64,000 nt of DNA, taken from contig NZ_CP076723.1 in NCBI RefSeq assembly GCF_018986915.1, positions 2,141,501 to 2,205,500 on the forward strand. Reading direction: 5' to 3'. Below the pieces are notes generated by a model that saw only the letters and a list, made by a program, of their open reading frames with translations, did no database searches and was not told the DNA's origin. This document shows, one piece after another, positions 1 to 64,000 of this stretch. Every line of letters begins with the position of its first letter. Within the stretch, counting starts at the first letter, position 1. The DNA is from Geomonas oryzisoli. GTDB taxonomy: Bacteria > Desulfobacterota > Desulfuromonadia > Geobacterales > Geobacteraceae. The translations under genes and the position numbers were made by a program.

Positions 1-33
1 GCGCGCGCACCGGCTCCAGTCCGGGGACCGGTA

Positions 34-1026
34 TCAAGCTCCCGCCTCGAACGATGCGCGCAGAAGCTTCAGCCCCTCCTGCGTCGAGATGCGGGGGGTA
101 TAGCCGAGGTCCCTGCGGGCAGCGGAGATATCGAACCAGTGGGACGTGGCCAGTTCCTTGGCGACGAAGCGGGTCATGGGAGGCTCGCCGGAAAGCCTGA
201 GCGTCTTCCAGGCGACCTCGCAGGCGACGCCGGCGGCATAAGCGACTCCGGCCGGAATGGTGCGGGTGACCGGCGGGACACCGGCCGCCTCCAGGATCGC
301 GTTCACCATATCCCACAGCGCGATGGGCTCGCCGTTGGAGATGAAGTACGCCTTCCCGGCGAGCGGGGCGTCGGCGGTGAGGCGGTCCGCCGCGTTCAGG
401 TGCGCCTCGGCGGCATTCTCCACGTACACGGTGTCGACCAGACAGGTGCGCGTGCCGATGCGCCTCAAGGCGCCGGCGCGTCCCTTGGTGACGATGCGCG
501 GCACCAGGTGGTTGTCGCCCGGTCCCCAGATCAGGTGGGGACGCAACGATACGGTGGACAGGGTGCGCGAGTTGGCGGCAAGGAGCGCCTGCTCCGCGAG
601 CGCCTTGGTGTGCGGGTAATGCGCCTCGAAATGGGTGGGGTAGGGGAGGGACTCGTCGCCCCCCTCGACGTCGGACCCGTCGAAGACGACGCTGGGCGAG
701 CCGGTGTGAACCAGGCGCCGGATGCCTAAGATGCGGCAGGCGGCGATCACGTTCTCGGTGCCGACGACGTTGGCCAGGTAGTACTCCTGGAAGTCACCCC
801 AAATGCCGGCCTTGGCTGCGACATGGAAGATAATGTCGCACCCCTTCGCCGCATCGACCACGGCGTTAAGGTTGGAAAGGTCGCCGCGACGCTGCTCCAC
901 GCCCAGTGCTGCCAGCTCCGGGTACTCGCCACGCGAGAAACTGACCACCTCGTCGCCGCGGGTGCGCAACTGCCTGACGATGGCCGAGCCGAGAAAACCT
1001 CCACCTCCGGTGACTAGCGCGCGCAT
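34..1026 (-). CDS. oleD: OleD, NAD(P)H-dependent 2-alkyl-3-ketoacid reductase
   Basis: This 330-residue protein is an extended short-chain dehydrogenase of the 3-beta-hydroxysteroid dehydrogenase/epimerase type. The N-terminus carries the Rossmann motif TGGGGFLG at about residues 7-14, and a YPHTK sequence near residue 137 supplies the catalytic Tyr-xxx-Lys pair. In the Ole pathway OleD reduces the 2-alkyl-3-ketoacid made by OleA to the 2-alkyl-3-hydroxyacid. It is the last gene of the olABCD series on this strand and its ATG lies inside the 3' end of oleC (13-base overlap), so the two are translationally coupled. The family alone is broad; the assignment rests on the oleA, oleB and oleC neighbours. 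Confidence 0.9.
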   Translation of the reverse strand: MRALVTGGGGFLGSAIVRQLRTRGDEVVSFSRGEYPELAALGVEQRRGDLSNLNAVVDAAKGCDIIFHVAAKAGIWGDFQEYYLANVVGTENVIAACRILGIRRLVHTGSPSVVFDGSDVEGGDESLPYPTHFEAHYPHTKALAEQALLAANSRTLSTVSLRPHLIWGPGDNHLVPRIVTKGRAGALRRIGTRTCLVDTVYVENAAEAHLNAADRLTADAPLAGKAYFISNGEPIALWDMVNAILEAAGVPPVTRTIPAGVAYAAGVACEVAWKTLRLSGEPPMTRFVAKELATSHWFDISAARRDLGYTPRISTQEGLKLLRASFEAGA

Positions 1027-2663
1027 TTAAGGGTCTCCGCGGCCCAGACCGCCAGCTTCTCCCTGAAGATCTTGGCGTTGTGCCGGATATCCACCGGGAA
1101 GGCGGGGTGGAACAGGATGGTTTCGATGGAGCGGGTGTGGATATGCTCTTCTGCCAGCGTTTTCAGCTCCGTGCGCACCTGCTCCTGGTCGACCTTGACG
1201 TTCTTCTCCAGTTCGATGCAGATCACCGGAGTGAGGGCGCCCGGCTCGCCAACGCCCACCAGGGCGCTGCGGAACACGGCGGGATGCGTGTTGAAGACGG
1301 CCTCGCACGGGATGGTGTAGAGCGGGCCGCCCTCGGTCTCGACGCGATGGGACTTGCGGCCGCAGAACCAGACGCGACCATCTTCGTCCCTGCCGCCCAG
1401 ATCGCCCATGCGGTGAAAGAAGGAACCGGTGGCCGGATCGATGATCTTGGAGAGGTGGTCCGATTCCGGACGGTTGTAGTAACCGCGGGTCACCTGCTCT
1501 CCCTGCACCACGATCTCGCCGATCTTTCCCGTTGGGACGCGCAATTCGTCATCCCAGCCATAGATGGGGTTGTCGGTGATCTGGATGATCTCCAGACGGA
1601 TCCCTTCGACCGGGCGCCCCACGCAGACCCCGCCACCTGCGTCAGTGATCTTGCGGGTTTCCTCAAGGATCTCGGTGCTGCCGATGGAACAGACCGGGAG
1701 CGCCTCGGTAGCGCCGTAGGGGGTGAACACCTGCACGCCCGGATTGAGAAGGCTCGTGAAACGCTCCAAAACGGAGGCCGGGACCGGCGCACCGGCGGAG
1801 ATGGCGCGGCGCAGGGTCGGGAGTTTGATGCCGTGCTCGACGCCGTAGCGTCCCACCCGGTTGATGAGGGCGGGGGAACCGAACATGGTGGTCACGCCGT
1901 ATTCGTTGATAGGCCCCACGATCTTGCGCGGATCGACCGAACCGGGGCGGGTGAAGTCCATCTCCGGGATCACCGCGGTCATGCCGAGCGCCGGGGCGAA
2001 CAGGGCGAAAAGCGGGAAGGTGGGGAGATCGATCTCGCCCGGTTCGATGCCGTAGACCTCTTTAAGCGCCTTGACCTGCGCGGAAAAGTTCCCGTGGCTG
2101 TAGATCGCCCCCTTGGGGATGCCGGTGCTGCCGCTGGTAAAGAGGATCGCCGCGACGTCGTCCTTCTGGGTCGGAGCGAGCGTGAAGGGGGAATCGTCCT
2201 GCTGCTCGGCGATGATCTTCGCGAGCGTGGTCCCCTCCCAGAACAGGCGCGGTCCGACGGTGACACAGGTGCGGATGGTTTCTTTCCCCCAGCCAAAGAG
2301 CTTGCGCGCTATGTGCGCCTTGGGGATGCCGATGAAGGCGTGCGGTTCCGCCTCGGAGAAACACTGCTTCAGGTTCTTGATCCCGAGCCCCGGGTCGATG
2401 AGTACCGGCACCGCACCCACCTTGAACAGGGCGAAGGTGAGGGCGAAGAACTCCGGGCTCGGCGTCACCATGAGCACAGTGCGTACGCCGCTGCAGATGC
2501 CGTTGGCGATCAACCCGCGCGCGATCTTATCGCTCAGGCCGTTCAGCTCGGAGAAGGTGAGGCTCCGCTTCCCCCTGGGGAAGATGATCGCCCTGGTGTC
2601 CGGCTGGCGCCTAGCCATCTCGGGCAGGTGCGCAGCTATGTTGACGAATTGGGTCTCGGACAT
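1014..2663 (-). CDS. oleC: OleC, AMP-dependent beta-lactone synthetase
   Basis: This 549-residue protein belongs to the ANL superfamily of adenylate-forming enzymes. The P-loop-like motif LFTSGSTGIPKG is near residues 173-184, and a GYYNRPESD segment followed by RMGDLGG marks the hinge region. OleC enzymes adenylate the 2-alkyl-3-hydroxyacid and cyclise it to a beta-lactone rather than joining it to CoA. The start ATG at 2663 lies 4 bases past the oleB stop, and the 3' end overlaps oleD. An ordinary acyl-CoA ligase would look similar, but the fixed neighbourhood of oleA, oleB and oleD makes OleC much the better call. Confidence 0.9.
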   Translation of the reverse strand: MSETQFVNIAAHLPEMARRQPDTRAIIFPRGKRSLTFSELNGLSDKIARGLIANGICSGVRTVLMVTPSPEFFALTFALFKVGAVPVLIDPGLGIKNLKQCFSEAEPHAFIGIPKAHIARKLFGWGKETIRTCVTVGPRLFWEGTTLAKIIAEQQDDSPFTLAPTQKDDVAAILFTSGSTGIPKGAIYSHGNFSAQVKALKEVYGIEPGEIDLPTFPLFALFAPALGMTAVIPEMDFTRPGSVDPRKIVGPINEYGVTTMFGSPALINRVGRYGVEHGIKLPTLRRAISAGAPVPASVLERFTSLLNPGVQVFTPYGATEALPVCSIGSTEILEETRKITDAGGGVCVGRPVEGIRLEIIQITDNPIYGWDDELRVPTGKIGEIVVQGEQVTRGYYNRPESDHLSKIIDPATGSFFHRMGDLGGRDEDGRVWFCGRKSHRVETEGGPLYTIPCEAVFNTHPAVFRSALVGVGEPGALTPVICIELEKNVKVDQEQVRTELKTLAEEHIHTRSIETILFHPAFPVDIRHNAKIFREKLAVWAAETLKCAR

Positions 2664-2666
2664 GGG

Positions 2667-3569
2667 TCAGGCCGTCTCCCGGGTCTCGGTCTGCTGCATA
2701 AATTGGACGATGAGCGGCACCACTTCCTCTTTCATGTCTTCCAGCACGTAGTGGCCGGCGTCGGGGTAGCTTTTCACCTGTGCCTTGGGGAAGCGGCGCT
2801 GCCATTCGGCGAGGAAGGTGGTGTCGAACACAAAGTCGAGCTCGCCCCAGAAGATGGCCATGGGGAGGTCGCGGAAGCGATCCAGCCCGTCGGCGATCTC
2901 GCTCACCAGCTCGTAGCCGCGGTCGCCGGGCGCCAGCGGGATGTCCTGCACGAAGCGCAGCGTGGCGATGCGGTTCTGCCAGGAGTCGTAGGGGGCGCGG
3001 TAGGCCTGCATCAGCTCCTGCGACATCGGGTTCTTCTTGCAGCCGACGATTGAGGCGCCGACGCTGAAGGCATTGAAACCGCGCACCAAAAGGGTTCCCA
3101 GCAGCGTGTCGCGGCAGATCTTCAACCCCAGCGGGAAGGTCTTCTCCTTGGGAAGGTGGAAGGCCGCGGTATTGAGGACCACGATGCGGCCGATGCGCTC
3201 GGGGTGGCGGCTCGCGTACCCCATGCCGATCATCCCGCCCCAGTCGTGCACCACCAGGGTGATCTTCCCCTGCAGATCGAGGGAATCGATGAGGCGCTCC
3301 AGATCGTCGATGCGGCGGGAGAGGGTGTAGTCGTAGTGGTCGTCGCCGGGCTTGTCGGAGAAGCCGCAGCCGATGTGATCCGGCACGATGCAGCGGTAGT
3401 TGTCGCGCAGCGCCAGCACCAGGTTTCGGTAGTAGATAGACCAGGACGGGTTGCCGTGCACCATGACCACCGGCGCGCCGGTCCCTTCGTCCAGGTAGTG
3501 GTACGAAAGGCCGTCGAGGTCGAGGGTGCGGCCGGTGAAGGGATAGTAGTTTTTCACGGCGTCTCTCAC
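2667..3569 (-). CDS. oleB: OleB, beta-lactone decarboxylase (alpha/beta hydrolase)
   Basis: This 300-residue alpha/beta hydrolase is of the haloalkane-dehalogenase type. An oxyanion-side HGNPSW motif lies near residue 36, a nucleophile elbow VVHDWGGMIG near residues 103-112 has Asp as nucleophile, and a C-terminal DAGHY supplies the His. OleB decarboxylates the beta-lactone from OleC to the final cis-olefin. The open frame runs further upstream, but that part is a shadow of oleA. I chose the GTG at 3569, which overlaps the oleA TGA stop in a GTGA arrangement and gives the usual family length. OleB and OleC are separate here, not fused as in some actinobacteria. Confidence 0.9.
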   Translation of the reverse strand: MRDAVKNYYPFTGRTLDLDGLSYHYLDEGTGAPVVMVHGNPSWSIYYRNLVLALRDNYRCIVPDHIGCGFSDKPGDDHYDYTLSRRIDDLERLIDSLDLQGKITLVVHDWGGMIGMGYASRHPERIGRIVVLNTAAFHLPKEKTFPLGLKICRDTLLGTLLVRGFNAFSVGASIVGCKKNPMSQELMQAYRAPYDSWQNRIATLRFVQDIPLAPGDRGYELVSEIADGLDRFRDLPMAIFWGELDFVFDTTFLAEWQRRFPKAQVKSYPDAGHYVLEDMKEEVVPLIVQFMQQTETRETA

Positions 3570-4612
3570 CAGTCCACTCCCAGCATCAGACAGTTGAGCC
3601 CGCTCCCGATGCCCAGCAGGGCCACCCGGTCGCCGGCGGAAAGGATGTCGCGCTCGTCCGCCAGCGCGGCGGTCAGCGGCAGGGAAACGGTCCCCATGTT
3701 CCCCAGGAACTCGTAGCTGGTGAAGTCCTTGTGCAGGGGGATGCCCAGCGTCTTCAGGATGGCGCTCTGGTGCGCGCTCCCGACCTGGTGACACACCACG
3801 CGGTCCACGTCGGTTTCCCTCCAGCCCACTTCGGGGAGGAATTCGTCCCAGGTGCGTCGACCCAGTTCCACGCCGAAGTTCATGACGCTCACCGCGTCGG
3901 TGCTCATGGACTGCTCGTACCCGCCCTTGCCGTCGGGGGTGATGCCCCACAGGCACAGGCCATGGTGTTCCGGCGCAGCCTGGGTGATGCCGCCGCGCAG
4001 CCGCCTGCGGCCGGACTTGGAGAAGGAGCCGTCGGTGAGGAGCACCGCAACCGCGCCCGAGCCGCCGGTGAGGGTGGCCAGCGAACTGGCGAAGTTCTCC
4101 ATGCTGCGGTCCTCCAGCATCTTCGCGATCATGACGTCGTTGATGTCGCGCGCGCTCTCGCAGGAGACCACCAGGCCGGCGCGGATCTGTCCGAGCTCGA
4201 TGCGGTTGGCCACCTCCAGGATGCCGTTGAGGACTCCCAGGCAGGCGTTGGAGAGGTCGAAGATGGCCGCGTTGCCGGAAACACCGAGGCCCGCGGCGAC
4301 GCGGCAGGCGGTGGCCGGTTCGAAGCGTTCCCGGCAGACGCCGGTGTAGAGCAGGGCGCCGATCTCGTTGGGGGAGATGCCGGCGGACGCCAGCGCCTTC
4401 TTGCCGGCCGCGATGGCGCCCTTGGAGAGCTGGAAGCCGGGTTCCCACCAGCGGCGTTCGCGGATTCCGGTCAGCGCCTGGAGTTGACCGGGCGTGAAGT
4501 GCAGCGTCTTGTAAAGCGGCTCCAGCCGCGCCTCGAGCTCATCCGAGGTGACCACCACCGGAGCGAGCTCGTAACCGAAAGATTCGATATATACCTTGGA
4601 ATACTTCATCAA
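3566..4612 (-). CDS. oleA: OleA, head-to-head acyl-CoA condensing thiolase-fold enzyme
   Basis: This 348-residue protein has the FabH/thiolase fold. The nucleophile Cys124 sits in SNACLGVLNG, His275 in VCHQVG and Asn305 in LGNMGTVS. Glu98 in RFEPATAC occupies the place of the glutamate that OleA supplies across the dimer and that plain FabH lacks. OleA joins two long acyl chains by a Claisen condensation to a 2-alkyl-3-ketoacid. The start has an AAGGTG ribosome site six bases upstream. It follows pfaC on the same strand after a 205-base gap, so polyunsaturated chains from the Pfa complex are its likely substrates. Confidence 0.93.
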   Translation of the reverse strand: MMKYSKVYIESFGYELAPVVVTSDELEARLEPLYKTLHFTPGQLQALTGIRERRWWEPGFQLSKGAIAAGKKALASAGISPNEIGALLYTGVCRERFEPATACRVAAGLGVSGNAAIFDLSNACLGVLNGILEVANRIELGQIRAGLVVSCESARDINDVMIAKMLEDRSMENFASSLATLTGGSGAVAVLLTDGSFSKSGRRRLRGGITQAAPEHHGLCLWGITPDGKGGYEQSMSTDAVSVMNFGVELGRRTWDEFLPEVGWRETDVDRVVCHQVGSAHQSAILKTLGIPLHKDFTSYEFLGNMGTVSLPLTAALADERDILSAGDRVALLGIGSGLNCLMLGVDW

Positions 4613-4659
4613 TCACCTTAAGAAACGGAAGCTGGAAAACTTAAAAGCGGAAAGCGTGA

Positions 4660-4714
4660 CCACAGAGGACACGGAGGTCCACAGAGGACACGGAGGTCCA
4701 CAGAGGACACAGAG
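4660..4714. repeat. Tandem 19-bp repeat in the pfaC-oleA gap
   Basis: The unit CCACAGAGGACACGGAGGT occurs twice exactly (4660-4678, 4679-4697) and a third time partly, drifting into CACAGAGAAAAAA. The copies have no spacers. It lies in the only sizeable gap between the Pfa and Ole genes. Confidence 0.9.
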
Positions 4715-4788
4715 AAAAAATTGTAGTTAAAGTCACCACAGCTACCTGTCTGCCACCATGATGGAGAACGGAGAGGAAGACCAACCTC

Positions 4789-4813
4789 GAACGTAGAACG
4801 TAGAACGTTGAAC
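4789..4813. repeat. Short GAACGTA tandem repeat
   Basis: Three successive GAACGTA/GAACGTT heptamers followed by GAAC lie just beyond the 3' end of pfaC. Nothing else is recognisable in this part of the gap. Confidence 0.75.
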
Positions 4814-4817
4814 AGGT

Positions 4818-7800
4818 TTAGCCTCTTTCTATCTGCACGGTGAAGTCGTTCATCTGGTAAATGGCCCGCCCATCCACGTACAGGAAGCCTGCGGCGGTGA
4901 GGATGCGATTGGCGTCATCCACGGCGGTGACCCAGGCCATCACGGTCACTTCCTTGTTGGCCGGCACCACCTGCCCGCGATAGAGCCAGCGGTGCTTGCG
5001 CTCCAGGGCGACGGCCGCGACGGTATCGCCTTCGTTCCACCCCCAGCGCTCGACGGCGGCGAACTTCATCAACTGCAGGAACGATTCCAGCCCCAGGGAA
5101 CCCGGGGTTACCGGATCCTGGTAGAAATGCGCCTTGAAGTACCAATCCTCGCCGACAACGGTCTTGATCCCCCTGAGGTAGCCAAGGCCCGCCGGGCCTC
5201 CGTCCGGGACGTACAGTTCGATCCTGTCGATCATCCTCAGCGTCTTGTCCGGGAAGGGACGCTGCTCGGGGTAGGGGAGGGAACGCCCGCGCCCGGCTTC
5301 CTCGGCACTCGGGATATACGGAGCCGCCTCCCTGATCCCCACCTGGTTGGCCAGCGCTTCCTTGGCGAAGAACCCGAACATGGTTTCGCCTTCGTAGAGC
5401 ACGCCGTGACGGTCGGCGACGGAGAAGTTGAACTCCTGGATGATCATGCCGCCGCTGGTGGCGGCCTTGGTAAGGGTCGCCGTGGCGGTAAGCGTGCCGC
5501 TGTGCGGCGTCACGGGGCGATGCTGGACCGCGGTACCTCCCAGGTTGCGGAAGGAGATATCGGTCGGGCTGGTGAGCGCGGAGCCGACGTAGGCCGCAAG
5601 CCAGCCGCAGGGCTGCAGCGCGGCTTCTAGGAGCACCGCGAAGGGCATGCGCGTCTGACGGTCGGCGGCGAAATACCACTCGTCCACCGGGATGTCGTAC
5701 TGCGCCTCGGCCATGGCGCCCGGCACCATCTGCCACGGCTCGCCCTTGATGCCGGTGACGCGGTCCATGAACTGGAAGGGAGGACCGGGGAGGCGGGCGA
5801 TCTTCCTCTCGCTGTCAAAGACCTTGTAGCGGTCGCCGAACCCTTCGGAAGGATTGCCGTTGCTGTACGCCAGGATCTGCTGCTTGGTGTAGAGCGCGGC
5901 TTTCCGGTCGTATAAAGGTGCCTGCACGCCCTGCGCGGCAGGCGCGGCAAAGCTCAGGGATTGCGCATGTTTGGACTGCCAGAGCTGAAGCAGGGCTTCA
6001 CGCGTCGTACCGGTGAGACGGGCCGACATGTTGGTGATTTCCACGATGGGCTTGCCGTCGGCGTACATGAGTGCGTCGACGATGGCGTACGGTTCCGGCC
6101 GGTAGCCCAGTTCGCGCACGGTCACCTCGTAGGTCACCACCTTGGTGGTCTCCAGTACCTGGCCGCGGCAGCAGAGCTGGCTCGCGACGCCCGGAACCGG
6201 CTGCCACGCGGCGCCGTCGGCCTCCGCCACCCAGCCCAGGCGCAGCAGGAAGATACGCAGCGTGTGCATGCAGCACTCGTACATGAGCGTGCCCGGCATG
6301 ACGCGGTCATCCACGAAGTGACAAGTGATGAACCAGTCATCGGGATGGATGTCCGCTTCGGCGCGGATGAAGCCGAGGCCGCAGCGCCCGCCGTCGGGGA
6401 CCAGTTCCATGACCCGGTGCACCAGCTCCATCCTGCCGCCGGGAAGGGTAAGGGGACGCTGGACCGGGAGACCGGCGAAGAGCGGTCCGAAGCATGCCGC
6501 CAGGTCGCCTCGACGCAGGGCGTCGAGCTGCCGCGCGTCGTAGGATGCGGGCTGCATGGAGACCAGGTACTGCCAGTCCGCGGGGAGCTTTCCGGTGCGG
6601 GGACGCAGGTCGATGGCCCCGCGCACGATCCCCTTGCCGGCGTCCAGCTCCTGTTGGCTGAAGAAGCCGGCGCAGCCGTTGCGCATGGAGAGAAGCGGCT
6701 CCCCGTTCACGGTCGCCTCGAAATGGAACCGGAACAGGTAGGTCTCGCCCTGCCTGAAGAAGCGCTCGATGCGGATATCGTAGTTGATGGTCTCGCCGGG
6801 GGCGGGAAGCTCGCGGTGGAAGGTCACCACGGCGTCCAGGAGCCGGTAGACGGCGAGGCCCTTGGTGATGAAGTCGATGCCGAGATAGCCGGACAGGAAC
6901 AGGTCGGCCTGGCCCGCCTCGACCGCGATGCAGGTCGGTATGCGCCCGCCGTCCAGGTACCAGGCGCCGGGATGCACATCGTGCTGGGTCACCACCCGAC
7001 CGCTGGTCATCGATTTCGGCTCACCCTCGAGCGCCACGATGCGGTGCACGAGCTGCAGCGGCACGTCCGGCAGTCTCACCCTGGTCGGGTAGCTGTCCGC
7101 CTCGGCGAACTCGGGACCGAGCATCTTTGCGACCGACCCGATGGCGAATTCCAGGCACATGTCGTAGTCGTACAGCGCCGGCAGCGCACCGGGGTAGGGT
7201 GCGGGAGCGGGATTCGGTGCCGGAGCCATTCCTGATACTTGGGCTCTTCTCGGTGCTTGAGCCACTCCCGATACCGTAACTGCAGACGGTGCAGCATTAT
7301 CAACCACTGCGCGTGCCTCACGTCCTCCCCTTTGCGAAGGGGAGACAGAGGGGATTTGCACCTCAACCGGTATCCCGGCAGCCAGCATCTGCTGCTGGAT
7401 GGAGATCTGCAGCGCCAGCGTATCGGCGATGGACCGGCTCAGGTCGTTGGCCACTCTGAGGTACGCCTCGTGGGCCTGCTGGTGGGCATCACGCGCGCGG
7501 GCAAAGTCGCCGAGCAGAGGCTGAACCGTACTCTCCTGTGCAGGTATCTGCGACGGGGGGACTGGCTCCGTAGGTGCCTGTCCCCTTTTAGCCTGTCCCT
7601 TTTCTACCCCTTCTTCAGGCGTATTTCGTGCCGTACTTACCTGAACATCTGCGGGTCGGCTTATCGGAGGATTCGGTGTATCCGCAGGCGCTGGGCGGAC
7701 AGGCGTCTGCAGCGGGGAAGCCGCCATCGGCACGGCCGTGGTCTTGGGCGACAGGGGGACTGGCACCTGCGGAGCCAGTCCCCTCTCCGGTGCGAACGGT

Positions 7801-10800
7801 GCCCCGCCGGTGGTGAAACGAAGGCCTTTGTGTTCGGCTGCGATAACCGACGCCGGCACGGGGACATCCGGAACAGTGGAGAAGAGCGGTTCCAGATCGA
7901 CAGGGACGCGCTCGGCGGTAAGCTGCGCCAGCAACCGTAGTACCGCGGAGTTGGCATCGGTGCCGGGCTGGCAGACGGAACGCGCCACGTGCGGGCGGTT
8001 GTTGAGGATGCGCCCGATCATCCGGCTGCAGGAAGCACCGGGGCCCATCTCGATGAAGTAACGGATCCCTTCATCGTAGGCGGCTTCGATCACCTTCGGA
8101 TAATCGATCCCTTCGACGGCCTGGGCCAGGATCGACTCGGCCGCGCTGCGGCGGTTAACCTGGTAGGCGCTCCCGGCCGCGCCGCTGTAGAAGGTGATCC
8201 CGGCGGGCGGATTGGTGTTGAAGACGTGCAGGTCGCGGTAGGCGTTCGCCACCTGGCGCGCCACCTCGCAATGCACGGTGGTCACACCCTGCAGCGGGAA
8301 GAAACGGCAATCGAGCATGGCCACCAGGTGCTTGACCCACTTAACATCGCCGCCGATGACGCACTCGTCGGGCGTGTTGACGATGAGGAGGTACACCCTG
8401 CTGGTCTTCTTGATGGCGCGCCGTACCTCGCGCGCCGGGGCGTCGACCACGCCGATGCTCCAGTTGATCTCTTTGCCTTCGGGCTCCCCCCATGCTTCGC
8501 GGGCGGCGCGGCATTCGCCGGCCAGGTCGCGGGTGAAGAGGGTGGAAGCCTTCATGCGGGTCAGCATGAGGTCGCGCTCGGTCCAGGTGCGGGTGGCGAA
8601 AAGCCCGGCGGATTCGCCCAGGCTGTAGCTGATCACCGCGCTCGGCTTGATCCCAAAGCGCTGCACCACGTCGGTGACCGCGCAGCCGGTGGCCACTTGG
8701 CCGAAGATGACGGCGAGATGGTTCTCGTGCACGCTGTCGATCGGCGCGCCGTTCCAGAACTGCTCCGGCTGGAACTGCTCGCGCAGGTAGAGGTTTTCCG
8801 CGTCCTGACGGCGATAGATCTCGGGCCAGCGGGCGGACAGCTCCATCCCCATACCGGCGAAATGGTTGCCGGAGCCGGGGTAGACGAAGCCGATCTTGCC
8901 GCTTTTGCCGATGGGCTTGGCGGTGAAGAAGAGGCGGTCGCGCTGGGAAGGATGCAGCACCGCCTCGGCGTAGGTCTCGTCCGAGCGCAGGATCCGCTCT
9001 CCCTGCAGGCAGAGCGAGGCGAGCTCGTCGGCGCTGCGGGCAACCAGGGAAACGGCAAGCGGTGCGCCGGAGGCGCTGCTTTCCTTGCAGACGCGCCGGG
9101 AGAGGGCGGCCACGTTCGGAGCCGGCTTTCTTTCCGCCGTCTCCCGCAGCTGCTGCAGCCCTTCGGCCAATTCCTGCCGGTCGGCACCGGTGACGCTGAA
9201 CAGGAATTCGTCCCAGCCCCCCAGCGGCGCAATCTGCTCTACCACTGCGCGCTCGGGGACGTTATCGTACCCCTGCAGCACGACATGGCTCACGCTGCCG
9301 TCCACGCCAAAGACGCTGACGCCGGCATGGCGCGCTCCTTCGCTGCGGTTTCTCAGCCAGTAGCGTGATCCGTTGGGGAGGAAGAGGGCGCCGTTGCCGG
9401 AGAGCTGGCCCACGGGACGCTCGCCGGAGCGCGCTCCCGGGATGATCTCCTGGTACAGCGCCAGGCAGCCGCGCACCAGCGAGGCCAGACCCGAAGCGGC
9501 GCCGGTGTGACCGATATCGCCCTTGACGCTGACAACGGGGAGGCGCCTTTGTTGCGCCGTGGGACCCGGCTCGTCGAAGAACTCGGTGAGTGCGGCGGCT
9601 TCCATGCGGTCTTCGGCCGCGTTGCCGCTGCCGTGGGCCTCGATGAGACCGATGCCGGCGGGCGCTGCCTCGGCCTCGCCGTAGGCGCGCTCCAGCGCGT
9701 GACGGTAGGCGGGAACGCCGGGGAGCATGACTTCGCCGCTCGCGCTGCCGATGCCTCCGATGACGGCGTAGATACGGTCTCCGTCGCGCTCAGCATCTTC
9801 CAGGCGTTTCAGGATCACGGTGGCAGCTCCCTCGCCGACCACGGTGCCGTCGGCGGACTGGTCGAAGGGGGTGGCGCTGCCAAAGCCGGAGTAGGGGCGG
9901 TTAAGGTGTTGCCCGATCACGGCCCGCAGGTCGCCGGCGAGATCCACGGCTCCCACGATGGCACGGTCGATCTCGTCCGACTGCAGCTGGCGCACCGCCG
10001 TTTCCAGGGCGCGCAGGCCGGAGCTTTCCTCGCTGGACATGGTGAAGCTCGGGCCGCCACAACGGAATTCCCGGGCCACGCGGCTGGCGACCACGCTCCC
10101 CAGGGCACCCATGGTGCGGTTGGCGGTAAGTGCCGGGCCAGCCTGGTCGCGCAGTTGTTCGATCCACAGCTCCATCTCCTCCGGAGAGAGCTGCAGGCCA
10201 AGTTCCCGCGCCCACGCCTTGGCCTTTTCCGCGATGGTCCAGCGGAAGGCGAAATTGGTGCTGTTCAGGTCGAGCGCGATGCCGACGAAGACACCGGCGC
10301 GCAGGTTGTCGCCGCGCTCCATCCCGGCGTCTTTCATGGCGGCAGCGGCGGACTGCAGCATCAGGAGCTGCTGCGGCAGCATCTCCTCGAGTTCCTTGGG
10401 CGGGATGCGGAACTGGTCGGTCGGCTGGGAGAACTCGTCCAGGTAGAAACCGGCGAAGGGGGTGTCCTTCAGCTTTTCCTTGCTGAACCAGGCGCTTTGC
10501 TCGGCTCCCCACCAGTCCTTGGGCTGGGACGGCTTCGCACCGGGCTCACCGCCGAGTACGCGGGTCTGGAATGATTTCAGATCCTGCCATTTGCCAAAGC
10601 GGGCATCGAGGCCGACCACGGCAACAGCCGGGGACTGGCTCCGCGAGGTGCCTGTCCCCCTGCTTGTAGCTTCAGCAGCACCGGCTGCGCCGTCAGACAA
10701 CCATTCCTCGACCAGCAGGTGCGCGTTGATGCCGCCGAACCCGAAGGCGGAAACGGCGGCACGGCGGGGCACGCCGTCGCCACGACGCTGCCACGGGGCT

Positions 10801-12038
10801 GCGCCCTGCAGGACTTTGAACGGGCTGCGCTCGAGCTGGAAGGTATCCGGAGCCTTATTGAAATTCGCCGTCGGGGGGAGGGTTTCCTCGGCCATGGCCA
10901 GGAGCACCTTGGTCAACGCGGCGGAACCGGCGGCGGTCAGGAGGTGGCCGATGTTGGATTTCACCGAGCCGATCACGCATCCCTTGCCGGGGGCGTCGCC
11001 CCAGAGCTCTCGCAGACTGCCGACCTCGGTCGCGTCGCCGACCGGGGTACCGGTGGCATGGCACTCGATGAGATCGACGTCCTGCGGCGCCCACCCGGCC
11101 TTGGCATAGGCGGCGCGCATGGCGCGCAACTGCCCGTCGGCCATGGGGGCCAAAAGGCTGCCGCCCACGTCGTTGGAGAGACCGATCCCCCTGATCACGC
11201 CGTAGATGTGATCTCCCTGCGCGATGGCGTCGTCGAGCCGCTTGAGCACGAAGATGCCGGCCCCTTCACCCACGACCAGGCCGTCGCCGGAGGCGTCGAA
11301 GGGCGAGCAGATGCCGCGCCGCGACAGGGCGCGCAACTGGGCGAAGCCCATCTGGGTGTAGAGGGGATCGGGACGGGACAGGCCGCCGGTGAGCATGGCG
11401 TCGGCGCGGCCGGAGATGAGCTCGTCGCAGGCAAGCTTGATGGCGTACAACGAGGAGGCGCAGGCGGCGTCCAGGGTGCTGCATCCTCCGCCGAGCCCGA
11501 GCGCGGAGGCCAGGAGTCCGGCAGGAAGCCCGGCGACGTAGCGGTTCAACGGGTTCGGGATCGGGTCGCTCCCGGCGTGCCCCAGGAGTTTTTCCTCGAA
11601 ATTCCGGCCCAGGAGGGCGCGGGAGAGTTCGGCGGATTTCTCGCTGGGAAGGGCCAGGTTGCCGATGATGACGCCGATGCGGGAGCGGTCGAGCTTCGCC
11701 GTTACGGCGCTGTCGAAGGCACGCTTGCCGGCATGCAGCAGCAGGTGGAAGGCGGGATCCAGCCCGTCGGCGAGCTTCGGGTCGATGTGCAGCCCGGAAA
11801 GCGAGGACAGGGGCGGGAGGCCGTCGATGAAGCAGCCGCGTTTGGAGTACACGTGGTCCGGCTTCCCGGCCTCCGGATGGAAGGCGGCGTCAGCCGCGAG
11901 GGCCCAGCGTCCTGCCGGTACCTCGCGCGCTGCGCTCTTGGCGTTACGGATGTTATCCCAGAATTTCGTCAGTTCCGGCGCGTCGGGAAAGATCCCGCCC
12001 ATGCCGACGATTGCCACGGAAGGCGACTGCTGCTTCAT
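4818..12038 (-). CDS. pfaC: PfaC-type polyunsaturated fatty acid synthase subunit (KS-CLF-AT-DH-DH)
   Basis: This 2406-residue megasynthase subunit starts with a ketosynthase (about 8-450; Cys193 in DAACASS, then ECHATGTPVGD and KSNIGH). A second KS-like domain follows (about 470-930), in which the cysteine position is Glu671 (SSEESSG), so it is a chain-length factor. An acyltransferase-like domain (about 1045-1390) has Ser1139 in SYSLGES. A Pro/Ala-rich linker (about 1410-1600) leads to four FabA-like hot-dog folds (about 1610-2400), arranged as two dehydratase/isomerase pairs; the second and fourth carry DDWF..CHF / EDWYF..HF signatures. The AT in this position resembles the myxobacterial arrangement, not the separate PfaB of Shewanella. 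It starts 2 bases after the pfaA stop. Three REP-like palindromes lie inside the gene. Confidence 0.93.
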   Translation of the reverse strand: MKQQSPSVAIVGMGGIFPDAPELTKFWDNIRNAKSAAREVPAGRWALAADAAFHPEAGKPDHVYSKRGCFIDGLPPLSSLSGLHIDPKLADGLDPAFHLLLHAGKRAFDSAVTAKLDRSRIGVIIGNLALPSEKSAELSRALLGRNFEEKLLGHAGSDPIPNPLNRYVAGLPAGLLASALGLGGGCSTLDAACASSLYAIKLACDELISGRADAMLTGGLSRPDPLYTQMGFAQLRALSRRGICSPFDASGDGLVVGEGAGIFVLKRLDDAIAQGDHIYGVIRGIGLSNDVGGSLLAPMADGQLRAMRAAYAKAGWAPQDVDLIECHATGTPVGDATEVGSLRELWGDAPGKGCVIGSVKSNIGHLLTAAGSAALTKVLLAMAEETLPPTANFNKAPDTFQLERSPFKVLQGAAPWQRRGDGVPRRAAVSAFGFGGINAHLLVEEWLSDGAAGAAEATSRGTGTSRSQSPAVAVVGLDARFGKWQDLKSFQTRVLGGEPGAKPSQPKDWWGAEQSAWFSKEKLKDTPFAGFYLDEFSQPTDQFRIPPKELEEMLPQQLLMLQSAAAAMKDAGMERGDNLRAGVFVGIALDLNSTNFAFRWTIAEKAKAWARELGLQLSPEEMELWIEQLRDQAGPALTANRTMGALGSVVASRVAREFRCGGPSFTMSSEESSGLRALETAVRQLQSDEIDRAIVGAVDLAGDLRAVIGQHLNRPYSGFGSATPFDQSADGTVVGEGAATVILKRLEDAERDGDRIYAVIGGIGSASGEVMLPGVPAYRHALERAYGEAEAAPAGIGLIEAHGSGNAAEDRMEAAALTEFFDEPGPTAQQRRLPVVSVKGDIGHTGAASGLASLVRGCLALYQEIIPGARSGERPVGQLSGNGALFLPNGSRYWLRNRSEGARHAGVSVFGVDGSVSHVVLQGYDNVPERAVVEQIAPLGGWDEFLFSVTGADRQELAEGLQQLRETAERKPAPNVAALSRRVCKESSASGAPLAVSLVARSADELASLCLQGERILRSDETYAEAVLHPSQRDRLFFTAKPIGKSGKIGFVYPGSGNHFAGMGMELSARWPEIYRRQDAENLYLREQFQPEQFWNGAPIDSVHENHLAVIFGQVATGCAVTDVVQRFGIKPSAVISYSLGESAGLFATRTWTERDLMLTRMKASTLFTRDLAGECRAAREAWGEPEGKEINWSIGVVDAPAREVRRAIKKTSRVYLLIVNTPDECVIGGDVKWVKHLVAMLDCRFFPLQGVTTVHCEVARQVANAYRDLHVFNTNPPAGITFYSGAAGSAYQVNRRSAAESILAQAVEGIDYPKVIEAAYDEGIRYFIEMGPGASCSRMIGRILNNRPHVARSVCQPGTDANSAVLRLLAQLTAERVPVDLEPLFSTVPDVPVPASVIAAEHKGLRFTTGGAPFAPERGLAPQVPVPLSPKTTAVPMAASPLQTPVRPAPADTPNPPISRPADVQVSTARNTPEEGVEKGQAKRGQAPTEPVPPSQIPAQESTVQPLLGDFARARDAHQQAHEAYLRVANDLSRSIADTLALQISIQQQMLAAGIPVEVQIPSVSPSQRGGREARAVVDNAAPSAVTVSGVAQAPRRAQVSGMAPAPNPAPAPYPGALPALYDYDMCLEFAIGSVAKMLGPEFAEADSYPTRVRLPDVPLQLVHRIVALEGEPKSMTSGRVVTQHDVHPGAWYLDGGRIPTCIAVEAGQADLFLSGYLGIDFITKGLAVYRLLDAVVTFHRELPAPGETINYDIRIERFFRQGETYLFRFHFEATVNGEPLLSMRNGCAGFFSQQELDAGKGIVRGAIDLRPRTGKLPADWQYLVSMQPASYDARQLDALRRGDLAACFGPLFAGLPVQRPLTLPGGRMELVHRVMELVPDGGRCGLGFIRAEADIHPDDWFITCHFVDDRVMPGTLMYECCMHTLRIFLLRLGWVAEADGAAWQPVPGVASQLCCRGQVLETTKVVTYEVTVRELGYRPEPYAIVDALMYADGKPIVEITNMSARLTGTTREALLQLWQSKHAQSLSFAAPAAQGVQAPLYDRKAALYTKQQILAYSNGNPSEGFGDRYKVFDSERKIARLPGPPFQFMDRVTGIKGEPWQMVPGAMAEAQYDIPVDEWYFAADRQTRMPFAVLLEAALQPCGWLAAYVGSALTSPTDISFRNLGGTAVQHRPVTPHSGTLTATATLTKAATSGGMIIQEFNFSVADRHGVLYEGETMFGFFAKEALANQVGIREAAPYIPSAEEAGRGRSLPYPEQRPFPDKTLRMIDRIELYVPDGGPAGLGYLRGIKTVVGEDWYFKAHFYQDPVTPGSLGLESFLQLMKFAAVERWGWNEGDTVAAVALERKHRWLYRGQVVPANKEVTVMAWVTAVDDANRILTAAGFLYVDGRAIYQMNDFTVQIERG
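7557..7585. repeat. REP-like palindrome inside pfaC (linker)
   Basis: The arms GGGGACTGGCTCC and GGTGCCTGTCCCC form an imperfect inverted repeat. It falls in the Pro-rich linker after the AT domain and is read in frame. Confidence 0.85.
7755..7783. repeat. REP-like palindrome inside pfaC (linker)
   Basis: The arms GGGGACTGGCACC and GGAGCCAGTCCCC form an inverted repeat around TGC. It lies 170 bases from the previous copy, in the same linker and in opposite orientation. Confidence 0.85.
10630..10659. repeat. REP-like palindrome inside pfaC (KS-CLF junction)
   Basis: The arms GGGGACTGGCTCC and GGTGCCTGTCCCC lie exactly at the junction between the ketosynthase and the chain-length-factor domain, where they encode a short GTGTSRSQSP stretch. 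Confidence 0.85.
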
Positions 12039-12040
12039 GC

Positions 12041-15000
12041 CTATGCCGCCCCCACAACAGTTACGGTTCTAAGCTTGTTGCGCTGGAAGGCCTGCTTGAG
12101 GGACGGGTCTATGACGCACTCGTACCCTTCCAGACGCGCGACCAGCTTGCCGCTGCTGCGATCCAGGAACTCCATGTCGGCGCTGGCGCCGTGCTTGCTC
12201 TCGGAGGTGACGCGGATGACCACCTGCACCCCTTCGCGCGGGAAGGACTCCTGGAACTGGCGGTAGCGCCCGGCAAAACAGGGGAGCGAACCGGCGCCGA
12301 AGCGCTCGAAGCTCCAGAGAATCATCATCTGGAAGGCGCTGTCGAGGACCAGCGGGTCGGTGAGCCAGGAGCTCCTCAGGGGGCGCCTGATCCACTTGGC
12401 AGGCGCCGGGGCACCCTTGACCGAGGCGGCGATTCCCTTGGCGGAGCAGCCGTCCACCTGCTCGATGCCGTGCAGGTCCGGCCCGTGGAACAGGCGCTCG
12501 TTGTTGTAGATCACGCCTTCATGCGGGGCGTACGGTGTGCTCGGGATCTCCTTGATGGAGCGGATCCCTTCCGGGTGCTTGGTGGCAAGCACGATCTCGG
12601 CGCGGGCGTGCAGGATGGTCTTGCCGTTGACGCCCGGGCTGGAGAGTTCCACCGGAACCAGCCAGAACGATTCGCGTTTCTCGGCGCGGCCCGCCATCAC
12701 GTTCACCGTGAAGGGGGTGTTGTCCTCGAAGACGACCCCTTTGCAGATACGCAGGTCGTTGAAGCCGTGGAAGCGGAAACCGGGGTTGCCGTGCAGCGCG
12801 CCGTGGGCGAGCCACTCGACGATGACCGCCATGGGGAGTACCGCCTTGCCGTCCAGTACGTGGGAGCGCAGGAAAGGGTATTCCGGGACGGTCAGCGTGA
12901 GCGAGAAGGCCTCGGACAGGCTAAGCGACTTGCCGGCCGCGGGAGCCGCAGCAGTCACCTGTTCGGGAAGCTGGGCGATGGCCACGATCTCGACCGGCGC
13001 ATCGGCCGCGGAAATCTCGCGTGCCAGGAACTCGCCGCCTTCGGCGAGATCGATGACGCCGATCCCTTCGGAGGCGAAGACCTTCTTCAGGGCCGGGGTG
13101 ACCATGCCGCCGTCCCACGGGCCCCAGTTGATGCTGACGCAGTGGCAGCCGGAGCGGCGGCGCGCCTCGGCCTGGGCGGTCTTGTTCAGCACCTCGTTGG
13201 CCACCGCGTAGTCGACCTGGCCCACGCGACCGAAACGGCCGGTGGAGGAGGAGAAGAGGGCGACGAATTTGAGGTCGTCGTTGCGGGTCGCGTGCAGCAG
13301 GGCGCGCAGGCCGTGCACCTTGGTGCTGTAGACCTGCTGGAACTGCTCGGGTGTCTTGTCCACGATGAGCCGGTCGGCAAGGACGCCGGCGCCGTGCACC
13401 ACACCGCGGATCGGGCCGTGGGCGCGGCGGATCTCGCCGAGTAGGAGCTCCATGGCGCTCTGGTCGCGGATGTCGACCGAGCGGTAGATCGCCTCGGCGC
13501 CGGTGGCGGCGATACTGGTGAGGGTCGCGCGCAGTTCGCGCCCCGCCACCACGGAACGGTAACGCTCCTCGATCTCCCGGGGGTGCAGCTTCCCGGTCGC
13601 GTTCTGCATGATGGCGCGCTTGATGTCGGCCTCGTCGGTCAGGCCGGTGAGCCAGGCAGGCTCCTCCTGCGGCTCCGGGCTGCGGCCCAAGAGAACCAGG
13701 AAGGGATGGTATTCCTTGGCGAGCGCCAGGGCTGAAACCGCGGTAACGCCGCGTCCGCCGCCGGTAATCACCACGACGTCACCCTGGTCCAGGACCGGGA
13801 CGGCAGGAGCGGGGGCAGCGGGCAGGACAGCGGTCTGCAGGGCGAAACGTCCTTCCGGGGTGAGGCCTACCTCGACCGGACCGCGACGCAGCATCTCGAT
13901 GGCCACGGCGCCCGCAGCGGCCGCCGGATGCGGGAATTCGCCGAGGTCGATCGCCTTGCAGGCGACATCGGGCCACTCGAAGGCGGCGGTCTTGGTGAGA
14001 CCAGCCAGGGCGCCGGAGAGCGGATCCTTCAAGGTCTTGCCGGATCCGAAACCAAAGGCACCGTCCAGGCGGGAGACGGTAACGCAGACCGCACCTTCGG
14101 CACGCCCGGACTCACCCAGGGCGGCAGCGGCGTCCTTCAGGAGGCGGAAGGCGTTTTCAAGGAACAGATCGTCGGTACCGGCAACAGGCGCGCAGATGAC
14201 CAGGCCGGAAAGTTTCCCGGCGGGTGCGATCTGCTGCGCCTGGGCGGCGTTGATCTTGCGCACCGAGCAGCCGTGCTCGAGCAGGATGCCGCACAGCTCG
14301 GCGGCAAAGGCGGAGCCGTCGTCGGTGACCCAGATCTCGCCGTCGTTGGCGATGGTGATCGCGTCGTCGTCGCTCTCCGCGATGACAACGGGAACCACGG
14401 AGCTGCGCTGGATCGGGTGCGCCACGCTTTCAGCGGGTGCCGAGGCAGCGGCCACAGGGGCGGCAGTCGCGGGTGCGGCTTCGCTCGCAGCCGGTGCTGC
14501 CGCTTCGACGACAACCGGAGCGGCGGCTTTTGCAGGCCCGGCCAGGAAGGCGGCGATGTCGCCCAGGGTACGCAGGGTCCCCAGGTGCTCGGGACCGATT
14601 GCCGGGCAGGCGGGGAGCCGTTCCTGCAGGGCGGAAAGGATCTCGACACGCTTGATCGAATCGATGCCGAGGTCGGAATCCATGCCCATGGTCAGTTCCA
14701 GCATTTCGGCGGGGTAACCGGTCTTGTCGCTGACGACATCAAGCAGGGCCTGGCAGACGGCGGCATGGTCGACCGCAGCGGTGGCGGGGGCAACCGGCGC
14801 AGCGGGTGCTGCCGGAGCGGCAACGGCGGCAGCGGTCGGGGCGGCGGCAGAACCGGCACCAAGGAAACCGGCGATGTCGCCCAAGGTACGCAGGGTGCCC
14901 AGGTGCTCGGGCCCGATGGTCGGGGAACCGGGGAGACGTTCCTGCAGCGTGGAGAGGATTTCCACGCGCTTGATGGAGTCGATGCCCAGATCGGAGTCCA

Positions 15001-18000
15001 TGCCCATGGTCAGTTCAAGCATTTCCGTGGGATAGCCGGTTTTCTCGCTGACGACGTCCAAGAGGGTTTCTGTCACGTTGGAAGGGGGACAGGCACCTGC
15101 GGAGCCAGTCCCCATGCTGGTGACAGCGCTCGCGGTGGCAGTGACGGACACGGCGCCAGCGGCCAGGTGCCCGGCGATATCGCCCAGGGTGCGCAGGGTG
15201 CCCAAGTGCTCGGGGCCGATGGCGGGGGAGCCGGGGAGGCGCTCCTGCAGCGTGGAGAGGATCTCGACGCGCTTGATGGAGTCGATGCCGAGGTCGGAAT
15301 CCATACCCATTTCCAGTTCGAGCATTTCGACGGGGTAGCCGGTTTTCTCGCTCACTACGGCGAGCAGGGTCTCGGTCACGTTGGAAAGGGGACTGGCACC
15401 TGCGGAGCCAGTCCCCGCGTTGGTGGCGGCACTCGCAGTGACTGGTGCGGCGGCAGCGACGGAAGCCATGCCTGCAGAAAGATGACCGGCAATGTCGCCC
15501 AGCGTGCGCAGGGTGCCCAGGTGCTCGGGGCCAATGGCCGGGGAGCCGGGGAGGCGCTCCTGCAGGGTGGACAGGATCTCGACGCGCTTGATGGAGTCGA
15601 TGCCGAGGTCGGAGTCCATACCCATGTCGAGCTCGAGCATCTCCACAGGGTAGCCGGTCTTCTCGCTGATCACGGCGAGGAGGGTTTCGGTTACCTGGGA
15701 AGCGGGGCAGGCCGAAGGGGGACAGGCACCTGCGGAGCCGGTCCCCTGGCTGGCGGCAGCGGCAGGCGCGGCACCAGCGGCGAGATGACCGGCGATGTCG
15801 CCCAGGGTGCGCAGCGTGCCCAGGTGCTCAGGGCCGATCACGGGTGAGCCCGGCAGGCGCTCCTGCAGGGTGGACAGAATCTCCACGCGCTTGATGGAGT
15901 CGATACCGAGGTCGGAGTCCATACCCATATCGAGCTCAAGCATTTCAATGGGATACCCGGTCTTCTCGGAGATGACGGTCAAGAGGGTCTGGGTAATGTG
16001 ACCGGCATCGGCGCCCTTCGCCGCGACAGGGGCCGAAGCGACAGACGCCACAGAGGCGGACGCTGCCGGCGCGGCAGCCACAGGAGCCGGAACGGCCTTG
16101 GCGGCAACCGGAGCAACCGGAGCCGGGGCTGCGGCCACCGGAGCTACGTAGGCAGGCGCCTGGACAGGGGCGGCGACGGGAGCGGCCGGAGCGAATGCGG
16201 TCGGCGCTACCTGCGCGGCCGGAACAACCGGCGCACCCATGATCAGTCGTTGTTGCTGCTCCAGCAGCGTCTGGAAGGTCTTGGCTGCGGCTTCCTGTCC
16301 TTCGAGGAAGCGGCGGTGCAGCAGCGCGGTATCCTCCTGCATTTTCTGCAGGACCGCCATCCCTTCACGAGCCAGGCGCAGCGATTCGTTCAGCGAGGCA
16401 TGAGCAGCGGGCTGGGCAACGGCAGGTTGCGGCTGATACGTCGGCGCTGCGGGCGCGGCAGTCTGATAACCAGCCTGCTGGGGCACCGCTGCTGCGGCCT
16501 GAACCGGAGCGCTGGGAGCGGACATAGCGGCGACCGGTGCCGGAGCCGCGACCACGGCCGGCTTCGGCTGAACCGCCGGTTTCTTCGGCTTCGCCTTGAC
16601 GTAGTTGGCGCCGCACAGCGGGATGGTCAGCGCAGGCTTCTTGCCGGTGGGTGCCGGGGCCGGACGGTGCCCCTCATCCCAAAGGGCGAGGTTCACGCCG
16701 TAACCGAGCACGGCAAGCTGAGCCAGGGTCCTGGCCAGGTCGGCTACGCCGGTACGTTTGCCGGAGGAGGCGTCGATGGCGAAGGCGAGGTGGGGACGTT
16801 TGCCCAGGATGGCCTGCACCAGGCCGGTCAGGCGGTTGCCGGGGCCGACCTCGACGAAGGAGGTAATCCCAGCTGCGTACATCGCCTCGATCTCGGCGAC
16901 GAACTCGACGGGCTTGGCGAGTTGTGCGGCGAGCTGCGCCTTGGCGGCGGCCGTATCGGCCGGGTAGACCGCGGCGGTGGTGTTGGCGTAGACCGGGATC
17001 TTGGCCTGCGGCATATCGATCTTTTCCAGGGCAGCCAGGAACGGCTTGGCGGCATCGGCGACCAGCGCACTATGGAAAGCGGCGGCAACCGGGAGTTCCT
17101 TGCAGGTCAGGTCGAGCCCCCTGAAAACAGCCGCGGCGCGCTTGATCTCGGCGGTGGTGCCGGAAAGGACGGCCTGGGTCGGGGCGTTCCTGTTGGCGAT
17201 CACCAGGTCGAGCTTCTCGGCGGCGACCACCTCGGCGACTTTCTCCAGCGGCGCGGAAACGGCCAGCATGCTCCCCTTGTCGCCGGCACCGGCACCCATG
17301 AGTTGGCCGCGCAAGCGCGACAACTCGTGCAGTGCGCTCTCATCGAGCCTCCCTGCAGCACAGAGGGCGGTGAGCTCACCGTAGCTGTGACCGGCGACGG
17401 CATTCGGCTCCACCCCGAAACTCCGCAGCACGCGCAGGGCGCCGAGGCTGGTCGCCCCGATGGCGGGCTGGGCGGCCTGGGTAGCCCGCAGTTCCTCTTC
17501 CTGTTTGGCGCGGGTAGCCTCGTCGAAAGCGGAAGGGGGATAGATCAGGTCGGAAAGTCTCTTGCGGCCGGCACCGACGAAGCCTTCGTCGGACGCGGCA
17601 ACGGCGTCCAGCACCTGCGGGAAACGGCAGGCGAGGTCGTTGAGCATCCCGGTGTACTGCGAGCCCTGCCCGGGGAACAGCATGCCCAGCTTGCCGGAGG
17701 CATCGCCGCAGGCGTAGTAGGCGCCATCCGGAGTCTGCCACGCGGATTTCGCGTCCTTGTCCAGCATGGCGCGGGCGTTCTTCACCAGGGAGGCGAGGTT
17801 GGTCTTGTTGCGCTCCACGACCAAGGCGAGGCGGCAGGCCGCCTTGGCATCGAACGAGGCGCGGGAAGCAAGGGCCAGGTCGCGCAGCACGCCCCAGGCG
17901 GCATCCGCGGGAACGGAGTCGAGCCTGGCGGCGACAGCGGCGGCATCTGCGCCGGAGAAGGCCAGGATCTGCGTGTTGCCGTCCCAGTCGACAACCTGCT

Positions 18001-19417
18001 TCTTAGGCTGGTACTCCTCGAGGACCACGTGGAAGTTGGAGCCGCCGAAGCCGAAGGCGCTGACCCCGGCGCGGCGCGGCACATCGGGACGGGGGAACCA
18101 GGGACGCTTGCCGGTCGGGAGGTAGAAGGGGGAGTTTTCACCCACCACCACGCTTTGCGGGGTCTGTACCTTGATGGTCGGCGGAATCACCTTGTGGTGC
18201 AGGGCGAGCGCCGCCTTGATCAGGCCCGCGGAACCAGCCGCCGCCTTGGTGTGACCGATCTGCGACTTGACCGAGCCGAGGGCGCACCACGGGTTCTCGG
18301 CCGTGCCGTACACCTCGCGCAGCGCGTTCACTTCAACGGCGTCGCCGACCTTGGTGCCGGTGCCGTGCGCTTCCAGAAGGCCGATACTCTCCGGGGTGAC
18401 GTCCGCATTCTTGTAGGCGTTCAAAAGCGCCTTCTTCTGCCCGGCGGAGCTGGGGGCGTAGATGGCGTCCCCTTTGCCGTCGCTGGAGGAACCGATGCCG
18501 CGGATCACCGCGTAGATCTTGTCGCCGTCGCGCTCCGCATCGGCCAGGCGCTTCAGCACCACGATACCCAGGCCTTCACCAAGGATGGTCCCGTCGGCCG
18601 AGACGTCGAAGGGCTTGGCGTTGCCGGAGGGGGAAAGCGCCGGGGTCTTGCTGAAGCACATGTACATGAAGATGTCGTTGAAGGTGTCGATGCCGCCGCT
18701 CACGACGATATCGGACTTGCCGGACATGAGCTCCATGGAGGCGAGATGCAACGCGCTGAAGGAGCTGGCGCAGGCGGCGTCGACCACGCAGTTGGTGCCG
18801 CCGAGATCGTACTGTTTGCTGATCCTGCCCGCGACCACGTTGCCCAGGAGCCCCGGGAACGAGTTTTCCTGCCAGGGAACGTAGGAATCGGAGATGCGCT
18901 CGACCACGTCTTTCGCGGTTTCCTCGTCGACGCCGGCGTCCTTGAGCGCGGAGCGCCAGACCGGGTGCCCCAGACGGGCCCCCAGCGGGATGACCAGTTC
19001 CAGCGTGCCGGTGACCCCGAGGATTACGGAGACGTTGCTCTTGTCGAAGGCGCGATCGGGGCCGTAGCCGGCATCTTTGAGCGCCTGACCAGCGGCGACC
19101 AGGCCCAGCAACTGGGAGGTGTCGATCGCCTCCAGGACGTTGGGCGGGATGTTGAACTCCATCGGGTTGAAGTCGACGGGAGAGAGGAAGCCGCCGCGGC
19201 GCCCGTAGGTGCGGTCGGGACTCTTCTGATCCTCGTCGTAATAGGCATCCACCGGCCAATGCGTGGAAGGGACTTCGGTGATGGCGTCGACCCCGTCCAC
19301 GATGTTGGCCCAGTAGGCGTTTTTATCCGCTGCTTGCGGGAAGAGGCAACCGATGCCGATGATGGCAAGCTGAGTTCCGTTGCTGGAGACGGCAGGTTTC
19401 AGATCATCAGTTTTCAA
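12041..19417 (-). CDS. pfaA: PfaA-type polyunsaturated fatty acid synthase subunit (KS-AT-5xACP-KR-DH)
   Basis: This 2458-residue protein runs: ketosynthase (about 15-450; Cys216 in DAACASS, EAHGTGTKVGD, KSQIGH), malonyl acyltransferase (about 560-880; Ser678 in GHSYGE), an Ala/Pro-rich stretch, five acyl carrier domains, ketoreductase (about 1875-2140; VVITGGGRG, GVVHGAG) and a C-terminal dehydratase-like double hot dog (about 2165-2455). The phosphopantetheine serines in GIDSIKR are Ser1174, 1275, 1380, 1481 and 1587. I chose the TTG at 19417: it overlaps the pfaD stop (TTGA) and has AAGGAG eight bases upstream. The frame stays open 72 codons further, but that part duplicates the pfaD coding region. 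It builds polyunsaturated chains from malonyl units without oxygen. Confidence 0.93.
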   Translation of the reverse strand: MKTDDLKPAVSSNGTQLAIIGIGCLFPQAADKNAYWANIVDGVDAITEVPSTHWPVDAYYDEDQKSPDRTYGRRGGFLSPVDFNPMEFNIPPNVLEAIDTSQLLGLVAAGQALKDAGYGPDRAFDKSNVSVILGVTGTLELVIPLGARLGHPVWRSALKDAGVDEETAKDVVERISDSYVPWQENSFPGLLGNVVAGRISKQYDLGGTNCVVDAACASSFSALHLASMELMSGKSDIVVSGGIDTFNDIFMYMCFSKTPALSPSGNAKPFDVSADGTILGEGLGIVVLKRLADAERDGDKIYAVIRGIGSSSDGKGDAIYAPSSAGQKKALLNAYKNADVTPESIGLLEAHGTGTKVGDAVEVNALREVYGTAENPWCALGSVKSQIGHTKAAAGSAGLIKAALALHHKVIPPTIKVQTPQSVVVGENSPFYLPTGKRPWFPRPDVPRRAGVSAFGFGGSNFHVVLEEYQPKKQVVDWDGNTQILAFSGADAAAVAARLDSVPADAAWGVLRDLALASRASFDAKAACRLALVVERNKTNLASLVKNARAMLDKDAKSAWQTPDGAYYACGDASGKLGMLFPGQGSQYTGMLNDLACRFPQVLDAVAASDEGFVGAGRKRLSDLIYPPSAFDEATRAKQEEELRATQAAQPAIGATSLGALRVLRSFGVEPNAVAGHSYGELTALCAAGRLDESALHELSRLRGQLMGAGAGDKGSMLAVSAPLEKVAEVVAAEKLDLVIANRNAPTQAVLSGTTAEIKRAAAVFRGLDLTCKELPVAAAFHSALVADAAKPFLAALEKIDMPQAKIPVYANTTAAVYPADTAAAKAQLAAQLAKPVEFVAEIEAMYAAGITSFVEVGPGNRLTGLVQAILGKRPHLAFAIDASSGKRTGVADLARTLAQLAVLGYGVNLALWDEGHRPAPAPTGKKPALTIPLCGANYVKAKPKKPAVQPKPAVVAAPAPVAAMSAPSAPVQAAAAVPQQAGYQTAAPAAPTYQPQPAVAQPAAHASLNESLRLAREGMAVLQKMQEDTALLHRRFLEGQEAAAKTFQTLLEQQQRLIMGAPVVPAAQVAPTAFAPAAPVAAPVQAPAYVAPVAAAPAPVAPVAAKAVPAPVAAAPAASASVASVASAPVAAKGADAGHITQTLLTVISEKTGYPIEMLELDMGMDSDLGIDSIKRVEILSTLQERLPGSPVIGPEHLGTLRTLGDIAGHLAAGAAPAAAASQGTGSAGACPPSACPASQVTETLLAVISEKTGYPVEMLELDMGMDSDLGIDSIKRVEILSTLQERLPGSPAIGPEHLGTLRTLGDIAGHLSAGMASVAAAAPVTASAATNAGTGSAGASPLSNVTETLLAVVSEKTGYPVEMLELEMGMDSDLGIDSIKRVEILSTLQERLPGSPAIGPEHLGTLRTLGDIAGHLAAGAVSVTATASAVTSMGTGSAGACPPSNVTETLLDVVSEKTGYPTEMLELTMGMDSDLGIDSIKRVEILSTLQERLPGSPTIGPEHLGTLRTLGDIAGFLGAGSAAAPTAAAVAAPAAPAAPVAPATAAVDHAAVCQALLDVVSDKTGYPAEMLELTMGMDSDLGIDSIKRVEILSALQERLPACPAIGPEHLGTLRTLGDIAAFLAGPAKAAAPVVVEAAAPAASEAAPATAAPVAAASAPAESVAHPIQRSSVVPVVIAESDDDAITIANDGEIWVTDDGSAFAAELCGILLEHGCSVRKINAAQAQQIAPAGKLSGLVICAPVAGTDDLFLENAFRLLKDAAAALGESGRAEGAVCVTVSRLDGAFGFGSGKTLKDPLSGALAGLTKTAAFEWPDVACKAIDLGEFPHPAAAAGAVAIEMLRRGPVEVGLTPEGRFALQTAVLPAAPAPAVPVLDQGDVVVITGGGRGVTAVSALALAKEYHPFLVLLGRSPEPQEEPAWLTGLTDEADIKRAIMQNATGKLHPREIEERYRSVVAGRELRATLTSIAATGAEAIYRSVDIRDQSAMELLLGEIRRAHGPIRGVVHGAGVLADRLIVDKTPEQFQQVYSTKVHGLRALLHATRNDDLKFVALFSSSTGRFGRVGQVDYAVANEVLNKTAQAEARRRSGCHCVSINWGPWDGGMVTPALKKVFASEGIGVIDLAEGGEFLAREISAADAPVEIVAIAQLPEQVTAAAPAAGKSLSLSEAFSLTLTVPEYPFLRSHVLDGKAVLPMAVIVEWLAHGALHGNPGFRFHGFNDLRICKGVVFEDNTPFTVNVMAGRAEKRESFWLVPVELSSPGVNGKTILHARAEIVLATKHPEGIRSIKEIPSTPYAPHEGVIYNNERLFHGPDLHGIEQVDGCSAKGIAASVKGAPAPAKWIRRPLRSSWLTDPLVLDSAFQMMILWSFERFGAGSLPCFAGRYRQFQESFPREGVQVVIRVTSESKHGASADMEFLDRSSGKLVARLEGYECVIDPSLKQAFQRNKLRTVTVVGAA
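15085..15113. repeat. REP-like palindrome between ACP3 and ACP4
   Basis: The arms GGGGACAGGCACC and GGAGCCAGTCCCC are read on the minus strand as linker peptide GTGSAGACP. Confidence 0.88.
15388..15416. repeat. REP-like palindrome between ACP2 and ACP3
   Basis: The arms GGGGACTGGCACC and GGAGCCAGTCCCC are read as linker peptide GTGSAGASP. Both flanks match those of the 15085 copy. Confidence 0.88.
15718..15746. repeat. REP-like palindrome between ACP1 and ACP2
   Basis: The arms GGGGACAGGCACC and GGAGCCGGTCCCC are read as GTGSAGACP. The downstream linker is slightly longer than in the other two copies. Confidence 0.88.
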
Positions 19418-21027
19418 CAAAGGTACTCCTTGATTTGTGCGATTTCGAGGGGGTGCGGTGCGATCTCTTCCAGGCGCAGCTCGATGCCCTGGCTGCGCAG
19501 GAAGTTGGCGCGGGTAAGGTGCGCCGCGCCGTGCAGGATGTTGAGCGCCACCGTGACGATCTTGCGCTCGGCGGCTGCCTCGAGGAAGGAGCCGGCGGCC
19601 CATTCGTTGAAGGCGCCCATGGCGGGGCCGCACCAGACCTGGTAATCCATCTTGCGGGTTTCAACGCCGTCCTTGGCCCAGTGTGCCCCCATGCCGAGGT
19701 ACCAGCGGAAGACCAGCGCCATCTTGTGCTTCGGGTCGCGCTCGCTGCGCTCCACCTGGGAAGGGTCGCGCTTCAAAAAGTAGTCGCGGGTGCCGCGCCA
19801 GATCTCTTCCAGCGGGGCGAGGAACATGGTCTTTTCCAGCTTCTCGCGTTCCGCGGCCGGGATCTCGTCCATGCTGCCGTAGCTGCGGTAGAGCTCGTAG
19901 AGCTTGGCGGCGCGCATGGGGAACATGGTGCCGCGCTTCAGGACCTGCACAGTGACCCCCATCTCGAACATGTCGGCGGCGGGCGCCATGGTGACGTCGG
20001 CCTGGCGGGTGCCGGCCAGCATGCCGCGCACGAGGTCGGAGGTGCCGGACTCGACGCAGGCCTGGTTGACCGAACCGGTCATGACGTAGGCGGCGCCCAT
20101 GGCGAAGGCGGCTGCGGCGGAAGCCGGGGTGGAGACGCCGCCGCCAAGACCCACGCGAAGCTTGCAGTCATAGCCGTACTGGCTCTCCAGCCGTGCGGCA
20201 AGCGAGTTGATGGTCGGGAAGAGGGCCATGGCCGGCCGGTTGTCGGTGTGGCCGCCGGAGTCGGCCTCGGCCGTCACGTCCTGGGCCAGCGGCACATGGG
20301 CTGCGAGCTCGGCCTGCTCGGCGGTGATGGAGCCGTTTTCGACCAGGGCGCGCAGAAGCTTCTCGGGCGCGGGCGCAAAGAACTTCGCCGCCAGCTCCTC
20401 GCGGGACACCTTGGCGATGATCCGGTTCGGGGTGACGATGCTGCCGTCGGCCGCGCGCTTGATGCCGTGCAGGCGGTAGCGCACCAGGGGGAGGGTCAGG
20501 GCGAGAAACGCCGATGCCTCGATGATGCGCACACCCTTGCGGATGTAGAGTTCGGCCAATTCCTTCTCCAGCTCCGGCTCGTGCGGGGAGTGGATCAGGT
20601 TGAAGCCGTAGGGGATGTCGCCCAGGGACTGCTTGAGGCGGTCGGCTGTGTCAGAAACCGTGGAGATGGGAAGGCCGGCTGCGCCGAAGAAACCGAGCAT
20701 CCCGGCACGACCGAGCTCTTCCGCCATGGCGGCGGAGCTGATCCCCTTGGCCATGGAGCCGCCCAGGTACGGGTACCGGATGCCGATCTCGCGGCAGAAG
20801 GAAGGATCGCCCAGGTTTTCAGGGAGACAGGCGGGGGCGTACCCGACGCAGGACTGCACGCTCCCGGCGCCACCAAGTTGGGGGACGAGGTTGCCATCGC
20901 GCTGCACCAGGTACAGGGGGTGGCGTACGACGCGGAGCGCGTCTCTAAGACTCATAACGGCAGGCTCGGAACTCTCGGATTTGGCAGAGCGAGCAGCAGA
21001 CTCGCCCTGAAGTGAAAAAAGATCCAA
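19414..21027 (-). CDS. pfaD: PfaD, trans-acting enoyl reductase of the PUFA synthase
   Basis: This 537-residue flavoprotein belongs to the PfaD branch of the nitronate-monooxygenase-like TIM barrels. Visible landmarks are GYAPACLPENLGDPSFC near the N-terminus, GLGGGVSTPASAAAAFAMGAAYVMTG for phosphate binding, and the family-typical C-terminal CGPAMGAFNEW. It reduces selected enoyl-ACP intermediates during PUFA chain growth, so it decides where double bonds are kept. I chose the TTG at 21027, with AGGAGA seven bases upstream; the frame is open to an ATG at 21102 but without a ribosome site. Its stop overlaps the pfaA start. The 255 bases upstream, back to tesA, could hold the operon promoter, but I see no convincing -35/-10 pair there. 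Confidence 0.9.
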   Translation of the reverse strand: MDLFSLQGESAARSAKSESSEPAVMSLRDALRVVRHPLYLVQRDGNLVPQLGGAGSVQSCVGYAPACLPENLGDPSFCREIGIRYPYLGGSMAKGISSAAMAEELGRAGMLGFFGAAGLPISTVSDTADRLKQSLGDIPYGFNLIHSPHEPELEKELAELYIRKGVRIIEASAFLALTLPLVRYRLHGIKRAADGSIVTPNRIIAKVSREELAAKFFAPAPEKLLRALVENGSITAEQAELAAHVPLAQDVTAEADSGGHTDNRPAMALFPTINSLAARLESQYGYDCKLRVGLGGGVSTPASAAAAFAMGAAYVMTGSVNQACVESGTSDLVRGMLAGTRQADVTMAPAADMFEMGVTVQVLKRGTMFPMRAAKLYELYRSYGSMDEIPAAEREKLEKTMFLAPLEEIWRGTRDYFLKRDPSQVERSERDPKHKMALVFRWYLGMGAHWAKDGVETRKMDYQVWCGPAMGAFNEWAAGSFLEAAAERKIVTVALNILHGAAHLTRANFLRSQGIELRLEEIAPHPLEIAQIKEYLC

Positions 21028-21282
21028 ACGGGATTCTCCTGTTGCCACGAATTTGCAGCGGAGTTGCGATGGCGTAAAGGTACTGAATCGGTAGAAGGAC
21101 AAGGCTCGGGCATAGAGAAGGCAGGTTCACGCATCAGGTCTATTGCAGCAACGAAAGGCGGATCCGGCTGTAAGCAATGGTGCCCAGTTTAACAGAGTAC
21201 GTGTACATTAAATCGTGCAAAAAAGCAAGACAAGACGCGGGTTCAGGGCAACTTTTAACAGTACGGAGGGAGGAGCTGTGGC

Positions 21283-21936
21283 TCATCGACCTCCCTTTTG
21301 TTGGATGGCTTTGAGCAGGTAGGGATAAACGGTCTCTGTGACGATGGTGTACCCAGTGGCGGTAGGATGGACACCGTCCGCCAGGTTGAGGCTCTCCTTG
21401 CCGGCGACCTTGTCCAGGAAGAACGGGACCAGGATCACCTTGTGCTCCTTGGCGACGCGGGGGTAGATGGCGGCGAATTTGGCGGTGTAGGCGGGTCCCA
21501 GGTTCTTCAGCATCCTCATGCCGGCCAGGACCACGACCACGCCCTTGGCCTGCAGGGTGGACACGATCTTGCCGATGTTGCGGTGGGCAAGTTCCGGGTC
21601 CTGACCGCGCAGGCCGTCGTTGGCGCCGGTTTCCAGGATGACGATGTCGGGCTTTAGCTTCATGACCCAGTCGACCCGGGCGAGTGCCCCGGAACTGGTT
21701 TCGCCGCTGATGCCGGCGTTGATGACGGTCCACTGGTAGCCGGCCTGCTGCAGTTTGCGTTGCAACTGGGCGGGGTACGCCTCGGACTCCGGTACGCCGT
21801 ACCCTGCGGTGAGGCTGTCGCCGAAGGCGACGATGGTGCCGTGGCTTGCCGGTTTGGCGGCGCCTGCCGCGAGCACCGGCCCCGCACCGGCCACGGCGCA
21901 GAGAGCGAGGGTGAAGATGGTGAAGAGGTTGCGCAT
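21283..21936 (-). CDS. tesA: TesA-like GDSL arylesterase/lysophospholipase (exported)
   Basis: This 217-residue protein has an N-terminal signal peptide ending near VLAAG (residues 1-25). It carries SGNH-hydrolase blocks: GDSLTAGYG with the nucleophile Ser near residue 41, the Gly of INAGISGET, GAND near residue 109, and DGVHPT with the catalytic Asp and His near the C-terminus. The length and motifs match E. coli TesA/ArE-type periplasmic thioesterase-esterases. The start ATG follows AAAGGAG. It lies downstream of ybbP on the same strand and upstream of pfaD. Because it is exported, direct chain release from the cytosolic Pfa complex is unlikely. Confidence 0.87.
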   Translation of the reverse strand: MRNLFTIFTLALCAVAGAGPVLAAGAAKPASHGTIVAFGDSLTAGYGVPESEAYPAQLQRKLQQAGYQWTVINAGISGETSSGALARVDWVMKLKPDIVILETGANDGLRGQDPELAHRNIGKIVSTLQAKGVVVVLAGMRMLKNLGPAYTAKFAAIYPRVAKEHKVILVPFFLDKVAGKESLNLADGVHPTATGYTIVTETVYPYLLKAIQQKGGR

Positions 21937-21970
21937 GTTTTCTCCTTTGCGGGCAGACCCGGCCGCCGAA

Positions 21971-21999
21971 GGGGACTGGCTCCGAAGGTGCCTGTCCCC
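21971..21999. repeat. REP-like palindrome, ybbP-tesA gap (copy 1)
   Basis: The arms GGGGACTGGCTCC and GGTGCCTGTCCCC lie 35 bases upstream of the tesA start. It is one of two intergenic copies. Confidence 0.88.
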
Positions 22000-22052
22000 C
22001 TCGCTTTTCTGGCTACTCGTCCGGGCCTCTGAAGCGGGCGCCGTAAACCAAA

Positions 22053-22082
22053 GGGGACAGGCACCTTTCGGAGCCAGTCCCC
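22053..22082. repeat. REP-like palindrome, ybbP-tesA gap (copy 2)
   Basis: The arms GGGGACAGGCACC and GGAGCCAGTCCCC sit 3 bases past the ybbP stop, inverted relative to copy 1. The pair (spacing 53 bases) has the head-to-head layout typical of REP doublets. Confidence 0.88.
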
Positions 22083-22085
22083 TTT

Positions 22086-24576
22086 CTACTCATCCGACTG
22101 CTCGCGCAGGAACGTCACCGGCTTTTGCCGCAGCAGCGGGAGGGTCACGGCCAAGCCGACCAGAACCACCAGCAAGGTTGTTCCGGCTAGCAGCAGCAGG
22201 CTGTCGGCAGGGTAGGGCTGGTACCCCATGTCGAGCCCCTTGCGGCAGATGAGCAGGCTCGCCACCTGGGACATGAGCAGGGCGATCGCCCCGCTGACCA
22301 GGCCGAGCAGCAGGTTTTCGGCTGCAAAAACGGCCAGCACGAAACCGCGCCTCGCGCCGAGGATGGTGAAGTAGACGGCCTCCTGGATCCTGGCGTAGCG
22401 GGTCGCGAAGACCGAGCTTACCACAATCAGCACCCCGGCGACGATACTGAAGGAGGTGAAGAAACGCACGATGGTGGAGAGCTTCCCCATAATCCGGCCG
22501 AAGACGACCACGGTTTCGGTGAGATCGATGACGCTCACGTTGGGAAACCGGGCGACGACCTGGTTCTGCAGGGAACTGATGCGATTCTTGTCGACGCGAA
22601 CCGCTGCAAAGATGGTGTGCGGTGCACCGGCAAGCGCATCCGGCGGGAAAACGAAATAGAAAAAGGGGGTAAAACCGCTGCTGGTGCGGGTGCGGATACT
22701 GGCGATGCGGGCGGTCATCGGAACACCCTGGATCTTGAAGGTGATGCTGTCGCCCATCTTCATGTCGTGCATCTTGAGCACCGTGTCCAGCACCGACACC
22801 TGCAACGTGTCGCCCCAGTCCTTCCTGAACAAGGTGGCGCCGGAAACGATGCGCTCGTCGGCAAGAAGGTCGTTGCGGTAGGTAAGGTTCATCTCCCGCC
22901 CGAGGTTGTCTCCCCGCGACTGCCGCTCCTTTTCGGGATCGATAGCCTTGTCGTTCACGGCACTCACCGTTCCCTTGACGATGGGGTAGTAGCCGGCACC
23001 GGCCCCCAGGAGCCTGGCCACGCCTTCCTTCTGGTCGGGCTGGATGTCGATCAGGAACACGTTGGGGGCACCGGGAGGGAATGATTCGATGAAACTGGCA
23101 TCGAGGTTCTTTTCCACCAGGGTGATGGAGAAGATCACACCGAGGGCGGCGGACAGGGTGACGATGATGGAGAGGGAGGCGTTGTGCGGCCGGAACAGTC
23201 CTTTGAGGGCCTGCCTGAGCGCGAGATTGCCCGGGCGGCTTCGCTTCAGCAGACCCAGCACCAGCGCGGCAAGCAGATAGGAAACCAGGACGAGCGTTAC
23301 CAGTGCCAGCATGAAGTAAAGCCCGGTCTTCAGATCGCGCAGCCGGATCAGCACCATGGAGAGGAAAAAGAGCGCGCCCAGGCCGGCGATGACCCAGGTG
23401 GAGCGGCTCCAGATCCGCGCCGCGTCCTCCTTGCCGAAAATGGCGCGGGGCTTCACTTCCTTGAGCCGGTACAGGGGAAGGGCTGTGAACAGGAGCACCA
23501 CCAAGAGACCGATCAGCATTCCCTGCCAGATCGCGCCCGACGAGATCTGCAGCGTCACCTGGGCGGGGATGAGCCCGCTGAAAAGGGCGGGGAGGAAGCG
23601 CTGCAACAGGAAACTGCCGGTGAGACCGATGATTGTTCCGACGGCGCCGAGGACCAGGGTCACGGCCAGGAAGTGCCAGATGATGAACCGGCTCTTCGCC
23701 CCCAGAGCCTTCAGCACGGCGATGGTCCGCTCCTGCTCCTTCAGTAGCGCAAAAAGAGTGCTCTGGATGCCGAAGCCCGACAGAAGCAGGGTGAAGATGC
23801 CGCTCAGGTTGAGGAAGAAGAGGAGGTTGTCGAAGAAGCGCTTTACCCTGGAGCCGGCGTTCTTGTAGGTGGCGACACGCACGCGGGTTTCGTCGCTGGC
23901 GGCGGTAAGGCGCGCGGCGATGGCATCGAGTTCCCCCTGGTGCGCGAGCTTGAGCAGGGTCACGTGTTCCACGCGGCTACCCACCCCGATCAGTCCCAAT
24001 GCCTCCTTGTCTGCCGCGGCGATGAAAACCCTGGGGCCGAGCGAAAAGAAATTGACCGGCCGATCGGGCTCCTGCAGCACCACGTCGCGCACCACCAGCG
24101 TCGCGTTACCGACCTTGAGTGAATCCCCGAGATGCAGGCGCAGACGGTCCAGAAGCTGCTGTTCCACGACCAGGGTGCCTGGCTTGAGCACGTCGGCCAG
24201 GGGCTTGCCTGAGCCGAGCAGTACCCTGCCGTAGAAGGGGTAGCCCGGCTCGACCACCTTCAGGTTGCAAAGCAGAGAACCTTCACCCGTTACTTTCTGA
24301 ACCACCGAGTAAAAGTCCCACAACCTAGCACTTTTTGCCTGACCGTTTTGTGCCAGGGTGGCGATTTCCTTTTCTACCGAAGGGGGTAGGGGGGCGTGGG
24401 ACCTGACGATGATGTCGCCCGCGTGCAGCGACTGGGCGTCGCGCAAAAGCGAGCTCTCGACGCTCTCACGGAAGCTCCCCAGCGAGACCAGGGTGATCAT
24501 GGAGAGGGCGACGCAGAGGATGAAGACGGCGCACTGCCGCTTAGCCCCGGTCATCTGTCGCGCTATGAAACGGAGG

Positions 24577-24584
<8 letters not shown>
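22086..24584 (-). CDS. ybbP: YbbP-like ABC transporter permease (FtsX/MacB family)
   Basis: This protein of about 832 residues has one N-terminal membrane segment, a large extracytoplasmic region, three to four membrane segments near residues 255-420, more around 440-490, a second periplasmic domain and a final cluster of membrane segments (about 700-830). This duplicated FtsX-domain layout is that of YbbP, partner of YbbA. Such transporters act on lipophilic or envelope substrates, but the substrate is not known. I chose the ATG at 24584 (8-base overlap with ybbA); an ATG at 24605 would add 7 residues. The set ybbA-ybbP-tesA parallels the E. coli neighbourhood, although there tesA is divergent. 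Confidence 0.87.
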
Positions 24585-25257
<673 letters not shown>

Positions 25258-25342
25258 CAGGGTAGGGTCCGATCTCGTATCTGGCTTCACTGCATAAATC
25301 GAGGCTTACAGTCAGCAATATCTATCACAACTACAAAGAAAA

Positions 25343-25364
25343 GGGCAGGTCCCAGGACCTGCCC
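25343..25364 (-). terminator. Rho-independent terminator after rubredoxin
   Basis: The ten-base arms GGGCAGGTCC and GGACCTGCCC are separated by CA. On the minus strand they are followed by TTTTCTTTG. This separates the rubredoxin/usp transcripts from ybbA. Confidence 0.7.
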
Positions 25365-25395
25365 CCGCAGGTAATTATCACTCATCGGTAGCCCG

Positions 25396-25572
25396 TCAAC
25401 GCTCCGGTTCCTCGGGATACGGTTCGAAGAAACTCTTGGCGGCCTTGCACACGGGACAGTGCCAGTCAGGAAGCAACTCCTCAAAGGAGATGTCCGGCGG
25501 GACATCGTTGATCGGGTCTCCCTCATCAGGGTCGTAGACGTGCCGGCAAATGGTGCAGATCCATCGCTGCAT
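25396..25572 (-). CDS. Rubredoxin
   Basis: This 58-residue protein has the two rubredoxin iron knuckles: CTICRHVYDP near the N-terminus (residues 6-9) and CPVCKA near residues 40-43, with the conserved WICTIC..YDP..GDP and W-H-C-P-V-C context. It carries one electron on a mononuclear Fe(SCys)4 centre, in anaerobes often towards oxygen- or superoxide-detoxifying enzymes. The ATG at 25572 is preceded by GAGGGGG. It lies 25 bases downstream of the usp gene on the same strand, so the two may be cotranscribed stress functions. Confidence 0.93.
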   Translation of the reverse strand: MQRWICTICRHVYDPDEGDPINDVPPDISFEELLPDWHCPVCKAAKSFFEPYPEEPER

Positions 25573-25597
25573 GGGCAATCCCCCCTCGCTTCGCGAG

Positions 25598-26080
25598 CTA
25601 CCACTGAACCGAATCCGGCTCCCTCTTGACCAGCAGGATGCTGCAGGGCATACGGCGCAGGATCGCGTCGTTGTCCCGCCCAAAGAGCATGTGCTCGACG
25701 CGCCCTTCTTCATGGGCAAGCAGCACCATGAGGTCGATCCTTTCGTCCTTGACCACCTGCATGATCTCGTCTACCGGCTTCCCTTCTTTGATGATGACCT
25801 TGATGGGCAGGCCGGCGCGAATCTCCTGGCCGATCATCTGGTTCAGTTCGTCCTTGGCCCGCTCCCTAATGCTCGCGTAGTTCTTCACCTCGTCGGGGAT
25901 GGCGCTGGGGGCGTTCAGCGCTCCTCCCGCCATGCTCATGGTCCCTTCGGGATTGCTTGCGATATGGAGCACCATGAGCTCGGAGCCGTATCTCCTGGCA
26001 ATGGAGACCCCTGCCTGAACGGCATCCCTGCAGTATTCGCTCATCCTGTTGACCACGAGAACGCGTTTGTAATTTTCCAT
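25598..26080 (-). CDS. Universal stress protein (UspA family)
   Basis: This 160-residue single-domain protein has the Usp fold pattern: KRVLVVNRMSE at the start, ELMVLHIAS as strand 2, DLMVLLAHEEG as strand 4 and a final CSILLVK strand. The usual ATP-binding loop G-x2-G-x9-G-(S/T) is not clear; the corresponding segment reads FGRDNDAILRRMPCS, so nucleotide binding is uncertain. Such proteins modulate survival under starvation or oxidative stress. The ATG at 26080 has AGGAGG about 8 bases upstream. Confidence 0.87.
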   Translation of the reverse strand: MENYKRVLVVNRMSEYCRDAVQAGVSIARRYGSELMVLHIASNPEGTMSMAGGALNAPSAIPDEVKNYASIRERAKDELNQMIGQEIRAGLPIKVIIKEGKPVDEIMQVVKDERIDLMVLLAHEEGRVEHMLFGRDNDAILRRMPCSILLVKREPDSVQW

Positions 26081-26223
26081 GGCCTTGCCTCCTGAGTGGA
26101 CGTCGCTTTGTGGTTCCCGGTATCCCTGAATTTAAGTATCCGCCTGAATCGTGCAGCATTTTGGGATGTTAACGAATCCGGCGGGGGGGAGGCGCTAATG
26201 ATTGACCAACCCAGTATATACGA

Positions 26224-26251
26224 TTGCCAACCCGCAGCAACTTGGTATAAA
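26224..26251 (+). promoter_or_regulatory. Candidate sigma-70 promoter for the 26326 lipoprotein gene
   Basis: TTGCCA (26224-26229) and TATAAA (26246-26251) are separated by 16 bases, about 75 bases before the start codon, in an AT-richer stretch. Confidence 0.5.
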
Positions 26252-26325
26252 TATTTCCAATCTTTTGCCGCCCGCCTTCACAACCCTGCCTACACGTAAA
26301 TCCAGCCCGTTAACGGAGGTGACAC

Positions 26326-26955
26326 ATGTGCAACCTGATCAGGATCGCCGTAGTCTTGTGCTTGACCAGCCTGCTTTGTTCCTGCGCTTCGGTTTCTGTG
26401 GTAGACACCTGGCGCAACCCGACCTTGACCGGCAGCCGGGTGCACAAGGTGCTCGTGGTGAGCTTTGCCAGAAAAGAGGGGAGCCGTGCCGTCTATGAGA
26501 ACACGCTGGTCAGCGAACTGCACAAGCATGGAGTCGAAGCGGTGGCGAGCTACTCCATCCTTTCGCAGGCGACACTGCCGGACTGGCACGCACTGGACCG
26601 GGCGGTGCGCTCGACCGGATCACAGGGCATCATCACCATCCAGACCATCAAGGTCGAAAAGCAGACCACGGTGCAACCCAGCGCGATCGCGTCGCCGTAC
26701 CCGGGTTACTGGTACCCTCCCGCCTTCCCGGATTGGAACTTCCCCGGTTACTACCAATCCATGGCCCTCTACGGTCCGACCTACGTGACCACCTACGACA
26801 TCGCGACCATGCAGGTGAACCTGTTCGACGTGAGCTCCGACAAGCTGCTCTGGGCCGGCACCATGCAGACCTACGAACCCGAAGCGGTCACCAAGGTAGG
26901 TAAGGACCTGGCGCACAAGGTGGTCACGTCCCTCAAGAAAGAAGGACTTATCTAA
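26326..26955 (+). CDS. Outer-membrane-type lipoprotein, DUF4136-like
   Basis: This 209-residue protein has a lipoprotein signal peptide: a hydrophobic stretch to residue 19, then LCSC as lipobox with Cys20 the likely lipidated residue. The mature part starts SVSVVDTWRNP and contains KVLVVSF and DIATMQVNLFDVSSDKLLWAGTMQT, a pattern I associate with small DUF4136-type lipoproteins. A Tyr/Pro-rich insert (about 125-145, PYPGYWYPPAFPDW) is unusual. No enzymatic motif is visible. The start has GGAGG seven bases upstream. Ten bases separate it from the glycosylase gene, so they are probably cotranscribed. Confidence 0.8.
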   Translation: MCNLIRIAVVLCLTSLLCSCASVSVVDTWRNPTLTGSRVHKVLVVSFARKEGSRAVYENTLVSELHKHGVEAVASYSILSQATLPDWHALDRAVRSTGSQGIITIQTIKVEKQTTVQPSAIASPYPGYWYPPAFPDWNFPGYYQSMALYGPTYVTTYDIATMQVNLFDVSSDKLLWAGTMQTYEPEAVTKVGKDLAHKVVTSLKKEGLI

Positions 26956-26965
26956 GAGGTCCCCG

Positions 26966-27526
26966 ATGTTGTGCCTGAACCCGGTGCCGCGTTCCTTCTA
27001 CGACCGCGACACCATCACCGTCGCACATGATCTCCTGGGGGCGTTCCTGGTCCATGATGTGGCCGGAGAGGTGAGGGTGGGGAAGATCGTCGAGGTGGAA
27101 GCATATCTCGGCGAGACCGACCTGGCGGCGCACTCTTCCAAGGGGCTCACGCCGCGCACCCGCATCCTCTTCGGCCCGCCCGGCTTCGCCTACGTCTATC
27201 TCATCTACGGGATGTACTTCTGCATGAACGTGGTGACCGAGCGGGAAGGAAGCGCCTGCGCGGTGCTTCTGCGCGCCCTGGAACCGGTGCAAAACGTGAG
27301 CGAGCGCACCCGGGGCCCGGGGCTTCTCTGCCGCGCCATGGGAATCGACCTGCACCACAACGGGCAGGACCTCGAGAGCAGGGACTTCTTCATCGCGCCC
27401 AGAGACGACTATGCGCCACACCAGGTGGTGGCGAGGCCACGCATCGGCGTTGCCTACTCCGGCATCTGGGCCGCAAAGCCGCTTCGTTTCTACCTCAAAG
27501 GGAACCCTTACATTTCGAAGAAGTAG
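26966..27526 (+). CDS. 3-methyladenine DNA glycosylase (AAG/MPG family)
   Basis: This 186-residue protein matches the alkyladenine glycosylase family. VEVEAYLGETDLAAH carries the catalytic Glu near residue 44. The family's GPPGFAYVYLIYGMYFCMNVV block, RGPGLLCRAMGI and a C-terminal PRIGVAYSGIWAAKPLRFY follow. It excises alkylated purines in base-excision repair as a monofunctional glycosylase. Length fits the bacterial family (about 190-210). The 198 bases downstream are non-coding apart from the region leading to the next gene. Confidence 0.92.
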   Translation: MLCLNPVPRSFYDRDTITVAHDLLGAFLVHDVAGEVRVGKIVEVEAYLGETDLAAHSSKGLTPRTRILFGPPGFAYVYLIYGMYFCMNVVTEREGSACAVLLRALEPVQNVSERTRGPGLLCRAMGIDLHHNGQDLESRDFFIAPRDDYAPHQVVARPRIGVAYSGIWAAKPLRFYLKGNPYISKK

Positions 27527-27724
27527 CCGCCACCCCACGCTCACCCTCCACCCGCAGTATCTTATCCCCCACGCGGTGAACCCGATCGAGATCCGACAGT
27601 AGATCCTGCCGGCCTCCGTGGAGCACATCCGGCCCCCAATTAACAGTCGACCGCCCCTTAAAACATTAGTGCAAACAAATCTTACTCCGTTATACTCTTC
27701 TGCATTTGCCAAGGAGAGCCCGCC

Positions 27725-28867
27725 ATGGAAATGGAACAGGCCGAGCAGCTCTACCGCTTGATGTTCACAAATATGAGGGAGGCGCTCGTCATCCTGCACC
27801 TTGACGCGCGGACCCCGGACAAGCCGCCGCTGGTCATCGAGATGAACCCCGCTGCGGTCAAACTGTGCCGCTGCAAGTCCTTCAACTTCCAAAACTGCCT
27901 GGTGACCGACTGTTTCCCCGGCTGGCTCGATCCGGACCGGTTCAAGGATCAGTGTCATCGACTCGCCGCCTTCGGAGGGTCCCAGGAGCTGGGTGAGGTT
28001 TCCCGGGAGGAGCTGTATTACCGGATCCGGATCTTCGCCCTTACCGACAACCACATCGGCATGGTGATCAGCGACTGCACCCGTTATCGCGAAGAGGAGG
28101 CGGAAATCGCAGACCTGAGCGCGAAGCTGGAAAAGGAAGCCGCGACCATGGAGCGACGGGTCGCGGAAAGGACCTCACAGCTCGAGGAGATCAACGAGGA
28201 ACTCGATTCATTCGCCTTCTCGGTCTCCCATGATCTGCGGGCTCCCATACGCGCCATGCAGGCCTTCGCGGAGATCCTGCTGGACGACGAACTGCAGACA
28301 CCGGCGGAGCGCAACGCCTACCTGGTCCGCATCAAGACCGCGGCGCAGGGGATGGACCGTCTCATCCAGGACCTGCTCGCCTACAGCCGGGTCAGCAGAC
28401 AGGAGATCACGCTGGAGCCGGTGAACCTGGACCAGGTGGTGCGCGACGCGGCACAGCAGCTGGAACTGGCAGCGGGGGGAAAGGCCTATCGCCTCGAGAT
28501 CTCGAGCGACCTCCCCGCGGTCATCGGCCATCCTACCGTGCTGGTCCAGGTGCTGCTCAACCTGATGACCAACGGCATCAAGTTCGTGCCCAAGGGGGTG
28601 ATCCCCCTGCTGCGCATCTGGAGCGACGAATCGCAGGAGTACTGCCGGCTTTACGTACAGGACAACGGCATCGGCATCGCGCCGCAGCACCAGGAGAGGA
28701 TCTTCAAGATCTTCGAACGCCTGCACAGCATGGAGAGCTACCCGGGGACCGGGGTGGGGCTGGCCATCGTGCGCAAGGCGGTACAGCGCCTGGGCGGCCG
28801 GATCGGATTGGAATCGAAGGAAGGGGAGGGGAGCCGGTTCTGGATTGAACTCAGGAGGGCGGAATAG
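27725..28867 (+). CDS. PAS-like sensor histidine kinase
   Basis: This 380-residue soluble kinase has an N-terminal PAS-like sensor (about 8-120) containing several Cys residues (CRC, NC, DC, at about 48-63). A coiled coil (about 125-160), a HisKA helix with His170 in SVSHDLRAP and an HATPase domain with DNGIGIAP and GTGVGLAIV follow. There are no membrane segments. AAGGAG is eight bases before the ATG, and a good -10 hexamer TATACT is at 27692-27697 without a clear -35. The receiver gene starts 14 bases after the stop, so they are a likely cognate pair. It is the first gene of the long signalling run. Confidence 0.88.
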   Translation: MEMEQAEQLYRLMFTNMREALVILHLDARTPDKPPLVIEMNPAAVKLCRCKSFNFQNCLVTDCFPGWLDPDRFKDQCHRLAAFGGSQELGEVSREELYYRIRIFALTDNHIGMVISDCTRYREEEAEIADLSAKLEKEAATMERRVAERTSQLEEINEELDSFAFSVSHDLRAPIRAMQAFAEILLDDELQTPAERNAYLVRIKTAAQGMDRLIQDLLAYSRVSRQEITLEPVNLDQVVRDAAQQLELAAGGKAYRLEISSDLPAVIGHPTVLVQVLLNLMTNGIKFVPKGVIPLLRIWSDESQEYCRLYVQDNGIGIAPQHQERIFKIFERLHSMESYPGTGVGLAIVRKAVQRLGGRIGLESKEGEGSRFWIELRRAE

Positions 28868-28880
28868 CGCCGGGGGAACC

Positions 28881-29375
28881 ATGAGCTACGTGCACCACAC
28901 CATCCTCCTGGTCGACAGCGACCAGGACCAGGCCCATTTCACCAAGCTCGCCCTGCAGCGGGTCGGCGTGATCACCCCCGTGCAGAGCGCCAGGGACGGC
29001 GAAGAGGCCATCGGCTACCTGAGCGGCCGGGGGACCTTTCAGGACCGGGAGTGCTACCCCATGCCGGTCCTGATGCTGCTCGACCTGAAACTGCCGCACA
29101 TCTCGGGGGTGGGGCTTTTGTCCTGGTTGCGGGAACAGCCCGCCCTGAAGCGGCTCCCCGTGGTCGTGCTCACGACGCCGGTGCCCCCGGCGGATCTGAA
29201 CCGGGCCTACGAACTCGGCTGCAACTCCTTCCTGGTCAAGCCCAATTCCTTCAACGCGCTGCTCGTGATGATGCAGAACCTGGTGCAGTACTGGCTGGGG
29301 CTGAACGTCGCACCTGAGCTCGCGGGCCATCCGACGTCCCAGGAACAAGATGGCAGCACCATCCAACCTCTTTGA
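28881..29375 (+). CDS. Single-domain response regulator (Rcp1-like)
   Basis: This 164-residue stand-alone receiver has an acidic pocket in LLVDSDQD, phosphoacceptor Asp68 in LLDLKLP, Thr in VVLTTP and Lys in FLVKP. The long insert before the phosphoacceptor strand and the NSFNALL ending are those of Rcp1-type receivers that partner phytochrome-like kinases. It has no output domain, so it probably passes phosphate on or binds a target protein. The ATG at 28881 follows GGGGGAA. It is paired with the kinase just upstream. Confidence 0.88.
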   Translation: MSYVHHTILLVDSDQDQAHFTKLALQRVGVITPVQSARDGEEAIGYLSGRGTFQDRECYPMPVLMLLDLKLPHISGVGLLSWLREQPALKRLPVVVLTTPVPPADLNRAYELGCNSFLVKPNSFNALLVMMQNLVQYWLGLNVAPELAGHPTSQEQDGSTIQPL

Positions 29376-29429
29376 AACCGGTACGGCAGTACGGCGGCAG
29401 GCCATCCTGGATTCGCACCGAGGAAAGAC

Positions 29430-31472
29430 ATGGCAGATGCGGCAACCACACTTCGTGCAGTGCCATCCGATGCCGAGAGCCCGGCGACAGGCAAGAGCGT
29501 CAGCCGCAGCCACCTGGTGAACCGCCTGAACTACATCAATTTCCAGGACCAGATCGTCCTGGTCGGCCTGAAACACCTGGTCTACGACGATTCCATCATG
29601 CTGCGGGCGCGCCCCGAACCGTGCGCGGGCGAGCAGCTGGACTGCCGCTGGGACGAGCCCTGGAGCATCCAGCAGATCCTGAAAACCTACCGCTTCGACT
29701 ACCTCCTCATCGCCGACGGAAAGAAGTACCTGGTGGTCAACTCCGAGCTCACTTCCATGGACGAGACGGGGCTGTCGCTGCTGCTGCCGCCGGCCTGCCG
29801 CGAATTCCAGGCCAGGAAGATAAGGCGGCACCCCGCCGGCGACATCTCGGCGCAACTGCTGCAGCACGGCGTCCTCTTCAACTGCATCCTGGTCGACTTC
29901 ACCCCGGTCACGCTCCGGTTGACGGGGAGCTGGGAACGGCCGGTGTCCCTCAACTGGATCAACACGGAAGAACCGGTACATCTCAAACTGTCACGCGGGG
30001 GTGAAGTGATCTTCTCGGGGACCTTCGACATCCTGTCGCTGTACGCCGATACCGCTTGCTGCACCTTCGTCCTGCAGCAGCACCAGAACAACTTCCGCCG
30101 CTTCAGGACCAAGAGCTACCGAAACGAGCGCAAGGAACTGGTTCCGTCTCCCAACATCGTGTTCGATCACCCCTTGATCGGCAAGAGGGTGAACCTGAAG
30201 ATGGGGGACATCTCGGGGACCGGTTTCTCCGTCGAGGAGAACGAAGGGGAATCGGTGCTGCTGCCGGGGATGATGATCCCTGGGGTGAAGATCAGCTTCG
30301 CCCAGGGGCTCACCCTGGACTGCTTGGCCCAGGTGCTCTCGCGCAACGTGACGGGGGAGGAGGGGGAGGAGCGGACGGCCCGCTGCGGATGCGCGATCCT
30401 GGAGATGGACATCCTCGACCACGTCAAGCTCCTCTCCATCCTGCACCAGGCCGCGGACCGCAACGCCTACGTCAGCACCGAGGTGGATCTGGACGACCTG
30501 TGGGACTTCTTCTTCCAGACCGGTTTCATCTACCCGGGCAAGTACGCCTTCTTCCAGGCCAACAAGGAGCGCATCAAGGAGACCTACGCGAGGCTCTACA
30601 ACGAGAACCCGCACATCGCCCGGCATTTCATCTACCTCAGTCGCGGGGCCATCCTGGGACACCTGGCGATGGTCCGTTTCTACCGCGACACCTGGCTCAT
30701 CCACCACCACGCCGCCCGCAAGTCCGCCTCGGTGAAGGCGGGCCTTGCCGTGCTGGAGCAGGTCGGCCAGTACCTGAACGAACTGGAGAGTTTCCCCTTT
30801 GCCCACCTGCGCTACGTATTCTGCTACTACCGCCCCGACAACAAGTTCCCCGCCCGGGTCTTCGGCGGCTTCGCCCGGCACCACGATGACCAGAGAAGCT
30901 GCTCACTCGACCTGTTCGCCTACTCCCACTACCGTCAGCAGGAAGAGGAGCCCCCCTGGCCCGAGCCGTGGCTGCTCGCCCCCAGTAGCGACTTCGACCT
31001 CACCGAACTGGGACGCTTCTACCGGCATGTCTCCGGGGGGCTGCTGATCGATGCGTTCGACCTGTACCCGGGCGCCGCGGGGAGCAGTTCGGTCAACGAG
31101 GAGTACAGAAGCCTCGGCTTTCGCAAGGAGAGCTACCTCTACTCGCTGCGCAAGGGAAGCAGCCTCAAGGCCTTCTTCCTGGTGAACCGTACCGACGCCG
31201 GTTTCAACATGGCCGAACTCACCAACTGCGTCACGGTGCTGGTCATCGACGAGGAGACGCCGGCCGACCTGATCGAACTGGCCCTGGGGCGGGTGAACCG
31301 CCACTACGAAGGGGAGGAGATGCCGGTGCTTACCTTTCCCGACAGCTACGTCCAGAAGAAGGCGCTCCCCCGCGAGAAGAGCTATCTGCTGTGGACCCTG
31401 GACATGCGCCACAGCGATCACTTCCTGCAGTACTGCGACGGCCTTTTCAAGGGGCACGCGAAAGGGCAGTGA
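29430..31472 (+). CDS. PilZ-like protein with C-terminal acyltransferase-like region
   Basis: This 680-residue soluble protein was not firmly recognised. Residues about 40-235 resemble a PilZ-N/YcgR-type beta domain. An Arg-rich segment (RRFRTKSYRNER) and DISGTG from Asp260 then fit a PilZ c-di-GMP-binding signature (D-x-S-x-x-G). The C-terminal half (about 350-640) is mixed alpha/beta with RGAILGHLAMVRFYRDTWLIHHHAA, a pattern reminiscent of GNAT-like acyltransferases; this is inference. The start has AGGAAA upstream. It sits between a receiver and a sensor kinase, 17 bases before the latter, which suggests a c-di-GMP-responsive output of this signalling array. No signal peptide is visible. 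Confidence 0.6.
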   Translation: MADAATTLRAVPSDAESPATGKSVSRSHLVNRLNYINFQDQIVLVGLKHLVYDDSIMLRARPEPCAGEQLDCRWDEPWSIQQILKTYRFDYLLIADGKKYLVVNSELTSMDETGLSLLLPPACREFQARKIRRHPAGDISAQLLQHGVLFNCILVDFTPVTLRLTGSWERPVSLNWINTEEPVHLKLSRGGEVIFSGTFDILSLYADTACCTFVLQQHQNNFRRFRTKSYRNERKELVPSPNIVFDHPLIGKRVNLKMGDISGTGFSVEENEGESVLLPGMMIPGVKISFAQGLTLDCLAQVLSRNVTGEEGEERTARCGCAILEMDILDHVKLLSILHQAADRNAYVSTEVDLDDLWDFFFQTGFIYPGKYAFFQANKERIKETYARLYNENPHIARHFIYLSRGAILGHLAMVRFYRDTWLIHHHAARKSASVKAGLAVLEQVGQYLNELESFPFAHLRYVFCYYRPDNKFPARVFGGFARHHDDQRSCSLDLFAYSHYRQQEEEPPWPEPWLLAPSSDFDLTELGRFYRHVSGGLLIDAFDLYPGAAGSSSVNEEYRSLGFRKESYLYSLRKGSSLKAFFLVNRTDAGFNMAELTNCVTVLVIDEETPADLIELALGRVNRHYEGEEMPVLTFPDSYVQKKALPREKSYLLWTLDMRHSDHFLQYCDGLFKGHAKGQ

Positions 31473-31489
31473 GTGCCCCTGGAGCCGGA

Positions 31490-33745
31490 ATGGAACCATC
31501 CCGCCTACGCGACATGCCGCTTTACAACAGCAGGATCATCAACTCGTTCATCCTGCTGGTCAAGCACAAGTACAGCCACGTCGACATCAACGAACTGCTC
31601 GAGTACGCCGGGATGAAGGAGTACGAGGTGGCCGACCAGGCGCACTGGTTCCGGCAGGACCAGGTGGACCGCTTCTACGAGAGGCTGCTGCAGATGACCG
31701 GCAACCCGAGGATCGCCCGTGAAGCCGGGCGCTACGCGGCCTCACCCGACGTGCTGGGGGCGATGCGCCAGTACATCCTGGGGCTAGTCGATGCTTCCAG
31801 CACCTTCGACATCATCAGCAAGGCCACGGCCAACTTCACCAGGAGCACGACCTACCATTCCCGGCCTCTTGCCTCGAACATGGTGGAGATCACGGTCACG
31901 CCGGTGGAACCCGGCCTGGAGAAGCAGTACCAGTGCGAGAACCGGATCGGCTTCTTCGAGGCGATCGTGCTCATGTTCAACCACAAGCTCACCGACCTGC
32001 AGTATTTCCCGGAAATCCGCCACCTCCCCACCATCCAGCAGCCGGAATGCGTGTTCCGGGGCGACCCGGTCTGCCGCTACATCGTCACCTGGGAAAAAAG
32101 CGCCTTCACGTACTTGAAGAAGGCGCGCAACCTGCTGGCCCCGGTGCTGGTCGTCGCGAACCTGGTGCTGCTGGTGGCGCTGCAGGGAGACGGGGCGCTT
32201 ACCATCCTGCTCGGCTCGCTGTGCCTTTTCCTCCTGGTATGGCTGGCGGCGGAAGTGGGGGAGAAGAGGGCCGTCAAGGAGGGGCTCGACAGCACCAACC
32301 AATCCATCGAAACCCTCCTTGAGCAGATCGATCTCAACTACAACAACGCCATGCTGACCCACGAGATCGGACAGCGGCTGGGGAACCTGACCCGGCTCGA
32401 AGAGATGCTCATGGACGTGGCCGACATCATGCAGCGCAGGCTCGAGTACGACCGCGGCGCCATCTTCCTGGTGAACGCAGAAGAGAAGAGACTGCAGCTG
32501 CGGGCGAGCTACGGTTACGGCGCCGGAGAACTGGCCTGCCTGAACGGCCTCAATCTGCCGCTGGACCACGACGGCGCGGGCAATGACGTCTACGTCGCCT
32601 GCCTCCACGAACAGAGGCCTTTTTTGGTCAACGACCTGGAGCGGGAGAAGGAGACACTGGGGCAACGCACGCTTTCCTGCGCCCTCAAAAACGGCACCCG
32701 CGCCTTTATCTGCTGTCCCATCGTTTCCGACGGGATCTCATTGGGCGTGCTGACCGCGGAAAACGTGAGGACCAAGCGCCCGCTCGTGGAAAGGGACGTG
32801 AGCCTTCTGATGGGGACGGCCTCAATAATCGGCATCAGCTACCGCAACTGCGAGCTGATCGGCGCTTTGGAACAGGCCAAGGAGGAGCTGGAAGAACGGG
32901 TGGCGCAGCGCACCGCCGACCTGGAACAGAGCACGCGCAAGGTCGAGCTGCAGCACGAGGAGCTGACGCGGACCCTGTTCGAACTGGAGGAGGAGACCGC
33001 CCAGAGGCTGCAGGCACTGGAAGAATTGGGGGAGAAGGAGCGCATGCTCCTGCAGCAAAACCGCTTGGCAGCCCTTGGGGAGATGATCAGCAACATCGCC
33101 CACCAGTGGCGTCAGCCGCTCAACGAGCTAGGGCTCATTGTGCAGGAGCTCCCGGTCATGTTCGACCGCGGCCGGCTCACCCGCGAATACCTGGGCGAAA
33201 GCGTAACGAGGTTCATGAAGGTGCTGACCCATACCTCGAGGACCATCGACGACTTCAGGAACTTCTTCAAGCCGGACAAGGAGGCGGTTTCCTTCCGGGT
33301 CGCCGAGGTGGTCGAGAAAACGCTGTCCCTGGTCCAGGAGAGCTTCCGGCACCTGCAGATCGCCGTGGACCTGCAGATAAAGGGGGAGCCATTGATCACC
33401 GGCCATCCCAACGAGTTCTCCCAGGCCGTTCTCAACATCCTGTTCAACGCCCGGGACGCCTTCCTGGACCGCAAGATCGAAAAGCGCGAGATACGGGTCG
33501 CGGTGTTCGAAGAGAAGGGGCGCTCCGTGGTGACGGTGCGGGACAACGCCGGAGGGATCCCGGAGGCAATTCTCGAGAAGATCTTCGATCCTTACTTCAC
33601 CACCAGGGGGCCTGAGCGGGGGACCGGCATCGGGCTGTACATGTCCAAGATGATCATCGAGAAGAACATCCCCGGCAGGCTCACGGCGCGCAACGTGGCA
33701 AACGGGGCGGAGTTCCGCATAGAAGCGCCTGGAAACGCGAATTGA
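31490..33745 (+). CDS. Membrane-anchored sensor kinase with V4R-like, GAF, HisKA and HATPase domains
   Basis: This 751-residue kinase begins with a domain of about 200 residues ending FRGDPVCRYIVTW, similar in style to 4-vinyl-reductase-like (V4R) small-molecule sensors. Two adjacent membrane segments (about 218-255), a GAF domain (about 305-455) and a coiled coil (about 465-530) follow. The HisKA helix has His538 in NIAHQWRQPLN, and the HATPase ends with DNAGGIP and GTGIGLYMSK. I chose the ATG at 31490, with GGAG five bases upstream; the open frame extends further back, but only over the end of the preceding gene. HQWRQP kinases often act with separate receivers, and one lies downstream. Confidence 0.85.
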   Translation: MEPSRLRDMPLYNSRIINSFILLVKHKYSHVDINELLEYAGMKEYEVADQAHWFRQDQVDRFYERLLQMTGNPRIAREAGRYAASPDVLGAMRQYILGLVDASSTFDIISKATANFTRSTTYHSRPLASNMVEITVTPVEPGLEKQYQCENRIGFFEAIVLMFNHKLTDLQYFPEIRHLPTIQQPECVFRGDPVCRYIVTWEKSAFTYLKKARNLLAPVLVVANLVLLVALQGDGALTILLGSLCLFLLVWLAAEVGEKRAVKEGLDSTNQSIETLLEQIDLNYNNAMLTHEIGQRLGNLTRLEEMLMDVADIMQRRLEYDRGAIFLVNAEEKRLQLRASYGYGAGELACLNGLNLPLDHDGAGNDVYVACLHEQRPFLVNDLEREKETLGQRTLSCALKNGTRAFICCPIVSDGISLGVLTAENVRTKRPLVERDVSLLMGTASIIGISYRNCELIGALEQAKEELEERVAQRTADLEQSTRKVELQHEELTRTLFELEEETAQRLQALEELGEKERMLLQQNRLAALGEMISNIAHQWRQPLNELGLIVQELPVMFDRGRLTREYLGESVTRFMKVLTHTSRTIDDFRNFFKPDKEAVSFRVAEVVEKTLSLVQESFRHLQIAVDLQIKGEPLITGHPNEFSQAVLNILFNARDAFLDRKIEKREIRVAVFEEKGRSVVTVRDNAGGIPEAILEKIFDPYFTTRGPERGTGIGLYMSKMIIEKNIPGRLTARNVANGAEFRIEAPGNAN

Positions 33746-33899
33746 CAAGGTGGTGGAGCAGGCTAGAATAAGCGTTTGTTAATTTGCAAAGAAACAGGTT
33801 CTAACCCCTGCCCACGGCAGGCAGCCGAGCAGACGCAAAAACTTCCGAACGCTCGGCTTTTTTTCGGCCGAGGGTCCCGCTGGCGGCGCGGAGAAGCAC

Positions 33900-34298
33900 A
33901 TGGCCCCTTCGTACATCCTGCTGGTAGAAGACAACCCCGACGATCTCTTCCTGGCCAGCCGCATCATAGGCAAGGCCTGCGCGCACGAGATCCTCACCGC
34001 TCGCGACGGGGAAGAGGCCGACGAACTGCTCCGGCGCATGGAGCAGGATGGGAGCTACCGCCAGATCGAGCTGGTACTGCTGGACCTTAAACTCCCCAAG
34101 GTCAGCGGGCTCGACCTGCTGCGCGGCATTAGGGGAAATACGAATCTGCAAGTCCTCAAAGTCGCCATACTCACTTCATCGGACAACGAAACCGACCAGG
34201 AGCAGTGCTGGGAACTCGGCGTCGTGGACTACATCTACAAGCCCATGACGGTGGAGCGGTTGAATCGCATCCTGTCGCGCAACGAGGAGGCTCAATGA
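33900..34298 (+). CDS. Single-domain response regulator (Rcp1-like)
   Basis: This 132-residue receiver has acidic residues in LLVEDNPDD, phosphoacceptor Asp62 in LLDLKLPKVSG, Thr in AILTSS and Lys in YIYKP. It is related to the receiver at 28881. GGAG lies upstream of the ATG. Its stop overlaps the start of the next kinase (ATGA), so the two are translated together. The 154-base gap before it contains two small hairpins (CCTGCC/GGCAGG at 33807-33821; CTCGGC/GCCGAG at 33852-33872) of unknown role. Confidence 0.88.
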   Translation: MAPSYILLVEDNPDDLFLASRIIGKACAHEILTARDGEEADELLRRMEQDGSYRQIELVLLDLKLPKVSGLDLLRGIRGNTNLQVLKVAILTSSDNETDQEQCWELGVVDYIYKPMTVERLNRILSRNEEAQ

Positions 34299-35881
34299 AA
34301 GACGGGGCTCGGGTGGGCGCAGGGATCAGCATGCTCTATGTCGAGGACGAGGCCGACGCCCGCCAGATGGTGACGAGGATGCTGGCCCTGAACTACCCAA
34401 ACCTCACCGTGTACGGCGCCGACAACGGTTTACATGCGCTGGAGCTGTACCGGCAGCACACCCCTGAAATCGTGATGACCGACATCAACATGCCGGTCAT
34501 GGATGGCATCCGGATGTCCCGCGAGATCAAGGCCATCAACCCCGAGGTCCGCATCATCGCCGTCACCGCCCACAGCGACACCTCCTACCTCTTGAGCGCC
34601 ATCGAAATCGGCGTCCACCATTACGTCCTCAAGCCCCTCAACTACCAGGAGCTCTTCACCGTGCTCGACAAGGTACTCGAGCAGATCGAACTGAAACGGC
34701 TGGTGAGCGCACAGCACCGGCGCCTCGCGGAAAGCGAGCACCAGCTCGTGGCGGCGCAGCGCATCGCCCATCTGGGGAGCTGGCAGCGTGATCGCGACGC
34801 GGAGAACATGGCCTGGTCCGACGAGATGTACCGCATCTGCGGGGTCGAGCCCGGCTCCGTCCCGGCGACCTACCCCTCGTTCCTGGAACGCTTCCACCCC
34901 GATGACCGCGACGAGGTAGCCGGCTCGATGCAGAAAGCGCTGGCATCGGAGCACCAGCCGGAGCACAAGTTCGTGCGGGTGCTGCGGTCGGACGGTTCCG
35001 TGCGCATCGTGCGGCTCGACGTCGAAGCCGTGCGGGAGACCGACAGCGCATGCGGCGTGATCGGCACCTGCCATGACGTGACGGAGCTGAAGCTGGCCGA
35101 ACAGCAGGTCCGCTTGCTCACCGAGGAACTGGAACGGCGCGTGTTGCAGCGGACCTCCCTGCTACAGGCGACGGTGAGCGAACTGGAAAATTTCAGCTAC
35201 TTCGTCTCCCACGATCTGAGGGCGCCTGTGGCGCGCCTGGAGGGATTCTGCACCGCACTCGTCGAGGACTGCGGCGTCTGCGGCCATGCCAACTGCCGCC
35301 AGTACGCCGAACGGTCGGCGAGCGTAGTCCAGCAGATCAAGCAGATCATGGACGCCTTCAACAGCCTGACCCACCTGGCGCGCTGTACCCTGACCATCCG
35401 CGACACCGACCTGAGCGCGCTCGCCCGCGACATCGCCGACGCATTGGCCGCCGAGGATCCCGAGCGCAAGGTCGAGTTCGTCATCGCCGAAGGGGCCCGG
35501 GTAAAGGGCGACCCGGAGCTCCTGGGGAAGGCGCTAGGACAGCTGCTGGGCAACGCCTGGAAGTTCACCTCCAAGACCGAGCTGGGACGGATCGAATTCG
35601 GCTGGAACGACCAGCAAGGCGTCCGGACCTACTTCGTGCGCGACAACGGAGCCGGGTTCAACATGAAGTACGCGCAGAAGCTGTTCAAGCCGTTCCAGAC
35701 CATCCACGCTCCTGGTGAATTCGGCTGGACCGGGACGGGGATCGGGCTCGCCACCGCGCACAGCATCGTGCTCAGACACGGGGGGCGCATGTGGGCCGAA
35801 GGGGAGGTGGGGCAGGGGGCCACCTTCTACTTCACCCTGGAGGCGAACCCGGAATCGGGAAGTTACCTCAAGGAGGCATAG
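34295..35881 (+). CDS. Hybrid kinase with N-terminal receiver (REC-PAS-HisKA-HATPase)
   Basis: This 528-residue protein starts with a receiver (about 12-130; Asp63 in MTDINMP, Lys in YVLKP). A PAS/PAC domain (about 160-270) follows, then a HisKA helix with His306 in FVSHDLRAP and an HATPase with DNGAGFN and GTGIGLA. Putting the receiver in front of the sensor and kinase suggests that phosphorylation input modulates the kinase rather than being its output. The start ATG overlaps the stop of the preceding receiver gene. The receiver is a close paralogue of the one at the start of the GGDEF-EAL protein at 39405. No membrane segment is visible. Confidence 0.88.
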   Translation: MKDGARVGAGISMLYVEDEADARQMVTRMLALNYPNLTVYGADNGLHALELYRQHTPEIVMTDINMPVMDGIRMSREIKAINPEVRIIAVTAHSDTSYLLSAIEIGVHHYVLKPLNYQELFTVLDKVLEQIELKRLVSAQHRRLAESEHQLVAAQRIAHLGSWQRDRDAENMAWSDEMYRICGVEPGSVPATYPSFLERFHPDDRDEVAGSMQKALASEHQPEHKFVRVLRSDGSVRIVRLDVEAVRETDSACGVIGTCHDVTELKLAEQQVRLLTEELERRVLQRTSLLQATVSELENFSYFVSHDLRAPVARLEGFCTALVEDCGVCGHANCRQYAERSASVVQQIKQIMDAFNSLTHLARCTLTIRDTDLSALARDIADALAAEDPERKVEFVIAEGARVKGDPELLGKALGQLLGNAWKFTSKTELGRIEFGWNDQQGVRTYFVRDNGAGFNMKYAQKLFKPFQTIHAPGEFGWTGTGIGLATAHSIVLRHGGRMWAEGEVGQGATFYFTLEANPESGSYLKEA

Positions 35882-35945
35882 ACTCTTGCGTGGCTTCGTG
35901 ACACGAAAACCCGGGGCGATACCGGCGGCGGACAAGGAGGACGCC

Positions 35946-38900
35946 ATGGCCTACCTGGCGGCCATCGTCGATTCATCGAACGACGCCATCTTCAGCAAGA
36001 CCCCGGACGGAACCATCACCAGCTGGAACCAGGCGGCACAGGGCCTCTACGGCTACAGCGCCGAAGAGGCCGTGGGGAGCAACATCAGGATGCTGGTCCC
36101 CCAGGACCGGCACGAGGAACTGAAACAGATCACCGAGAAAGTGCTGCGCGGGGAGAAAATCCGCAACCTGGAGACGGTGCGCCTGGCCAAGGGGGGGCGC
36201 GAGATCCAGGTCTCACTCACCCTATCCCCCATCTTCGACCCGCAAGGAACCCTCACCGGCATATCGATCATCGCGCGGGAGAACGCGGAACGGATCCAGA
36301 AGGAACGGCTGCTGCGCGAAAGCGAGCGCTACTACCGCGCCCTGGTCGAGATGGCGCCGGACGCGGTCCTCGTGCATCGCGGCGGCTCCTTCCTCTACGC
36401 CAACTGTGCCGCGCTGGGCACCTACGGCGCACGCACCCTTACGCAGCTGCAGGAGCACGCATTCCTGGACCTGGTGCACCCCGAAGACCGCGAGGCGATG
36501 CGGCTCAGCATCGAGTCCGTCATGGGGGGGAATGAAGGGTCGACGCTGGAGTTCAGGCTGCTGCGGCTGGAAGGGGGCGAGCGCTTCATGGAAGGGTCCT
36601 CGACGCGCATCGGCTACCAGGGAGTGCACGCCATCCAGATGATCGCCCGCGACATCTCCGAGCGCCGAAACGCCGAGGAGGAACGGGAGAGCATGCTGAG
36701 GCAACTGGCCTTCCAGCAGAAGCGGTTCGAGGCGATCGTCGAACAGCTTCCGGTAGGTGTGGTCATCGCCGAGGCACCTTCCGGCAAGGTGGTCTACCAA
36801 AACGAGTTGACCCGGACCATCTTCCGTGAGGCCGTGGAAGATGTTGGCAGCATCGACGAGTTCGGCCGCTGGAAGATGGTCACCCTTGACGGCAAGCCGG
36901 TGCCCATCGAGCACTACCCGCTCATCCGCGCCATCCGCAAAGGGGAGACCGTGTTCGCCGAGGAATACCAGATCCTGCGCGGCGACGGCACCCGCGGCTT
37001 CATCAGTGTCAACGCCACCCCGCTGCGTGACATCTCCGGCGCCATCATCTCCGGCCTCATCGCCTTTAACGACATTACCGAAAGCAGGAACGCCGCCAAG
37101 GCCCTGCTGGAGAGCGAGGAGCGCCTGAAACTTGCCCTGGATGCGGCGCAGATGGGCTCCTGCGACATGGACACCTCCAGCGGACTGGGCATCTGGTCCC
37201 AGCGCCATTTTCTTGTCCTGGGGTACCCCGCGCCGCAGGAACCAAGCGGGCCGGCAACGCTTTCCATGTGGCAGGACCGGATTCATCCCGTCGACAAGAT
37301 ACGGGTCATGGCCGAACTGGACCGGGTCTGCAAGGAACATGAGCTGTTCAGTTCCGAGCATCGCGTATTCCGCGCCGACGACGGGGCGTTGTTATGGGTC
37401 AACGTGCTGGGACGCTTCTGGTGCGAGGAATCTTCCTGCCGCTTCATCGGCGTCATCTTCGACGTCACCGGGCGCAAGGCCATCGAGGAAGAGTTGCGCA
37501 TGTCGGTACAGCGGTTTCGCGACCTGGCCGATTCCATGCCGCAGATCGTCTGGACCGCCAACCCCGACGGCAACCTGGACTATCTCAACGCCCACTTCGA
37601 GAACTACACCGGGCTGCGGCGCTGCATCCTGGTCCGGACCAAGGGGGACCCCGGCAGCCTGATCAACGACTGCATCCATCCAGAGGACCGGGAAGCGACC
37701 GCCCACGCGTGGAGCCACGCCGTCGCCACCGGGGAGATCTACCAGATCGAGCAGCGCATCAGGCACCGCGATGACGCTTACCACTGGCACCTAACCCGCG
37801 CGGTCCCGCAACTTGACGAGACGGGGAGGGTGGTGAAATGGTACGGCACCGCGACCGACATCAACGACCTGAGAGAAACCCAGGAAAAATTGCGCGCCAG
37901 CGAGACGAGGTTCCGCTGGTTGTACGAGTCGAGCCTGATCGCCATCTTCTTCTGGAACCGGGACGGATTCATTACCGACGCCAACGAGGCCTACTGCGAA
38001 CTGGTCGGCTACGACGAAGCCCAGTGCCGCGGAGGGACCCTGAGCCTCGCCGACGTCACCACGCCCGAGGAATACGCGAAGGACCGGGCCGCGATGGACG
38101 AAACCATCACACGCGGCATCAGCAAAACCTACGAAAAAATCTTCATCAAGCGCAACAGCAACGAGAAGGTGGCAGCGCTGACGGCCTTGGCGCGGATGGC
38201 CGAATCCACAGCGGAGGGAATCGGCTTCGCCGTGGATCTGACCGACCAGAAAAGGGCGGAGCAGGCACTGAAGAAGAGCGAAGCGAGGCTGAAGCTCGCG
38301 GTCGAGGCGACCGGTCTGGGCATCTTCGACGTCAACCTGCAGACCGGCAAGGGGGATTGGTCCGACATAGCGAAACGACACTACGGGTTGGCCCCAGACG
38401 TCGACGTCGAACTCGAAATGGTGTTGCGGTTGGTGCATGCCGAGGACCGCGAGCGGCTGGAGCAGATCGTCAAAGACGCCCGCAGCACTACCGGCGCAGG
38501 CCTCTACAGCGCTGAGTACCGCACCATCGCGCCCGACGGCAAGGTACGCTGGCTCAGCATGCGTGCCAGGGTCTCCTACGACGAATATGGCGCGCCGTTG
38601 AGGCTTGTGGGGGCGTGCCTCAACATCACCGACAGCGTGCTCGCCCAGGAGGCGCTGAGAGAGGAGATGACCGAACGGGTGCGCGCCGTGGAAGAGCTGC
38701 GCCGCCAGGAGCAATTGTTGATTCGGCAGGGACGCTTGGCCGCGATGGGAGAGATGATCGGCAACATCGCCCACCAGTGGCGCCAGCCGCTCAACACGCT
38801 CGGTCTCATCGTCCAGGAGTTGCCGAGCTACTACGAAAAGGGGCTCTTCACCAAGCAGTACCTCGACAACAGCGTCAGCCGGGCCATGCAGGTCATCAAC

Positions 38901-39401
38901 TACATGTCCCAGACCATCGACGGCTTCCGCAACTTTTTCGGCCCGGAAAAGGAACAGCAGAAATTCCTGGCGGCTGCGGCCCTGGAGCAGACGCTCTCCA
39001 TACTGCAGGCAGCCTTCGCCGCGGCACGGATCGAATTCGACGTGTCGGCCGACCCCGAGGCGGAGATCTTCGGCTCCCCCAACGAATACTCACAGGTTCT
39101 GGTCAACATCCTGATGAACGCGAAGGACGCCCTCGCGGAGCGCAAGGTGGCTCAACCGAAGATCACGGTACGGCTCCACCGGGAAAACGGGAAAACAGTC
39201 CTCTCCATCGAGGACAACGCGGGCGGCATACCGGCGGACATCATCGACAAGGTCTTCGATCCCTACTTCACCACCAAGGGCCCCGACAAGGGGACCGGCA
39301 TCGGCCTGTTCATGTCCAAAACCATCGTGGAAAAGAACATGAAAGGGTCGCTCACCGTTTGCAACACCGACCTGGGCGCACGATTCTGCATCGAGGTGTG
39401 A
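35946..39401 (+). CDS. Soluble multi-PAS sensor histidine kinase
   Basis: This 1151-residue protein carries a chain of about seven PAS/PAC modules (roughly residues 1-125, 130-240, 255-385, 390-510, 515-640, 645-765, 770-900). Typical PAC ends such as IARENAERIQ, DISERRNAEE, DVTGRKAIEEE and DLTDQKRAEQ are visible. A HisKA helix with His943 in NIAHQWRQPLN and an HATPase (DNAGGIP, GTGIGLFMSK) close it. There are no membrane segments. The start ATG at 35946 has AAGGAGG five bases upstream. Its kinase core closely resembles that of the 31490 protein. The next gene, a receiver-headed GGDEF-EAL protein, begins 3 bases after the stop and is the likely partner. Confidence 0.87.
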   Translation: MAYLAAIVDSSNDAIFSKTPDGTITSWNQAAQGLYGYSAEEAVGSNIRMLVPQDRHEELKQITEKVLRGEKIRNLETVRLAKGGREIQVSLTLSPIFDPQGTLTGISIIARENAERIQKERLLRESERYYRALVEMAPDAVLVHRGGSFLYANCAALGTYGARTLTQLQEHAFLDLVHPEDREAMRLSIESVMGGNEGSTLEFRLLRLEGGERFMEGSSTRIGYQGVHAIQMIARDISERRNAEEERESMLRQLAFQQKRFEAIVEQLPVGVVIAEAPSGKVVYQNELTRTIFREAVEDVGSIDEFGRWKMVTLDGKPVPIEHYPLIRAIRKGETVFAEEYQILRGDGTRGFISVNATPLRDISGAIISGLIAFNDITESRNAAKALLESEERLKLALDAAQMGSCDMDTSSGLGIWSQRHFLVLGYPAPQEPSGPATLSMWQDRIHPVDKIRVMAELDRVCKEHELFSSEHRVFRADDGALLWVNVLGRFWCEESSCRFIGVIFDVTGRKAIEEELRMSVQRFRDLADSMPQIVWTANPDGNLDYLNAHFENYTGLRRCILVRTKGDPGSLINDCIHPEDREATAHAWSHAVATGEIYQIEQRIRHRDDAYHWHLTRAVPQLDETGRVVKWYGTATDINDLRETQEKLRASETRFRWLYESSLIAIFFWNRDGFITDANEAYCELVGYDEAQCRGGTLSLADVTTPEEYAKDRAAMDETITRGISKTYEKIFIKRNSNEKVAALTALARMAESTAEGIGFAVDLTDQKRAEQALKKSEARLKLAVEATGLGIFDVNLQTGKGDWSDIAKRHYGLAPDVDVELEMVLRLVHAEDRERLEQIVKDARSTTGAGLYSAEYRTIAPDGKVRWLSMRARVSYDEYGAPLRLVGACLNITDSVLAQEALREEMTERVRAVEELRRQEQLLIRQGRLAAMGEMIGNIAHQWRQPLNTLGLIVQELPSYYEKGLFTKQYLDNSVSRAMQVINYMSQTIDGFRNFFGPEKEQQKFLAAAALEQTLSILQAAFAAARIEFDVSADPEAEIFGSPNEYSQVLVNILMNAKDALAERKVAQPKITVRLHRENGKTVLSIEDNAGGIPADIIDKVFDPYFTTKGPDKGTGIGLFMSKTIVEKNMKGSLTVCNTDLGARFCIEV

Positions 39402-39404
39402 CTG

Positions 39405-41519
39405 ATGGAACAGCCCCGCCAACATTTCAAGGAAGCAGCCCTGCTCCTGGTCGAGGACGAGATCGAGGCACGCGAGATGCTTGCCCGGATACTGACCCTC
39501 AACTACCCCGGTATCAGGATCTATACGGCGGACGACGGCCGGGCCGGCCTCGAGCTGTACCGCCAGTACCGCCCCGACGTGGTGGTCACGGACATCAACA
39601 TGCCGCAGATGAACGGCATAGCGATGGCGCGCGAGATCAAGGAGATCGATCCCGATGCCACCATCGTGGCGGTCACCGCCCACAGCGAGACCACTTACCT
39701 CATGAGCGCCATCGAAATCGGGATGGACCACTACGTGCTGAAACCTGTCAACTACCCGGAGCTGTTTCGGGTGCTGGACCGTGTCGGGGACAAACTTTCC
39801 CTGAGGCGGCTGGTAGAACAGCAGGTGACGGCCCTGCGCGCCTCGGAGCGGCGTTTCTCCACCATCTTCCAGGCAACCCCCGACCTTTTGAGCATCGCCT
39901 CCCTGACCGACCTGAGGCTGATCGAGGTGAACGAGGCGTTCCTGCGGGTGCTGGGATTCGACCGCGAGGAGGTCATCGGGCGCAGCGGCGCGGAGCTCGG
40001 GCTGTGGCTCGATGCGGGGCAGCCCGAGGCGCTGCTTCGGGAGGTGGCGCAAAGAGGGGCCGTGCGCGACCTGGAGGTCCGCATCCGCGGCAAGTCGGGG
40101 GAGGAGCTGGAGGGGCTGGTTTCGGCGGAGAGCATCGAGATGGACGGAAGCCCCTTTCTGCTGACCCTGTTCAAGGACATCAGCGAGCGCAAGCGCCTGG
40201 AGGAGGTGATCAAGCACCAGGCGCAGCACGACACCCTGACCGACCTTCCCAACCGCAAGCTTTTCATGGATTTCCTCGCCCTCGAGCTGGCGCAGGCGCG
40301 CCGCAACCGCAAGAACCTGGCTGTGCTGTTCCTGGACCTGGACCATTTCAAGCAGATCAACGACACACTTGGCCACGCGGCAGGCGACCAACTGCTGCAG
40401 TCGGTGGCCCAGAGGCTCAAGGGGTGCGTGCGAGAGTCCGACACGGTAGCCCGCATAGGGGGGGACGAGTTCAACGTGCTGATGCCGGACCTGACGCAGC
40501 CGGACGATGTAGGCACGGTGGTAAACAAGATCGTGGGGGTCTTTCAGGCGCCGTTTCGGCTGGAGGGGATCGAAGTGAAGGTGGGGACGAGCGTCGGCAT
40601 CAGCATGTTTCCCGCCGACGGCGACAGCTGCGAAGAACTGCTGCAAAAGGCGGATGGCGCCATGTACGTGGCCAAGCAGAACCGTGGCAGCAGCTACCAG
40701 TTCTACAACAGCGAGATCAACGCGCGGACCCTGAACCGCCAGACCCTGGAGCGGCAGCTGCGCCAGTCGGTAGCGAATGGGGAGCTGGAACTTCTGTACC
40801 AGCCGCTGCTCAACCTGGGCAACGGACGGATCATCGCTGCGGAGGCCCTTTTGCGCTGGCGCCACCCGGAGCGGGGACTGCTGCTCCCCGAGCACTTCAT
40901 CGCCGTCGCCGAGGAAAGCGGCGCCATAGTGCCGATCGGGGAGTGGGTCATCCACCACGCCTGCACCCAGGTGAAGCGCTGGCAGCAGAAGGGTTTCGAC
41001 CTCTCGCTGGCGGTGAACCTCTCCAACCGCGAGTTCCACCAACCCCACTTCATCGAACAGACCCTCACCGCCCTGTCGGAAACCGGCATCGGCGCGGGAA
41101 GCCTGCAGATCGACATCCCGGAGCGCGCCATCATGGATAACGGCACGTCGTCGCGGCAGAACATGCTGCGGCTCACCGAAGCGGGGGTAGCGTTCTCGGT
41201 GGACGATTTCGGCGTGGGCACGTCGTCGCTGCAGCGGATCAGGCAGCTTCCCATCGCCAAGCTGAAGATCGACCGCAGCTTCATCAGGGCCCTCGACAAC
41301 CCCGACAACCTGGACGTGGTGACCGCGATGATCTGCATGTCGCACAGCCTGAAGCTCAGGGTAAACGCGGTCGGCGTGGAACGGCCGGAGCAACTGACGC
41401 TCATGCAGAATTACGGCTGCGACGAGGTGCAGGGGAACCTGATCGGCCGGCCGCTCCCCGCGGCGGAATTCGAGCAGATGCTGGCCCGGGCGGCAGCCAG
41501 GGGAGCGCTGCCGCTGTAG
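39405..41519 (+). CDS. Response regulator with PAS, GGDEF and EAL domains
   Basis: This 704-residue protein runs: receiver (Asp63 in VTDINMP), PAS (about 145-260), GGDEF (about 265-430) and EAL (about 440-695). The active site GGDEF is at 352-356, with RESD five residues before it as product-inhibition site, so diguanylate cyclase activity is likely. The EAL domain keeps EAL (480-482), DDFG and KIDRSF. The usual AEGVE motif reads AVGVE, with Val656 in place of the first Glu, and the usual ELTE motif reads DIPE. Phosphodiesterase activity is therefore doubtful. Only 3 bases separate it from the multi-PAS kinase, so c-di-GMP output under its control is the simplest reading. Confidence 0.88.
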   Translation: MEQPRQHFKEAALLLVEDEIEAREMLARILTLNYPGIRIYTADDGRAGLELYRQYRPDVVVTDINMPQMNGIAMAREIKEIDPDATIVAVTAHSETTYLMSAIEIGMDHYVLKPVNYPELFRVLDRVGDKLSLRRLVEQQVTALRASERRFSTIFQATPDLLSIASLTDLRLIEVNEAFLRVLGFDREEVIGRSGAELGLWLDAGQPEALLREVAQRGAVRDLEVRIRGKSGEELEGLVSAESIEMDGSPFLLTLFKDISERKRLEEVIKHQAQHDTLTDLPNRKLFMDFLALELAQARRNRKNLAVLFLDLDHFKQINDTLGHAAGDQLLQSVAQRLKGCVRESDTVARIGGDEFNVLMPDLTQPDDVGTVVNKIVGVFQAPFRLEGIEVKVGTSVGISMFPADGDSCEELLQKADGAMYVAKQNRGSSYQFYNSEINARTLNRQTLERQLRQSVANGELELLYQPLLNLGNGRIIAAEALLRWRHPERGLLLPEHFIAVAEESGAIVPIGEWVIHHACTQVKRWQQKGFDLSLAVNLSNREFHQPHFIEQTLTALSETGIGAGSLQIDIPERAIMDNGTSSRQNMLRLTEAGVAFSVDDFGVGTSSLQRIRQLPIAKLKIDRSFIRALDNPDNLDVVTAMICMSHSLKLRVNAVGVERPEQLTLMQNYGCDEVQGNLIGRPLPAAEFEQMLARAAARGALPL

Positions 41520-41521
41520 TA

Positions 41522-41827
41522 TCAGCGGCCGAAGGCCTTCAGGAACGCGGGGAGCAGGAAAGGATTGTCGCACGTGATGGCACCGCCGAGGAAATCCATG
41601 ATTCCGGGACGATAGCCGTCGTACCAGATCCTTTTGAACATATCGGCGCCGGTGGTGCACTCACAGTCGACCGGTTCCGGCGTTGCCCCCCTGACCACCC
41701 GGTAGCCGTCGGGACCGACCACGATGGTGACCGTATCCTCTCCCAGGTGAAAGCGAAAGACAGTCTCCGCGTCAAAGACTCCCTTGCAGAAGGCGGCTTC
41801 CATTTCCGATATCATAATTTCGATCAC
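41522..41827 (-). CDS. SCP2-like sterol/lipid-binding domain protein
   Basis: This 101-residue protein has the pattern of a stand-alone SCP2 domain: FRFHLGEDTVTIVVGPDGYRVV, then CECTTGADMFKRIWYDGYRPGIMDFLGGAI, the strand-helix that closes the lipid tunnel. SCP2 domains bind acyl-CoAs or other hydrophobic ligands non-catalytically. The GTG at 41827 has AAGGAG six bases upstream and was preferred over the internal ATGs. It is convergent with the signalling array (3 bases from its last stop) and divergent from fadD, which suggests a role in fatty-acyl handling. Confidence 0.7.
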   Translation of the reverse strand: MIEIMISEMEAAFCKGVFDAETVFRFHLGEDTVTIVVGPDGYRVVRGATPEPVDCECTTGADMFKRIWYDGYRPGIMDFLGGAITCDNPFLLPAFLKAFGR

Positions 41828-41858
41828 AGCTAACTCCTTGTGCTATAGTAAATTTCTC

Positions 41859-41875
41859 TTTTAGATACTCTAAAA
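41859..41875. promoter_or_regulatory. Inverted repeat upstream of the SCP2 gene
   Basis: TTTTAGA-TAC-TCTAAAA is a perfect 7-bp inverted repeat about 32 bases upstream of the GTG start of the minus-strand SCP2 gene. It is a possible operator or a promoter-overlapping site. Confidence 0.4.
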
Positions 41876-42087
41876 ACTACGTCATGTGGTTGAACATATC
41901 GGCTTTCATGCGGGAACCTATCCGCCGTAAGTTCAGCGACACTGTCCCGGGGATGATATTGGCCACCCGCATGCGTGTCAAACTATTCCTGTGCATCCGA
42001 CTTCATCGTAAGAACGATATTGTAGTCGCCGCTGTGCCAGTCTTTTTTTTGCGAATGAGTTCAGGCACTCTTGTATTATGCATGTCA

Positions 42088-42106
42088 TGTACTATCTTTT
42101 AGTACA
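42088..42106. promoter_or_regulatory. Candidate operator upstream of fadD
   Basis: TGTACTA-TCTTT-TAGTACA is a perfect 7-bp inverted repeat 37 bases before the fadD start and just downstream of the TATTAT hexamer, where a repressor would block initiation. The GntR/FadR-type regulator at 50521-51225 is the obvious candidate ligand, but this is inference. Confidence 0.5.
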
Positions 42107-42143
42107 GAGGCACTCAGATACTTGTTCTTGATGGGAGCTCGCC

Positions 42144-43955
42144 GTGGAAAAGGTGCCTTTCAAATCGATACCCGACCTGCTACGGCACCAGGCTAACCGG
42201 CTGGACGCGAAGCTGGCGGTGAAATACAGGAAACAGGGAAACTGGGTCACCCTGAGCTATTCCCAGCTCTTCAACCGGTCCCTCATGGTGGCGCGCGGCC
42301 TGCGCAAGCTCGGCGTCAGGCCGGGCGACAAGATAGCCATCCTCTCCGAAAACCGCGTCGGGTGGATCATAGCCGACATGGGCATCCTCTGCGCCGGCGC
42401 CGTCACCGTCCCGGTGTATCCCACCAACACCCCCGAACAGGTCGAATACACCCTGAACCACAGCGACGCCCGCATCGTCTTCATCTCTGGCAAATGGCAG
42501 TACCGGAAACTTTTGAAGATAAAGGACGCCATCCCCATGGTGCAGCTGGTGGTCTCCTTCGAGCGTTTCCTGGGTGAGCCTTCACTGCCGCTCACGACGT
42601 TTTACCAGCTCTCCGAGATCGATGACCCGATCAGCGACGAGGAACGGCAGGAACTGTCAGCCGTGATCGACGGCATCGCACCGGAATCGCTGATGACCGT
42701 CATCTACACCTCCGGCACCACGGGCATCCCCAAGGGGGTGATGCTCTCGCACCGAAACATCATCTTCGACGTGTTCGCCACCATCGAGAAGGCTGCGGTG
42801 CTGGAGGAGGGGGAGGTATTCCTTAGCTTCCTGCCGCTTAGCCACGTGCTGGAAAGATGCACCGGCTACTACCTCCCCATGGCACAGGGGGCCATGATCG
42901 CCTTTGCCGACAGCATCGAGAAGATAGCGGAAAACATGCTGGAAATCCAGCCCACCATCATGGTCTGCGTGCCGAGGCTCTTCGAGAAGATCCACTCCCG
43001 CATCTACGAGCACGTGCACCAGCTTTCCCTGTACAAGAGGAAGCTGTTCAGAAGCGTCCTCGCCATCGGGCGCAGGTACGTCCACGCGAGGTACATCGAG
43101 AAGAAGGTGTCGCTGTGGCTCGCGCTGCAGCACGCGCTCGCCGACCGCATCGTCTTCAGCAAGCTGCGGCAGCGTTTCGGCAACAACCTCAAATTCTGCT
43201 CCAGCGGCGGCGCGCCACTGGACCGGGAGATCAACGAGTTCTTCTGGAGCATCGGCGTCCCCATCCTGGAGGGGTACGGCCTCACCGAGACGAGCCCCGT
43301 CCTTTGCAACAACACCTTCGAGGCACTGCGTTTCGGCAGCGTCGGGACCCCGCTGGAAAAGACCGAGTTCCGGGTGGACGACGACGGCGAACTGTTGGTG
43401 CGCGGACCGCAGGTCATGCTCGGCTACTACAAGGACGAGGCGGCCACCCGGGAAGCGTTCAGCGACGGCTGGCTGAGGACCGGCGACATCGGGCGCCTGG
43501 AGCAGGGTTTCGTGGTGATCACGGACCGCAAGAAGGATCTGATCGTCACCGCCGGCGGCAAGAACATCGCCCCCCAGCCCATCGAGAACCTGCTGAAACG
43601 GGACAAGTACATCTCCCAGGCCTACGTCTACGGGGACAAGAGGCCCTACCTGACGGCGCTCCTCGTGCCGACCCTGGAGAAGCTCCTGGAGTTCGCGCGT
43701 GAGAAGCGGATCGTCTACACGGACCTCGAGGAGCTGGTGGTGCACGAACCGGTGGTCGAGCTGTACCGGCAGCGCGTCGAGGCGGTCAACGCCGAACTGG
43801 CCCATTACGAGACCATCAAGCACTTCGTGCTGCTGCCGCGCGACTTCACGCTGGAATCGGGGGAGCTCACCCCGACACTGAAGGTGAAAAGACGGGTGAT
43901 TTCTGAGCGTTATAAGGATATGATAGAGCGGATGTATACCGTCGCGGAGAACTGA
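42144..43955 (+). CDS. fadD: Long-chain acyl-CoA synthetase
   Basis: This 603-residue AMP-forming acyl-CoA synthetase is of the long-chain (FAA/FadD15-like) type. Adenylate-binding motif VIYTSGTTGIPKGVMLSH is near residues 186-203, a long lid region follows, then GYGLTETSPV, RTGDIG and TDRKKDLIVTAGGKNIAP. It activates fatty acids to acyl-CoA with ATP. It starts with GTG at 42144, preceded by GGGAG. It is the first gene of the fad operon, 25 bases before fadN, and is likely controlled by the inverted repeat at 42088-42106. The product is cytosolic or peripheral at the inner membrane. Confidence 0.9.
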   Translation: MEKVPFKSIPDLLRHQANRLDAKLAVKYRKQGNWVTLSYSQLFNRSLMVARGLRKLGVRPGDKIAILSENRVGWIIADMGILCAGAVTVPVYPTNTPEQVEYTLNHSDARIVFISGKWQYRKLLKIKDAIPMVQLVVSFERFLGEPSLPLTTFYQLSEIDDPISDEERQELSAVIDGIAPESLMTVIYTSGTTGIPKGVMLSHRNIIFDVFATIEKAAVLEEGEVFLSFLPLSHVLERCTGYYLPMAQGAMIAFADSIEKIAENMLEIQPTIMVCVPRLFEKIHSRIYEHVHQLSLYKRKLFRSVLAIGRRYVHARYIEKKVSLWLALQHALADRIVFSKLRQRFGNNLKFCSSGGAPLDREINEFFWSIGVPILEGYGLTETSPVLCNNTFEALRFGSVGTPLEKTEFRVDDDGELLVRGPQVMLGYYKDEAATREAFSDGWLRTGDIGRLEQGFVVITDRKKDLIVTAGGKNIAPQPIENLLKRDKYISQAYVYGDKRPYLTALLVPTLEKLLEFAREKRIVYTDLEELVVHEPVVELYRQRVEAVNAELAHYETIKHFVLLPRDFTLESGELTPTLKVKRRVISERYKDMIERMYTVAEN

Positions 43956-43980
43956 GACCGCGTCCGGGCCGGAGGATGTG

Positions 43981-46344
43981 ATGAGACAGATGAACAAGGT
44001 TGCCGTGTTGGGTGCCGGTGTCATGGGCGCGGCCATCGCCGCCCATCTCGCCAATGCGGGCATAGAGGTCCTGCTGCTCGACCTGGTGCCGGAACAGGCC
44101 AAGGGGTCGCAGGACAAGGCGCAGCGCAACCTGGTCGCCGACCAGGCGCTCGCGGCCCTGGCCAAAAGCAAGCCCGCCGCGCTCTACGCGCCGGAGTACG
44201 CGGCCTGGATCGAGACCGGCAACTTCGAGGACGACAGCCCCCGGCTCAGGGAGTGCGACTGGGTCATCGAGGTGGTGCTGGAAAACCTCGAGGTGAAAAA
44301 GCGTCTCTTCCTGGAGCACGTGGTCCCCAATCTCAGTGAGAACGCCATCCTCTCCAGTAACACCAGCGGCCTTTCCGTGAACGAACTGGCGCAGGTGCTC
44401 CCGGCCGACGTCAGGCGCCGCTTCATGGTGACGCATTTCTTCAACCCGCCGCGTTACATGCGCCTGATGGAGATGGTTCCCTGCACCGAGACCGATCCCC
44501 ACCTGCTGCGCAACATGGCGTCCTTCCTGGACAAGCGGCTGGGCAAGGGGGTGGTGTTCGCCAAGGACACGCCCAACTTCATCGCCAACCGCATCGGCAC
44601 CTATGCAGGCGCCGCCACCTGGCGCCACATGGTGGAGATGGGGCTCACCGTGGAGGAGGTCGACGTCATCACCGGCCAGGCCCTGGCCCGCCCCAAGACC
44701 GCCACCTTCGCCCTCTGGGATCTGGTTGGGATCGATACGGTGGTGCGGGTGATGGACAACAGCTACCAGCTTTTGACCGGCGACGACGAGCGCGAGCTGT
44801 TCCGGGTCCCGGAGAGCACCCGTCGCATGGTGGCCGAGGGGCTCACCGGGAAAAAAGGGAAGGGGGGCTTCTTCAAGCGCGAGAGCGTGGACGGCACCAG
44901 CGTCAAACTCTGCTACGACCCGCAAACCGGCGCCTACCGCGAATGCGTTTCTCCGAAGTTCGCCTCGGTGGGTGCGGCCAGGCAGGTCGACGACCCGGGC
45001 GCCCGGGTGAAGACGCTGCTTCAAGGAAGCGACCAGGCTGCCGAGTTCGCCTGGAGGACGCTGCGCGACACCCTGATCTACACCGCGAAACGGATCCCGG
45101 AGATCGCGGACGACGTGGTCAACGTCGACAACGCCATGAAGTGGGGTTACAACTGGGACCTCGGCCCCTTCGAACTGCTGGACACCCTGGGTGTCGCCTC
45201 CTTCGTGGCCCGCGCCGAGCGCGACGGCGTCACCGTGCCGCAGTATCTGCGCGAGGTGGACAGCTTCTACCGCGTCGAGCAGGGCAAGCGCTACTTCTAC
45301 AGCGTCCCGGACAAGAAGTACCGCGAGGTGCCGCTCACCCGGGGCCAGGTCTCGCTCACCCTTTTGAAGAGCGCCGGCGGCGTCGCGGAACAGAATGCGG
45401 CAGCCTCGCTCATCGACATCGGCGACGGCATCTTCTGCCTCGAGTTCCACTCCAAGATGAACACCATCGGCGGCGACACCCTGAGCATGATCCAGAAGGG
45501 GCTGCGCCGGAGCGAGTCCGACGGCCTGGGCATGGTCATCGCCAACGAGGGAAGCCTCTTCTCGGCGGGCGCCAACCTGATGCTGATCGCCATGGCGTGC
45601 GCGGAAGGGGCCTGGGACGACCTCAACATGACCGTGAAATCGTTCCAGCGCGCCATGATGGCCATCAAGTACTCCAAGATCCCCGTGGTCGCCGCGCCCC
45701 ACAGCCTGGTGATGGGAGGGGGATGCGAAACCTGCCTGCACGCCGACGCCATCAACGCCCATGCCGAGACCTACATGGGGCTCGTGGAAATCGGGGTCGG
45801 TCTCATCCCGGCCGGCGGCGGCACCAAGGAGATGGCGATCCGGGCCATCCGGCTCGCAGAGGCCAACGATACCGACGTCTCTCCGTTTCTCCTCAAGAAC
45901 TACCGGAACATCGCCATGGCCAAGGTGAGCAGTTCGGCCACCGAGCTCATAGCGATGGGGCTCATGCGCCCCGGCGACGGCATCACCCTCGCCCTGGACC
46001 GCCGCATCCACGATGCCAAGCTCAAGGCGATCTCCCTCGCCGCCAACTACCGTCCCGGCAGGCCCGAAACGGCGCTCAAGGCGCCGGGGCGCGGCATCGC
46101 CGCCAGCATCAAGAGCCAGCTCTGGAACCTGGAGCAAGGGGGCTTCATCTCCGGTTACGACCACTACCTCGCCTCGGGGATCGCCGACGTCATTACCGGC
46201 GGCGACGTCCCGGCAGGGACCGTCATCACCGAGGAGTACCTGCTGGACCTTGAGCGGGAGACCTTCCTCAAGTTCTGCGGTCAGAAGAAGACCCAGGAGC
46301 GGATCCAGCACATGCTGAAGAAGGGAAAGCCGCTCAGGAACTGA
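43981..46344 (+). CDS. fadN: 3-hydroxyacyl-CoA dehydrogenase / enoyl-CoA hydratase (FadN type)
   Basis: This bifunctional protein of about 787 residues has the dehydrogenase first: NAD-binding GAGVMGAAIAAHLANAG near residues 10-26, HFFNPPRYMRLMEMV with the catalytic His near residue 156, then the 3HCDH C-terminal domain. The crotonase domain comes after (about 455-690; GGGCETCLHADA and MGLVEIGVGLIPAGGG). This order and length match Bacillus FadN/YusL rather than E. coli FadB, where the hydratase comes first. It performs hydration and NAD-dependent oxidation in beta-oxidation. The ATG at 43981 has GGAGG five bases upstream. It lies in one operon with fadD, fadA and fadE. Confidence 0.92.
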   Translation: MRQMNKVAVLGAGVMGAAIAAHLANAGIEVLLLDLVPEQAKGSQDKAQRNLVADQALAALAKSKPAALYAPEYAAWIETGNFEDDSPRLRECDWVIEVVLENLEVKKRLFLEHVVPNLSENAILSSNTSGLSVNELAQVLPADVRRRFMVTHFFNPPRYMRLMEMVPCTETDPHLLRNMASFLDKRLGKGVVFAKDTPNFIANRIGTYAGAATWRHMVEMGLTVEEVDVITGQALARPKTATFALWDLVGIDTVVRVMDNSYQLLTGDDERELFRVPESTRRMVAEGLTGKKGKGGFFKRESVDGTSVKLCYDPQTGAYRECVSPKFASVGAARQVDDPGARVKTLLQGSDQAAEFAWRTLRDTLIYTAKRIPEIADDVVNVDNAMKWGYNWDLGPFELLDTLGVASFVARAERDGVTVPQYLREVDSFYRVEQGKRYFYSVPDKKYREVPLTRGQVSLTLLKSAGGVAEQNAAASLIDIGDGIFCLEFHSKMNTIGGDTLSMIQKGLRRSESDGLGMVIANEGSLFSAGANLMLIAMACAEGAWDDLNMTVKSFQRAMMAIKYSKIPVVAAPHSLVMGGGCETCLHADAINAHAETYMGLVEIGVGLIPAGGGTKEMAIRAIRLAEANDTDVSPFLLKNYRNIAMAKVSSSATELIAMGLMRPGDGITLALDRRIHDAKLKAISLAANYRPGRPETALKAPGRGIAASIKSQLWNLEQGGFISGYDHYLASGIADVITGGDVPAGTVITEEYLLDLERETFLKFCGQKKTQERIQHMLKKGKPLRN

Positions 46345-46394
46345 GCCGTGCAGCAGGGGAGGGCGTCAACCGAAGCCAGCAAAGGAGCAATATC

Positions 46395-47567
46395 ATGCGA
46401 GCAGCATATATCGTAGAAGCCGTGCGCACCCCGGCCACCAAGGCCTACAAAGGGAAACTCAAGGACGTCCGTCCCGACGATCTCGCGGCCGCGGCCATCA
46501 AGGGGCTCGTGGAGCGGACCGCCCTGGACCCGGCGCTGGTCGACGACATCATCATCGGCTGCGCCTTCCCGGAAGGGGAGCAGGGGATGAACGTCGCCCG
46601 CATCGCCGCCTTCAAGGCCGGCATCCCCTACCAGGTCCCCTGCCAGACCGTGAACCGGTTCTGCTCGTCGGGCCTGCAGACCATCGCCTCCGCGGCGGAG
46701 CGCATTATGGCCGGTTTCGCCGACTGCATCATCGCCGGCGGGACCGAGAGCATGTCCATGATCCCGATGGGAGGGAACAAGTACAGCGCCAATCCCGGCC
46801 TCATCGCCTCCTGGCCCGAGACCTACGCCTCCATGGGGATCACGGCGGAACGGCTTGTGGAGAAGTACCGCATCTCGCGGGAGGACCAGGACGCCTTCGC
46901 CCTCGCGAGCCACCAGAAAGCGGCACGGGCCCTTTCCGAGGGGAGGTTCGCCGAGGAGACCGTGGCGGTGCCGGCCCGGTACTGCTCCCTGCACAAGGGG
47001 AAACTCCAGTGCCGCGAGGAAGTGATCGACGCCGACGACGGGGTGAGGGGTGACACCACCCTGGAGGCCCTGGCGAAGCTCAAGCCCGCCTTCAAGGTCG
47101 ACGGCACCGTCACCGCCGGGAACTCGTCCCAGATGACCGACGGGGCGGCCGCGGCGCTGGTGGTCTCCGAGGATTTCCTGAAACGGACCGGGATGAAGCC
47201 GCTGGCCCGCTTCGTCTGCTTTGCCGTGAAGGGCGTCCCCCCCGAGATCATGGGGATCGGTCCCGTCGAGGCCGTCCCCGCGGCACTGAAGATGGCGGGC
47301 ATCACCCAGGACCGGCTCGACCTGGTCGAGTTGAACGAGGCCTTCGCCGTGCAGGCGCTCGCCTGCATGGGGGAACTGGGGCTCGACCCGGCCCGGGTCA
47401 ACGTCAACGGCGGCGCCATTGCGCTGGGACATCCGCTGGGGTGCACCGGGACCAAGCTGACGGCGAGCCTGCTGCACGAGATGCGCCGGCGCGGGATGCG
47501 CTACGGCATGGTCACCATGTGCATCGGCGGCGGCATGGGGGCGGCGGGTATCTTCGAGATGAGCTGA
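46395..47567 (+). CDS. fadA: Acetyl-CoA acyltransferase (thiolase)
   Basis: This 390-residue degradative thiolase has nucleophile Cys90 in NRFCSSGLQ, His in NEAFAVQ context and the C-terminal pair GGAIALGHPLGCTG and CIGGGMGAAGIF with the second active-site Cys. It cleaves 3-ketoacyl-CoA to acetyl-CoA and a shortened acyl-CoA. Length and position after fadN match the Bacillus fadNAE operon. The ATG follows AAAGGAG. The gap to fadE is 37 bases. Confidence 0.93.
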   Translation: MRAAYIVEAVRTPATKAYKGKLKDVRPDDLAAAAIKGLVERTALDPALVDDIIIGCAFPEGEQGMNVARIAAFKAGIPYQVPCQTVNRFCSSGLQTIASAAERIMAGFADCIIAGGTESMSMIPMGGNKYSANPGLIASWPETYASMGITAERLVEKYRISREDQDAFALASHQKAARALSEGRFAEETVAVPARYCSLHKGKLQCREEVIDADDGVRGDTTLEALAKLKPAFKVDGTVTAGNSSQMTDGAAAALVVSEDFLKRTGMKPLARFVCFAVKGVPPEIMGIGPVEAVPAALKMAGITQDRLDLVELNEAFAVQALACMGELGLDPARVNVNGGAIALGHPLGCTGTKLTASLLHEMRRRGMRYGMVTMCIGGGMGAAGIFEMS

Positions 47568-47604
47568 GCCGGCGGTGCGTTCCACTACAAACGAGAGGTG
47601 TGAC

Positions 47605-49383
47605 ATGGCAGCAAGGATATTCAAGGGAGCGGAGTTCCTGATCACCGAGCCGGGCAAGGACGAGGTCTTCGTCCCGGAGGATTTCAGCGACGAACAGCGC
47701 CAGATCGGCGCGACGACCGAGCAGTTCGTGGCGAACGAGGTGATCCCGGCGCGTGAAGATATCGAGCATCAGGATTTCGGGAAGGTGGTGCAGCTGCTGA
47801 GGCGCTGCGGCGACCTGGGGCTGTTGATGATCGACGTCCCCGAGGAGTACGGCGGTCTCGAGCTGGACAAGGCCACCAGCATGCTGGCGGCCGAGAAGAT
47901 CTCGGGGTCGGGCTCGTTCTCCGTCGCCTACGCCGCCCACAGCGGCATCGGCACGCTGCCGCTGGTCTACTACGGCACCGAGGACCAGAAGTCACGCTAC
48001 CTGGACAAGCTGACCAGCGGCGAGTGGATCGCCGCCTACTGCCTCACCGAACCCGACTCCGGCAGCGACGCCCTGGGCGCCAAGGCGAGCGCCACGCTCT
48101 CCGCAGACGGAAGCCACTATATCCTCAACGGTACCAAGCAGTTCACCACCAACGGCTCCATCGCCGACCTCTACACCGTTTTCGCCAAGGTGGACAAGGA
48201 GCACTTCACCGCCTTCCTGGTGGAGCGGACCATGGCAGGGGTGAGCGTCGGGCCTGAGGAAAAGAAGATGGGGATCAAGGGCTCCTCGACCACCCAGGTC
48301 ATCCTGGACAACGTCAAGGTCCCGGTCCAAAACGTCCTTGGGGAAATCGGCAAGGGGCACAAGATCGCCTTCAACGTCCTGAACATCGGCCGCTTCAAGC
48401 TCGGGGCCGCGGTCACCGGGTCGGCCAAGTTCGCCCTGGCCGACGGGGTGAAGTACGCGGTACTGAGAAAGCAGTTCGGCCGCCCCATCGCCTCTTTCGG
48501 GGCCATCCAGGAGAAGCTTGCCGACATGGCGGCCGAGATCTTCGCCTCGGAGTCGCTGGTCTACCGCCTGGCGGGGCTCATCGACGACCGGCTGGCCACC
48601 ATCCCCAAGGAGACGCCCAACTACTACGACGCCTACCAGAAAGGGATCGAGGAGTACGCCATGGAGTGCGCCATCGCCAAGGTGTTCTGCTCCGAGATGC
48701 TCGCCTTCGTGGCGGACCAGGTGGTGCAGATCCACGGCGGCTACGGCTTCATCCAGGAGTACCCGGCCGAGCGCTACTACCGCGACGAGCGCATCAACCG
48801 CATCTTCGAGGGGACCAACGAGATCAACCGGCTGCTCATACCGGGCACCCTCCTTACCCGCGCACTGAAAGGGGAGATCCCGCTGCAGCGCGAGGCGATG
48901 AAGGCGCTCGACGCGCTGACCACGCCTTCCTTCGAGGAGCCGGACGACTCCGTCCCCTTCGCCGCCGAGAAGGCGCTTCTGTCCGGCCTGAAGCAGCTGT
49001 TCCTGGTCGTGGCCGGTTCCGCCGCCCAGAAGTACCAGGCGGCCATCAAGGACGAGCAGGAGGTCCTCATGGCGCTCGCCGACGTGGTGATCAACATCTT
49101 CGCCATGGAAAGCGCGGTGCTGCGCGCCGAGAAGATCCTGCCGCGGCTGAGCGAAGCGAAACGCCTGGCGGTGTCGGCGGCGGTCAGGTGCTTCTGCTTC
49201 GGCGCCAACGAGAAGACCGCCAGTGCCGCGCGCAAGGCGGCCTTCTACAGCGAGGAAGGGGATACCCTCACCATCCTGCTGGGCGCGGTCCGGCGCTTCA
49301 CACGCTACCAGGCAGCGGGACTGCTTAAGGACAAACGCCTTGTGGCACAGGCGGTGATCGACGCGGAGAAATACCCGTTCTGA
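47605..49383 (+). CDS. fadE: Acyl-CoA dehydrogenase, very-long-chain type with C-terminal extension
   Basis: This 592-residue flavoenzyme has the acyl-CoA dehydrogenase core (about 30-420): YCLTEPDSGSDA, QFTTNGS for FAD/substrate contact, the RKQFGRPIASFGAIQ signature and RIFEGTNEINR with the likely catalytic base. A C-terminal helical extension of about 170 residues resembles very-long-chain dehydrogenases and Bacillus FadE/YusJ (about 594 residues). It carries out the first oxidation of beta-oxidation and passes electrons to an ETF not encoded in this window. The ATG at 47605 is preceded by GAGAGGTG. It is the last gene of the fad operon. Confidence 0.92.
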   Translation: MAARIFKGAEFLITEPGKDEVFVPEDFSDEQRQIGATTEQFVANEVIPAREDIEHQDFGKVVQLLRRCGDLGLLMIDVPEEYGGLELDKATSMLAAEKISGSGSFSVAYAAHSGIGTLPLVYYGTEDQKSRYLDKLTSGEWIAAYCLTEPDSGSDALGAKASATLSADGSHYILNGTKQFTTNGSIADLYTVFAKVDKEHFTAFLVERTMAGVSVGPEEKKMGIKGSSTTQVILDNVKVPVQNVLGEIGKGHKIAFNVLNIGRFKLGAAVTGSAKFALADGVKYAVLRKQFGRPIASFGAIQEKLADMAAEIFASESLVYRLAGLIDDRLATIPKETPNYYDAYQKGIEEYAMECAIAKVFCSEMLAFVADQVVQIHGGYGFIQEYPAERYYRDERINRIFEGTNEINRLLIPGTLLTRALKGEIPLQREAMKALDALTTPSFEEPDDSVPFAAEKALLSGLKQLFLVVAGSAAQKYQAAIKDEQEVLMALADVVINIFAMESAVLRAEKILPRLSEAKRLAVSAAVRCFCFGANEKTASAARKAAFYSEEGDTLTILLGAVRRFTRYQAAGLLKDKRLVAQAVIDAEKYPF

Positions 49384-49406
49384 CAGCGCCAGCCTTGACA
49401 GCCAAG

Positions 49407-49437
49407 CGGGCCGGTTCCTCAATGGGGGACCGGCCCG
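49407..49437 (+). terminator. Hairpin after the fad operon
   Basis: The arms GGGCCGGTTCC and GGGGACCGGCCC form a strong GC hairpin 24 bases after the fadE stop. No T-run follows, so termination here may be Rho-assisted. Confidence 0.5.
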
Positions 49438-49523
49438 TTGCGTTCAGACAGCCGCATCAAGAGCAGGGCCCTGCAATGGTTGACAACACGTGCCGCCGTA
49501 CTGAAAAATGTAACTTTTATGAG

Positions 49524-49532
49524 TGGTACAAT
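49524..49532 (+). promoter_or_regulatory. Candidate extended -10 promoter for the 49608 kinase
   Basis: TGGTACAAT is an extended -10 element about 76 bases before the start codon. No good -35 hexamer is present at the proper spacing. Confidence 0.35.
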
Positions 49533-49607
49533 GACACGTCTTGTGGCAAAATTGAGTTCCTAAGAGTGCTCTAAGCGGGACTGTGACAGTGGCGGCGGGA
49601 GGAGCAG

Positions 49608-50507
49608 ATGGCAGTGCCTAAAGGCAGGGGCGAAAGCAAGTCAAGCGCCGGCAAGAATCCCGACAGCGGCGAGAACCGTGATGCGCAGCGCAAAGGGACC
49701 GGACCGGCGCCAAAGGAGGCAGTCTCCAGCCTGGCGCCGTCCGCGGGCGCATGTGAAAGAAGGCTTGCCGAGGCACAGCAGGAGCTTCGACGACTGCACG
49801 AAGAGCTGGCCAGGCAAAAGGCGAGTGCCGACAACCTGGGGCGGGAGTTGGAAACCTTCAGCTATTCCGTCTCACACGACCTGCGCGCTCCGCTTCGGCA
49901 CCTGATCGGATTCAGCAACGCCCTCCTCGAAGATTACGGCGCAGCACTCGAGCCGACCGCCCACAGTTACCTGGACTGCATCGTGCGGGCGGGGCGCAAG
50001 ATGGAGGGACTGGTGGACGCGCTGCTCGCGCTGTCACGTATCGGGCGCCAGGACATGACCCTTTTGAACCTCGACCTCTCCCAGATGGCCAACAGCTACA
50101 CCGCATGCATCCGCGAGAGGGAGCCGGGGAGAAAGGTGACCTTCAGGATCGCGGAGCACCTCCACGCGCACGGAGACGCGGTGCTGTTACGGACCGCCGT
50201 GGAACATCTGTTGGAGAACGCCTGGAAATTCACGGGGAAGAAGGACTCCGCCACCATCGAACTGGGCAGCAAGGAGGAGAGGGGAGAGCGGGTTTACTTC
50301 GTAAGGGACGACGGGGCGGGCTTCGACATGCGTTTTGCCGACCGGCTGTTCGGCCCGTTCCAGCGCATGCACCGGGAAGAGGAATTCCCCGGCCTGGGGA
50401 TCGGGCTCGCCATCGTGCAGCGGATCATCAACCGCCACGGAGGCAGGATCTGGGCGGAGGCGGAAGTGAACGCGGGGGCCACCTTCTACTTCACCCTGGG
50501 TAGCTGA
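49608..50507 (+). CDS. Short soluble histidine kinase
   Basis: This 299-residue protein has a basic, disordered N-terminus of about 45 residues, a coiled coil (about 46-82), a HisKA helix with His90 in SVSHDLRAPLRH and an HATPase domain with ENAWKFTGK, DDGAGFD and GLGIGLAIV. It has no recognisable sensor domain, so input must come from a partner or the N-terminus. The core is of the phytochrome-kinase-like type and resembles the 51575 protein. GGGAGGAG precedes the ATG. It is convergent with the GntR gene, with only 13 bases between the stops. Confidence 0.87.
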   Translation: MAVPKGRGESKSSAGKNPDSGENRDAQRKGTGPAPKEAVSSLAPSAGACERRLAEAQQELRRLHEELARQKASADNLGRELETFSYSVSHDLRAPLRHLIGFSNALLEDYGAALEPTAHSYLDCIVRAGRKMEGLVDALLALSRIGRQDMTLLNLDLSQMANSYTACIREREPGRKVTFRIAEHLHAHGDAVLLRTAVEHLLENAWKFTGKKDSATIELGSKEERGERVYFVRDDGAGFDMRFADRLFGPFQRMHREEEFPGLGIGLAIVQRIINRHGGRIWAEAEVNAGATFYFTLGS

Positions 50508-50520
50508 AACGACCCTTGCG

Positions 50521-51225
50521 CTAAGCCGGGGCAGGGCACTCTTGGGACAGGGAGCCGAAGTACAGCTTGAAATCGTTCAACCTCATCACCATGGCGGCAC
50601 GGGTGATATTTTCCGCCAGCAGAGCGTTACCGGCATTGGCTGCGGCCAGCATTTCGCGGTAGTAGTCACGCAACTGCAAGCGGTGCTTGTCCTTTGAAAA
50701 GAGCGCGGACCTGAGCTTGGAATAGACGCTGGCGAAGCTGTTCAGCATCAGGGGGTAGATGCGGTTGCCCGACATCACCGCCATGGCGAGGTGCAGCTCC
50801 CAGTCGAAGTTGACCAGGGCCGAGGAGCAGTTGCGCAGTTTTTCCGCCTTGCGCAGCACCGCGGCCAGCCCCGCCGCGTCGTTTTCGACCGCGCGGCGGG
50901 CGTAGTCAGGTGCGAACTGCACCCTCAGCTCCAGCAGGTGGGTGGCCAGGTCGTAGGGAAAAGGCTCGCTGTTGCGGTTGATGGAGGAAAGGAGCTCGAG
51001 GTCGCCCTCGGACCAGAAGTCCTTCACCATGGTGACATGACGTTGCTGCACCGAGATCCATCCTGCGTTCTGCAGCTTTTGCAGCGCTTCCCGTACCGTC
51101 GCCCTGCTGACGTCGAAGCGCGCGGCGAGATCACGTTCGCTGAGCAGCGGGCTTCCCGGCTTGAACTCCCCCTTCAGCATCCCGTCCACCAAAGCCTTCT
51201 CCACCATGTGGCAGGTTTTCCTCAT
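50521..51225 (-). CDS. GntR-family transcriptional regulator, FadR/FCD subfamily
   Basis: This 234-residue regulator has an N-terminal winged helix (about 5-70; LLSERDLAARFDVSRATVREALQKLQNAGWI) and an all-helical C-terminal ligand domain (about 85-225) with the FCD-like pattern LLELRVQFAPDYARRAVE and NFDWELHLAMAVMSGN. FadR-type regulators sense acyl-CoA or organic acids. It sits directly beyond the fadD-N-A-E operon, which makes it the likely regulator of that operon. GAGGGG lies 3-8 bases before the ATG. A TTGTCA/TTTATG promoter candidate is upstream. Confidence 0.87.
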   Translation of the reverse strand: MRKTCHMVEKALVDGMLKGEFKPGSPLLSERDLAARFDVSRATVREALQKLQNAGWISVQQRHVTMVKDFWSEGDLELLSSINRNSEPFPYDLATHLLELRVQFAPDYARRAVENDAAGLAAVLRKAEKLRNCSSALVNFDWELHLAMAVMSGNRIYPLMLNSFASVYSKLRSALFSKDKHRLQLRDYYREMLAAANAGNALLAENITRAAMVMRLNDFKLYFGSLSQECPAPA

Positions 51226-51574
51226 AGGCCCCTCACTTTATCGATGACCAGGCGGACCGGCGGAGCTTGATCCGCCCCGCTTAGCACGGTTTTCGCGCGG
51301 CTGCACAACCTACATAAAACACAGTTTTGCTAAAATGACAACGGATTTTTTTGCCACCACGGGATAATTTTGCCTTCCACATCGGCCAAAGACTGCCAGT
51401 ATTAGCCAATTCGAGATGGCGGGCAGTTACGCCGGACAGAACAAACAAACCGACAAACCAGCACCACGGAGCCACAGTTAGACGCTGTTTTAGGATGAGC
51501 ACAAAAGACGGGGAGTACAGCGGGGCGACGGGCGCCCCGCGGGAGTGATCTCAGACGGGGAAGGTGCGGAACTC
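51226..51574. other. Intergenic region between GntR regulator and PAS kinase
   Basis: These 349 bases show no credible gene. They hold the candidate GntR promoter (51313-51341) and a GC-rich hairpin GCGGGGCG-ACGGG-CGCCCCGC (51520-51540), 35 bases beyond the stop of the minus-strand PAS kinase, where it could help end that transcript. Confidence 0.6.
51313..51341 (-). promoter_or_regulatory. Candidate promoter of the GntR gene
   Basis: On the minus strand, TTGTCA (51341-51336) and TTTATG (51318-51313) are 17 bases apart, about 90 bases upstream of the start codon. The -10 is weak. Confidence 0.35.
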
Positions 51575-53968
51575 TCAGCAGGAAGTGTGGTCGGCCTTGC
51601 GTGGGGTCGAGAGGGTGAAGTAGAAGGCGGCCCCTTCACGCTCTTTTCCTTCGGCCCAGATGCTCCCTCCGTGACGTTCGATGATGCGGCGCACGGTGGC
51701 AAGGCCGATACCGGTCCCCTCGAACTCGGAGCCGTGCAGGCGCTGGAAGGGCTGGAACAGCTTCTCGACGTAGGCCATGTCGAAGCCCACGCCGTTGTCC
51801 CTGACGAAGAAGGCGTGCCTTCCCCCGACCAGGGTCTGTCCGAACTCGATACGCGGGGAAGCAGCGCGAGAGGAGTACTTGACGGAATTGCCCAGCAGGT
51901 TCTGCAGCACGAGCCTTACCAGGGCACTGTCACCGTAGGCGCTGATGCCAGGCTGGACCACGAATTCCGGCGGGTTGTCGGATTCGTCGCTCAGCATGTC
52001 CACCACATCGGCGGCCACCTGGCTGATGTTGAAGGTGGTCCGCTTCATGATGGCGCGCCCGACCCGGGTGAGGGCCAGCAGGTCGTCGATCTGTTTTCCC
52101 ATCCGGTTACTGGCGGTGCAGATGCGTTCGAGGTAGTAGCGGGCGTCCTCGGGGAGCGACTCGCCGTACTCCTCGACCAGGATGGAGCTGTAGCTGTTGA
52201 TATGCCGCAAAGGCGCGCGCAGGTCGTGAGAAACGGAGTAGCTGAAGGATTCTATCTCCTTCTTGGCGGCCACGAGCTGCGACGTCCTCTCGATCACCCT
52301 GCGGTCAAGCTCGTCGTTTAAGTTGCGGATCGCCTCCTCGGCGGCCTTTCTCTCGGTGATATCCTTGATGGTTCCGATCATGCGCACCTGTTTCCCGGCC
52401 GCGTCCCCGCTCAATTCGCAGCACTCGGTCACCCAGCGTTCCACGCCGTCGTTGTGCCTCCTGATCTTGTACTCGTGTTCGAAGGGACGGTTGTTGCCGA
52501 TGGCGGCTCGGTAGCTGTCAATGAACTTCTCGCGGAACTCCTCGTGCACGATATCGAAGTGCCCCTGCAGGTTCTTGGGGTAGGCCGCGTCGATCCCCAG
52601 GATCTCCTCGAGCTTGCTGGAACAGGCCCACTCGTCTTTGGTGATGTCGAGGACGTAGCTGCCCAGTTGGGCGATGCGCTGGGTCTCCCGCAGCAGGCGG
52701 TCGCTGTCGGCAAGGACCTGTTCGCGTTTTTTCTGCTCGGTCACATCCTCCAGGGTCACGACGGTCCCGCTCACGGTGCTGGCCGGGTCCAGGAAGGGGG
52801 CGGTGCTGATGGAGAGGACCGCGGAACTGCCGTCGGACCGGGTGAAAACGAAGCTGGACTGCAGCAGACAACGCCCCTGTGCCAGGATGTGGCCGAGGGA
52901 GAGTTCCGAGCCGGTGGAGGGATCCCGTTCCGCCGACAGGATCGAGTCGATGACAGGGGGCTCCCTGTGCGCCATCTGCTGCTTGGTCGCCCCCAGGATC
53001 CGCTCCGCTTTGGGGTTCACGAAGGTGGTGTTGCCGTCGGACTCGATGAACATGATGCCGACCGGGCTGGTCGCGGTGATGAGGTTCAGCAGACCGTGTT
53101 CCATCTGCAGCAGGTGCTCCATGAGCTTGGCCCGGTTTATGTCCTGCAGAGTCCCGGCCAACCGGCAGGCCTTGCCGCAGGCGTCCCGCTCGGCCGCCTT
53201 GCCGGTGCAGCGGAACCAGTGCCATTTCCCCTCATTGGTTTTCAGGCGGAACTCGAGCTCGAACCTTTCAATGCCGCCGCTTATGCAGCTTTCCAGGACG
53301 CGGCGCGCGTTTTCCAGGTACTGCGGATGGATGATGTTGCTCCACTCCTCCAGCCGCCCCTGCATCTGACCGCCGGTATAGCCCAGCATCTCGTAGCAGT
53401 AGGGGCTGAAGTAGCAGTCGTTGCCCGCGACGTCTAAGTCCCAGATCCCCAACTCCGCCGCGTCCAGGGCGACGCGATGTCGGTCGACGCTGAGGGCTAG
53501 TTCCTGGTTTGCGTGGTGCTGCGCCGTGATGTCGATGGTGCACACCTGATAGCCGAGGAGGGCCCCATCCTGGTCGCGCAACGCGGCAACGACTGCCTGG
53601 AGACGTGACACCGCGCCATCGGCGTAGCGGTACTGGAACTGCCGGCACCACTGCCGCCCGGCCTCCATGGCGCCCCGAAACGACTCAGTCAGGGACTTTC
53701 GCTCCTGCGGGTTGAGAAAGCCGACCGCGTGCGTCGCGTCGTCATCGGGGCCTGCGGGGGAGCCAAAGGTTGAAGCCAAGGGGTGGCCCTCCGCATCGGT
53801 CCGGTACATCCCCAAAGGGGCGGACCTGAACATGTTGCGCAGCACCTGCTCATACCCATGAGCCGGCAAAGCAGGGTGGGCTATCGCAGGAGCGTCGTCC
53901 CCAATGCAGGCTCGGGAAACGGTGTTGCTGTTATCATTGACCTGGTTTACCTGCAACAATCGAGTCAT
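51575..53968 (-). CDS. Multi-PAS sensor histidine kinase
   Basis: This 797-residue soluble kinase has four PAS/PAC domains (about 40-160, 165-285, 300-425, 430-545) with PAC ends such as CTIDITAQHH, LEDVTEQKK and IKDITERKAAEE. A coiled coil leads to a HisKA helix with His581 in SVSHDLRAPLRH, and an HATPase domain with DNGVGFD and GTGIGLATV. No membrane segments or output domain are seen. I chose the ATG at 53968, with AAAGGGGAG six bases upstream, over an ATG at 54022 that lacks a ribosome site. The 270 bases upstream are AT-rich and shared with the divergent small-protein gene. Confidence 0.87.
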   Translation of the reverse strand: MTRLLQVNQVNDNSNTVSRACIGDDAPAIAHPALPAHGYEQVLRNMFRSAPLGMYRTDAEGHPLASTFGSPAGPDDDATHAVGFLNPQERKSLTESFRGAMEAGRQWCRQFQYRYADGAVSRLQAVVAALRDQDGALLGYQVCTIDITAQHHANQELALSVDRHRVALDAAELGIWDLDVAGNDCYFSPYCYEMLGYTGGQMQGRLEEWSNIIHPQYLENARRVLESCISGGIERFELEFRLKTNEGKWHWFRCTGKAAERDACGKACRLAGTLQDINRAKLMEHLLQMEHGLLNLITATSPVGIMFIESDGNTTFVNPKAERILGATKQQMAHREPPVIDSILSAERDPSTGSELSLGHILAQGRCLLQSSFVFTRSDGSSAVLSISTAPFLDPASTVSGTVVTLEDVTEQKKREQVLADSDRLLRETQRIAQLGSYVLDITKDEWACSSKLEEILGIDAAYPKNLQGHFDIVHEEFREKFIDSYRAAIGNNRPFEHEYKIRRHNDGVERWVTECCELSGDAAGKQVRMIGTIKDITERKAAEEAIRNLNDELDRRVIERTSQLVAAKKEIESFSYSVSHDLRAPLRHINSYSSILVEEYGESLPEDARYYLERICTASNRMGKQIDDLLALTRVGRAIMKRTTFNISQVAADVVDMLSDESDNPPEFVVQPGISAYGDSALVRLVLQNLLGNSVKYSSRAASPRIEFGQTLVGGRHAFFVRDNGVGFDMAYVEKLFQPFQRLHGSEFEGTGIGLATVRRIIERHGGSIWAEGKEREGAAFYFTLSTPRKADHTSC

Positions 53969-54178
53969 GTGCTCCCCTTTGGGCAATGATCGGTCCTTGT
54001 GTCTCATAAACCTTTCCTGCACTTCATCGTCTGTCTCAGTTCAACCGAGAGAACAGTCATTGAAAAGTTTTTTCTAATATAACAACATTCCAACAAAGTA
54101 GCAACTGTAAATTATAAAAAAATAATGTCATAGACGGAAAGGTCGCCGGTCGCTCCCTGACAATGTACCACCTAAGAG

Positions 54179-54208
54179 TTGACTGTCGCCGCACCTTTGC
54201 AGTAGTAA
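54179..54208 (+). promoter_or_regulatory. Candidate promoter of the small Cys-rich gene
   Basis: TTGACT (54179-54184) and TAGTAA (54203-54208) are 18 bases apart, 31 bases before the start codon. Confidence 0.4.
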
Positions 54209-54239
54209 TGAGGAACACATAAGACAAAGGGGGAACACC

Positions 54240-54425
54240 ATGGAAACCACCTCTACCTGCACCTGCGGAGCCAAACACACCGGGCACATCTGCATGCTCA
54301 AAAGCGCCGGACGCCTGGAAGACGTCGCACACATCACCAGCAGCCCGACCGTCGTCTGCTTTACCTGCGGGGTGGAAGCCAACTCCGAAGACAACGTCTG
54401 CAGTCCGATGCCCCTGGACAAGTAA
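54240..54425 (+). CDS. Small Cys-rich protein of unknown function
   Basis: This 61-residue protein was not recognised. It has six cysteines in the spacing C-x-C (residues 7 and 9), Cys18, C-x2-C (40 and 43) and Cys54, plus several histidines, which would suit a small zinc-ribbon-like metal site. AAAGGGGG is seven bases before the ATG, and a candidate promoter lies just upstream, so expression is credible. It ends 11 bases before mutM and is probably cotranscribed with it. The resemblance of CFTCG to zinc knuckles is only a pattern, not proof. Confidence 0.7.
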   Translation: METTSTCTCGAKHTGHICMLKSAGRLEDVAHITSSPTVVCFTCGVEANSEDNVCSPMPLDK

Positions 54426-54436
54426 CCGGAGCGACC

Positions 54437-55267
54437 ATGCCAGAGTTGCCCGAAGTAGAAGTAACCCGGCTCGGGATAAAGGACCACCTGGCCGGTGCGC
54501 GCATCGCCTCGGTGGAGCTGCGCATCGGCAAGCTGCGCAACATGGTCCCGGAGGGGCTCTCCCAGCTCCTCGCGGGACAGACGGTTACTTCCGTCGAGCG
54601 GCGCGGCAAGTACCTGATCCTCCACTTCAGCGCGGGCTCGCTGCTGCTGCACCTGGGGATGACCGGCCACCTGCGGCTGGTGCCTGCCTCCGCCGCACCG
54701 GGTCCCCACGACCATTTCGACCTGCGCCTCGCTTCCGGACTGGTGCTCCGCCTGAACGATCCGCGCCGTTTCGGCTCGATCCACTTCACCGGCTCCGATC
54801 CGCTGCAGCATCGGCTGCTCCGAAACATCGGCCCCGAACCGCTCACCGGTGCCTTCGTCCCGGATTACCTGTACCGGCTGAGCCGAGGCAGGAAGGTCGC
54901 CCTGCAGCGCTTCCTGATGGACAGCGCGGTGGTGGCGGGCATCGGCAACATCTACGCCGCCGAAAGCCTCTTTCGTTGCCGGATGCACCCGGACACCCCG
55001 GCTGGAGAACTGACCCAGGCTGACTGTGCCGCGCTGGTGGCGGCTATCAAGGAAACCTTGGCGACCTCCATCGCCACCGGACACGCGACCATGGATTTCC
55101 TCAAAACCGAAGAGAGGCTCGTCTATTTCCCGCAGCAGCTCTACGTCTACGGGCGGGCAGGGCTTCCTTGCCGTGAGTGCGGCACCCCCGTCACCAGGGG
55201 GAGGCTGGGCAACCGCTCCACCTTTTTCTGCCGGCAGTGCCAGCCGGAGTACCGGCCGCCGCGGTAA
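54437..55267 (+). CDS. mutM: Formamidopyrimidine-DNA glycosylase
   Basis: This 276-residue enzyme starts PELPEVE, with Pro2 as the catalytic nucleophile after Met removal and Glu3 as its partner. Lys58 in RRGKYL is the beta-turn lysine. The helix-two-turn-helix segment VAGIGNIYAAESLF and a C-terminal zinc finger (C-x2-C...C-x2-C in PCRECG and CRQCQ) complete the family set. It removes oxidised purines such as 8-oxoguanine and nicks the strand. Length is normal for the family. Confidence 0.95.
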   Translation: MPELPEVEVTRLGIKDHLAGARIASVELRIGKLRNMVPEGLSQLLAGQTVTSVERRGKYLILHFSAGSLLLHLGMTGHLRLVPASAAPGPHDHFDLRLASGLVLRLNDPRRFGSIHFTGSDPLQHRLLRNIGPEPLTGAFVPDYLYRLSRGRKVALQRFLMDSAVVAGIGNIYAAESLFRCRMHPDTPAGELTQADCAALVAAIKETLATSIATGHATMDFLKTEERLVYFPQQLYVYGRAGLPCRECGTPVTRGRLGNRSTFFCRQCQPEYRPPR

Positions 55268-55368
55268 AGGGAGCGACCCTTTGTCGTTGCGGTTGTTCCA
55301 ATGCCTGCTAAACTGCCGCAGGCGACGCACCGCTGTCATATCACACCAGCTTCAGGAGGTTTTCCCGC

Positions 55369-56433
55369 ATGAGCATCCTTTTCACGCCGTTTACCCTGCG
55401 CGAGTTGGTCTTCAAAAACCGCATCTTCGTCTCCCCGATGTGCATGTACTCCAGCAAAGAAGGGCTCCCCACCGACTGGCACATGGTGCACCTGGGGAGC
55501 CGGGCCGTAGGGGGCGCCGGCCTGGTCATGGTCGAGGCGACCGCAGTCACGCCGCAGGGGCGCATCTCTCCTGATGACAGCGGTATCTGGAGCGCCGAGC
55601 ACGCCGCCGCCTTCGCCCCCATCACCCGCTTCATCAAGGAGCAGGGCTCGGTGCCCGGCATCCAGCTTGCGCATGCGGGGCGCAAGGCCTCCACAGATCT
55701 CCCCTGGAAGGGTGGACGCCCGGTCGACGTCAACCACCGCGGCTGGCAGACCATCGCCCCGAGCCCGGTCCCCTTTTCCAGGGAGGACCCGGTGATCCCC
55801 CGGGAGGCGACCCTGGAGGACCTGGAAACACTGCTGGGGCAATTCGCGGCGGCTGCGCGGCGCAGTGTCGAGGCCGGGTTCGAGGTGGCCGAAATCCACA
55901 TGGCGCACGGCTACCTGCTGCACCAGTTCCTGTCGCCGCTCTCCAACCAGCGCGTTGACGATTTCGGCGGCTCCCTTGAGAACCGCTGCCGCTTCCCGCT
56001 CAGGGTCGCCAAGGCCGTACGCGACATCTGGCCCGAGCACCTCCCCGTATTCGTCAGGGTTTCGGCCTCGGACTGGATGGAAGGGGGGTGGGACCTGGAG
56101 CAGACCCTGTACCTGACCAGGGCCTTGAAGCAGATCGGGATCGACTTCATCGACTGCTCCTCGGGCGGGATGGTCCCCGAAGCCATGCCGCCGTTTGGCC
56201 CCGGCTTCCAGACCCCATTCGCCACGGCCATCAGGAACGAGGTCGGCATCCCGACCGGGGCGGTGGGGGTCGTCACCGATCCGGTCCAGGCGGAGCAGAT
56301 CGTCGCCACCGGCCTCGCCGATGCCGTGCTCCTCGCGCGCGCCATGCTGCGCGACCCGTACTGGCCGCTGCACGCCGCGAAGGCCCTGGGCGTGGATCTG
56401 CCCTGGCCGTTGCAGTACGAGAGGGCGAAATAG
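55369..56433 (+). CDS. NADH:flavin oxidoreductase, old-yellow-enzyme family (YqjM type)
   Basis: This 354-residue FMN TIM barrel is of the YqjM/NamA class. Cys25 in SPMCMYSS tunes the flavin, HMAHGYLLHQFLSP carries the substrate-binding His pair, and DDFGGSLENRCRFPL plus the C-terminal phosphate-binding strand are typical. Such enzymes reduce activated C=C bonds of enones with NAD(P)H. AGGAGG lies before the ATG. It follows mutM by about 100 bases and may be in the same transcript. The natural substrate is unknown. Confidence 0.92.
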   Translation: MSILFTPFTLRELVFKNRIFVSPMCMYSSKEGLPTDWHMVHLGSRAVGGAGLVMVEATAVTPQGRISPDDSGIWSAEHAAAFAPITRFIKEQGSVPGIQLAHAGRKASTDLPWKGGRPVDVNHRGWQTIAPSPVPFSREDPVIPREATLEDLETLLGQFAAAARRSVEAGFEVAEIHMAHGYLLHQFLSPLSNQRVDDFGGSLENRCRFPLRVAKAVRDIWPEHLPVFVRVSASDWMEGGWDLEQTLYLTRALKQIGIDFIDCSSGGMVPEAMPPFGPGFQTPFATAIRNEVGIPTGAVGVVTDPVQAEQIVATGLADAVLLARAMLRDPYWPLHAAKALGVDLPWPLQYERAK

Positions 56434-56458
56434 CCTGAGGAAGTCCCCGGAGCAGGTG

Positions 56459-56491
56459 CGCACGAGTACCGCACGAGTACCGCACGAGTAC
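56459..56491. repeat. Three exact 11-bp tandem repeats
   Basis: CGCACGAGTAC is repeated three times without spacers 25 bases after the oxidoreductase stop. Confidence 0.92.
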
Positions 56492-56496
56492 CGGGC

Positions 56497-56566
56497 GAGG
56501 TAGGGCAAGGTAGGCGAGCGAGGTAGGGAAGGTAGGAAAGGTAGTGAGAGGAAAGGGAAGGGGAGT
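56497..56566. repeat. Purine-rich AGGTAGG-type low-complexity tract
   Basis: AGGTAGG-like units recur about five times and merge into a GA-only tract just ahead of the terminator. One strand is almost free of pyrimidines. Confidence 0.7.
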
Positions 56567-56570
56567 CACA

Positions 56571-56604
56571 TAAGGCGGCAGGGGATCGACACCCTGCCGC
56601 CTTA
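56571..56604. terminator. Strong bidirectional terminator hairpin
   Basis: The perfect 13-bp arms TAAGGCGGCAGGG and CCCTGCCGCCTTA flank an 8-base loop between two convergent genes. Confidence 0.75.
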
Positions 56605-56630
56605 TCTCTCAGTAGGCCGCTATCACGTCT

Positions 56631-56969
56631 CTAGTCGGCCGCTACCACATGGATGGCGACGATCGCCGCCACCGCGCCGACCCAGTACACCCAGCGGTAT
56701 TCGCCGAAGTGCACGTCGCAGAACTCCTTGAAGGTCAGGCCGCTGTGGCTCTTTTTCGGCCGTTCTTCGGCGGCGGCCGCCGTCCCTTGGACGTCGTTCA
56801 CCGCAACCAGCGTGGTGGCGCGCTCCTCGCGCGGCATCAGGTTCACGCCTTTTTGCGTTTCGGACTGCGCCGCGGGCTGCTGGTTCACCAAGAGCGCCAC
56901 GTCCTGGGCTCCTGCTGCAGCGGGAGCGAACGAGACGAGGCAGGCAAGGATGGCAATTTTCTTCAACAT
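56631..56969 (-). CDS. Small exported or membrane protein of unknown function
   Basis: This 112-residue protein was not recognised. A signal peptide (residues 1-21, ending AGAQD) and a single C-terminal membrane segment (about 95-110, WVGAVAAIVAIHVV) are visible, with an Ala/Glu-rich, poorly structured middle. This would give a small protein tethered in the membrane with most of its chain outside. GAGGAGG lies 6 bases before the ATG. It is convergent with the oxidoreductase gene across the terminator at 56571. Confidence 0.75.
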   Translation of the reverse strand: MLKKIAILACLVSFAPAAAGAQDVALLVNQQPAAQSETQKGVNLMPREERATTLVAVNDVQGTAAAAEERPKKSHSGLTFKEFCDVHFGEYRWVYWVGAVAAIVAIHVVAAD

Positions 56970-57117
56970 GGTTTTTCCTCCTCTGGGTCAATGCGGCGCG
57001 AACGCCGCTCAAGGGCACCGTTTCCCGGCACCAAAAATAGTAGGAAGATGATTGTAACATCACCCCTTGCATATTCACGTCCGGATCATTATTTTTCTGC
57101 CTGAGCAATCGGCTTCA

Positions 57118-57126
57118 TGGTATAAA
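57118..57126 (+). promoter_or_regulatory. Candidate extended -10 promoter for the Bax-inhibitor gene
   Basis: TGGTATAAA is an extended -10 element about 70 bases before the start codon. The -35 region is weak. Confidence 0.4.
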
Positions 57127-57195
57127 GAGGGACGTAAATCACTGACAACTTGCGCCAGGAACTATTCCAAAGCGCCCAATCAAAGGGAACATTCA

Positions 57196-57870
57196 ATGGA
57201 AAGATATCAAACCCAATACCGGACCATCAGTGTGGTAAACAGCGGCGTCATGAGAGGAGTCTACGGCTGGATGAGCGGCGGGCTGCTGCTGACCGCTCTC
57301 GTTTCGGTGATAACCGCATCGTCCCCGGCACTGCTGCAGGCGATCCTGGGTAACCGCATCCTCTTTTACGCCCTGATCTTCGGCGAGCTCGGCCTCGTGG
57401 TCGCCATAAGCGGCGCCATCAACAGGATCAGCACCGCCACCGCGAGCCTTCTGTTTCTGCTCTACGCGGCGCTGAACGGCCTCACCATGTCCACCATTTT
57501 CGTGGTCTACACGCACTCCTCGATAGCATCGACCTTCCTGGTCACCGCCGGTATGTTCGGCGTCATGAGCCTGTACGGCTATCTCACCAGGAGCGACCTC
57601 TCATCGTGGGGAAGCTTCCTGTTCATGGGACTGGTAGGTGTGGTGATCGCCTCGCTGGTGAACATCTTCCTGCATAGCTCGATGCTCAACTGGGTGCTGA
57701 GCCTGTGCGGCATCATCGTATTCACCGGCCTTACCGCCTACGACACGCAGCGGATCAAGCAGATGGGCAACACCGGCGGCAAGGGGGCGATCCTCGGCGC
57801 GCTCACCCTGTACCTCGACTTCATCAACATGTTCCTGCTGCTGCTCAGGTTCCTGGGGGACCGCAGGTAA
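57196..57870 (+). CDS. Bax inhibitor-1/YccA family membrane protein
   Basis: This 224-residue protein has seven hydrophobic segments spread over the full length. It carries the family-typical N-terminal RGVYGWMSGGLLLTA and the C-terminal GLTAYDTQRIKQM with the conserved acidic residues of the BI-1 pore region. The family forms pH-sensitive calcium-leak-type channels (as in Bacillus YetJ) or regulates FtsH (E. coli YccA); which applies here is unknown. The ATG at 57196 has AAAGGGA upstream; an in-frame extension further upstream lacks a ribosome site. It ends in the shared terminator at 57882. Confidence 0.92.
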   Translation: MERYQTQYRTISVVNSGVMRGVYGWMSGGLLLTALVSVITASSPALLQAILGNRILFYALIFGELGLVVAISGAINRISTATASLLFLLYAALNGLTMSTIFVVYTHSSIASTFLVTAGMFGVMSLYGYLTRSDLSSWGSFLFMGLVGVVIASLVNIFLHSSMLNWVLSLCGIIVFTGLTAYDTQRIKQMGNTGGKGAILGALTLYLDFINMFLLLLRFLGDRR

Positions 57871-57881
57871 CGGGCAAAAAA

Positions 57882-57914
57882 GAACCCCGGCGCAAGCACT
57901 ATACGCCGGGGTTC
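57882..57914 (-). terminator. Rho-independent terminator shared by convergent genes
   Basis: The 11-bp arms GAACCCCGGCG and CGCCGGGGTTC surround an 11-base loop. An A-run on the left gives a T-run for the minus-strand transcript (cvfB); the plus-strand transcript may end here too. Confidence 0.75.
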
Positions 57915-57941
57915 CGCGTGTCACCGGGAAGAAAGGGGGGC

Positions 57942-58766
57942 TTAACGGAGCCTGATCCCCTCCTTGGTGATCTCGATGACCCCTTCCCGGTACAGGTTAC
58001 CGATCACGGTCTTGAAGTTCTTCTTGCTCATCCGGAACATCTCCGCGATCAGCTCAGGAGGCGACTTGTCCCCCACGGGAAGAAAGCCGCCCCTCTCACC
58101 AAGTACCCGCAACAGGGTCTCCCGTCCGCCGGTGAGGTCCTGCTTCCCACCTTTTCTCAGGGTCACGTCGATCTTGCCATCGACCCGAATCTTCTTCACG
58201 TACCCCTTCGCGGTGTCGCCGACCCGGTATTTGCCGAACAGCTCGGTCTTGAACAGCAGCCCGTCGTAACGGCCGTCGATGATGACCTTGGCGCCCAGGT
58301 TGCCGAACTCGTAGAAGGTCAGCGTCACGTCCTGCCCCTCCTTGAGGCCGGAGGCCGACTTCTCGAGGAACTTGCCGATCTTCGCCGACGCCGCGATCCG
58401 GTCCGAGCGGTCCAGGTACACCCGCACCAGATGCCGTTCCCCTTTCAGCATGGGGCGCGGCTGCTCGCTGAATGGGACCAGCAGGTCCTTTTCCAGCCCC
58501 CACTCCAGGAAGGCCCCCACCGGGCTTACGTCCTTGACTTCCATGAGCGCAAAATCGCCGACCTGTGCCTTGGGTTCCAGGGTGGTCGCGATGAGCCGAT
58601 CCTCGGAGTCGAGGTAAACGAACACCTTCAGGTGCTCGCCGTGGTGCAGTCCCTCGGGAACGTACTTGGTCGGCAGAAGGATTTCTCCCAATTCCGACGC
58701 GAGGTAGGCACCAATGGCACTCAGTTTCTTTACTTCCAAACGGTTGTATTTACCTATTTCTAGCAT
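57942..58766 (-). CDS. cvfB: CvfB-like S1-domain RNA-binding protein
   Basis: This 274-residue protein matches the CvfB/YitL family: three S1-like beta-barrels (about 1-60, 65-130, 140-210; for example GAYLASELGEILLPTKYVPEG and GAFLEWGLEKDLLVPFSEQ) and a C-terminal winged helix (about 215-274; MSKKNFKTVIGNLYREGVIEI). It binds RNA and in firmicutes affects expression of virulence genes; its targets here are unknown. It is convergent with the Bax-inhibitor gene. The upstream gap of 269 bases separates it from the divergent hybrid kinase. Confidence 0.88.
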   Translation of the reverse strand: MLEIGKYNRLEVKKLSAIGAYLASELGEILLPTKYVPEGLHHGEHLKVFVYLDSEDRLIATTLEPKAQVGDFALMEVKDVSPVGAFLEWGLEKDLLVPFSEQPRPMLKGERHLVRVYLDRSDRIAASAKIGKFLEKSASGLKEGQDVTLTFYEFGNLGAKVIIDGRYDGLLFKTELFGKYRVGDTAKGYVKKIRVDGKIDVTLRKGGKQDLTGGRETLLRVLGERGGFLPVGDKSPPELIAEMFRMSKKNFKTVIGNLYREGVIEITKEGIRLR

Positions 58767-59035
58767 CTTTGTCTCTGCTCCAGTCGCGCGGTTCTAATGT
58801 TTTGCCGCCGCAAACCGAAATACTATATCAAATCGCTGCGAGAACCTATCAATCTTTTCGTGCATGGGACATCCTTCACCGCGGCACGCACCGACAATCG
58901 CATAAAAAACGCTTGCTAAACAGGCACTTTGCAACACAACGGAAACATTTTTTTAGCTGGACAGCACCGACAAATTCATACTATGGTAACGAGTTCCCGC
59001 AACGCCGCGTAGCGCGGCCTGCCAGCGGAGGCTGA

Positions 59036-62000
59036 TTGCGCCCCTTAAGCCTGAAAAACAAGATGACGGCAACCATATCCCTGCTGATTGCCGGGCTGCT
59101 GTCCATTCTTGCGCTTAGCACCCACCTGTACTTCACCGACCAGATCAAGGGGCTGCTTTACACCCAGCAGTTCAACATGGTGACGGCCCTTGCCGACCAG
59201 ATCGACGACAAGTTACGGCTGTCGCAGGCCGAACTGGTCGCTACCGCCCGCACGCTCAAGATCGGCGCGTTAGGCGACCCGCGCACCTTGCAAAGCTTCT
59301 TCAACCAGCGGCCGGGCAACCTCACCATGTTCGACAACGGACTCTTCCTCTTCTCCGCCCGGGGAGCGCTCCTGTCGGGGAACCCGCTCGACAGCGGCAT
59401 TGTCGGCAAGAACTTCCTCTACCGGGACTACCTCAAAAACACCCTTGCCACCAAACAGCCCCAGATCTCGGCACCCTTCATCTCCGCCCAGACCCACCAA
59501 CACCCGATCATCATGCTCACCGCTCCCGTGCTGGACGAGAAGGGAGAGGTAGCTGCGGTCTTCGCGGGAAGCATCGACCTGACCAAGGACAACTTCATCA
59601 CCAAGGTCGGCAGGGTGACTCTTGGCGACAAAGGGTACCTCTACCTGTACAGCACGGACCGGGTGATGATTGCCCACCCCGACAGCCGCAGGATTTTCAA
59701 GAAAGACGTCCCTGTCGGCAAGAACCGTCTCTACGACGAGGCCATCGCGGGGTACGAGGGAACCGGCGAGACCACCAACTCCAGGGGGATGCAGGTAATC
59801 AGCTCCTTCAAGCGGCTCCAGACCACCAACTGGATCCTCGCCAGCAACTTCCCGCAGGTGGAGGCATACGCCCCGATCTACCGGGCCCGCAGCTACGTCC
59901 TCGCCGCGCTGTTCGTCGTGTTCCTCATCTCCATGCTGGTGGTGTGGCTGTGCATGAAGTTCCTCACCGCTCCCCTCATCTCCTTCACCGAACAGATCAG
60001 GATGCTGACCCAGAACAAAGAAGGCGACGCCGCTCCCATCAACATCGCCGCACCGATCAACATAGCCGCAGGCGATGAGATAGGTGTGCTCGGGGATGCC
60101 TTCAACCAGCTGTTGCAGGAATTGCAGCTGCAAAGGCACGAGTTGAAGCGGCAACTGGAATTCTCCCAGAAACTGATCGAGGTCACCCCCATTCCGGTGT
60201 ACTACAAGGGGGACGACGGCCGCTACCTCGGTTGCAACCAGGCCTTCCTCAACTTCACCGGTTTCACCAGGGAACGCGTCATCGGCAGGACCGTCTTCGA
60301 TCTCGCCCCCGGCCCCTTCGCCGAAAGGCACCACCGCTCCGACCAGGAGATGATCGCCGGGGGCGGGGTCCAGGTCTACGAAGGCCAGGCGCTGCATGCC
60401 GATCAATCTACGCGCGACGTCATCTTCTGCAAAACCAGCTTCGTTTCCACGAGCGGCACCTGTGGCGGGATCCTGGGCGTCATGCTCGACATCACCGAAC
60501 GCAAACAGGCCGAGGCGAACCTCCAGTCCCAGAAAGAATTCGCCGAGAGCCTGGTTCTGAACATGACCCAGCCGACCTTCGTGCTGGACTGCGAGCACCG
60601 GGTCATCATGTGGAACCATGCGCTGGAAACGCTTACCGGGATAAAGGCGAACGAGGTGCTCGGCTCCGCTAATCTCGGCAAGATCTTCTACGGTGTCGAC
60701 CGGCCCGTTCTTGCCGACATCGTGCTGTACCAAAGCCACGAGGATGGGGCGCGGCTATACAGCAATTACCGTAGCTCCACCCTGATCAAGGACGGGATAC
60801 AGGCGGAAGGATGGTACCAGGACCCGGACGGCAACGCCCATTACATCACCGTAAATGCCGCGCCGATCCGTGATCGGCAGGGCAGGGTGGTCGGCGCGAT
60901 CCAGAGCCTGGAGGATATCACCGAGCGCAAACAAGCGGAGGACGCGCACGAAAAGACCCGGCGTCAGCTGCAGCTCATCCTGGATGCGGCCGGTGAAGGG
61001 ATCAACGGCGTCGACCTGCAGGGACGCATCACCTTCGTGAACCCGGCGGCCGCGCAGATGGTGGGATGGAGCCAGGAAGAACTGCTTGGGCAGCATCAGC
61101 ACTCCCTGATGCATCACACCCGTGAGGACGGTTCCGCATTCCCCGAACAGGAGTGCCCGATGTCGGCAGCCTGCTACGAGGGACGTCCCTACCAGGGGAG
61201 CGACGAGCTGTTCTGGCGCAAGGACGGCAGCAGCTTCTACGCCGAATACAACTGCAGACCGCTGCGGGAAGGCGGCGAACTGGTAGGGGCCGTGGTCGTC
61301 TACAAGGATGTCACCGAACGCAGACAGGCCGACGAGCAGTTGCTCAAGCTGTCACAGGCGGTCATGCAGAGCCCGGTTGCCATCATGATCACGGACATCA
61401 AAGGGACCATCGAGTTCGTCAACCCGCGCTTCACCGAGGTGGCGGGTTACACGTCCGAGGAGGTCATCGGGCAGACGCCGCGCATCCTGAAGAGCGGCAA
61501 GACCTCCCTGGAACTGTACCAGGGGATGTGGGACACCATCACGTCAGGCCGCGTCTGGACCGGCGAGTTGTACAACCGGCACAAGAACGGCACCACCTTC
61601 TGGCAGCATGCCACCATCTCACCCATTCTGAACAGTGCCGGCGTCATCAGCCATTTCATGGCCTTCATGGAAAGCATCGGTGAGCGCAAGAAGCTAGAAG
61701 AGCAGCTGAGGCAGGCACAGAAAATGGAAGCGATCGGGCAGCTTGCCGGCGGGGTCGCCCATGATTTCAACAACATCCTCACGGTCATCCTCGGCTTCGG
61801 GCAACTGCTGCAGCACTCCCTGCCCAAAGGCGATCCCATGCTTGATCATATGGAACAGATCCTCGATGCAGCCGACCGGGCGACGCACCTCACCAAGAGC
61901 CTGCTGGCCTTCAGCCGCAAGCAGGTCATGGTGATGCAGCAGGTGGAGCTGAACGAACTGACCCGCAGGCATGCCAAGTTCCTGGTCCGGATCATCGGCG

Positions 62001-62842
62001 AAGACGTCACCTTGAAGACCTCCTTCAGCAACGAGAAGCTGTTGGTACTGGCCGACAGCGGCCAGTTGGAACAGGTGCTGATGAACCTCGCCACCAACGC
62101 CAGGGATGCCATGCCCGCCGGCGGGGAACTGACCATCAAGACCGAGCTGGTCACCCTCGGCAAGGAATTCCATCGCCAGTACGGCTACGGCGTCCCCGGG
62201 CGCTACGCTCTCATCACCGTCGCCGATACCGGCACCGGGATGGATGCCGAAACGCAGCAGAAGATCTTCGAGCCGTTCTTCACCACCAAACTCCCCGGGC
62301 GCGGCACGGGGCTCGGCATGTCGATCGTGTACGGGATCATCAAGCAGCACGGGGGCTACATCACCGTCTTCAGCCAGGCCGGCTTCGGCACAGCCTTCAG
62401 CATCTATCTGCCCCTGATCACCGAGAAGGCGCAGTCGAGTGAGAAACCGGCCACCTTCATCCCCGAAGGTGGGAGTGAGACCATCCTCGTCGTCGAGGAT
62501 GACGCAGCCGTGGGGCGGCTGGTCGAGTCAGTTCTGAAGAGGTACGGCTACCAGGTCATACTCGCGAGCAGCGGCGACGAAGCGTTGCAGCTTTTCGCGT
62601 CGAGGTGGCGCGAGATCAGCCTGGCGCTTCTGGACGTCATCATGCCCAAGATGAACGGCAAGCAACTCTGCGAGGAATTGCGCCGACTTGCACCGCAGTT
62701 GAAAGTCCTTTTCCTGAGTGGCTACACGGCGGACGTCATCCAGGACAAGGGGATTTTCCTGGAAGAGGGGGTCGACATCATCAAGAAACCGGCCCGCCCC
62801 ATCGAACTGGCCAAGAAGGTGCGGGAAATGCTCGACACCTGA
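59036..62842 (+). CDS. Hybrid sensor kinase (dCACHE-HAMP-4xPAS-HisKA-HATPase-REC)
   Basis: This 1268-residue membrane kinase has a membrane segment (about 10-32), a periplasmic double-CACHE sensor (about 35-280; [21 protein letters not shown]), a second membrane segment (about 287-308) and HAMP (about 310-370). Four PAS/PAC modules (about 375-500, 510-635, 640-765, 770-890) lead to a HisKA helix with His909 in [11 protein letters not shown]. An HATPase ([19 protein letters not shown]) and a C-terminal receiver with Asp1200 in [11 protein letters not shown] complete it. The start is TTG at 59036 with GGAGG four bases upstream. It probably senses a small extracellular ligand such as an organic acid; no separate output gene is adjacent. 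Confidence 0.88.
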
Positions 62843-62928
62843 TCCCCTTCCCCAGCCGCGAACAGGGTAGGGGAATGGCCCATTCGCGATTAAACTATTA
62901 ATTTTCGGCTACTTACAGAGGTATTGTT

Positions 62929-63648
62929 ATGCTTATTGAGAACATCACCATGGATGAGTTTGCCCGTGGGCTGGAGGGGTGTAAAACCGTTTACATTCCT
63001 TTTGGATCGGTCGAAGAACACGGCAGCCATCTGCCGCTTTCCACCGACACCATAGAGGCTTACGAAGTCGGAAAACGTGCGGCCGAGCGGATTCCGCTGT
63101 TTGTGGCGCCGCCGGTGCATTATGGCTGCTGCCGCTCGACATCGCGCCATCCGGGCACCGTGTCCATCAGCACGGCGACCCTCAAGGCGTTGCTCAAGGA
63201 CATCGTACGTTCGCTGCACGCCCAGGGGCTGACCAATTTCATCGCGCTTACCGGGCACGCCGGCGGTTCGCACCGGATGGCGCTGCAGGATGCCGGCGAG
63301 GAATTGATCCAGGAACTGCCCGAGATCAACATGGCCGTGGTCACCGAGTACGAACTTGCCAAGGACAGCGGCGCCCATCTGATCGAGACCCGCGGCGACG
63401 CGCATGCCGGCGAGATCGAGACCTCGCGCATCATGCATTCGCATCCGCACCTGGTCAAAGGACTCGCTCCCGAAGAGTACCCGAATTTCCCGACCGGGAT
63501 CCTGGTCCGTGACAAGCGGAGCTTCTGGCCCGGCGGAGTCTGGGGGAATCCGGGCAAAGCGAGCGCGGAAAAGGGAAAGATCCTGGAATCACTGGTGGCC
63601 GACAAGGTGGTCGAGCTGGTCAAGGCCCTGGAGAGCCGCCGCTGGTAA
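62929..63648 (+). CDS. Creatininase-family amidohydrolase
   Basis: This 239-residue protein has the metal-ligand set of the creatininase family: Glu30 and His31 in VEEHGSHLPLSTDT with Asp40, GHAGGSHRMAL near residue 109, and RGDAHAGEIETSRI with the conserved acidic ligand. It hydrolyses a cyclic or linear amide. Family members include creatinine amidohydrolase, a riboflavin-pathway formamide hydrolase and the mycofactocin peptidase MftE, and nothing nearby decides between them. AGAGG precedes the ATG. A terminator hairpin follows the stop. Confidence 0.87.
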   Translation: MLIENITMDEFARGLEGCKTVYIPFGSVEEHGSHLPLSTDTIEAYEVGKRAAERIPLFVAPPVHYGCCRSTSRHPGTVSISTATLKALLKDIVRSLHAQGLTNFIALTGHAGGSHRMALQDAGEELIQELPEINMAVVTEYELAKDSGAHLIETRGDAHAGEIETSRIMHSHPHLVKGLAPEEYPNFPTGILVRDKRSFWPGGVWGNPGKASAEKGKILESLVADKVVELVKALESRRW

Positions 63649-63696
63649 TCGCCCAAAAAAGCGGCTTCCAAATTTGCCCTGTAGAGGGACTTTTCG

Positions 63697-63726
63697 ATCG
63701 GGTGCAGGGGTAACCTTGCACCCGAT
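63697..63726 (+). terminator. Terminator after the creatininase-family gene
   Basis: The arms ATCGGGTGCA and TGCACCCGAT surround a 10-base loop and lead into TTTT. Confidence 0.7.
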
Positions 63727-63800
63727 TTTGCTACAGGAGCGCCAGGAGGGCTTTTAGGCCGATCCGGTGGCGACGACCTGCGAAAAAGTTCGACGGATGA

Positions 63801-63985
63801 GTTGGGCACCGAGACGTGCCGGGGTGAATGAGAGAGTCGCTCGACCGGTCGCTGCATCGTCGACCCGCAGGCTAGGACGGTTGCCTCGAAGGCGCAGTGA
63901 TCGACCAAGGGTGGACCCGGGTAGCACTGATCCGGGAAGAAGGGACACGGTGACGGCGTACGCGGTCCCACGAGAATAAAAACAG
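63801..63985 (+). ncRNA. Candidate structured RNA (possibly HEARO/omega-RNA-like)
   Basis: Five local stems follow each other: GGCAC/GTGCC (63805-63820), GGTCG/CGACC (63847-63865), GCCT/AGGC (63883-63893), CCCGG/CCGGG (63916-63936) and GGGAC/GTCCC (63942-63969). A CGCAGGCTAGGAC box directly follows the second stem. This order resembles what I remember of HEARO RNAs, the guide RNAs of IscB-type nucleases. A group II intron segment is an alternative. Orientation and ends are uncertain. Confidence 0.35.
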
Positions 63986-64000
63986 TAAAGCAGCCGGCAG

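Follow-up and report, generated by a model that had tools for sequence, protein, structure and literature searches.

A one-strand pfa-ole gene cluster in Geomonas oryzisoli and its predicted polyene hydrocarbon product

In Geobacter bemidjiensis, a close relative of the organism considered here, the genes pfaD, A, B, C, oleA-D and pfaE lie in tandem, and the bacterium makes a C31:9 hydrocarbon (PMC4882568). A synthase of this kind was named the Type I secondary lipid synthase by Shulse and Allen (2011), who proposed that it has a precursor role for olefins (PMC3098273). Work with Shewanella genes has established that OleA couples the Pfa and Ole pathways in vivo; Photobacterium profundum SS9 also has adjacent pfa and ole sets and yields no detectable hydrocarbon (PMC6463001), so that adjacency alone is no proof of product. 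Because adjacent sets are in print for both P. profundum SS9 and G. bemidjiensis, the arrangement described below is not new, and both the gene order and the product of the close relative have already been described. The available text of the G. bemidjiensis genome paper (PMC2996986) does not mention olefin, polyketide, polyunsaturated, hentriacontanonaene or any pfa gene, and none of the literature matches listed treats the hydrocarbons of Geomonas.

The locus studied here lies at one end of a 64,000-nucleotide stretch of the G. oryzisoli genome (the window, meaning the whole stretch of DNA that was analysed); the genome is a single contig. Open reading frames, translations and domain scans agree with the original prediction of a one-strand series, pfaD-pfaA-pfaC-oleA-oleB-oleC-oleD, with overlapping or near-touching ends (Table 1), and a check of the translations found the catalytic motifs intact. 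The genes overlap by a few bases at pfaD/pfaA, oleA/oleB and oleC/oleD, and are separated by 2 bp at pfaA/pfaC, 3 bp at oleB/oleC and 208 bp at pfaC/oleA. Two parts of the assembly had not been foreseen: a PfaB-type acyltransferase within PfaC, and pfaE, which follows directly past oleD on the same strand and lies almost wholly beyond the window edge (from L004:11306, genome C1 2140806, to about 12028, where the start codon is uncertain). PfaE matches PF01648 with 61.3 bits and has the motifs GVDLE and WTRKEA.

Table 1. Features of the minus-strand cluster (window coordinates)
Feature	Position	Strand	Assignment
pfaD	19414 to 20955 or 21027 (ATG at 20955, or a start further upstream)	-	trans-acting enoyl reductase; TIGR02814, 6lkc
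pfaA	12041 to about 19426	-	KS-MAT-5 ACP-KR-DH-like; TIGR02813
pfaC (pfaBC fusion)	4818-12038	-	KS-CLF-AT-DH; DH part with FabA-like hotdogs
pfaC-oleA gap	4610-4817 (208 bp)		19-bp tandem repeat at 4660-4714
oleA	3566-4609 (ATG start)	-	head-to-head acyl condensing thiolase; NF006720
oleB	2667 to about 3572	-	alpha/beta hydrolase (beta-lactone decarboxylase)
oleC	1014-2663	-	beta-lactone synthetase, AMP-ligase superfamily; NF006754
oleD	34-1026	-	2-alkyl-3-oxoalkanoate reductase (SDR); NF042422
pfaE, first codons	1-30; remainder beyond the window edge	-	Sfp-type phosphopantetheinyl transferase; PF01648

The order of the genes, with pfaE closing the series, is like that of G. bemidjiensis as published, although PMC4882568 names pfaB and pfaC where we find one fused gene. 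The Type I synthase of PMC3098273 resembles this one in its pfaBC fusion and in its mostly deltaproteobacterial hosts (Geobacter, Pelobacter, Desulfuromonas and Gemmata strains, a list from which the present genome is absent). Three features of that type were found here, namely a PfaA with tandem ACPs, a pfaBC fusion with the order KS-CLF-AT-DH, and PfaD together with PfaE. In Shewanella and Photobacterium, PfaB is a separate protein. PUFA of these bacteria also occurs in phospholipids, and a pfaT thioesterase is linked in most (PMC6463001); no Orf6/PfaT hotdog thioesterase was found beside pfa or ole among the scanned neighbour ORFs of Geomonas.

PfaA and PfaD both exceed their cut-offs: 1878.7 bits for PfaA against TIGR02813 and 624 bits for PfaD against TIGR02814, with PfaD 6lkc (E 1.8e-168) and 4yx6 as solved relatives of the latter. 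Each of the five PP-binding stretches of PfaA contains LGIDSI. In PfaC, the KS-CLF part has a solved relative in 6riw ('ORF10'); the KS has its Cys in DAACASS, and the CLF counterpart, TMSSEESS, is without Cys. The middle of the protein (residues 1046-1386) matches the pfaB_fam model TIGR02816 with 102.9 bits, under the cut-off of 144.3, and the AT scores 28.7 bits against Pfam Acyl_transf_1, under the cut-off of 32.7; this PfaB-type domain keeps SYSLG (Tyr-Ser) and TVHC (His). The DH part has two HF..D.V.PG hotdog motifs.

On the Ole side, OleA exceeds the cut-off of NF006720 with 499.5 bits, and its catalytic triad, C123-H274-N304, is kept in all 57 aligned OleA sequences. Its best solved relatives (E about 1e-55; 3fk5, 3row and others) are titled '3-oxoacyl-ACP synthase III', and we take them to be Xanthomonas-type OleA. 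OleC is over the cut-off of NF006754 (792.5 bits) and under those of two olefin beta-lactone synthetase models (685-687 bits, cut-offs 850 and 900). OleD, with the motifs GGGGFLG and YPHTK, scores 464 bits against NF042422, under the cut-off of 580. OleB matches Abhydrolase_1 and is haloalkane dehalogenase-like, with HGNP, VHDWGG and DAGHY motifs; its matches include no olefin-specific model. The OleABCD gene set is thus complete, with motifs present in OleB, OleC and OleD. Given the domain scores and the conservation across dozens of genomes described below, the cluster is not a chance find.

Signals between the genes are less informative. No terminator-like site was found in the pfaC-oleA gap, and its RNA fold is not unusual (z -0.83). 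A sigma-70 scan of positions 3000-22000 gave 0 promoter-like sites against 1.4 expected, and terminator-like sites in the same scan were at chance level (10 against 10.9 expected). Nothing about operon structure can therefore be deduced from these scans.

The two halves of the cluster are inherited together. Among 141 Geobacterales genomes, pfaD occurs in 95 and oleA in 91; both are present in 90 and both absent in 45, and in the six genomes with one alone the gene lies beside a contig end. The original prediction called for a comparison of this neighbourhood in related genomes; in that comparison the 66 pairs (of 90) that share a contig all have the same strand and order, with pfaD and oleA 12.8-15.2 kb apart. 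The other 24 pairs are split over two contigs, 22 of them in a way that fits a contig break. At the cut-offs used, oleC was found in 94 genomes, oleD in 91 and oleB in 90. Two MAGs rated 99% complete (G012 and G085) have pfaD without any of the four ole genes at these cut-offs; in both, pfaD is 3.3 kb from a contig end, and their ole genes were likely lost in binning.

Of 46 loci drawn from several phyla, 42 have PfaC upstream of oleA, while the positions of oleC/oleD and pfaE vary. In G297, which is outside the Geobacterales, pfaD is 1.1 Mb from oleA. Insertions of about 10 kb in G014, and of 3.5 and 4.9 kb in two Elusimicrobia loci, separate pfaC from oleA; the inserted genes look unrelated, as judged by eye from their translations. 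In a tree of OleA sequences, those from Pfa loci form one group with support of 100/100, and 12 fall outside it, nine from pfaD-free genomes and three distant. Residues characteristic of the group include G182 (Ile/Leu in the 12 outside sequences), W221 (mostly Gly there), G90 (Ser) and C150 (mostly Gly); no literature match listed treats these residues. The OleA of Xanthomonas campestris condenses saturated and unsaturated chains (PMC7064751, which mentions neither Geobacter nor Shewanella nor polyunsaturated). It matches the Geomonas protein over its whole length and shares the C-H-N triad, but inspection of the alignment by eye shows Ser opposite G90, Gly opposite C150, Leu opposite G182 and no residue, only a gap, at W221.

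These distributions bear on whether the two gene sets are simply independent neighbours, with Pfa making PUFA, Ole using ordinary fatty-acid-synthase chains, and proximity reflecting chance or shared regulation. The OleA of other bacteria does condense saturated, monounsaturated or branched chains (PMC6463001). However, the recurrent place of PfaC upstream of oleA, the rarity of genomes with one gene alone beside those lacking both, the separate grouping of OleA from Pfa loci, and the C31:9 of G. bemidjiensis (PMC4882568) all argue against independence, which we regard as extremely improbable.

We conclude that the locus very probably encodes a Type I (Geobacter-type) Pfa-Ole line making C31:9 or a close homologue as a long, most likely membrane-located hydrocarbon, with a synthase that serves the Ole pathway mainly or only; for the Geomonas strain itself, product and exclusivity are predictions. 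In the mechanism we propose, PfaE would arm the five ACPs of PfaA, and PfaA, PfaC and PfaD would assemble a polyunsaturated chain with methylene-interrupted double bonds by iterative, oxygen-independent synthesis, a mode established for the Pfa family. The chain, most likely C16:4, would then pass from the synthase to OleA, and the PfaB-type AT inside PfaC may offload it, directly or via an acyl-enzyme step. OleA would join two chains head to head, in keeping with the coupling obtained with Shewanella genes. Keto acid reduction by OleD, beta-lactone formation by OleC and decarboxylation by OleB would follow, to give the C31:9 polyene known from G. bemidjiensis, hentriacontanonaene, or a close homologue. 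The synthase would serve the Ole pathway mainly or only in these bacteria generally.

The enzyme steps are shared with the pfaA-E and oleABCD genes of Shewanella and Photobacterium (PMC6463001). A dual use as in Shewanella would have the synthase make phospholipid PUFA as well as the OleA chain, so that two products would result, one of them the hydrocarbon. One Pfa synthase of Shewanella does give both EPA and C31:9 (PMC6463001). Moreover, the final PUFA of marine bacteria is set by PfaB, which depends on a Tyr adjacent to the catalytic Ser (PMC12895367), and this Tyr-Ser is kept in 30 of the 33 PfaC rows with the AT matched, that of the window included. Nevertheless, we consider dual use unlikely. 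Five relatives, four Geomonas strains and G. bemidjiensis, have no polyunsaturated acid in Table 3 of PMC6773877, although that table reports only acids of at least 0.5% in at least one strain, identified against standards, and has three unidentified peaks, so that a minor PUFA could be missed. Finally, 135 of the 141 genomes have pfaD and oleA either both present or both absent, a pattern that is not called for by a separate PUFA role. The original prediction of a single dedicated Pfa-to-Ole hydrocarbon line is thus backed by co-inheritance (90 genomes with both and 45 with neither, of 141), by the gene order and C31:9 of G. bemidjiensis, by OleA coupling and by a table in which no polyunsaturated acid is listed; that the strain lacks free PUFA is what we infer.

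It is also conceivable that, in this species or in certain relatives, the pathway stops early or leads to a different lipid, for instance a polyene ketone or a beta-lactone. In several genera oleC/oleD and pfaE do lie away from the core; G124, for example, has oleB 10.5 kb and oleC 273 kb from oleA. However, oleB, oleC and oleD are all found elsewhere in the G124 genome, and the window has all four ole genes adjacent with their motifs kept. An early stop is accordingly quite improbable, and a complete line to the polyene hydrocarbon is preferred.

What this analysis adds is comparative: order-wide co-inheritance counts, a synthase-OleA junction that persists from phylum to phylum, and OleA residues that are candidates for determining polyene choice. 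A wider proposal, which we put forward tentatively and stop short of favouring, is that a Pfa system making hydrocarbon only has spread over several phyla, with the pfaC-oleA junction as its conserved unit. In it, a separate, residue-marked group of OleA may take the polyene straight from the Pfa ACPs, via the PfaB-type domain captured in PfaC and without a free PUFA pool. If the junction reflects such a direct hand-off, these anaerobes would offer a clean system for the commitment of a Pfa synthase to one product, and also for the role of polyene hydrocarbons in strict anaerobes, for which an antioxidant idea is speculative in the words of PMC4882568 itself.

The scanned ORFs flanking the cluster consist of a GDSL esterase, an FtsX permease and a YhaV-type gene, besides ORFs that matched no family. 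The TesA-like GDSL gene upstream of pfaD was considered as a release enzyme and rejected; a match was located no more than about 5 kb from pfaD in 3 of 20 sampled genomes (L108, L110 and L112), and the gene is therefore outside the conserved unit. A search for the 4HBT_2 family located three genes in the genome, each at a distance of over 100 kb from the cluster.

The window occupies positions 2,141,501–2,205,500 of a genome made up of a single contig of 4,846,465 bases. Its OleA is closest to those of Geomonas spp. (95–97% identical) and Citrifermentans bremense (93%) among named relatives, which makes the source a Geomonas-like representative of the Geobacterales. Open reading frames, translations and domain scans all give the minus-strand order pfaD, pfaA, pfaC, oleA, oleB, oleC and oleD, as had been claimed in the original prediction. 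The catalytic motifs sought in these proteins were all present. The ketosynthase Cys is present in both PfaA and PfaC, and the same check found the malonyl-type acyltransferase (MAT) Ser and His, five ACP serines, the ketoreductase and dehydratase (DH) motifs and two hotdog His motifs. OleA keeps its catalytic triad, and the nucleophile and His of OleB, the loop of OleC and the Tyr-Lys of OleD were all found. The TMSSEESS motif of the chain-length factor (CLF) has no Cys, which is what is expected of a CLF at that motif. Judged by its sequence, the enzyme set is complete, with its motifs.

Two components go beyond the predicted gene list. A phosphopantetheinyl transferase gene, which is the expected pfaE, lies directly after oleD on the same strand, just past the window edge. 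No stand-alone pfaB was found in the cluster; an acyltransferase (AT) of the PfaB kind is located within PfaC, with the CLF on one side and the DH part on the other. This domain scores 102.9 bits against pfaB_fam, below the cut-off of 144.3, and retains the Tyr adjoining the catalytic Ser that the text of PMC12895367 reports as essential in PfaB. Among the 33 PfaC rows with a matched AT, the window's own counted in, 30 have Tyr-Ser and three, all from Planctomycetota, have Phe-Ser; the MAT of PfaA itself has His-Ser at the same place. In eight Geomonas-type rows, the window's included, the first Gly of GxSxG is replaced by Ser.

Pfa enzymes build polyunsaturated chains without oxygen, and OleA catalyzes a head-to-head condensation that is followed by the action of OleD, OleC and OleB. 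In the proposed line, the Pfa synthase would produce C16:4 chains that pass directly from ACP to OleA, the fused AT of PfaC would have a role, and the end product would be hentriacontanonaene (C31:9). The C16:4 chains are likewise termed predicted in PMC6463001. For four Geomonas strains and Geobacter bemidjiensis, a species assigned to Geomonas itself in the same text, no polyunsaturated acid is among the printed fatty acids of at least 0.5% (PMC6773877); as a weak negative, the lists for these five relatives agree with a hydrocarbon fate. The original prediction of a dedicated Pfa-Ole hydrocarbon line is supported, with C31:9 as the putative product.

Much of this is already in print. PMC4882568 describes a tandem arrangement of pfaD, A, B, C, oleA-D and pfaE in Geobacter bemidjiensis, together with production of the C31:9 hydrocarbon by that species. 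The text of PMC3098273 defines the Type I synthase of Geobacter and its relatives, which has a pfaBC fusion, and suggests it as a supplier of olefin precursors; coupling of the two pathways by OleA was shown in PMC6463001 using Shewanella genes. The latter text also notes that in Photobacterium profundum SS9 the pfa and ole sets adjoin, yet hydrocarbon was undetectable in that strain. Published texts already cover the gene arrangement, the olefin idea and what a close relative makes, and what is new here is modest and comparative.

A search of 141 Geobacterales genomes detected pfaD in 95 of them and oleA in 91. The two genes occur together in 90 genomes and 45 yielded neither, while five gave only pfaD and one only oleA. 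In all six lone-gene genomes, a contig end is nearer than the usual pfaD-oleA spacing. In three of the five pfaD-only genomes (G100, G112 and G126), contigs other than that of pfaD carry oleC and oleD; in the other two (G012 and G085) no ole genes were found at the cut-offs used for oleA, oleB, oleC and oleD, and these are possible true exceptions to co-occurrence. One further genome, G010, yielded neither pfaD nor oleA; its oleB, oleC and oleD are present on a contig that starts inside oleB. The pfaD and oleA genes share a contig in 66 of the 90 genomes that have both, with strand and order identical in all 66 and a spacing of 12,834–15,172 bp. A contig break fits 22 of the other 24. The two that it does not explain, G014 and G015, come from a single genus. 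In G014 an insertion separates the end of pfaC from oleA, which is 10 kb away on the same contig; in G015 no PfaC match was found in the 8.5 kb preceding oleA, and a different contig carries a complete pfaC.

The positions of oleC, oleD and pfaE vary. Of 20 genomes picked from the 66 to sample genera (a contig end cuts two of the stretches), 19 have oleB after oleA in the fetched stretch, 14 have the start of oleC no more than about 7 kb downstream of oleA, and eight have pfaE after oleD. G001 has oleC and oleD upstream of pfaD on the opposite strand, and in the single-contig genome G124 oleA is 10.5 kb from oleB and 273 kb from oleC. A PfaC match occurs in the fetched 300 bp upstream of oleA in 17 of the 20, ending within 11 bp of oleA in nine. 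Because PfaC nearly abuts oleA in many relatives, the window's gap of 208 bp, which contains a 19-bp tandem repeat, is a wider form of that junction.

The junction extends to other phyla. Among 46 OleA loci of named genomes, biased to close kin because they were picked by likeness to the window OleA, 42 carry, upstream of oleA and on its strand, a stretch that matches the C-terminal half of PfaC, including loci from Elusimicrobia, Planctomycetota, Sumerlaeota and Desulfobacterales. In 36 of the 42, no more than 350 bp separate the end of the match from oleA; the other six comprise insertions in L028 and L029, 623 bp in L032, and three loci (L006, L018 and L034) where the actual gap may be smaller, since the match ends well inside PfaC. 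In several Desulfobacterales loci the adjoining match spans the DH part only. In L023, L025, L033 and L036 no PfaC match was found in 0.8–8.5 kb of upstream sequence.

Pfa-associated OleA proteins also form a separate group. Of 297 genomes drawn from the phylum, 30 gave an OleA hit and 24 a PfaD hit at E <= 1e-40, five having PfaD without OleA. Outside the order, PfaD is present in 8/8 genomes with an OleA at least 52% identical to that of the window and in 4/15 with an OleA at most 48% identical. For those eight, pfaD and oleA share a contig in G314 (13.8 kb apart), G367 (15.9 kb) and G297 (1.1 Mb), and are on separate contigs in the remaining five. An OleA tree with 57 sequences (the window's, 36 of the 46 named loci and 20 of the 23 phylum hits from outside the order; midpoint-rooted for drawing only) contains one group of 45 with support of 100/100, 43 labelled pfa and two (L033 and L036) unlabelled. 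Loci were labelled by the upstream PfaC match, except L025, by a pfaC elsewhere in its genome, and phylum genomes by the PfaD search. The 12 outside the group are nine OleA from pfaD-free genomes and three distant ones from pfaD-bearing genomes. At 15 sites, G90, C150, G182 and W221 among them, the residue is common to at least 95% of the group and at most a quarter of the others; by manual count on the alignment with the Xanthomonas OleA, G182 is opposite a Leu that immediately precedes a conserved Gly-x-Gly in that protein.

Additional features in the window and in comparison sequences
Sequence	Position	Strand	Feature
Window	21283-24605	-	TesA-like GDSL esterase and FtsX-type permease, before pfaD on its strand
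Window	about 21969-22084		sequence of ~32 bases present as two inverted copies between permease and esterase genes (by eye)
Window	27725-41519 and 51575-62842		numerous histidine kinases and PAS/GAF proteins; one response regulator-PAS-GGDEF-EAL protein
Window	42144-49383	+	beta-oxidation-like run (AMP-binding acyl-CoA ligase, 3-hydroxyacyl-CoA dehydrogenase/enoyl hydratase, thiolase, acyl-CoA dehydrogenase), at a distance of about 21 kb from pfaD
Window	50521-51225	-	FadR-type GntR regulator gene, after the run
L004 (left of window)	9919-11179	+	YhaV-type toxin gene (PF11663), heading toward the cluster end
L149 (G014)	1130-11185		pfaC-oleA insertion, Geobacterales
L028	318-5189		pfaC-oleA insertion, Elusimicrobia
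L029	6532-10001		pfaC-oleA insertion, Elusimicrobia
G050, C1	3670994-3672346		second PfaD-like gene

The GDSL esterase is near pfaD in only three of the 20 sampled genomes. The beta-oxidation-like run is followed by a histidine kinase and the FadR-type regulator gene. In L004 an ORF without a Pfam family immediately precedes the toxin gene, and both Elusimicrobia insertions start with an ORF resembling a REP-associated transposase (named by eye). The second PfaD-like gene of G050, a relative, is 45% identical, lies in a 798-codon open frame and may belong to a further Pfa or PKS cluster.
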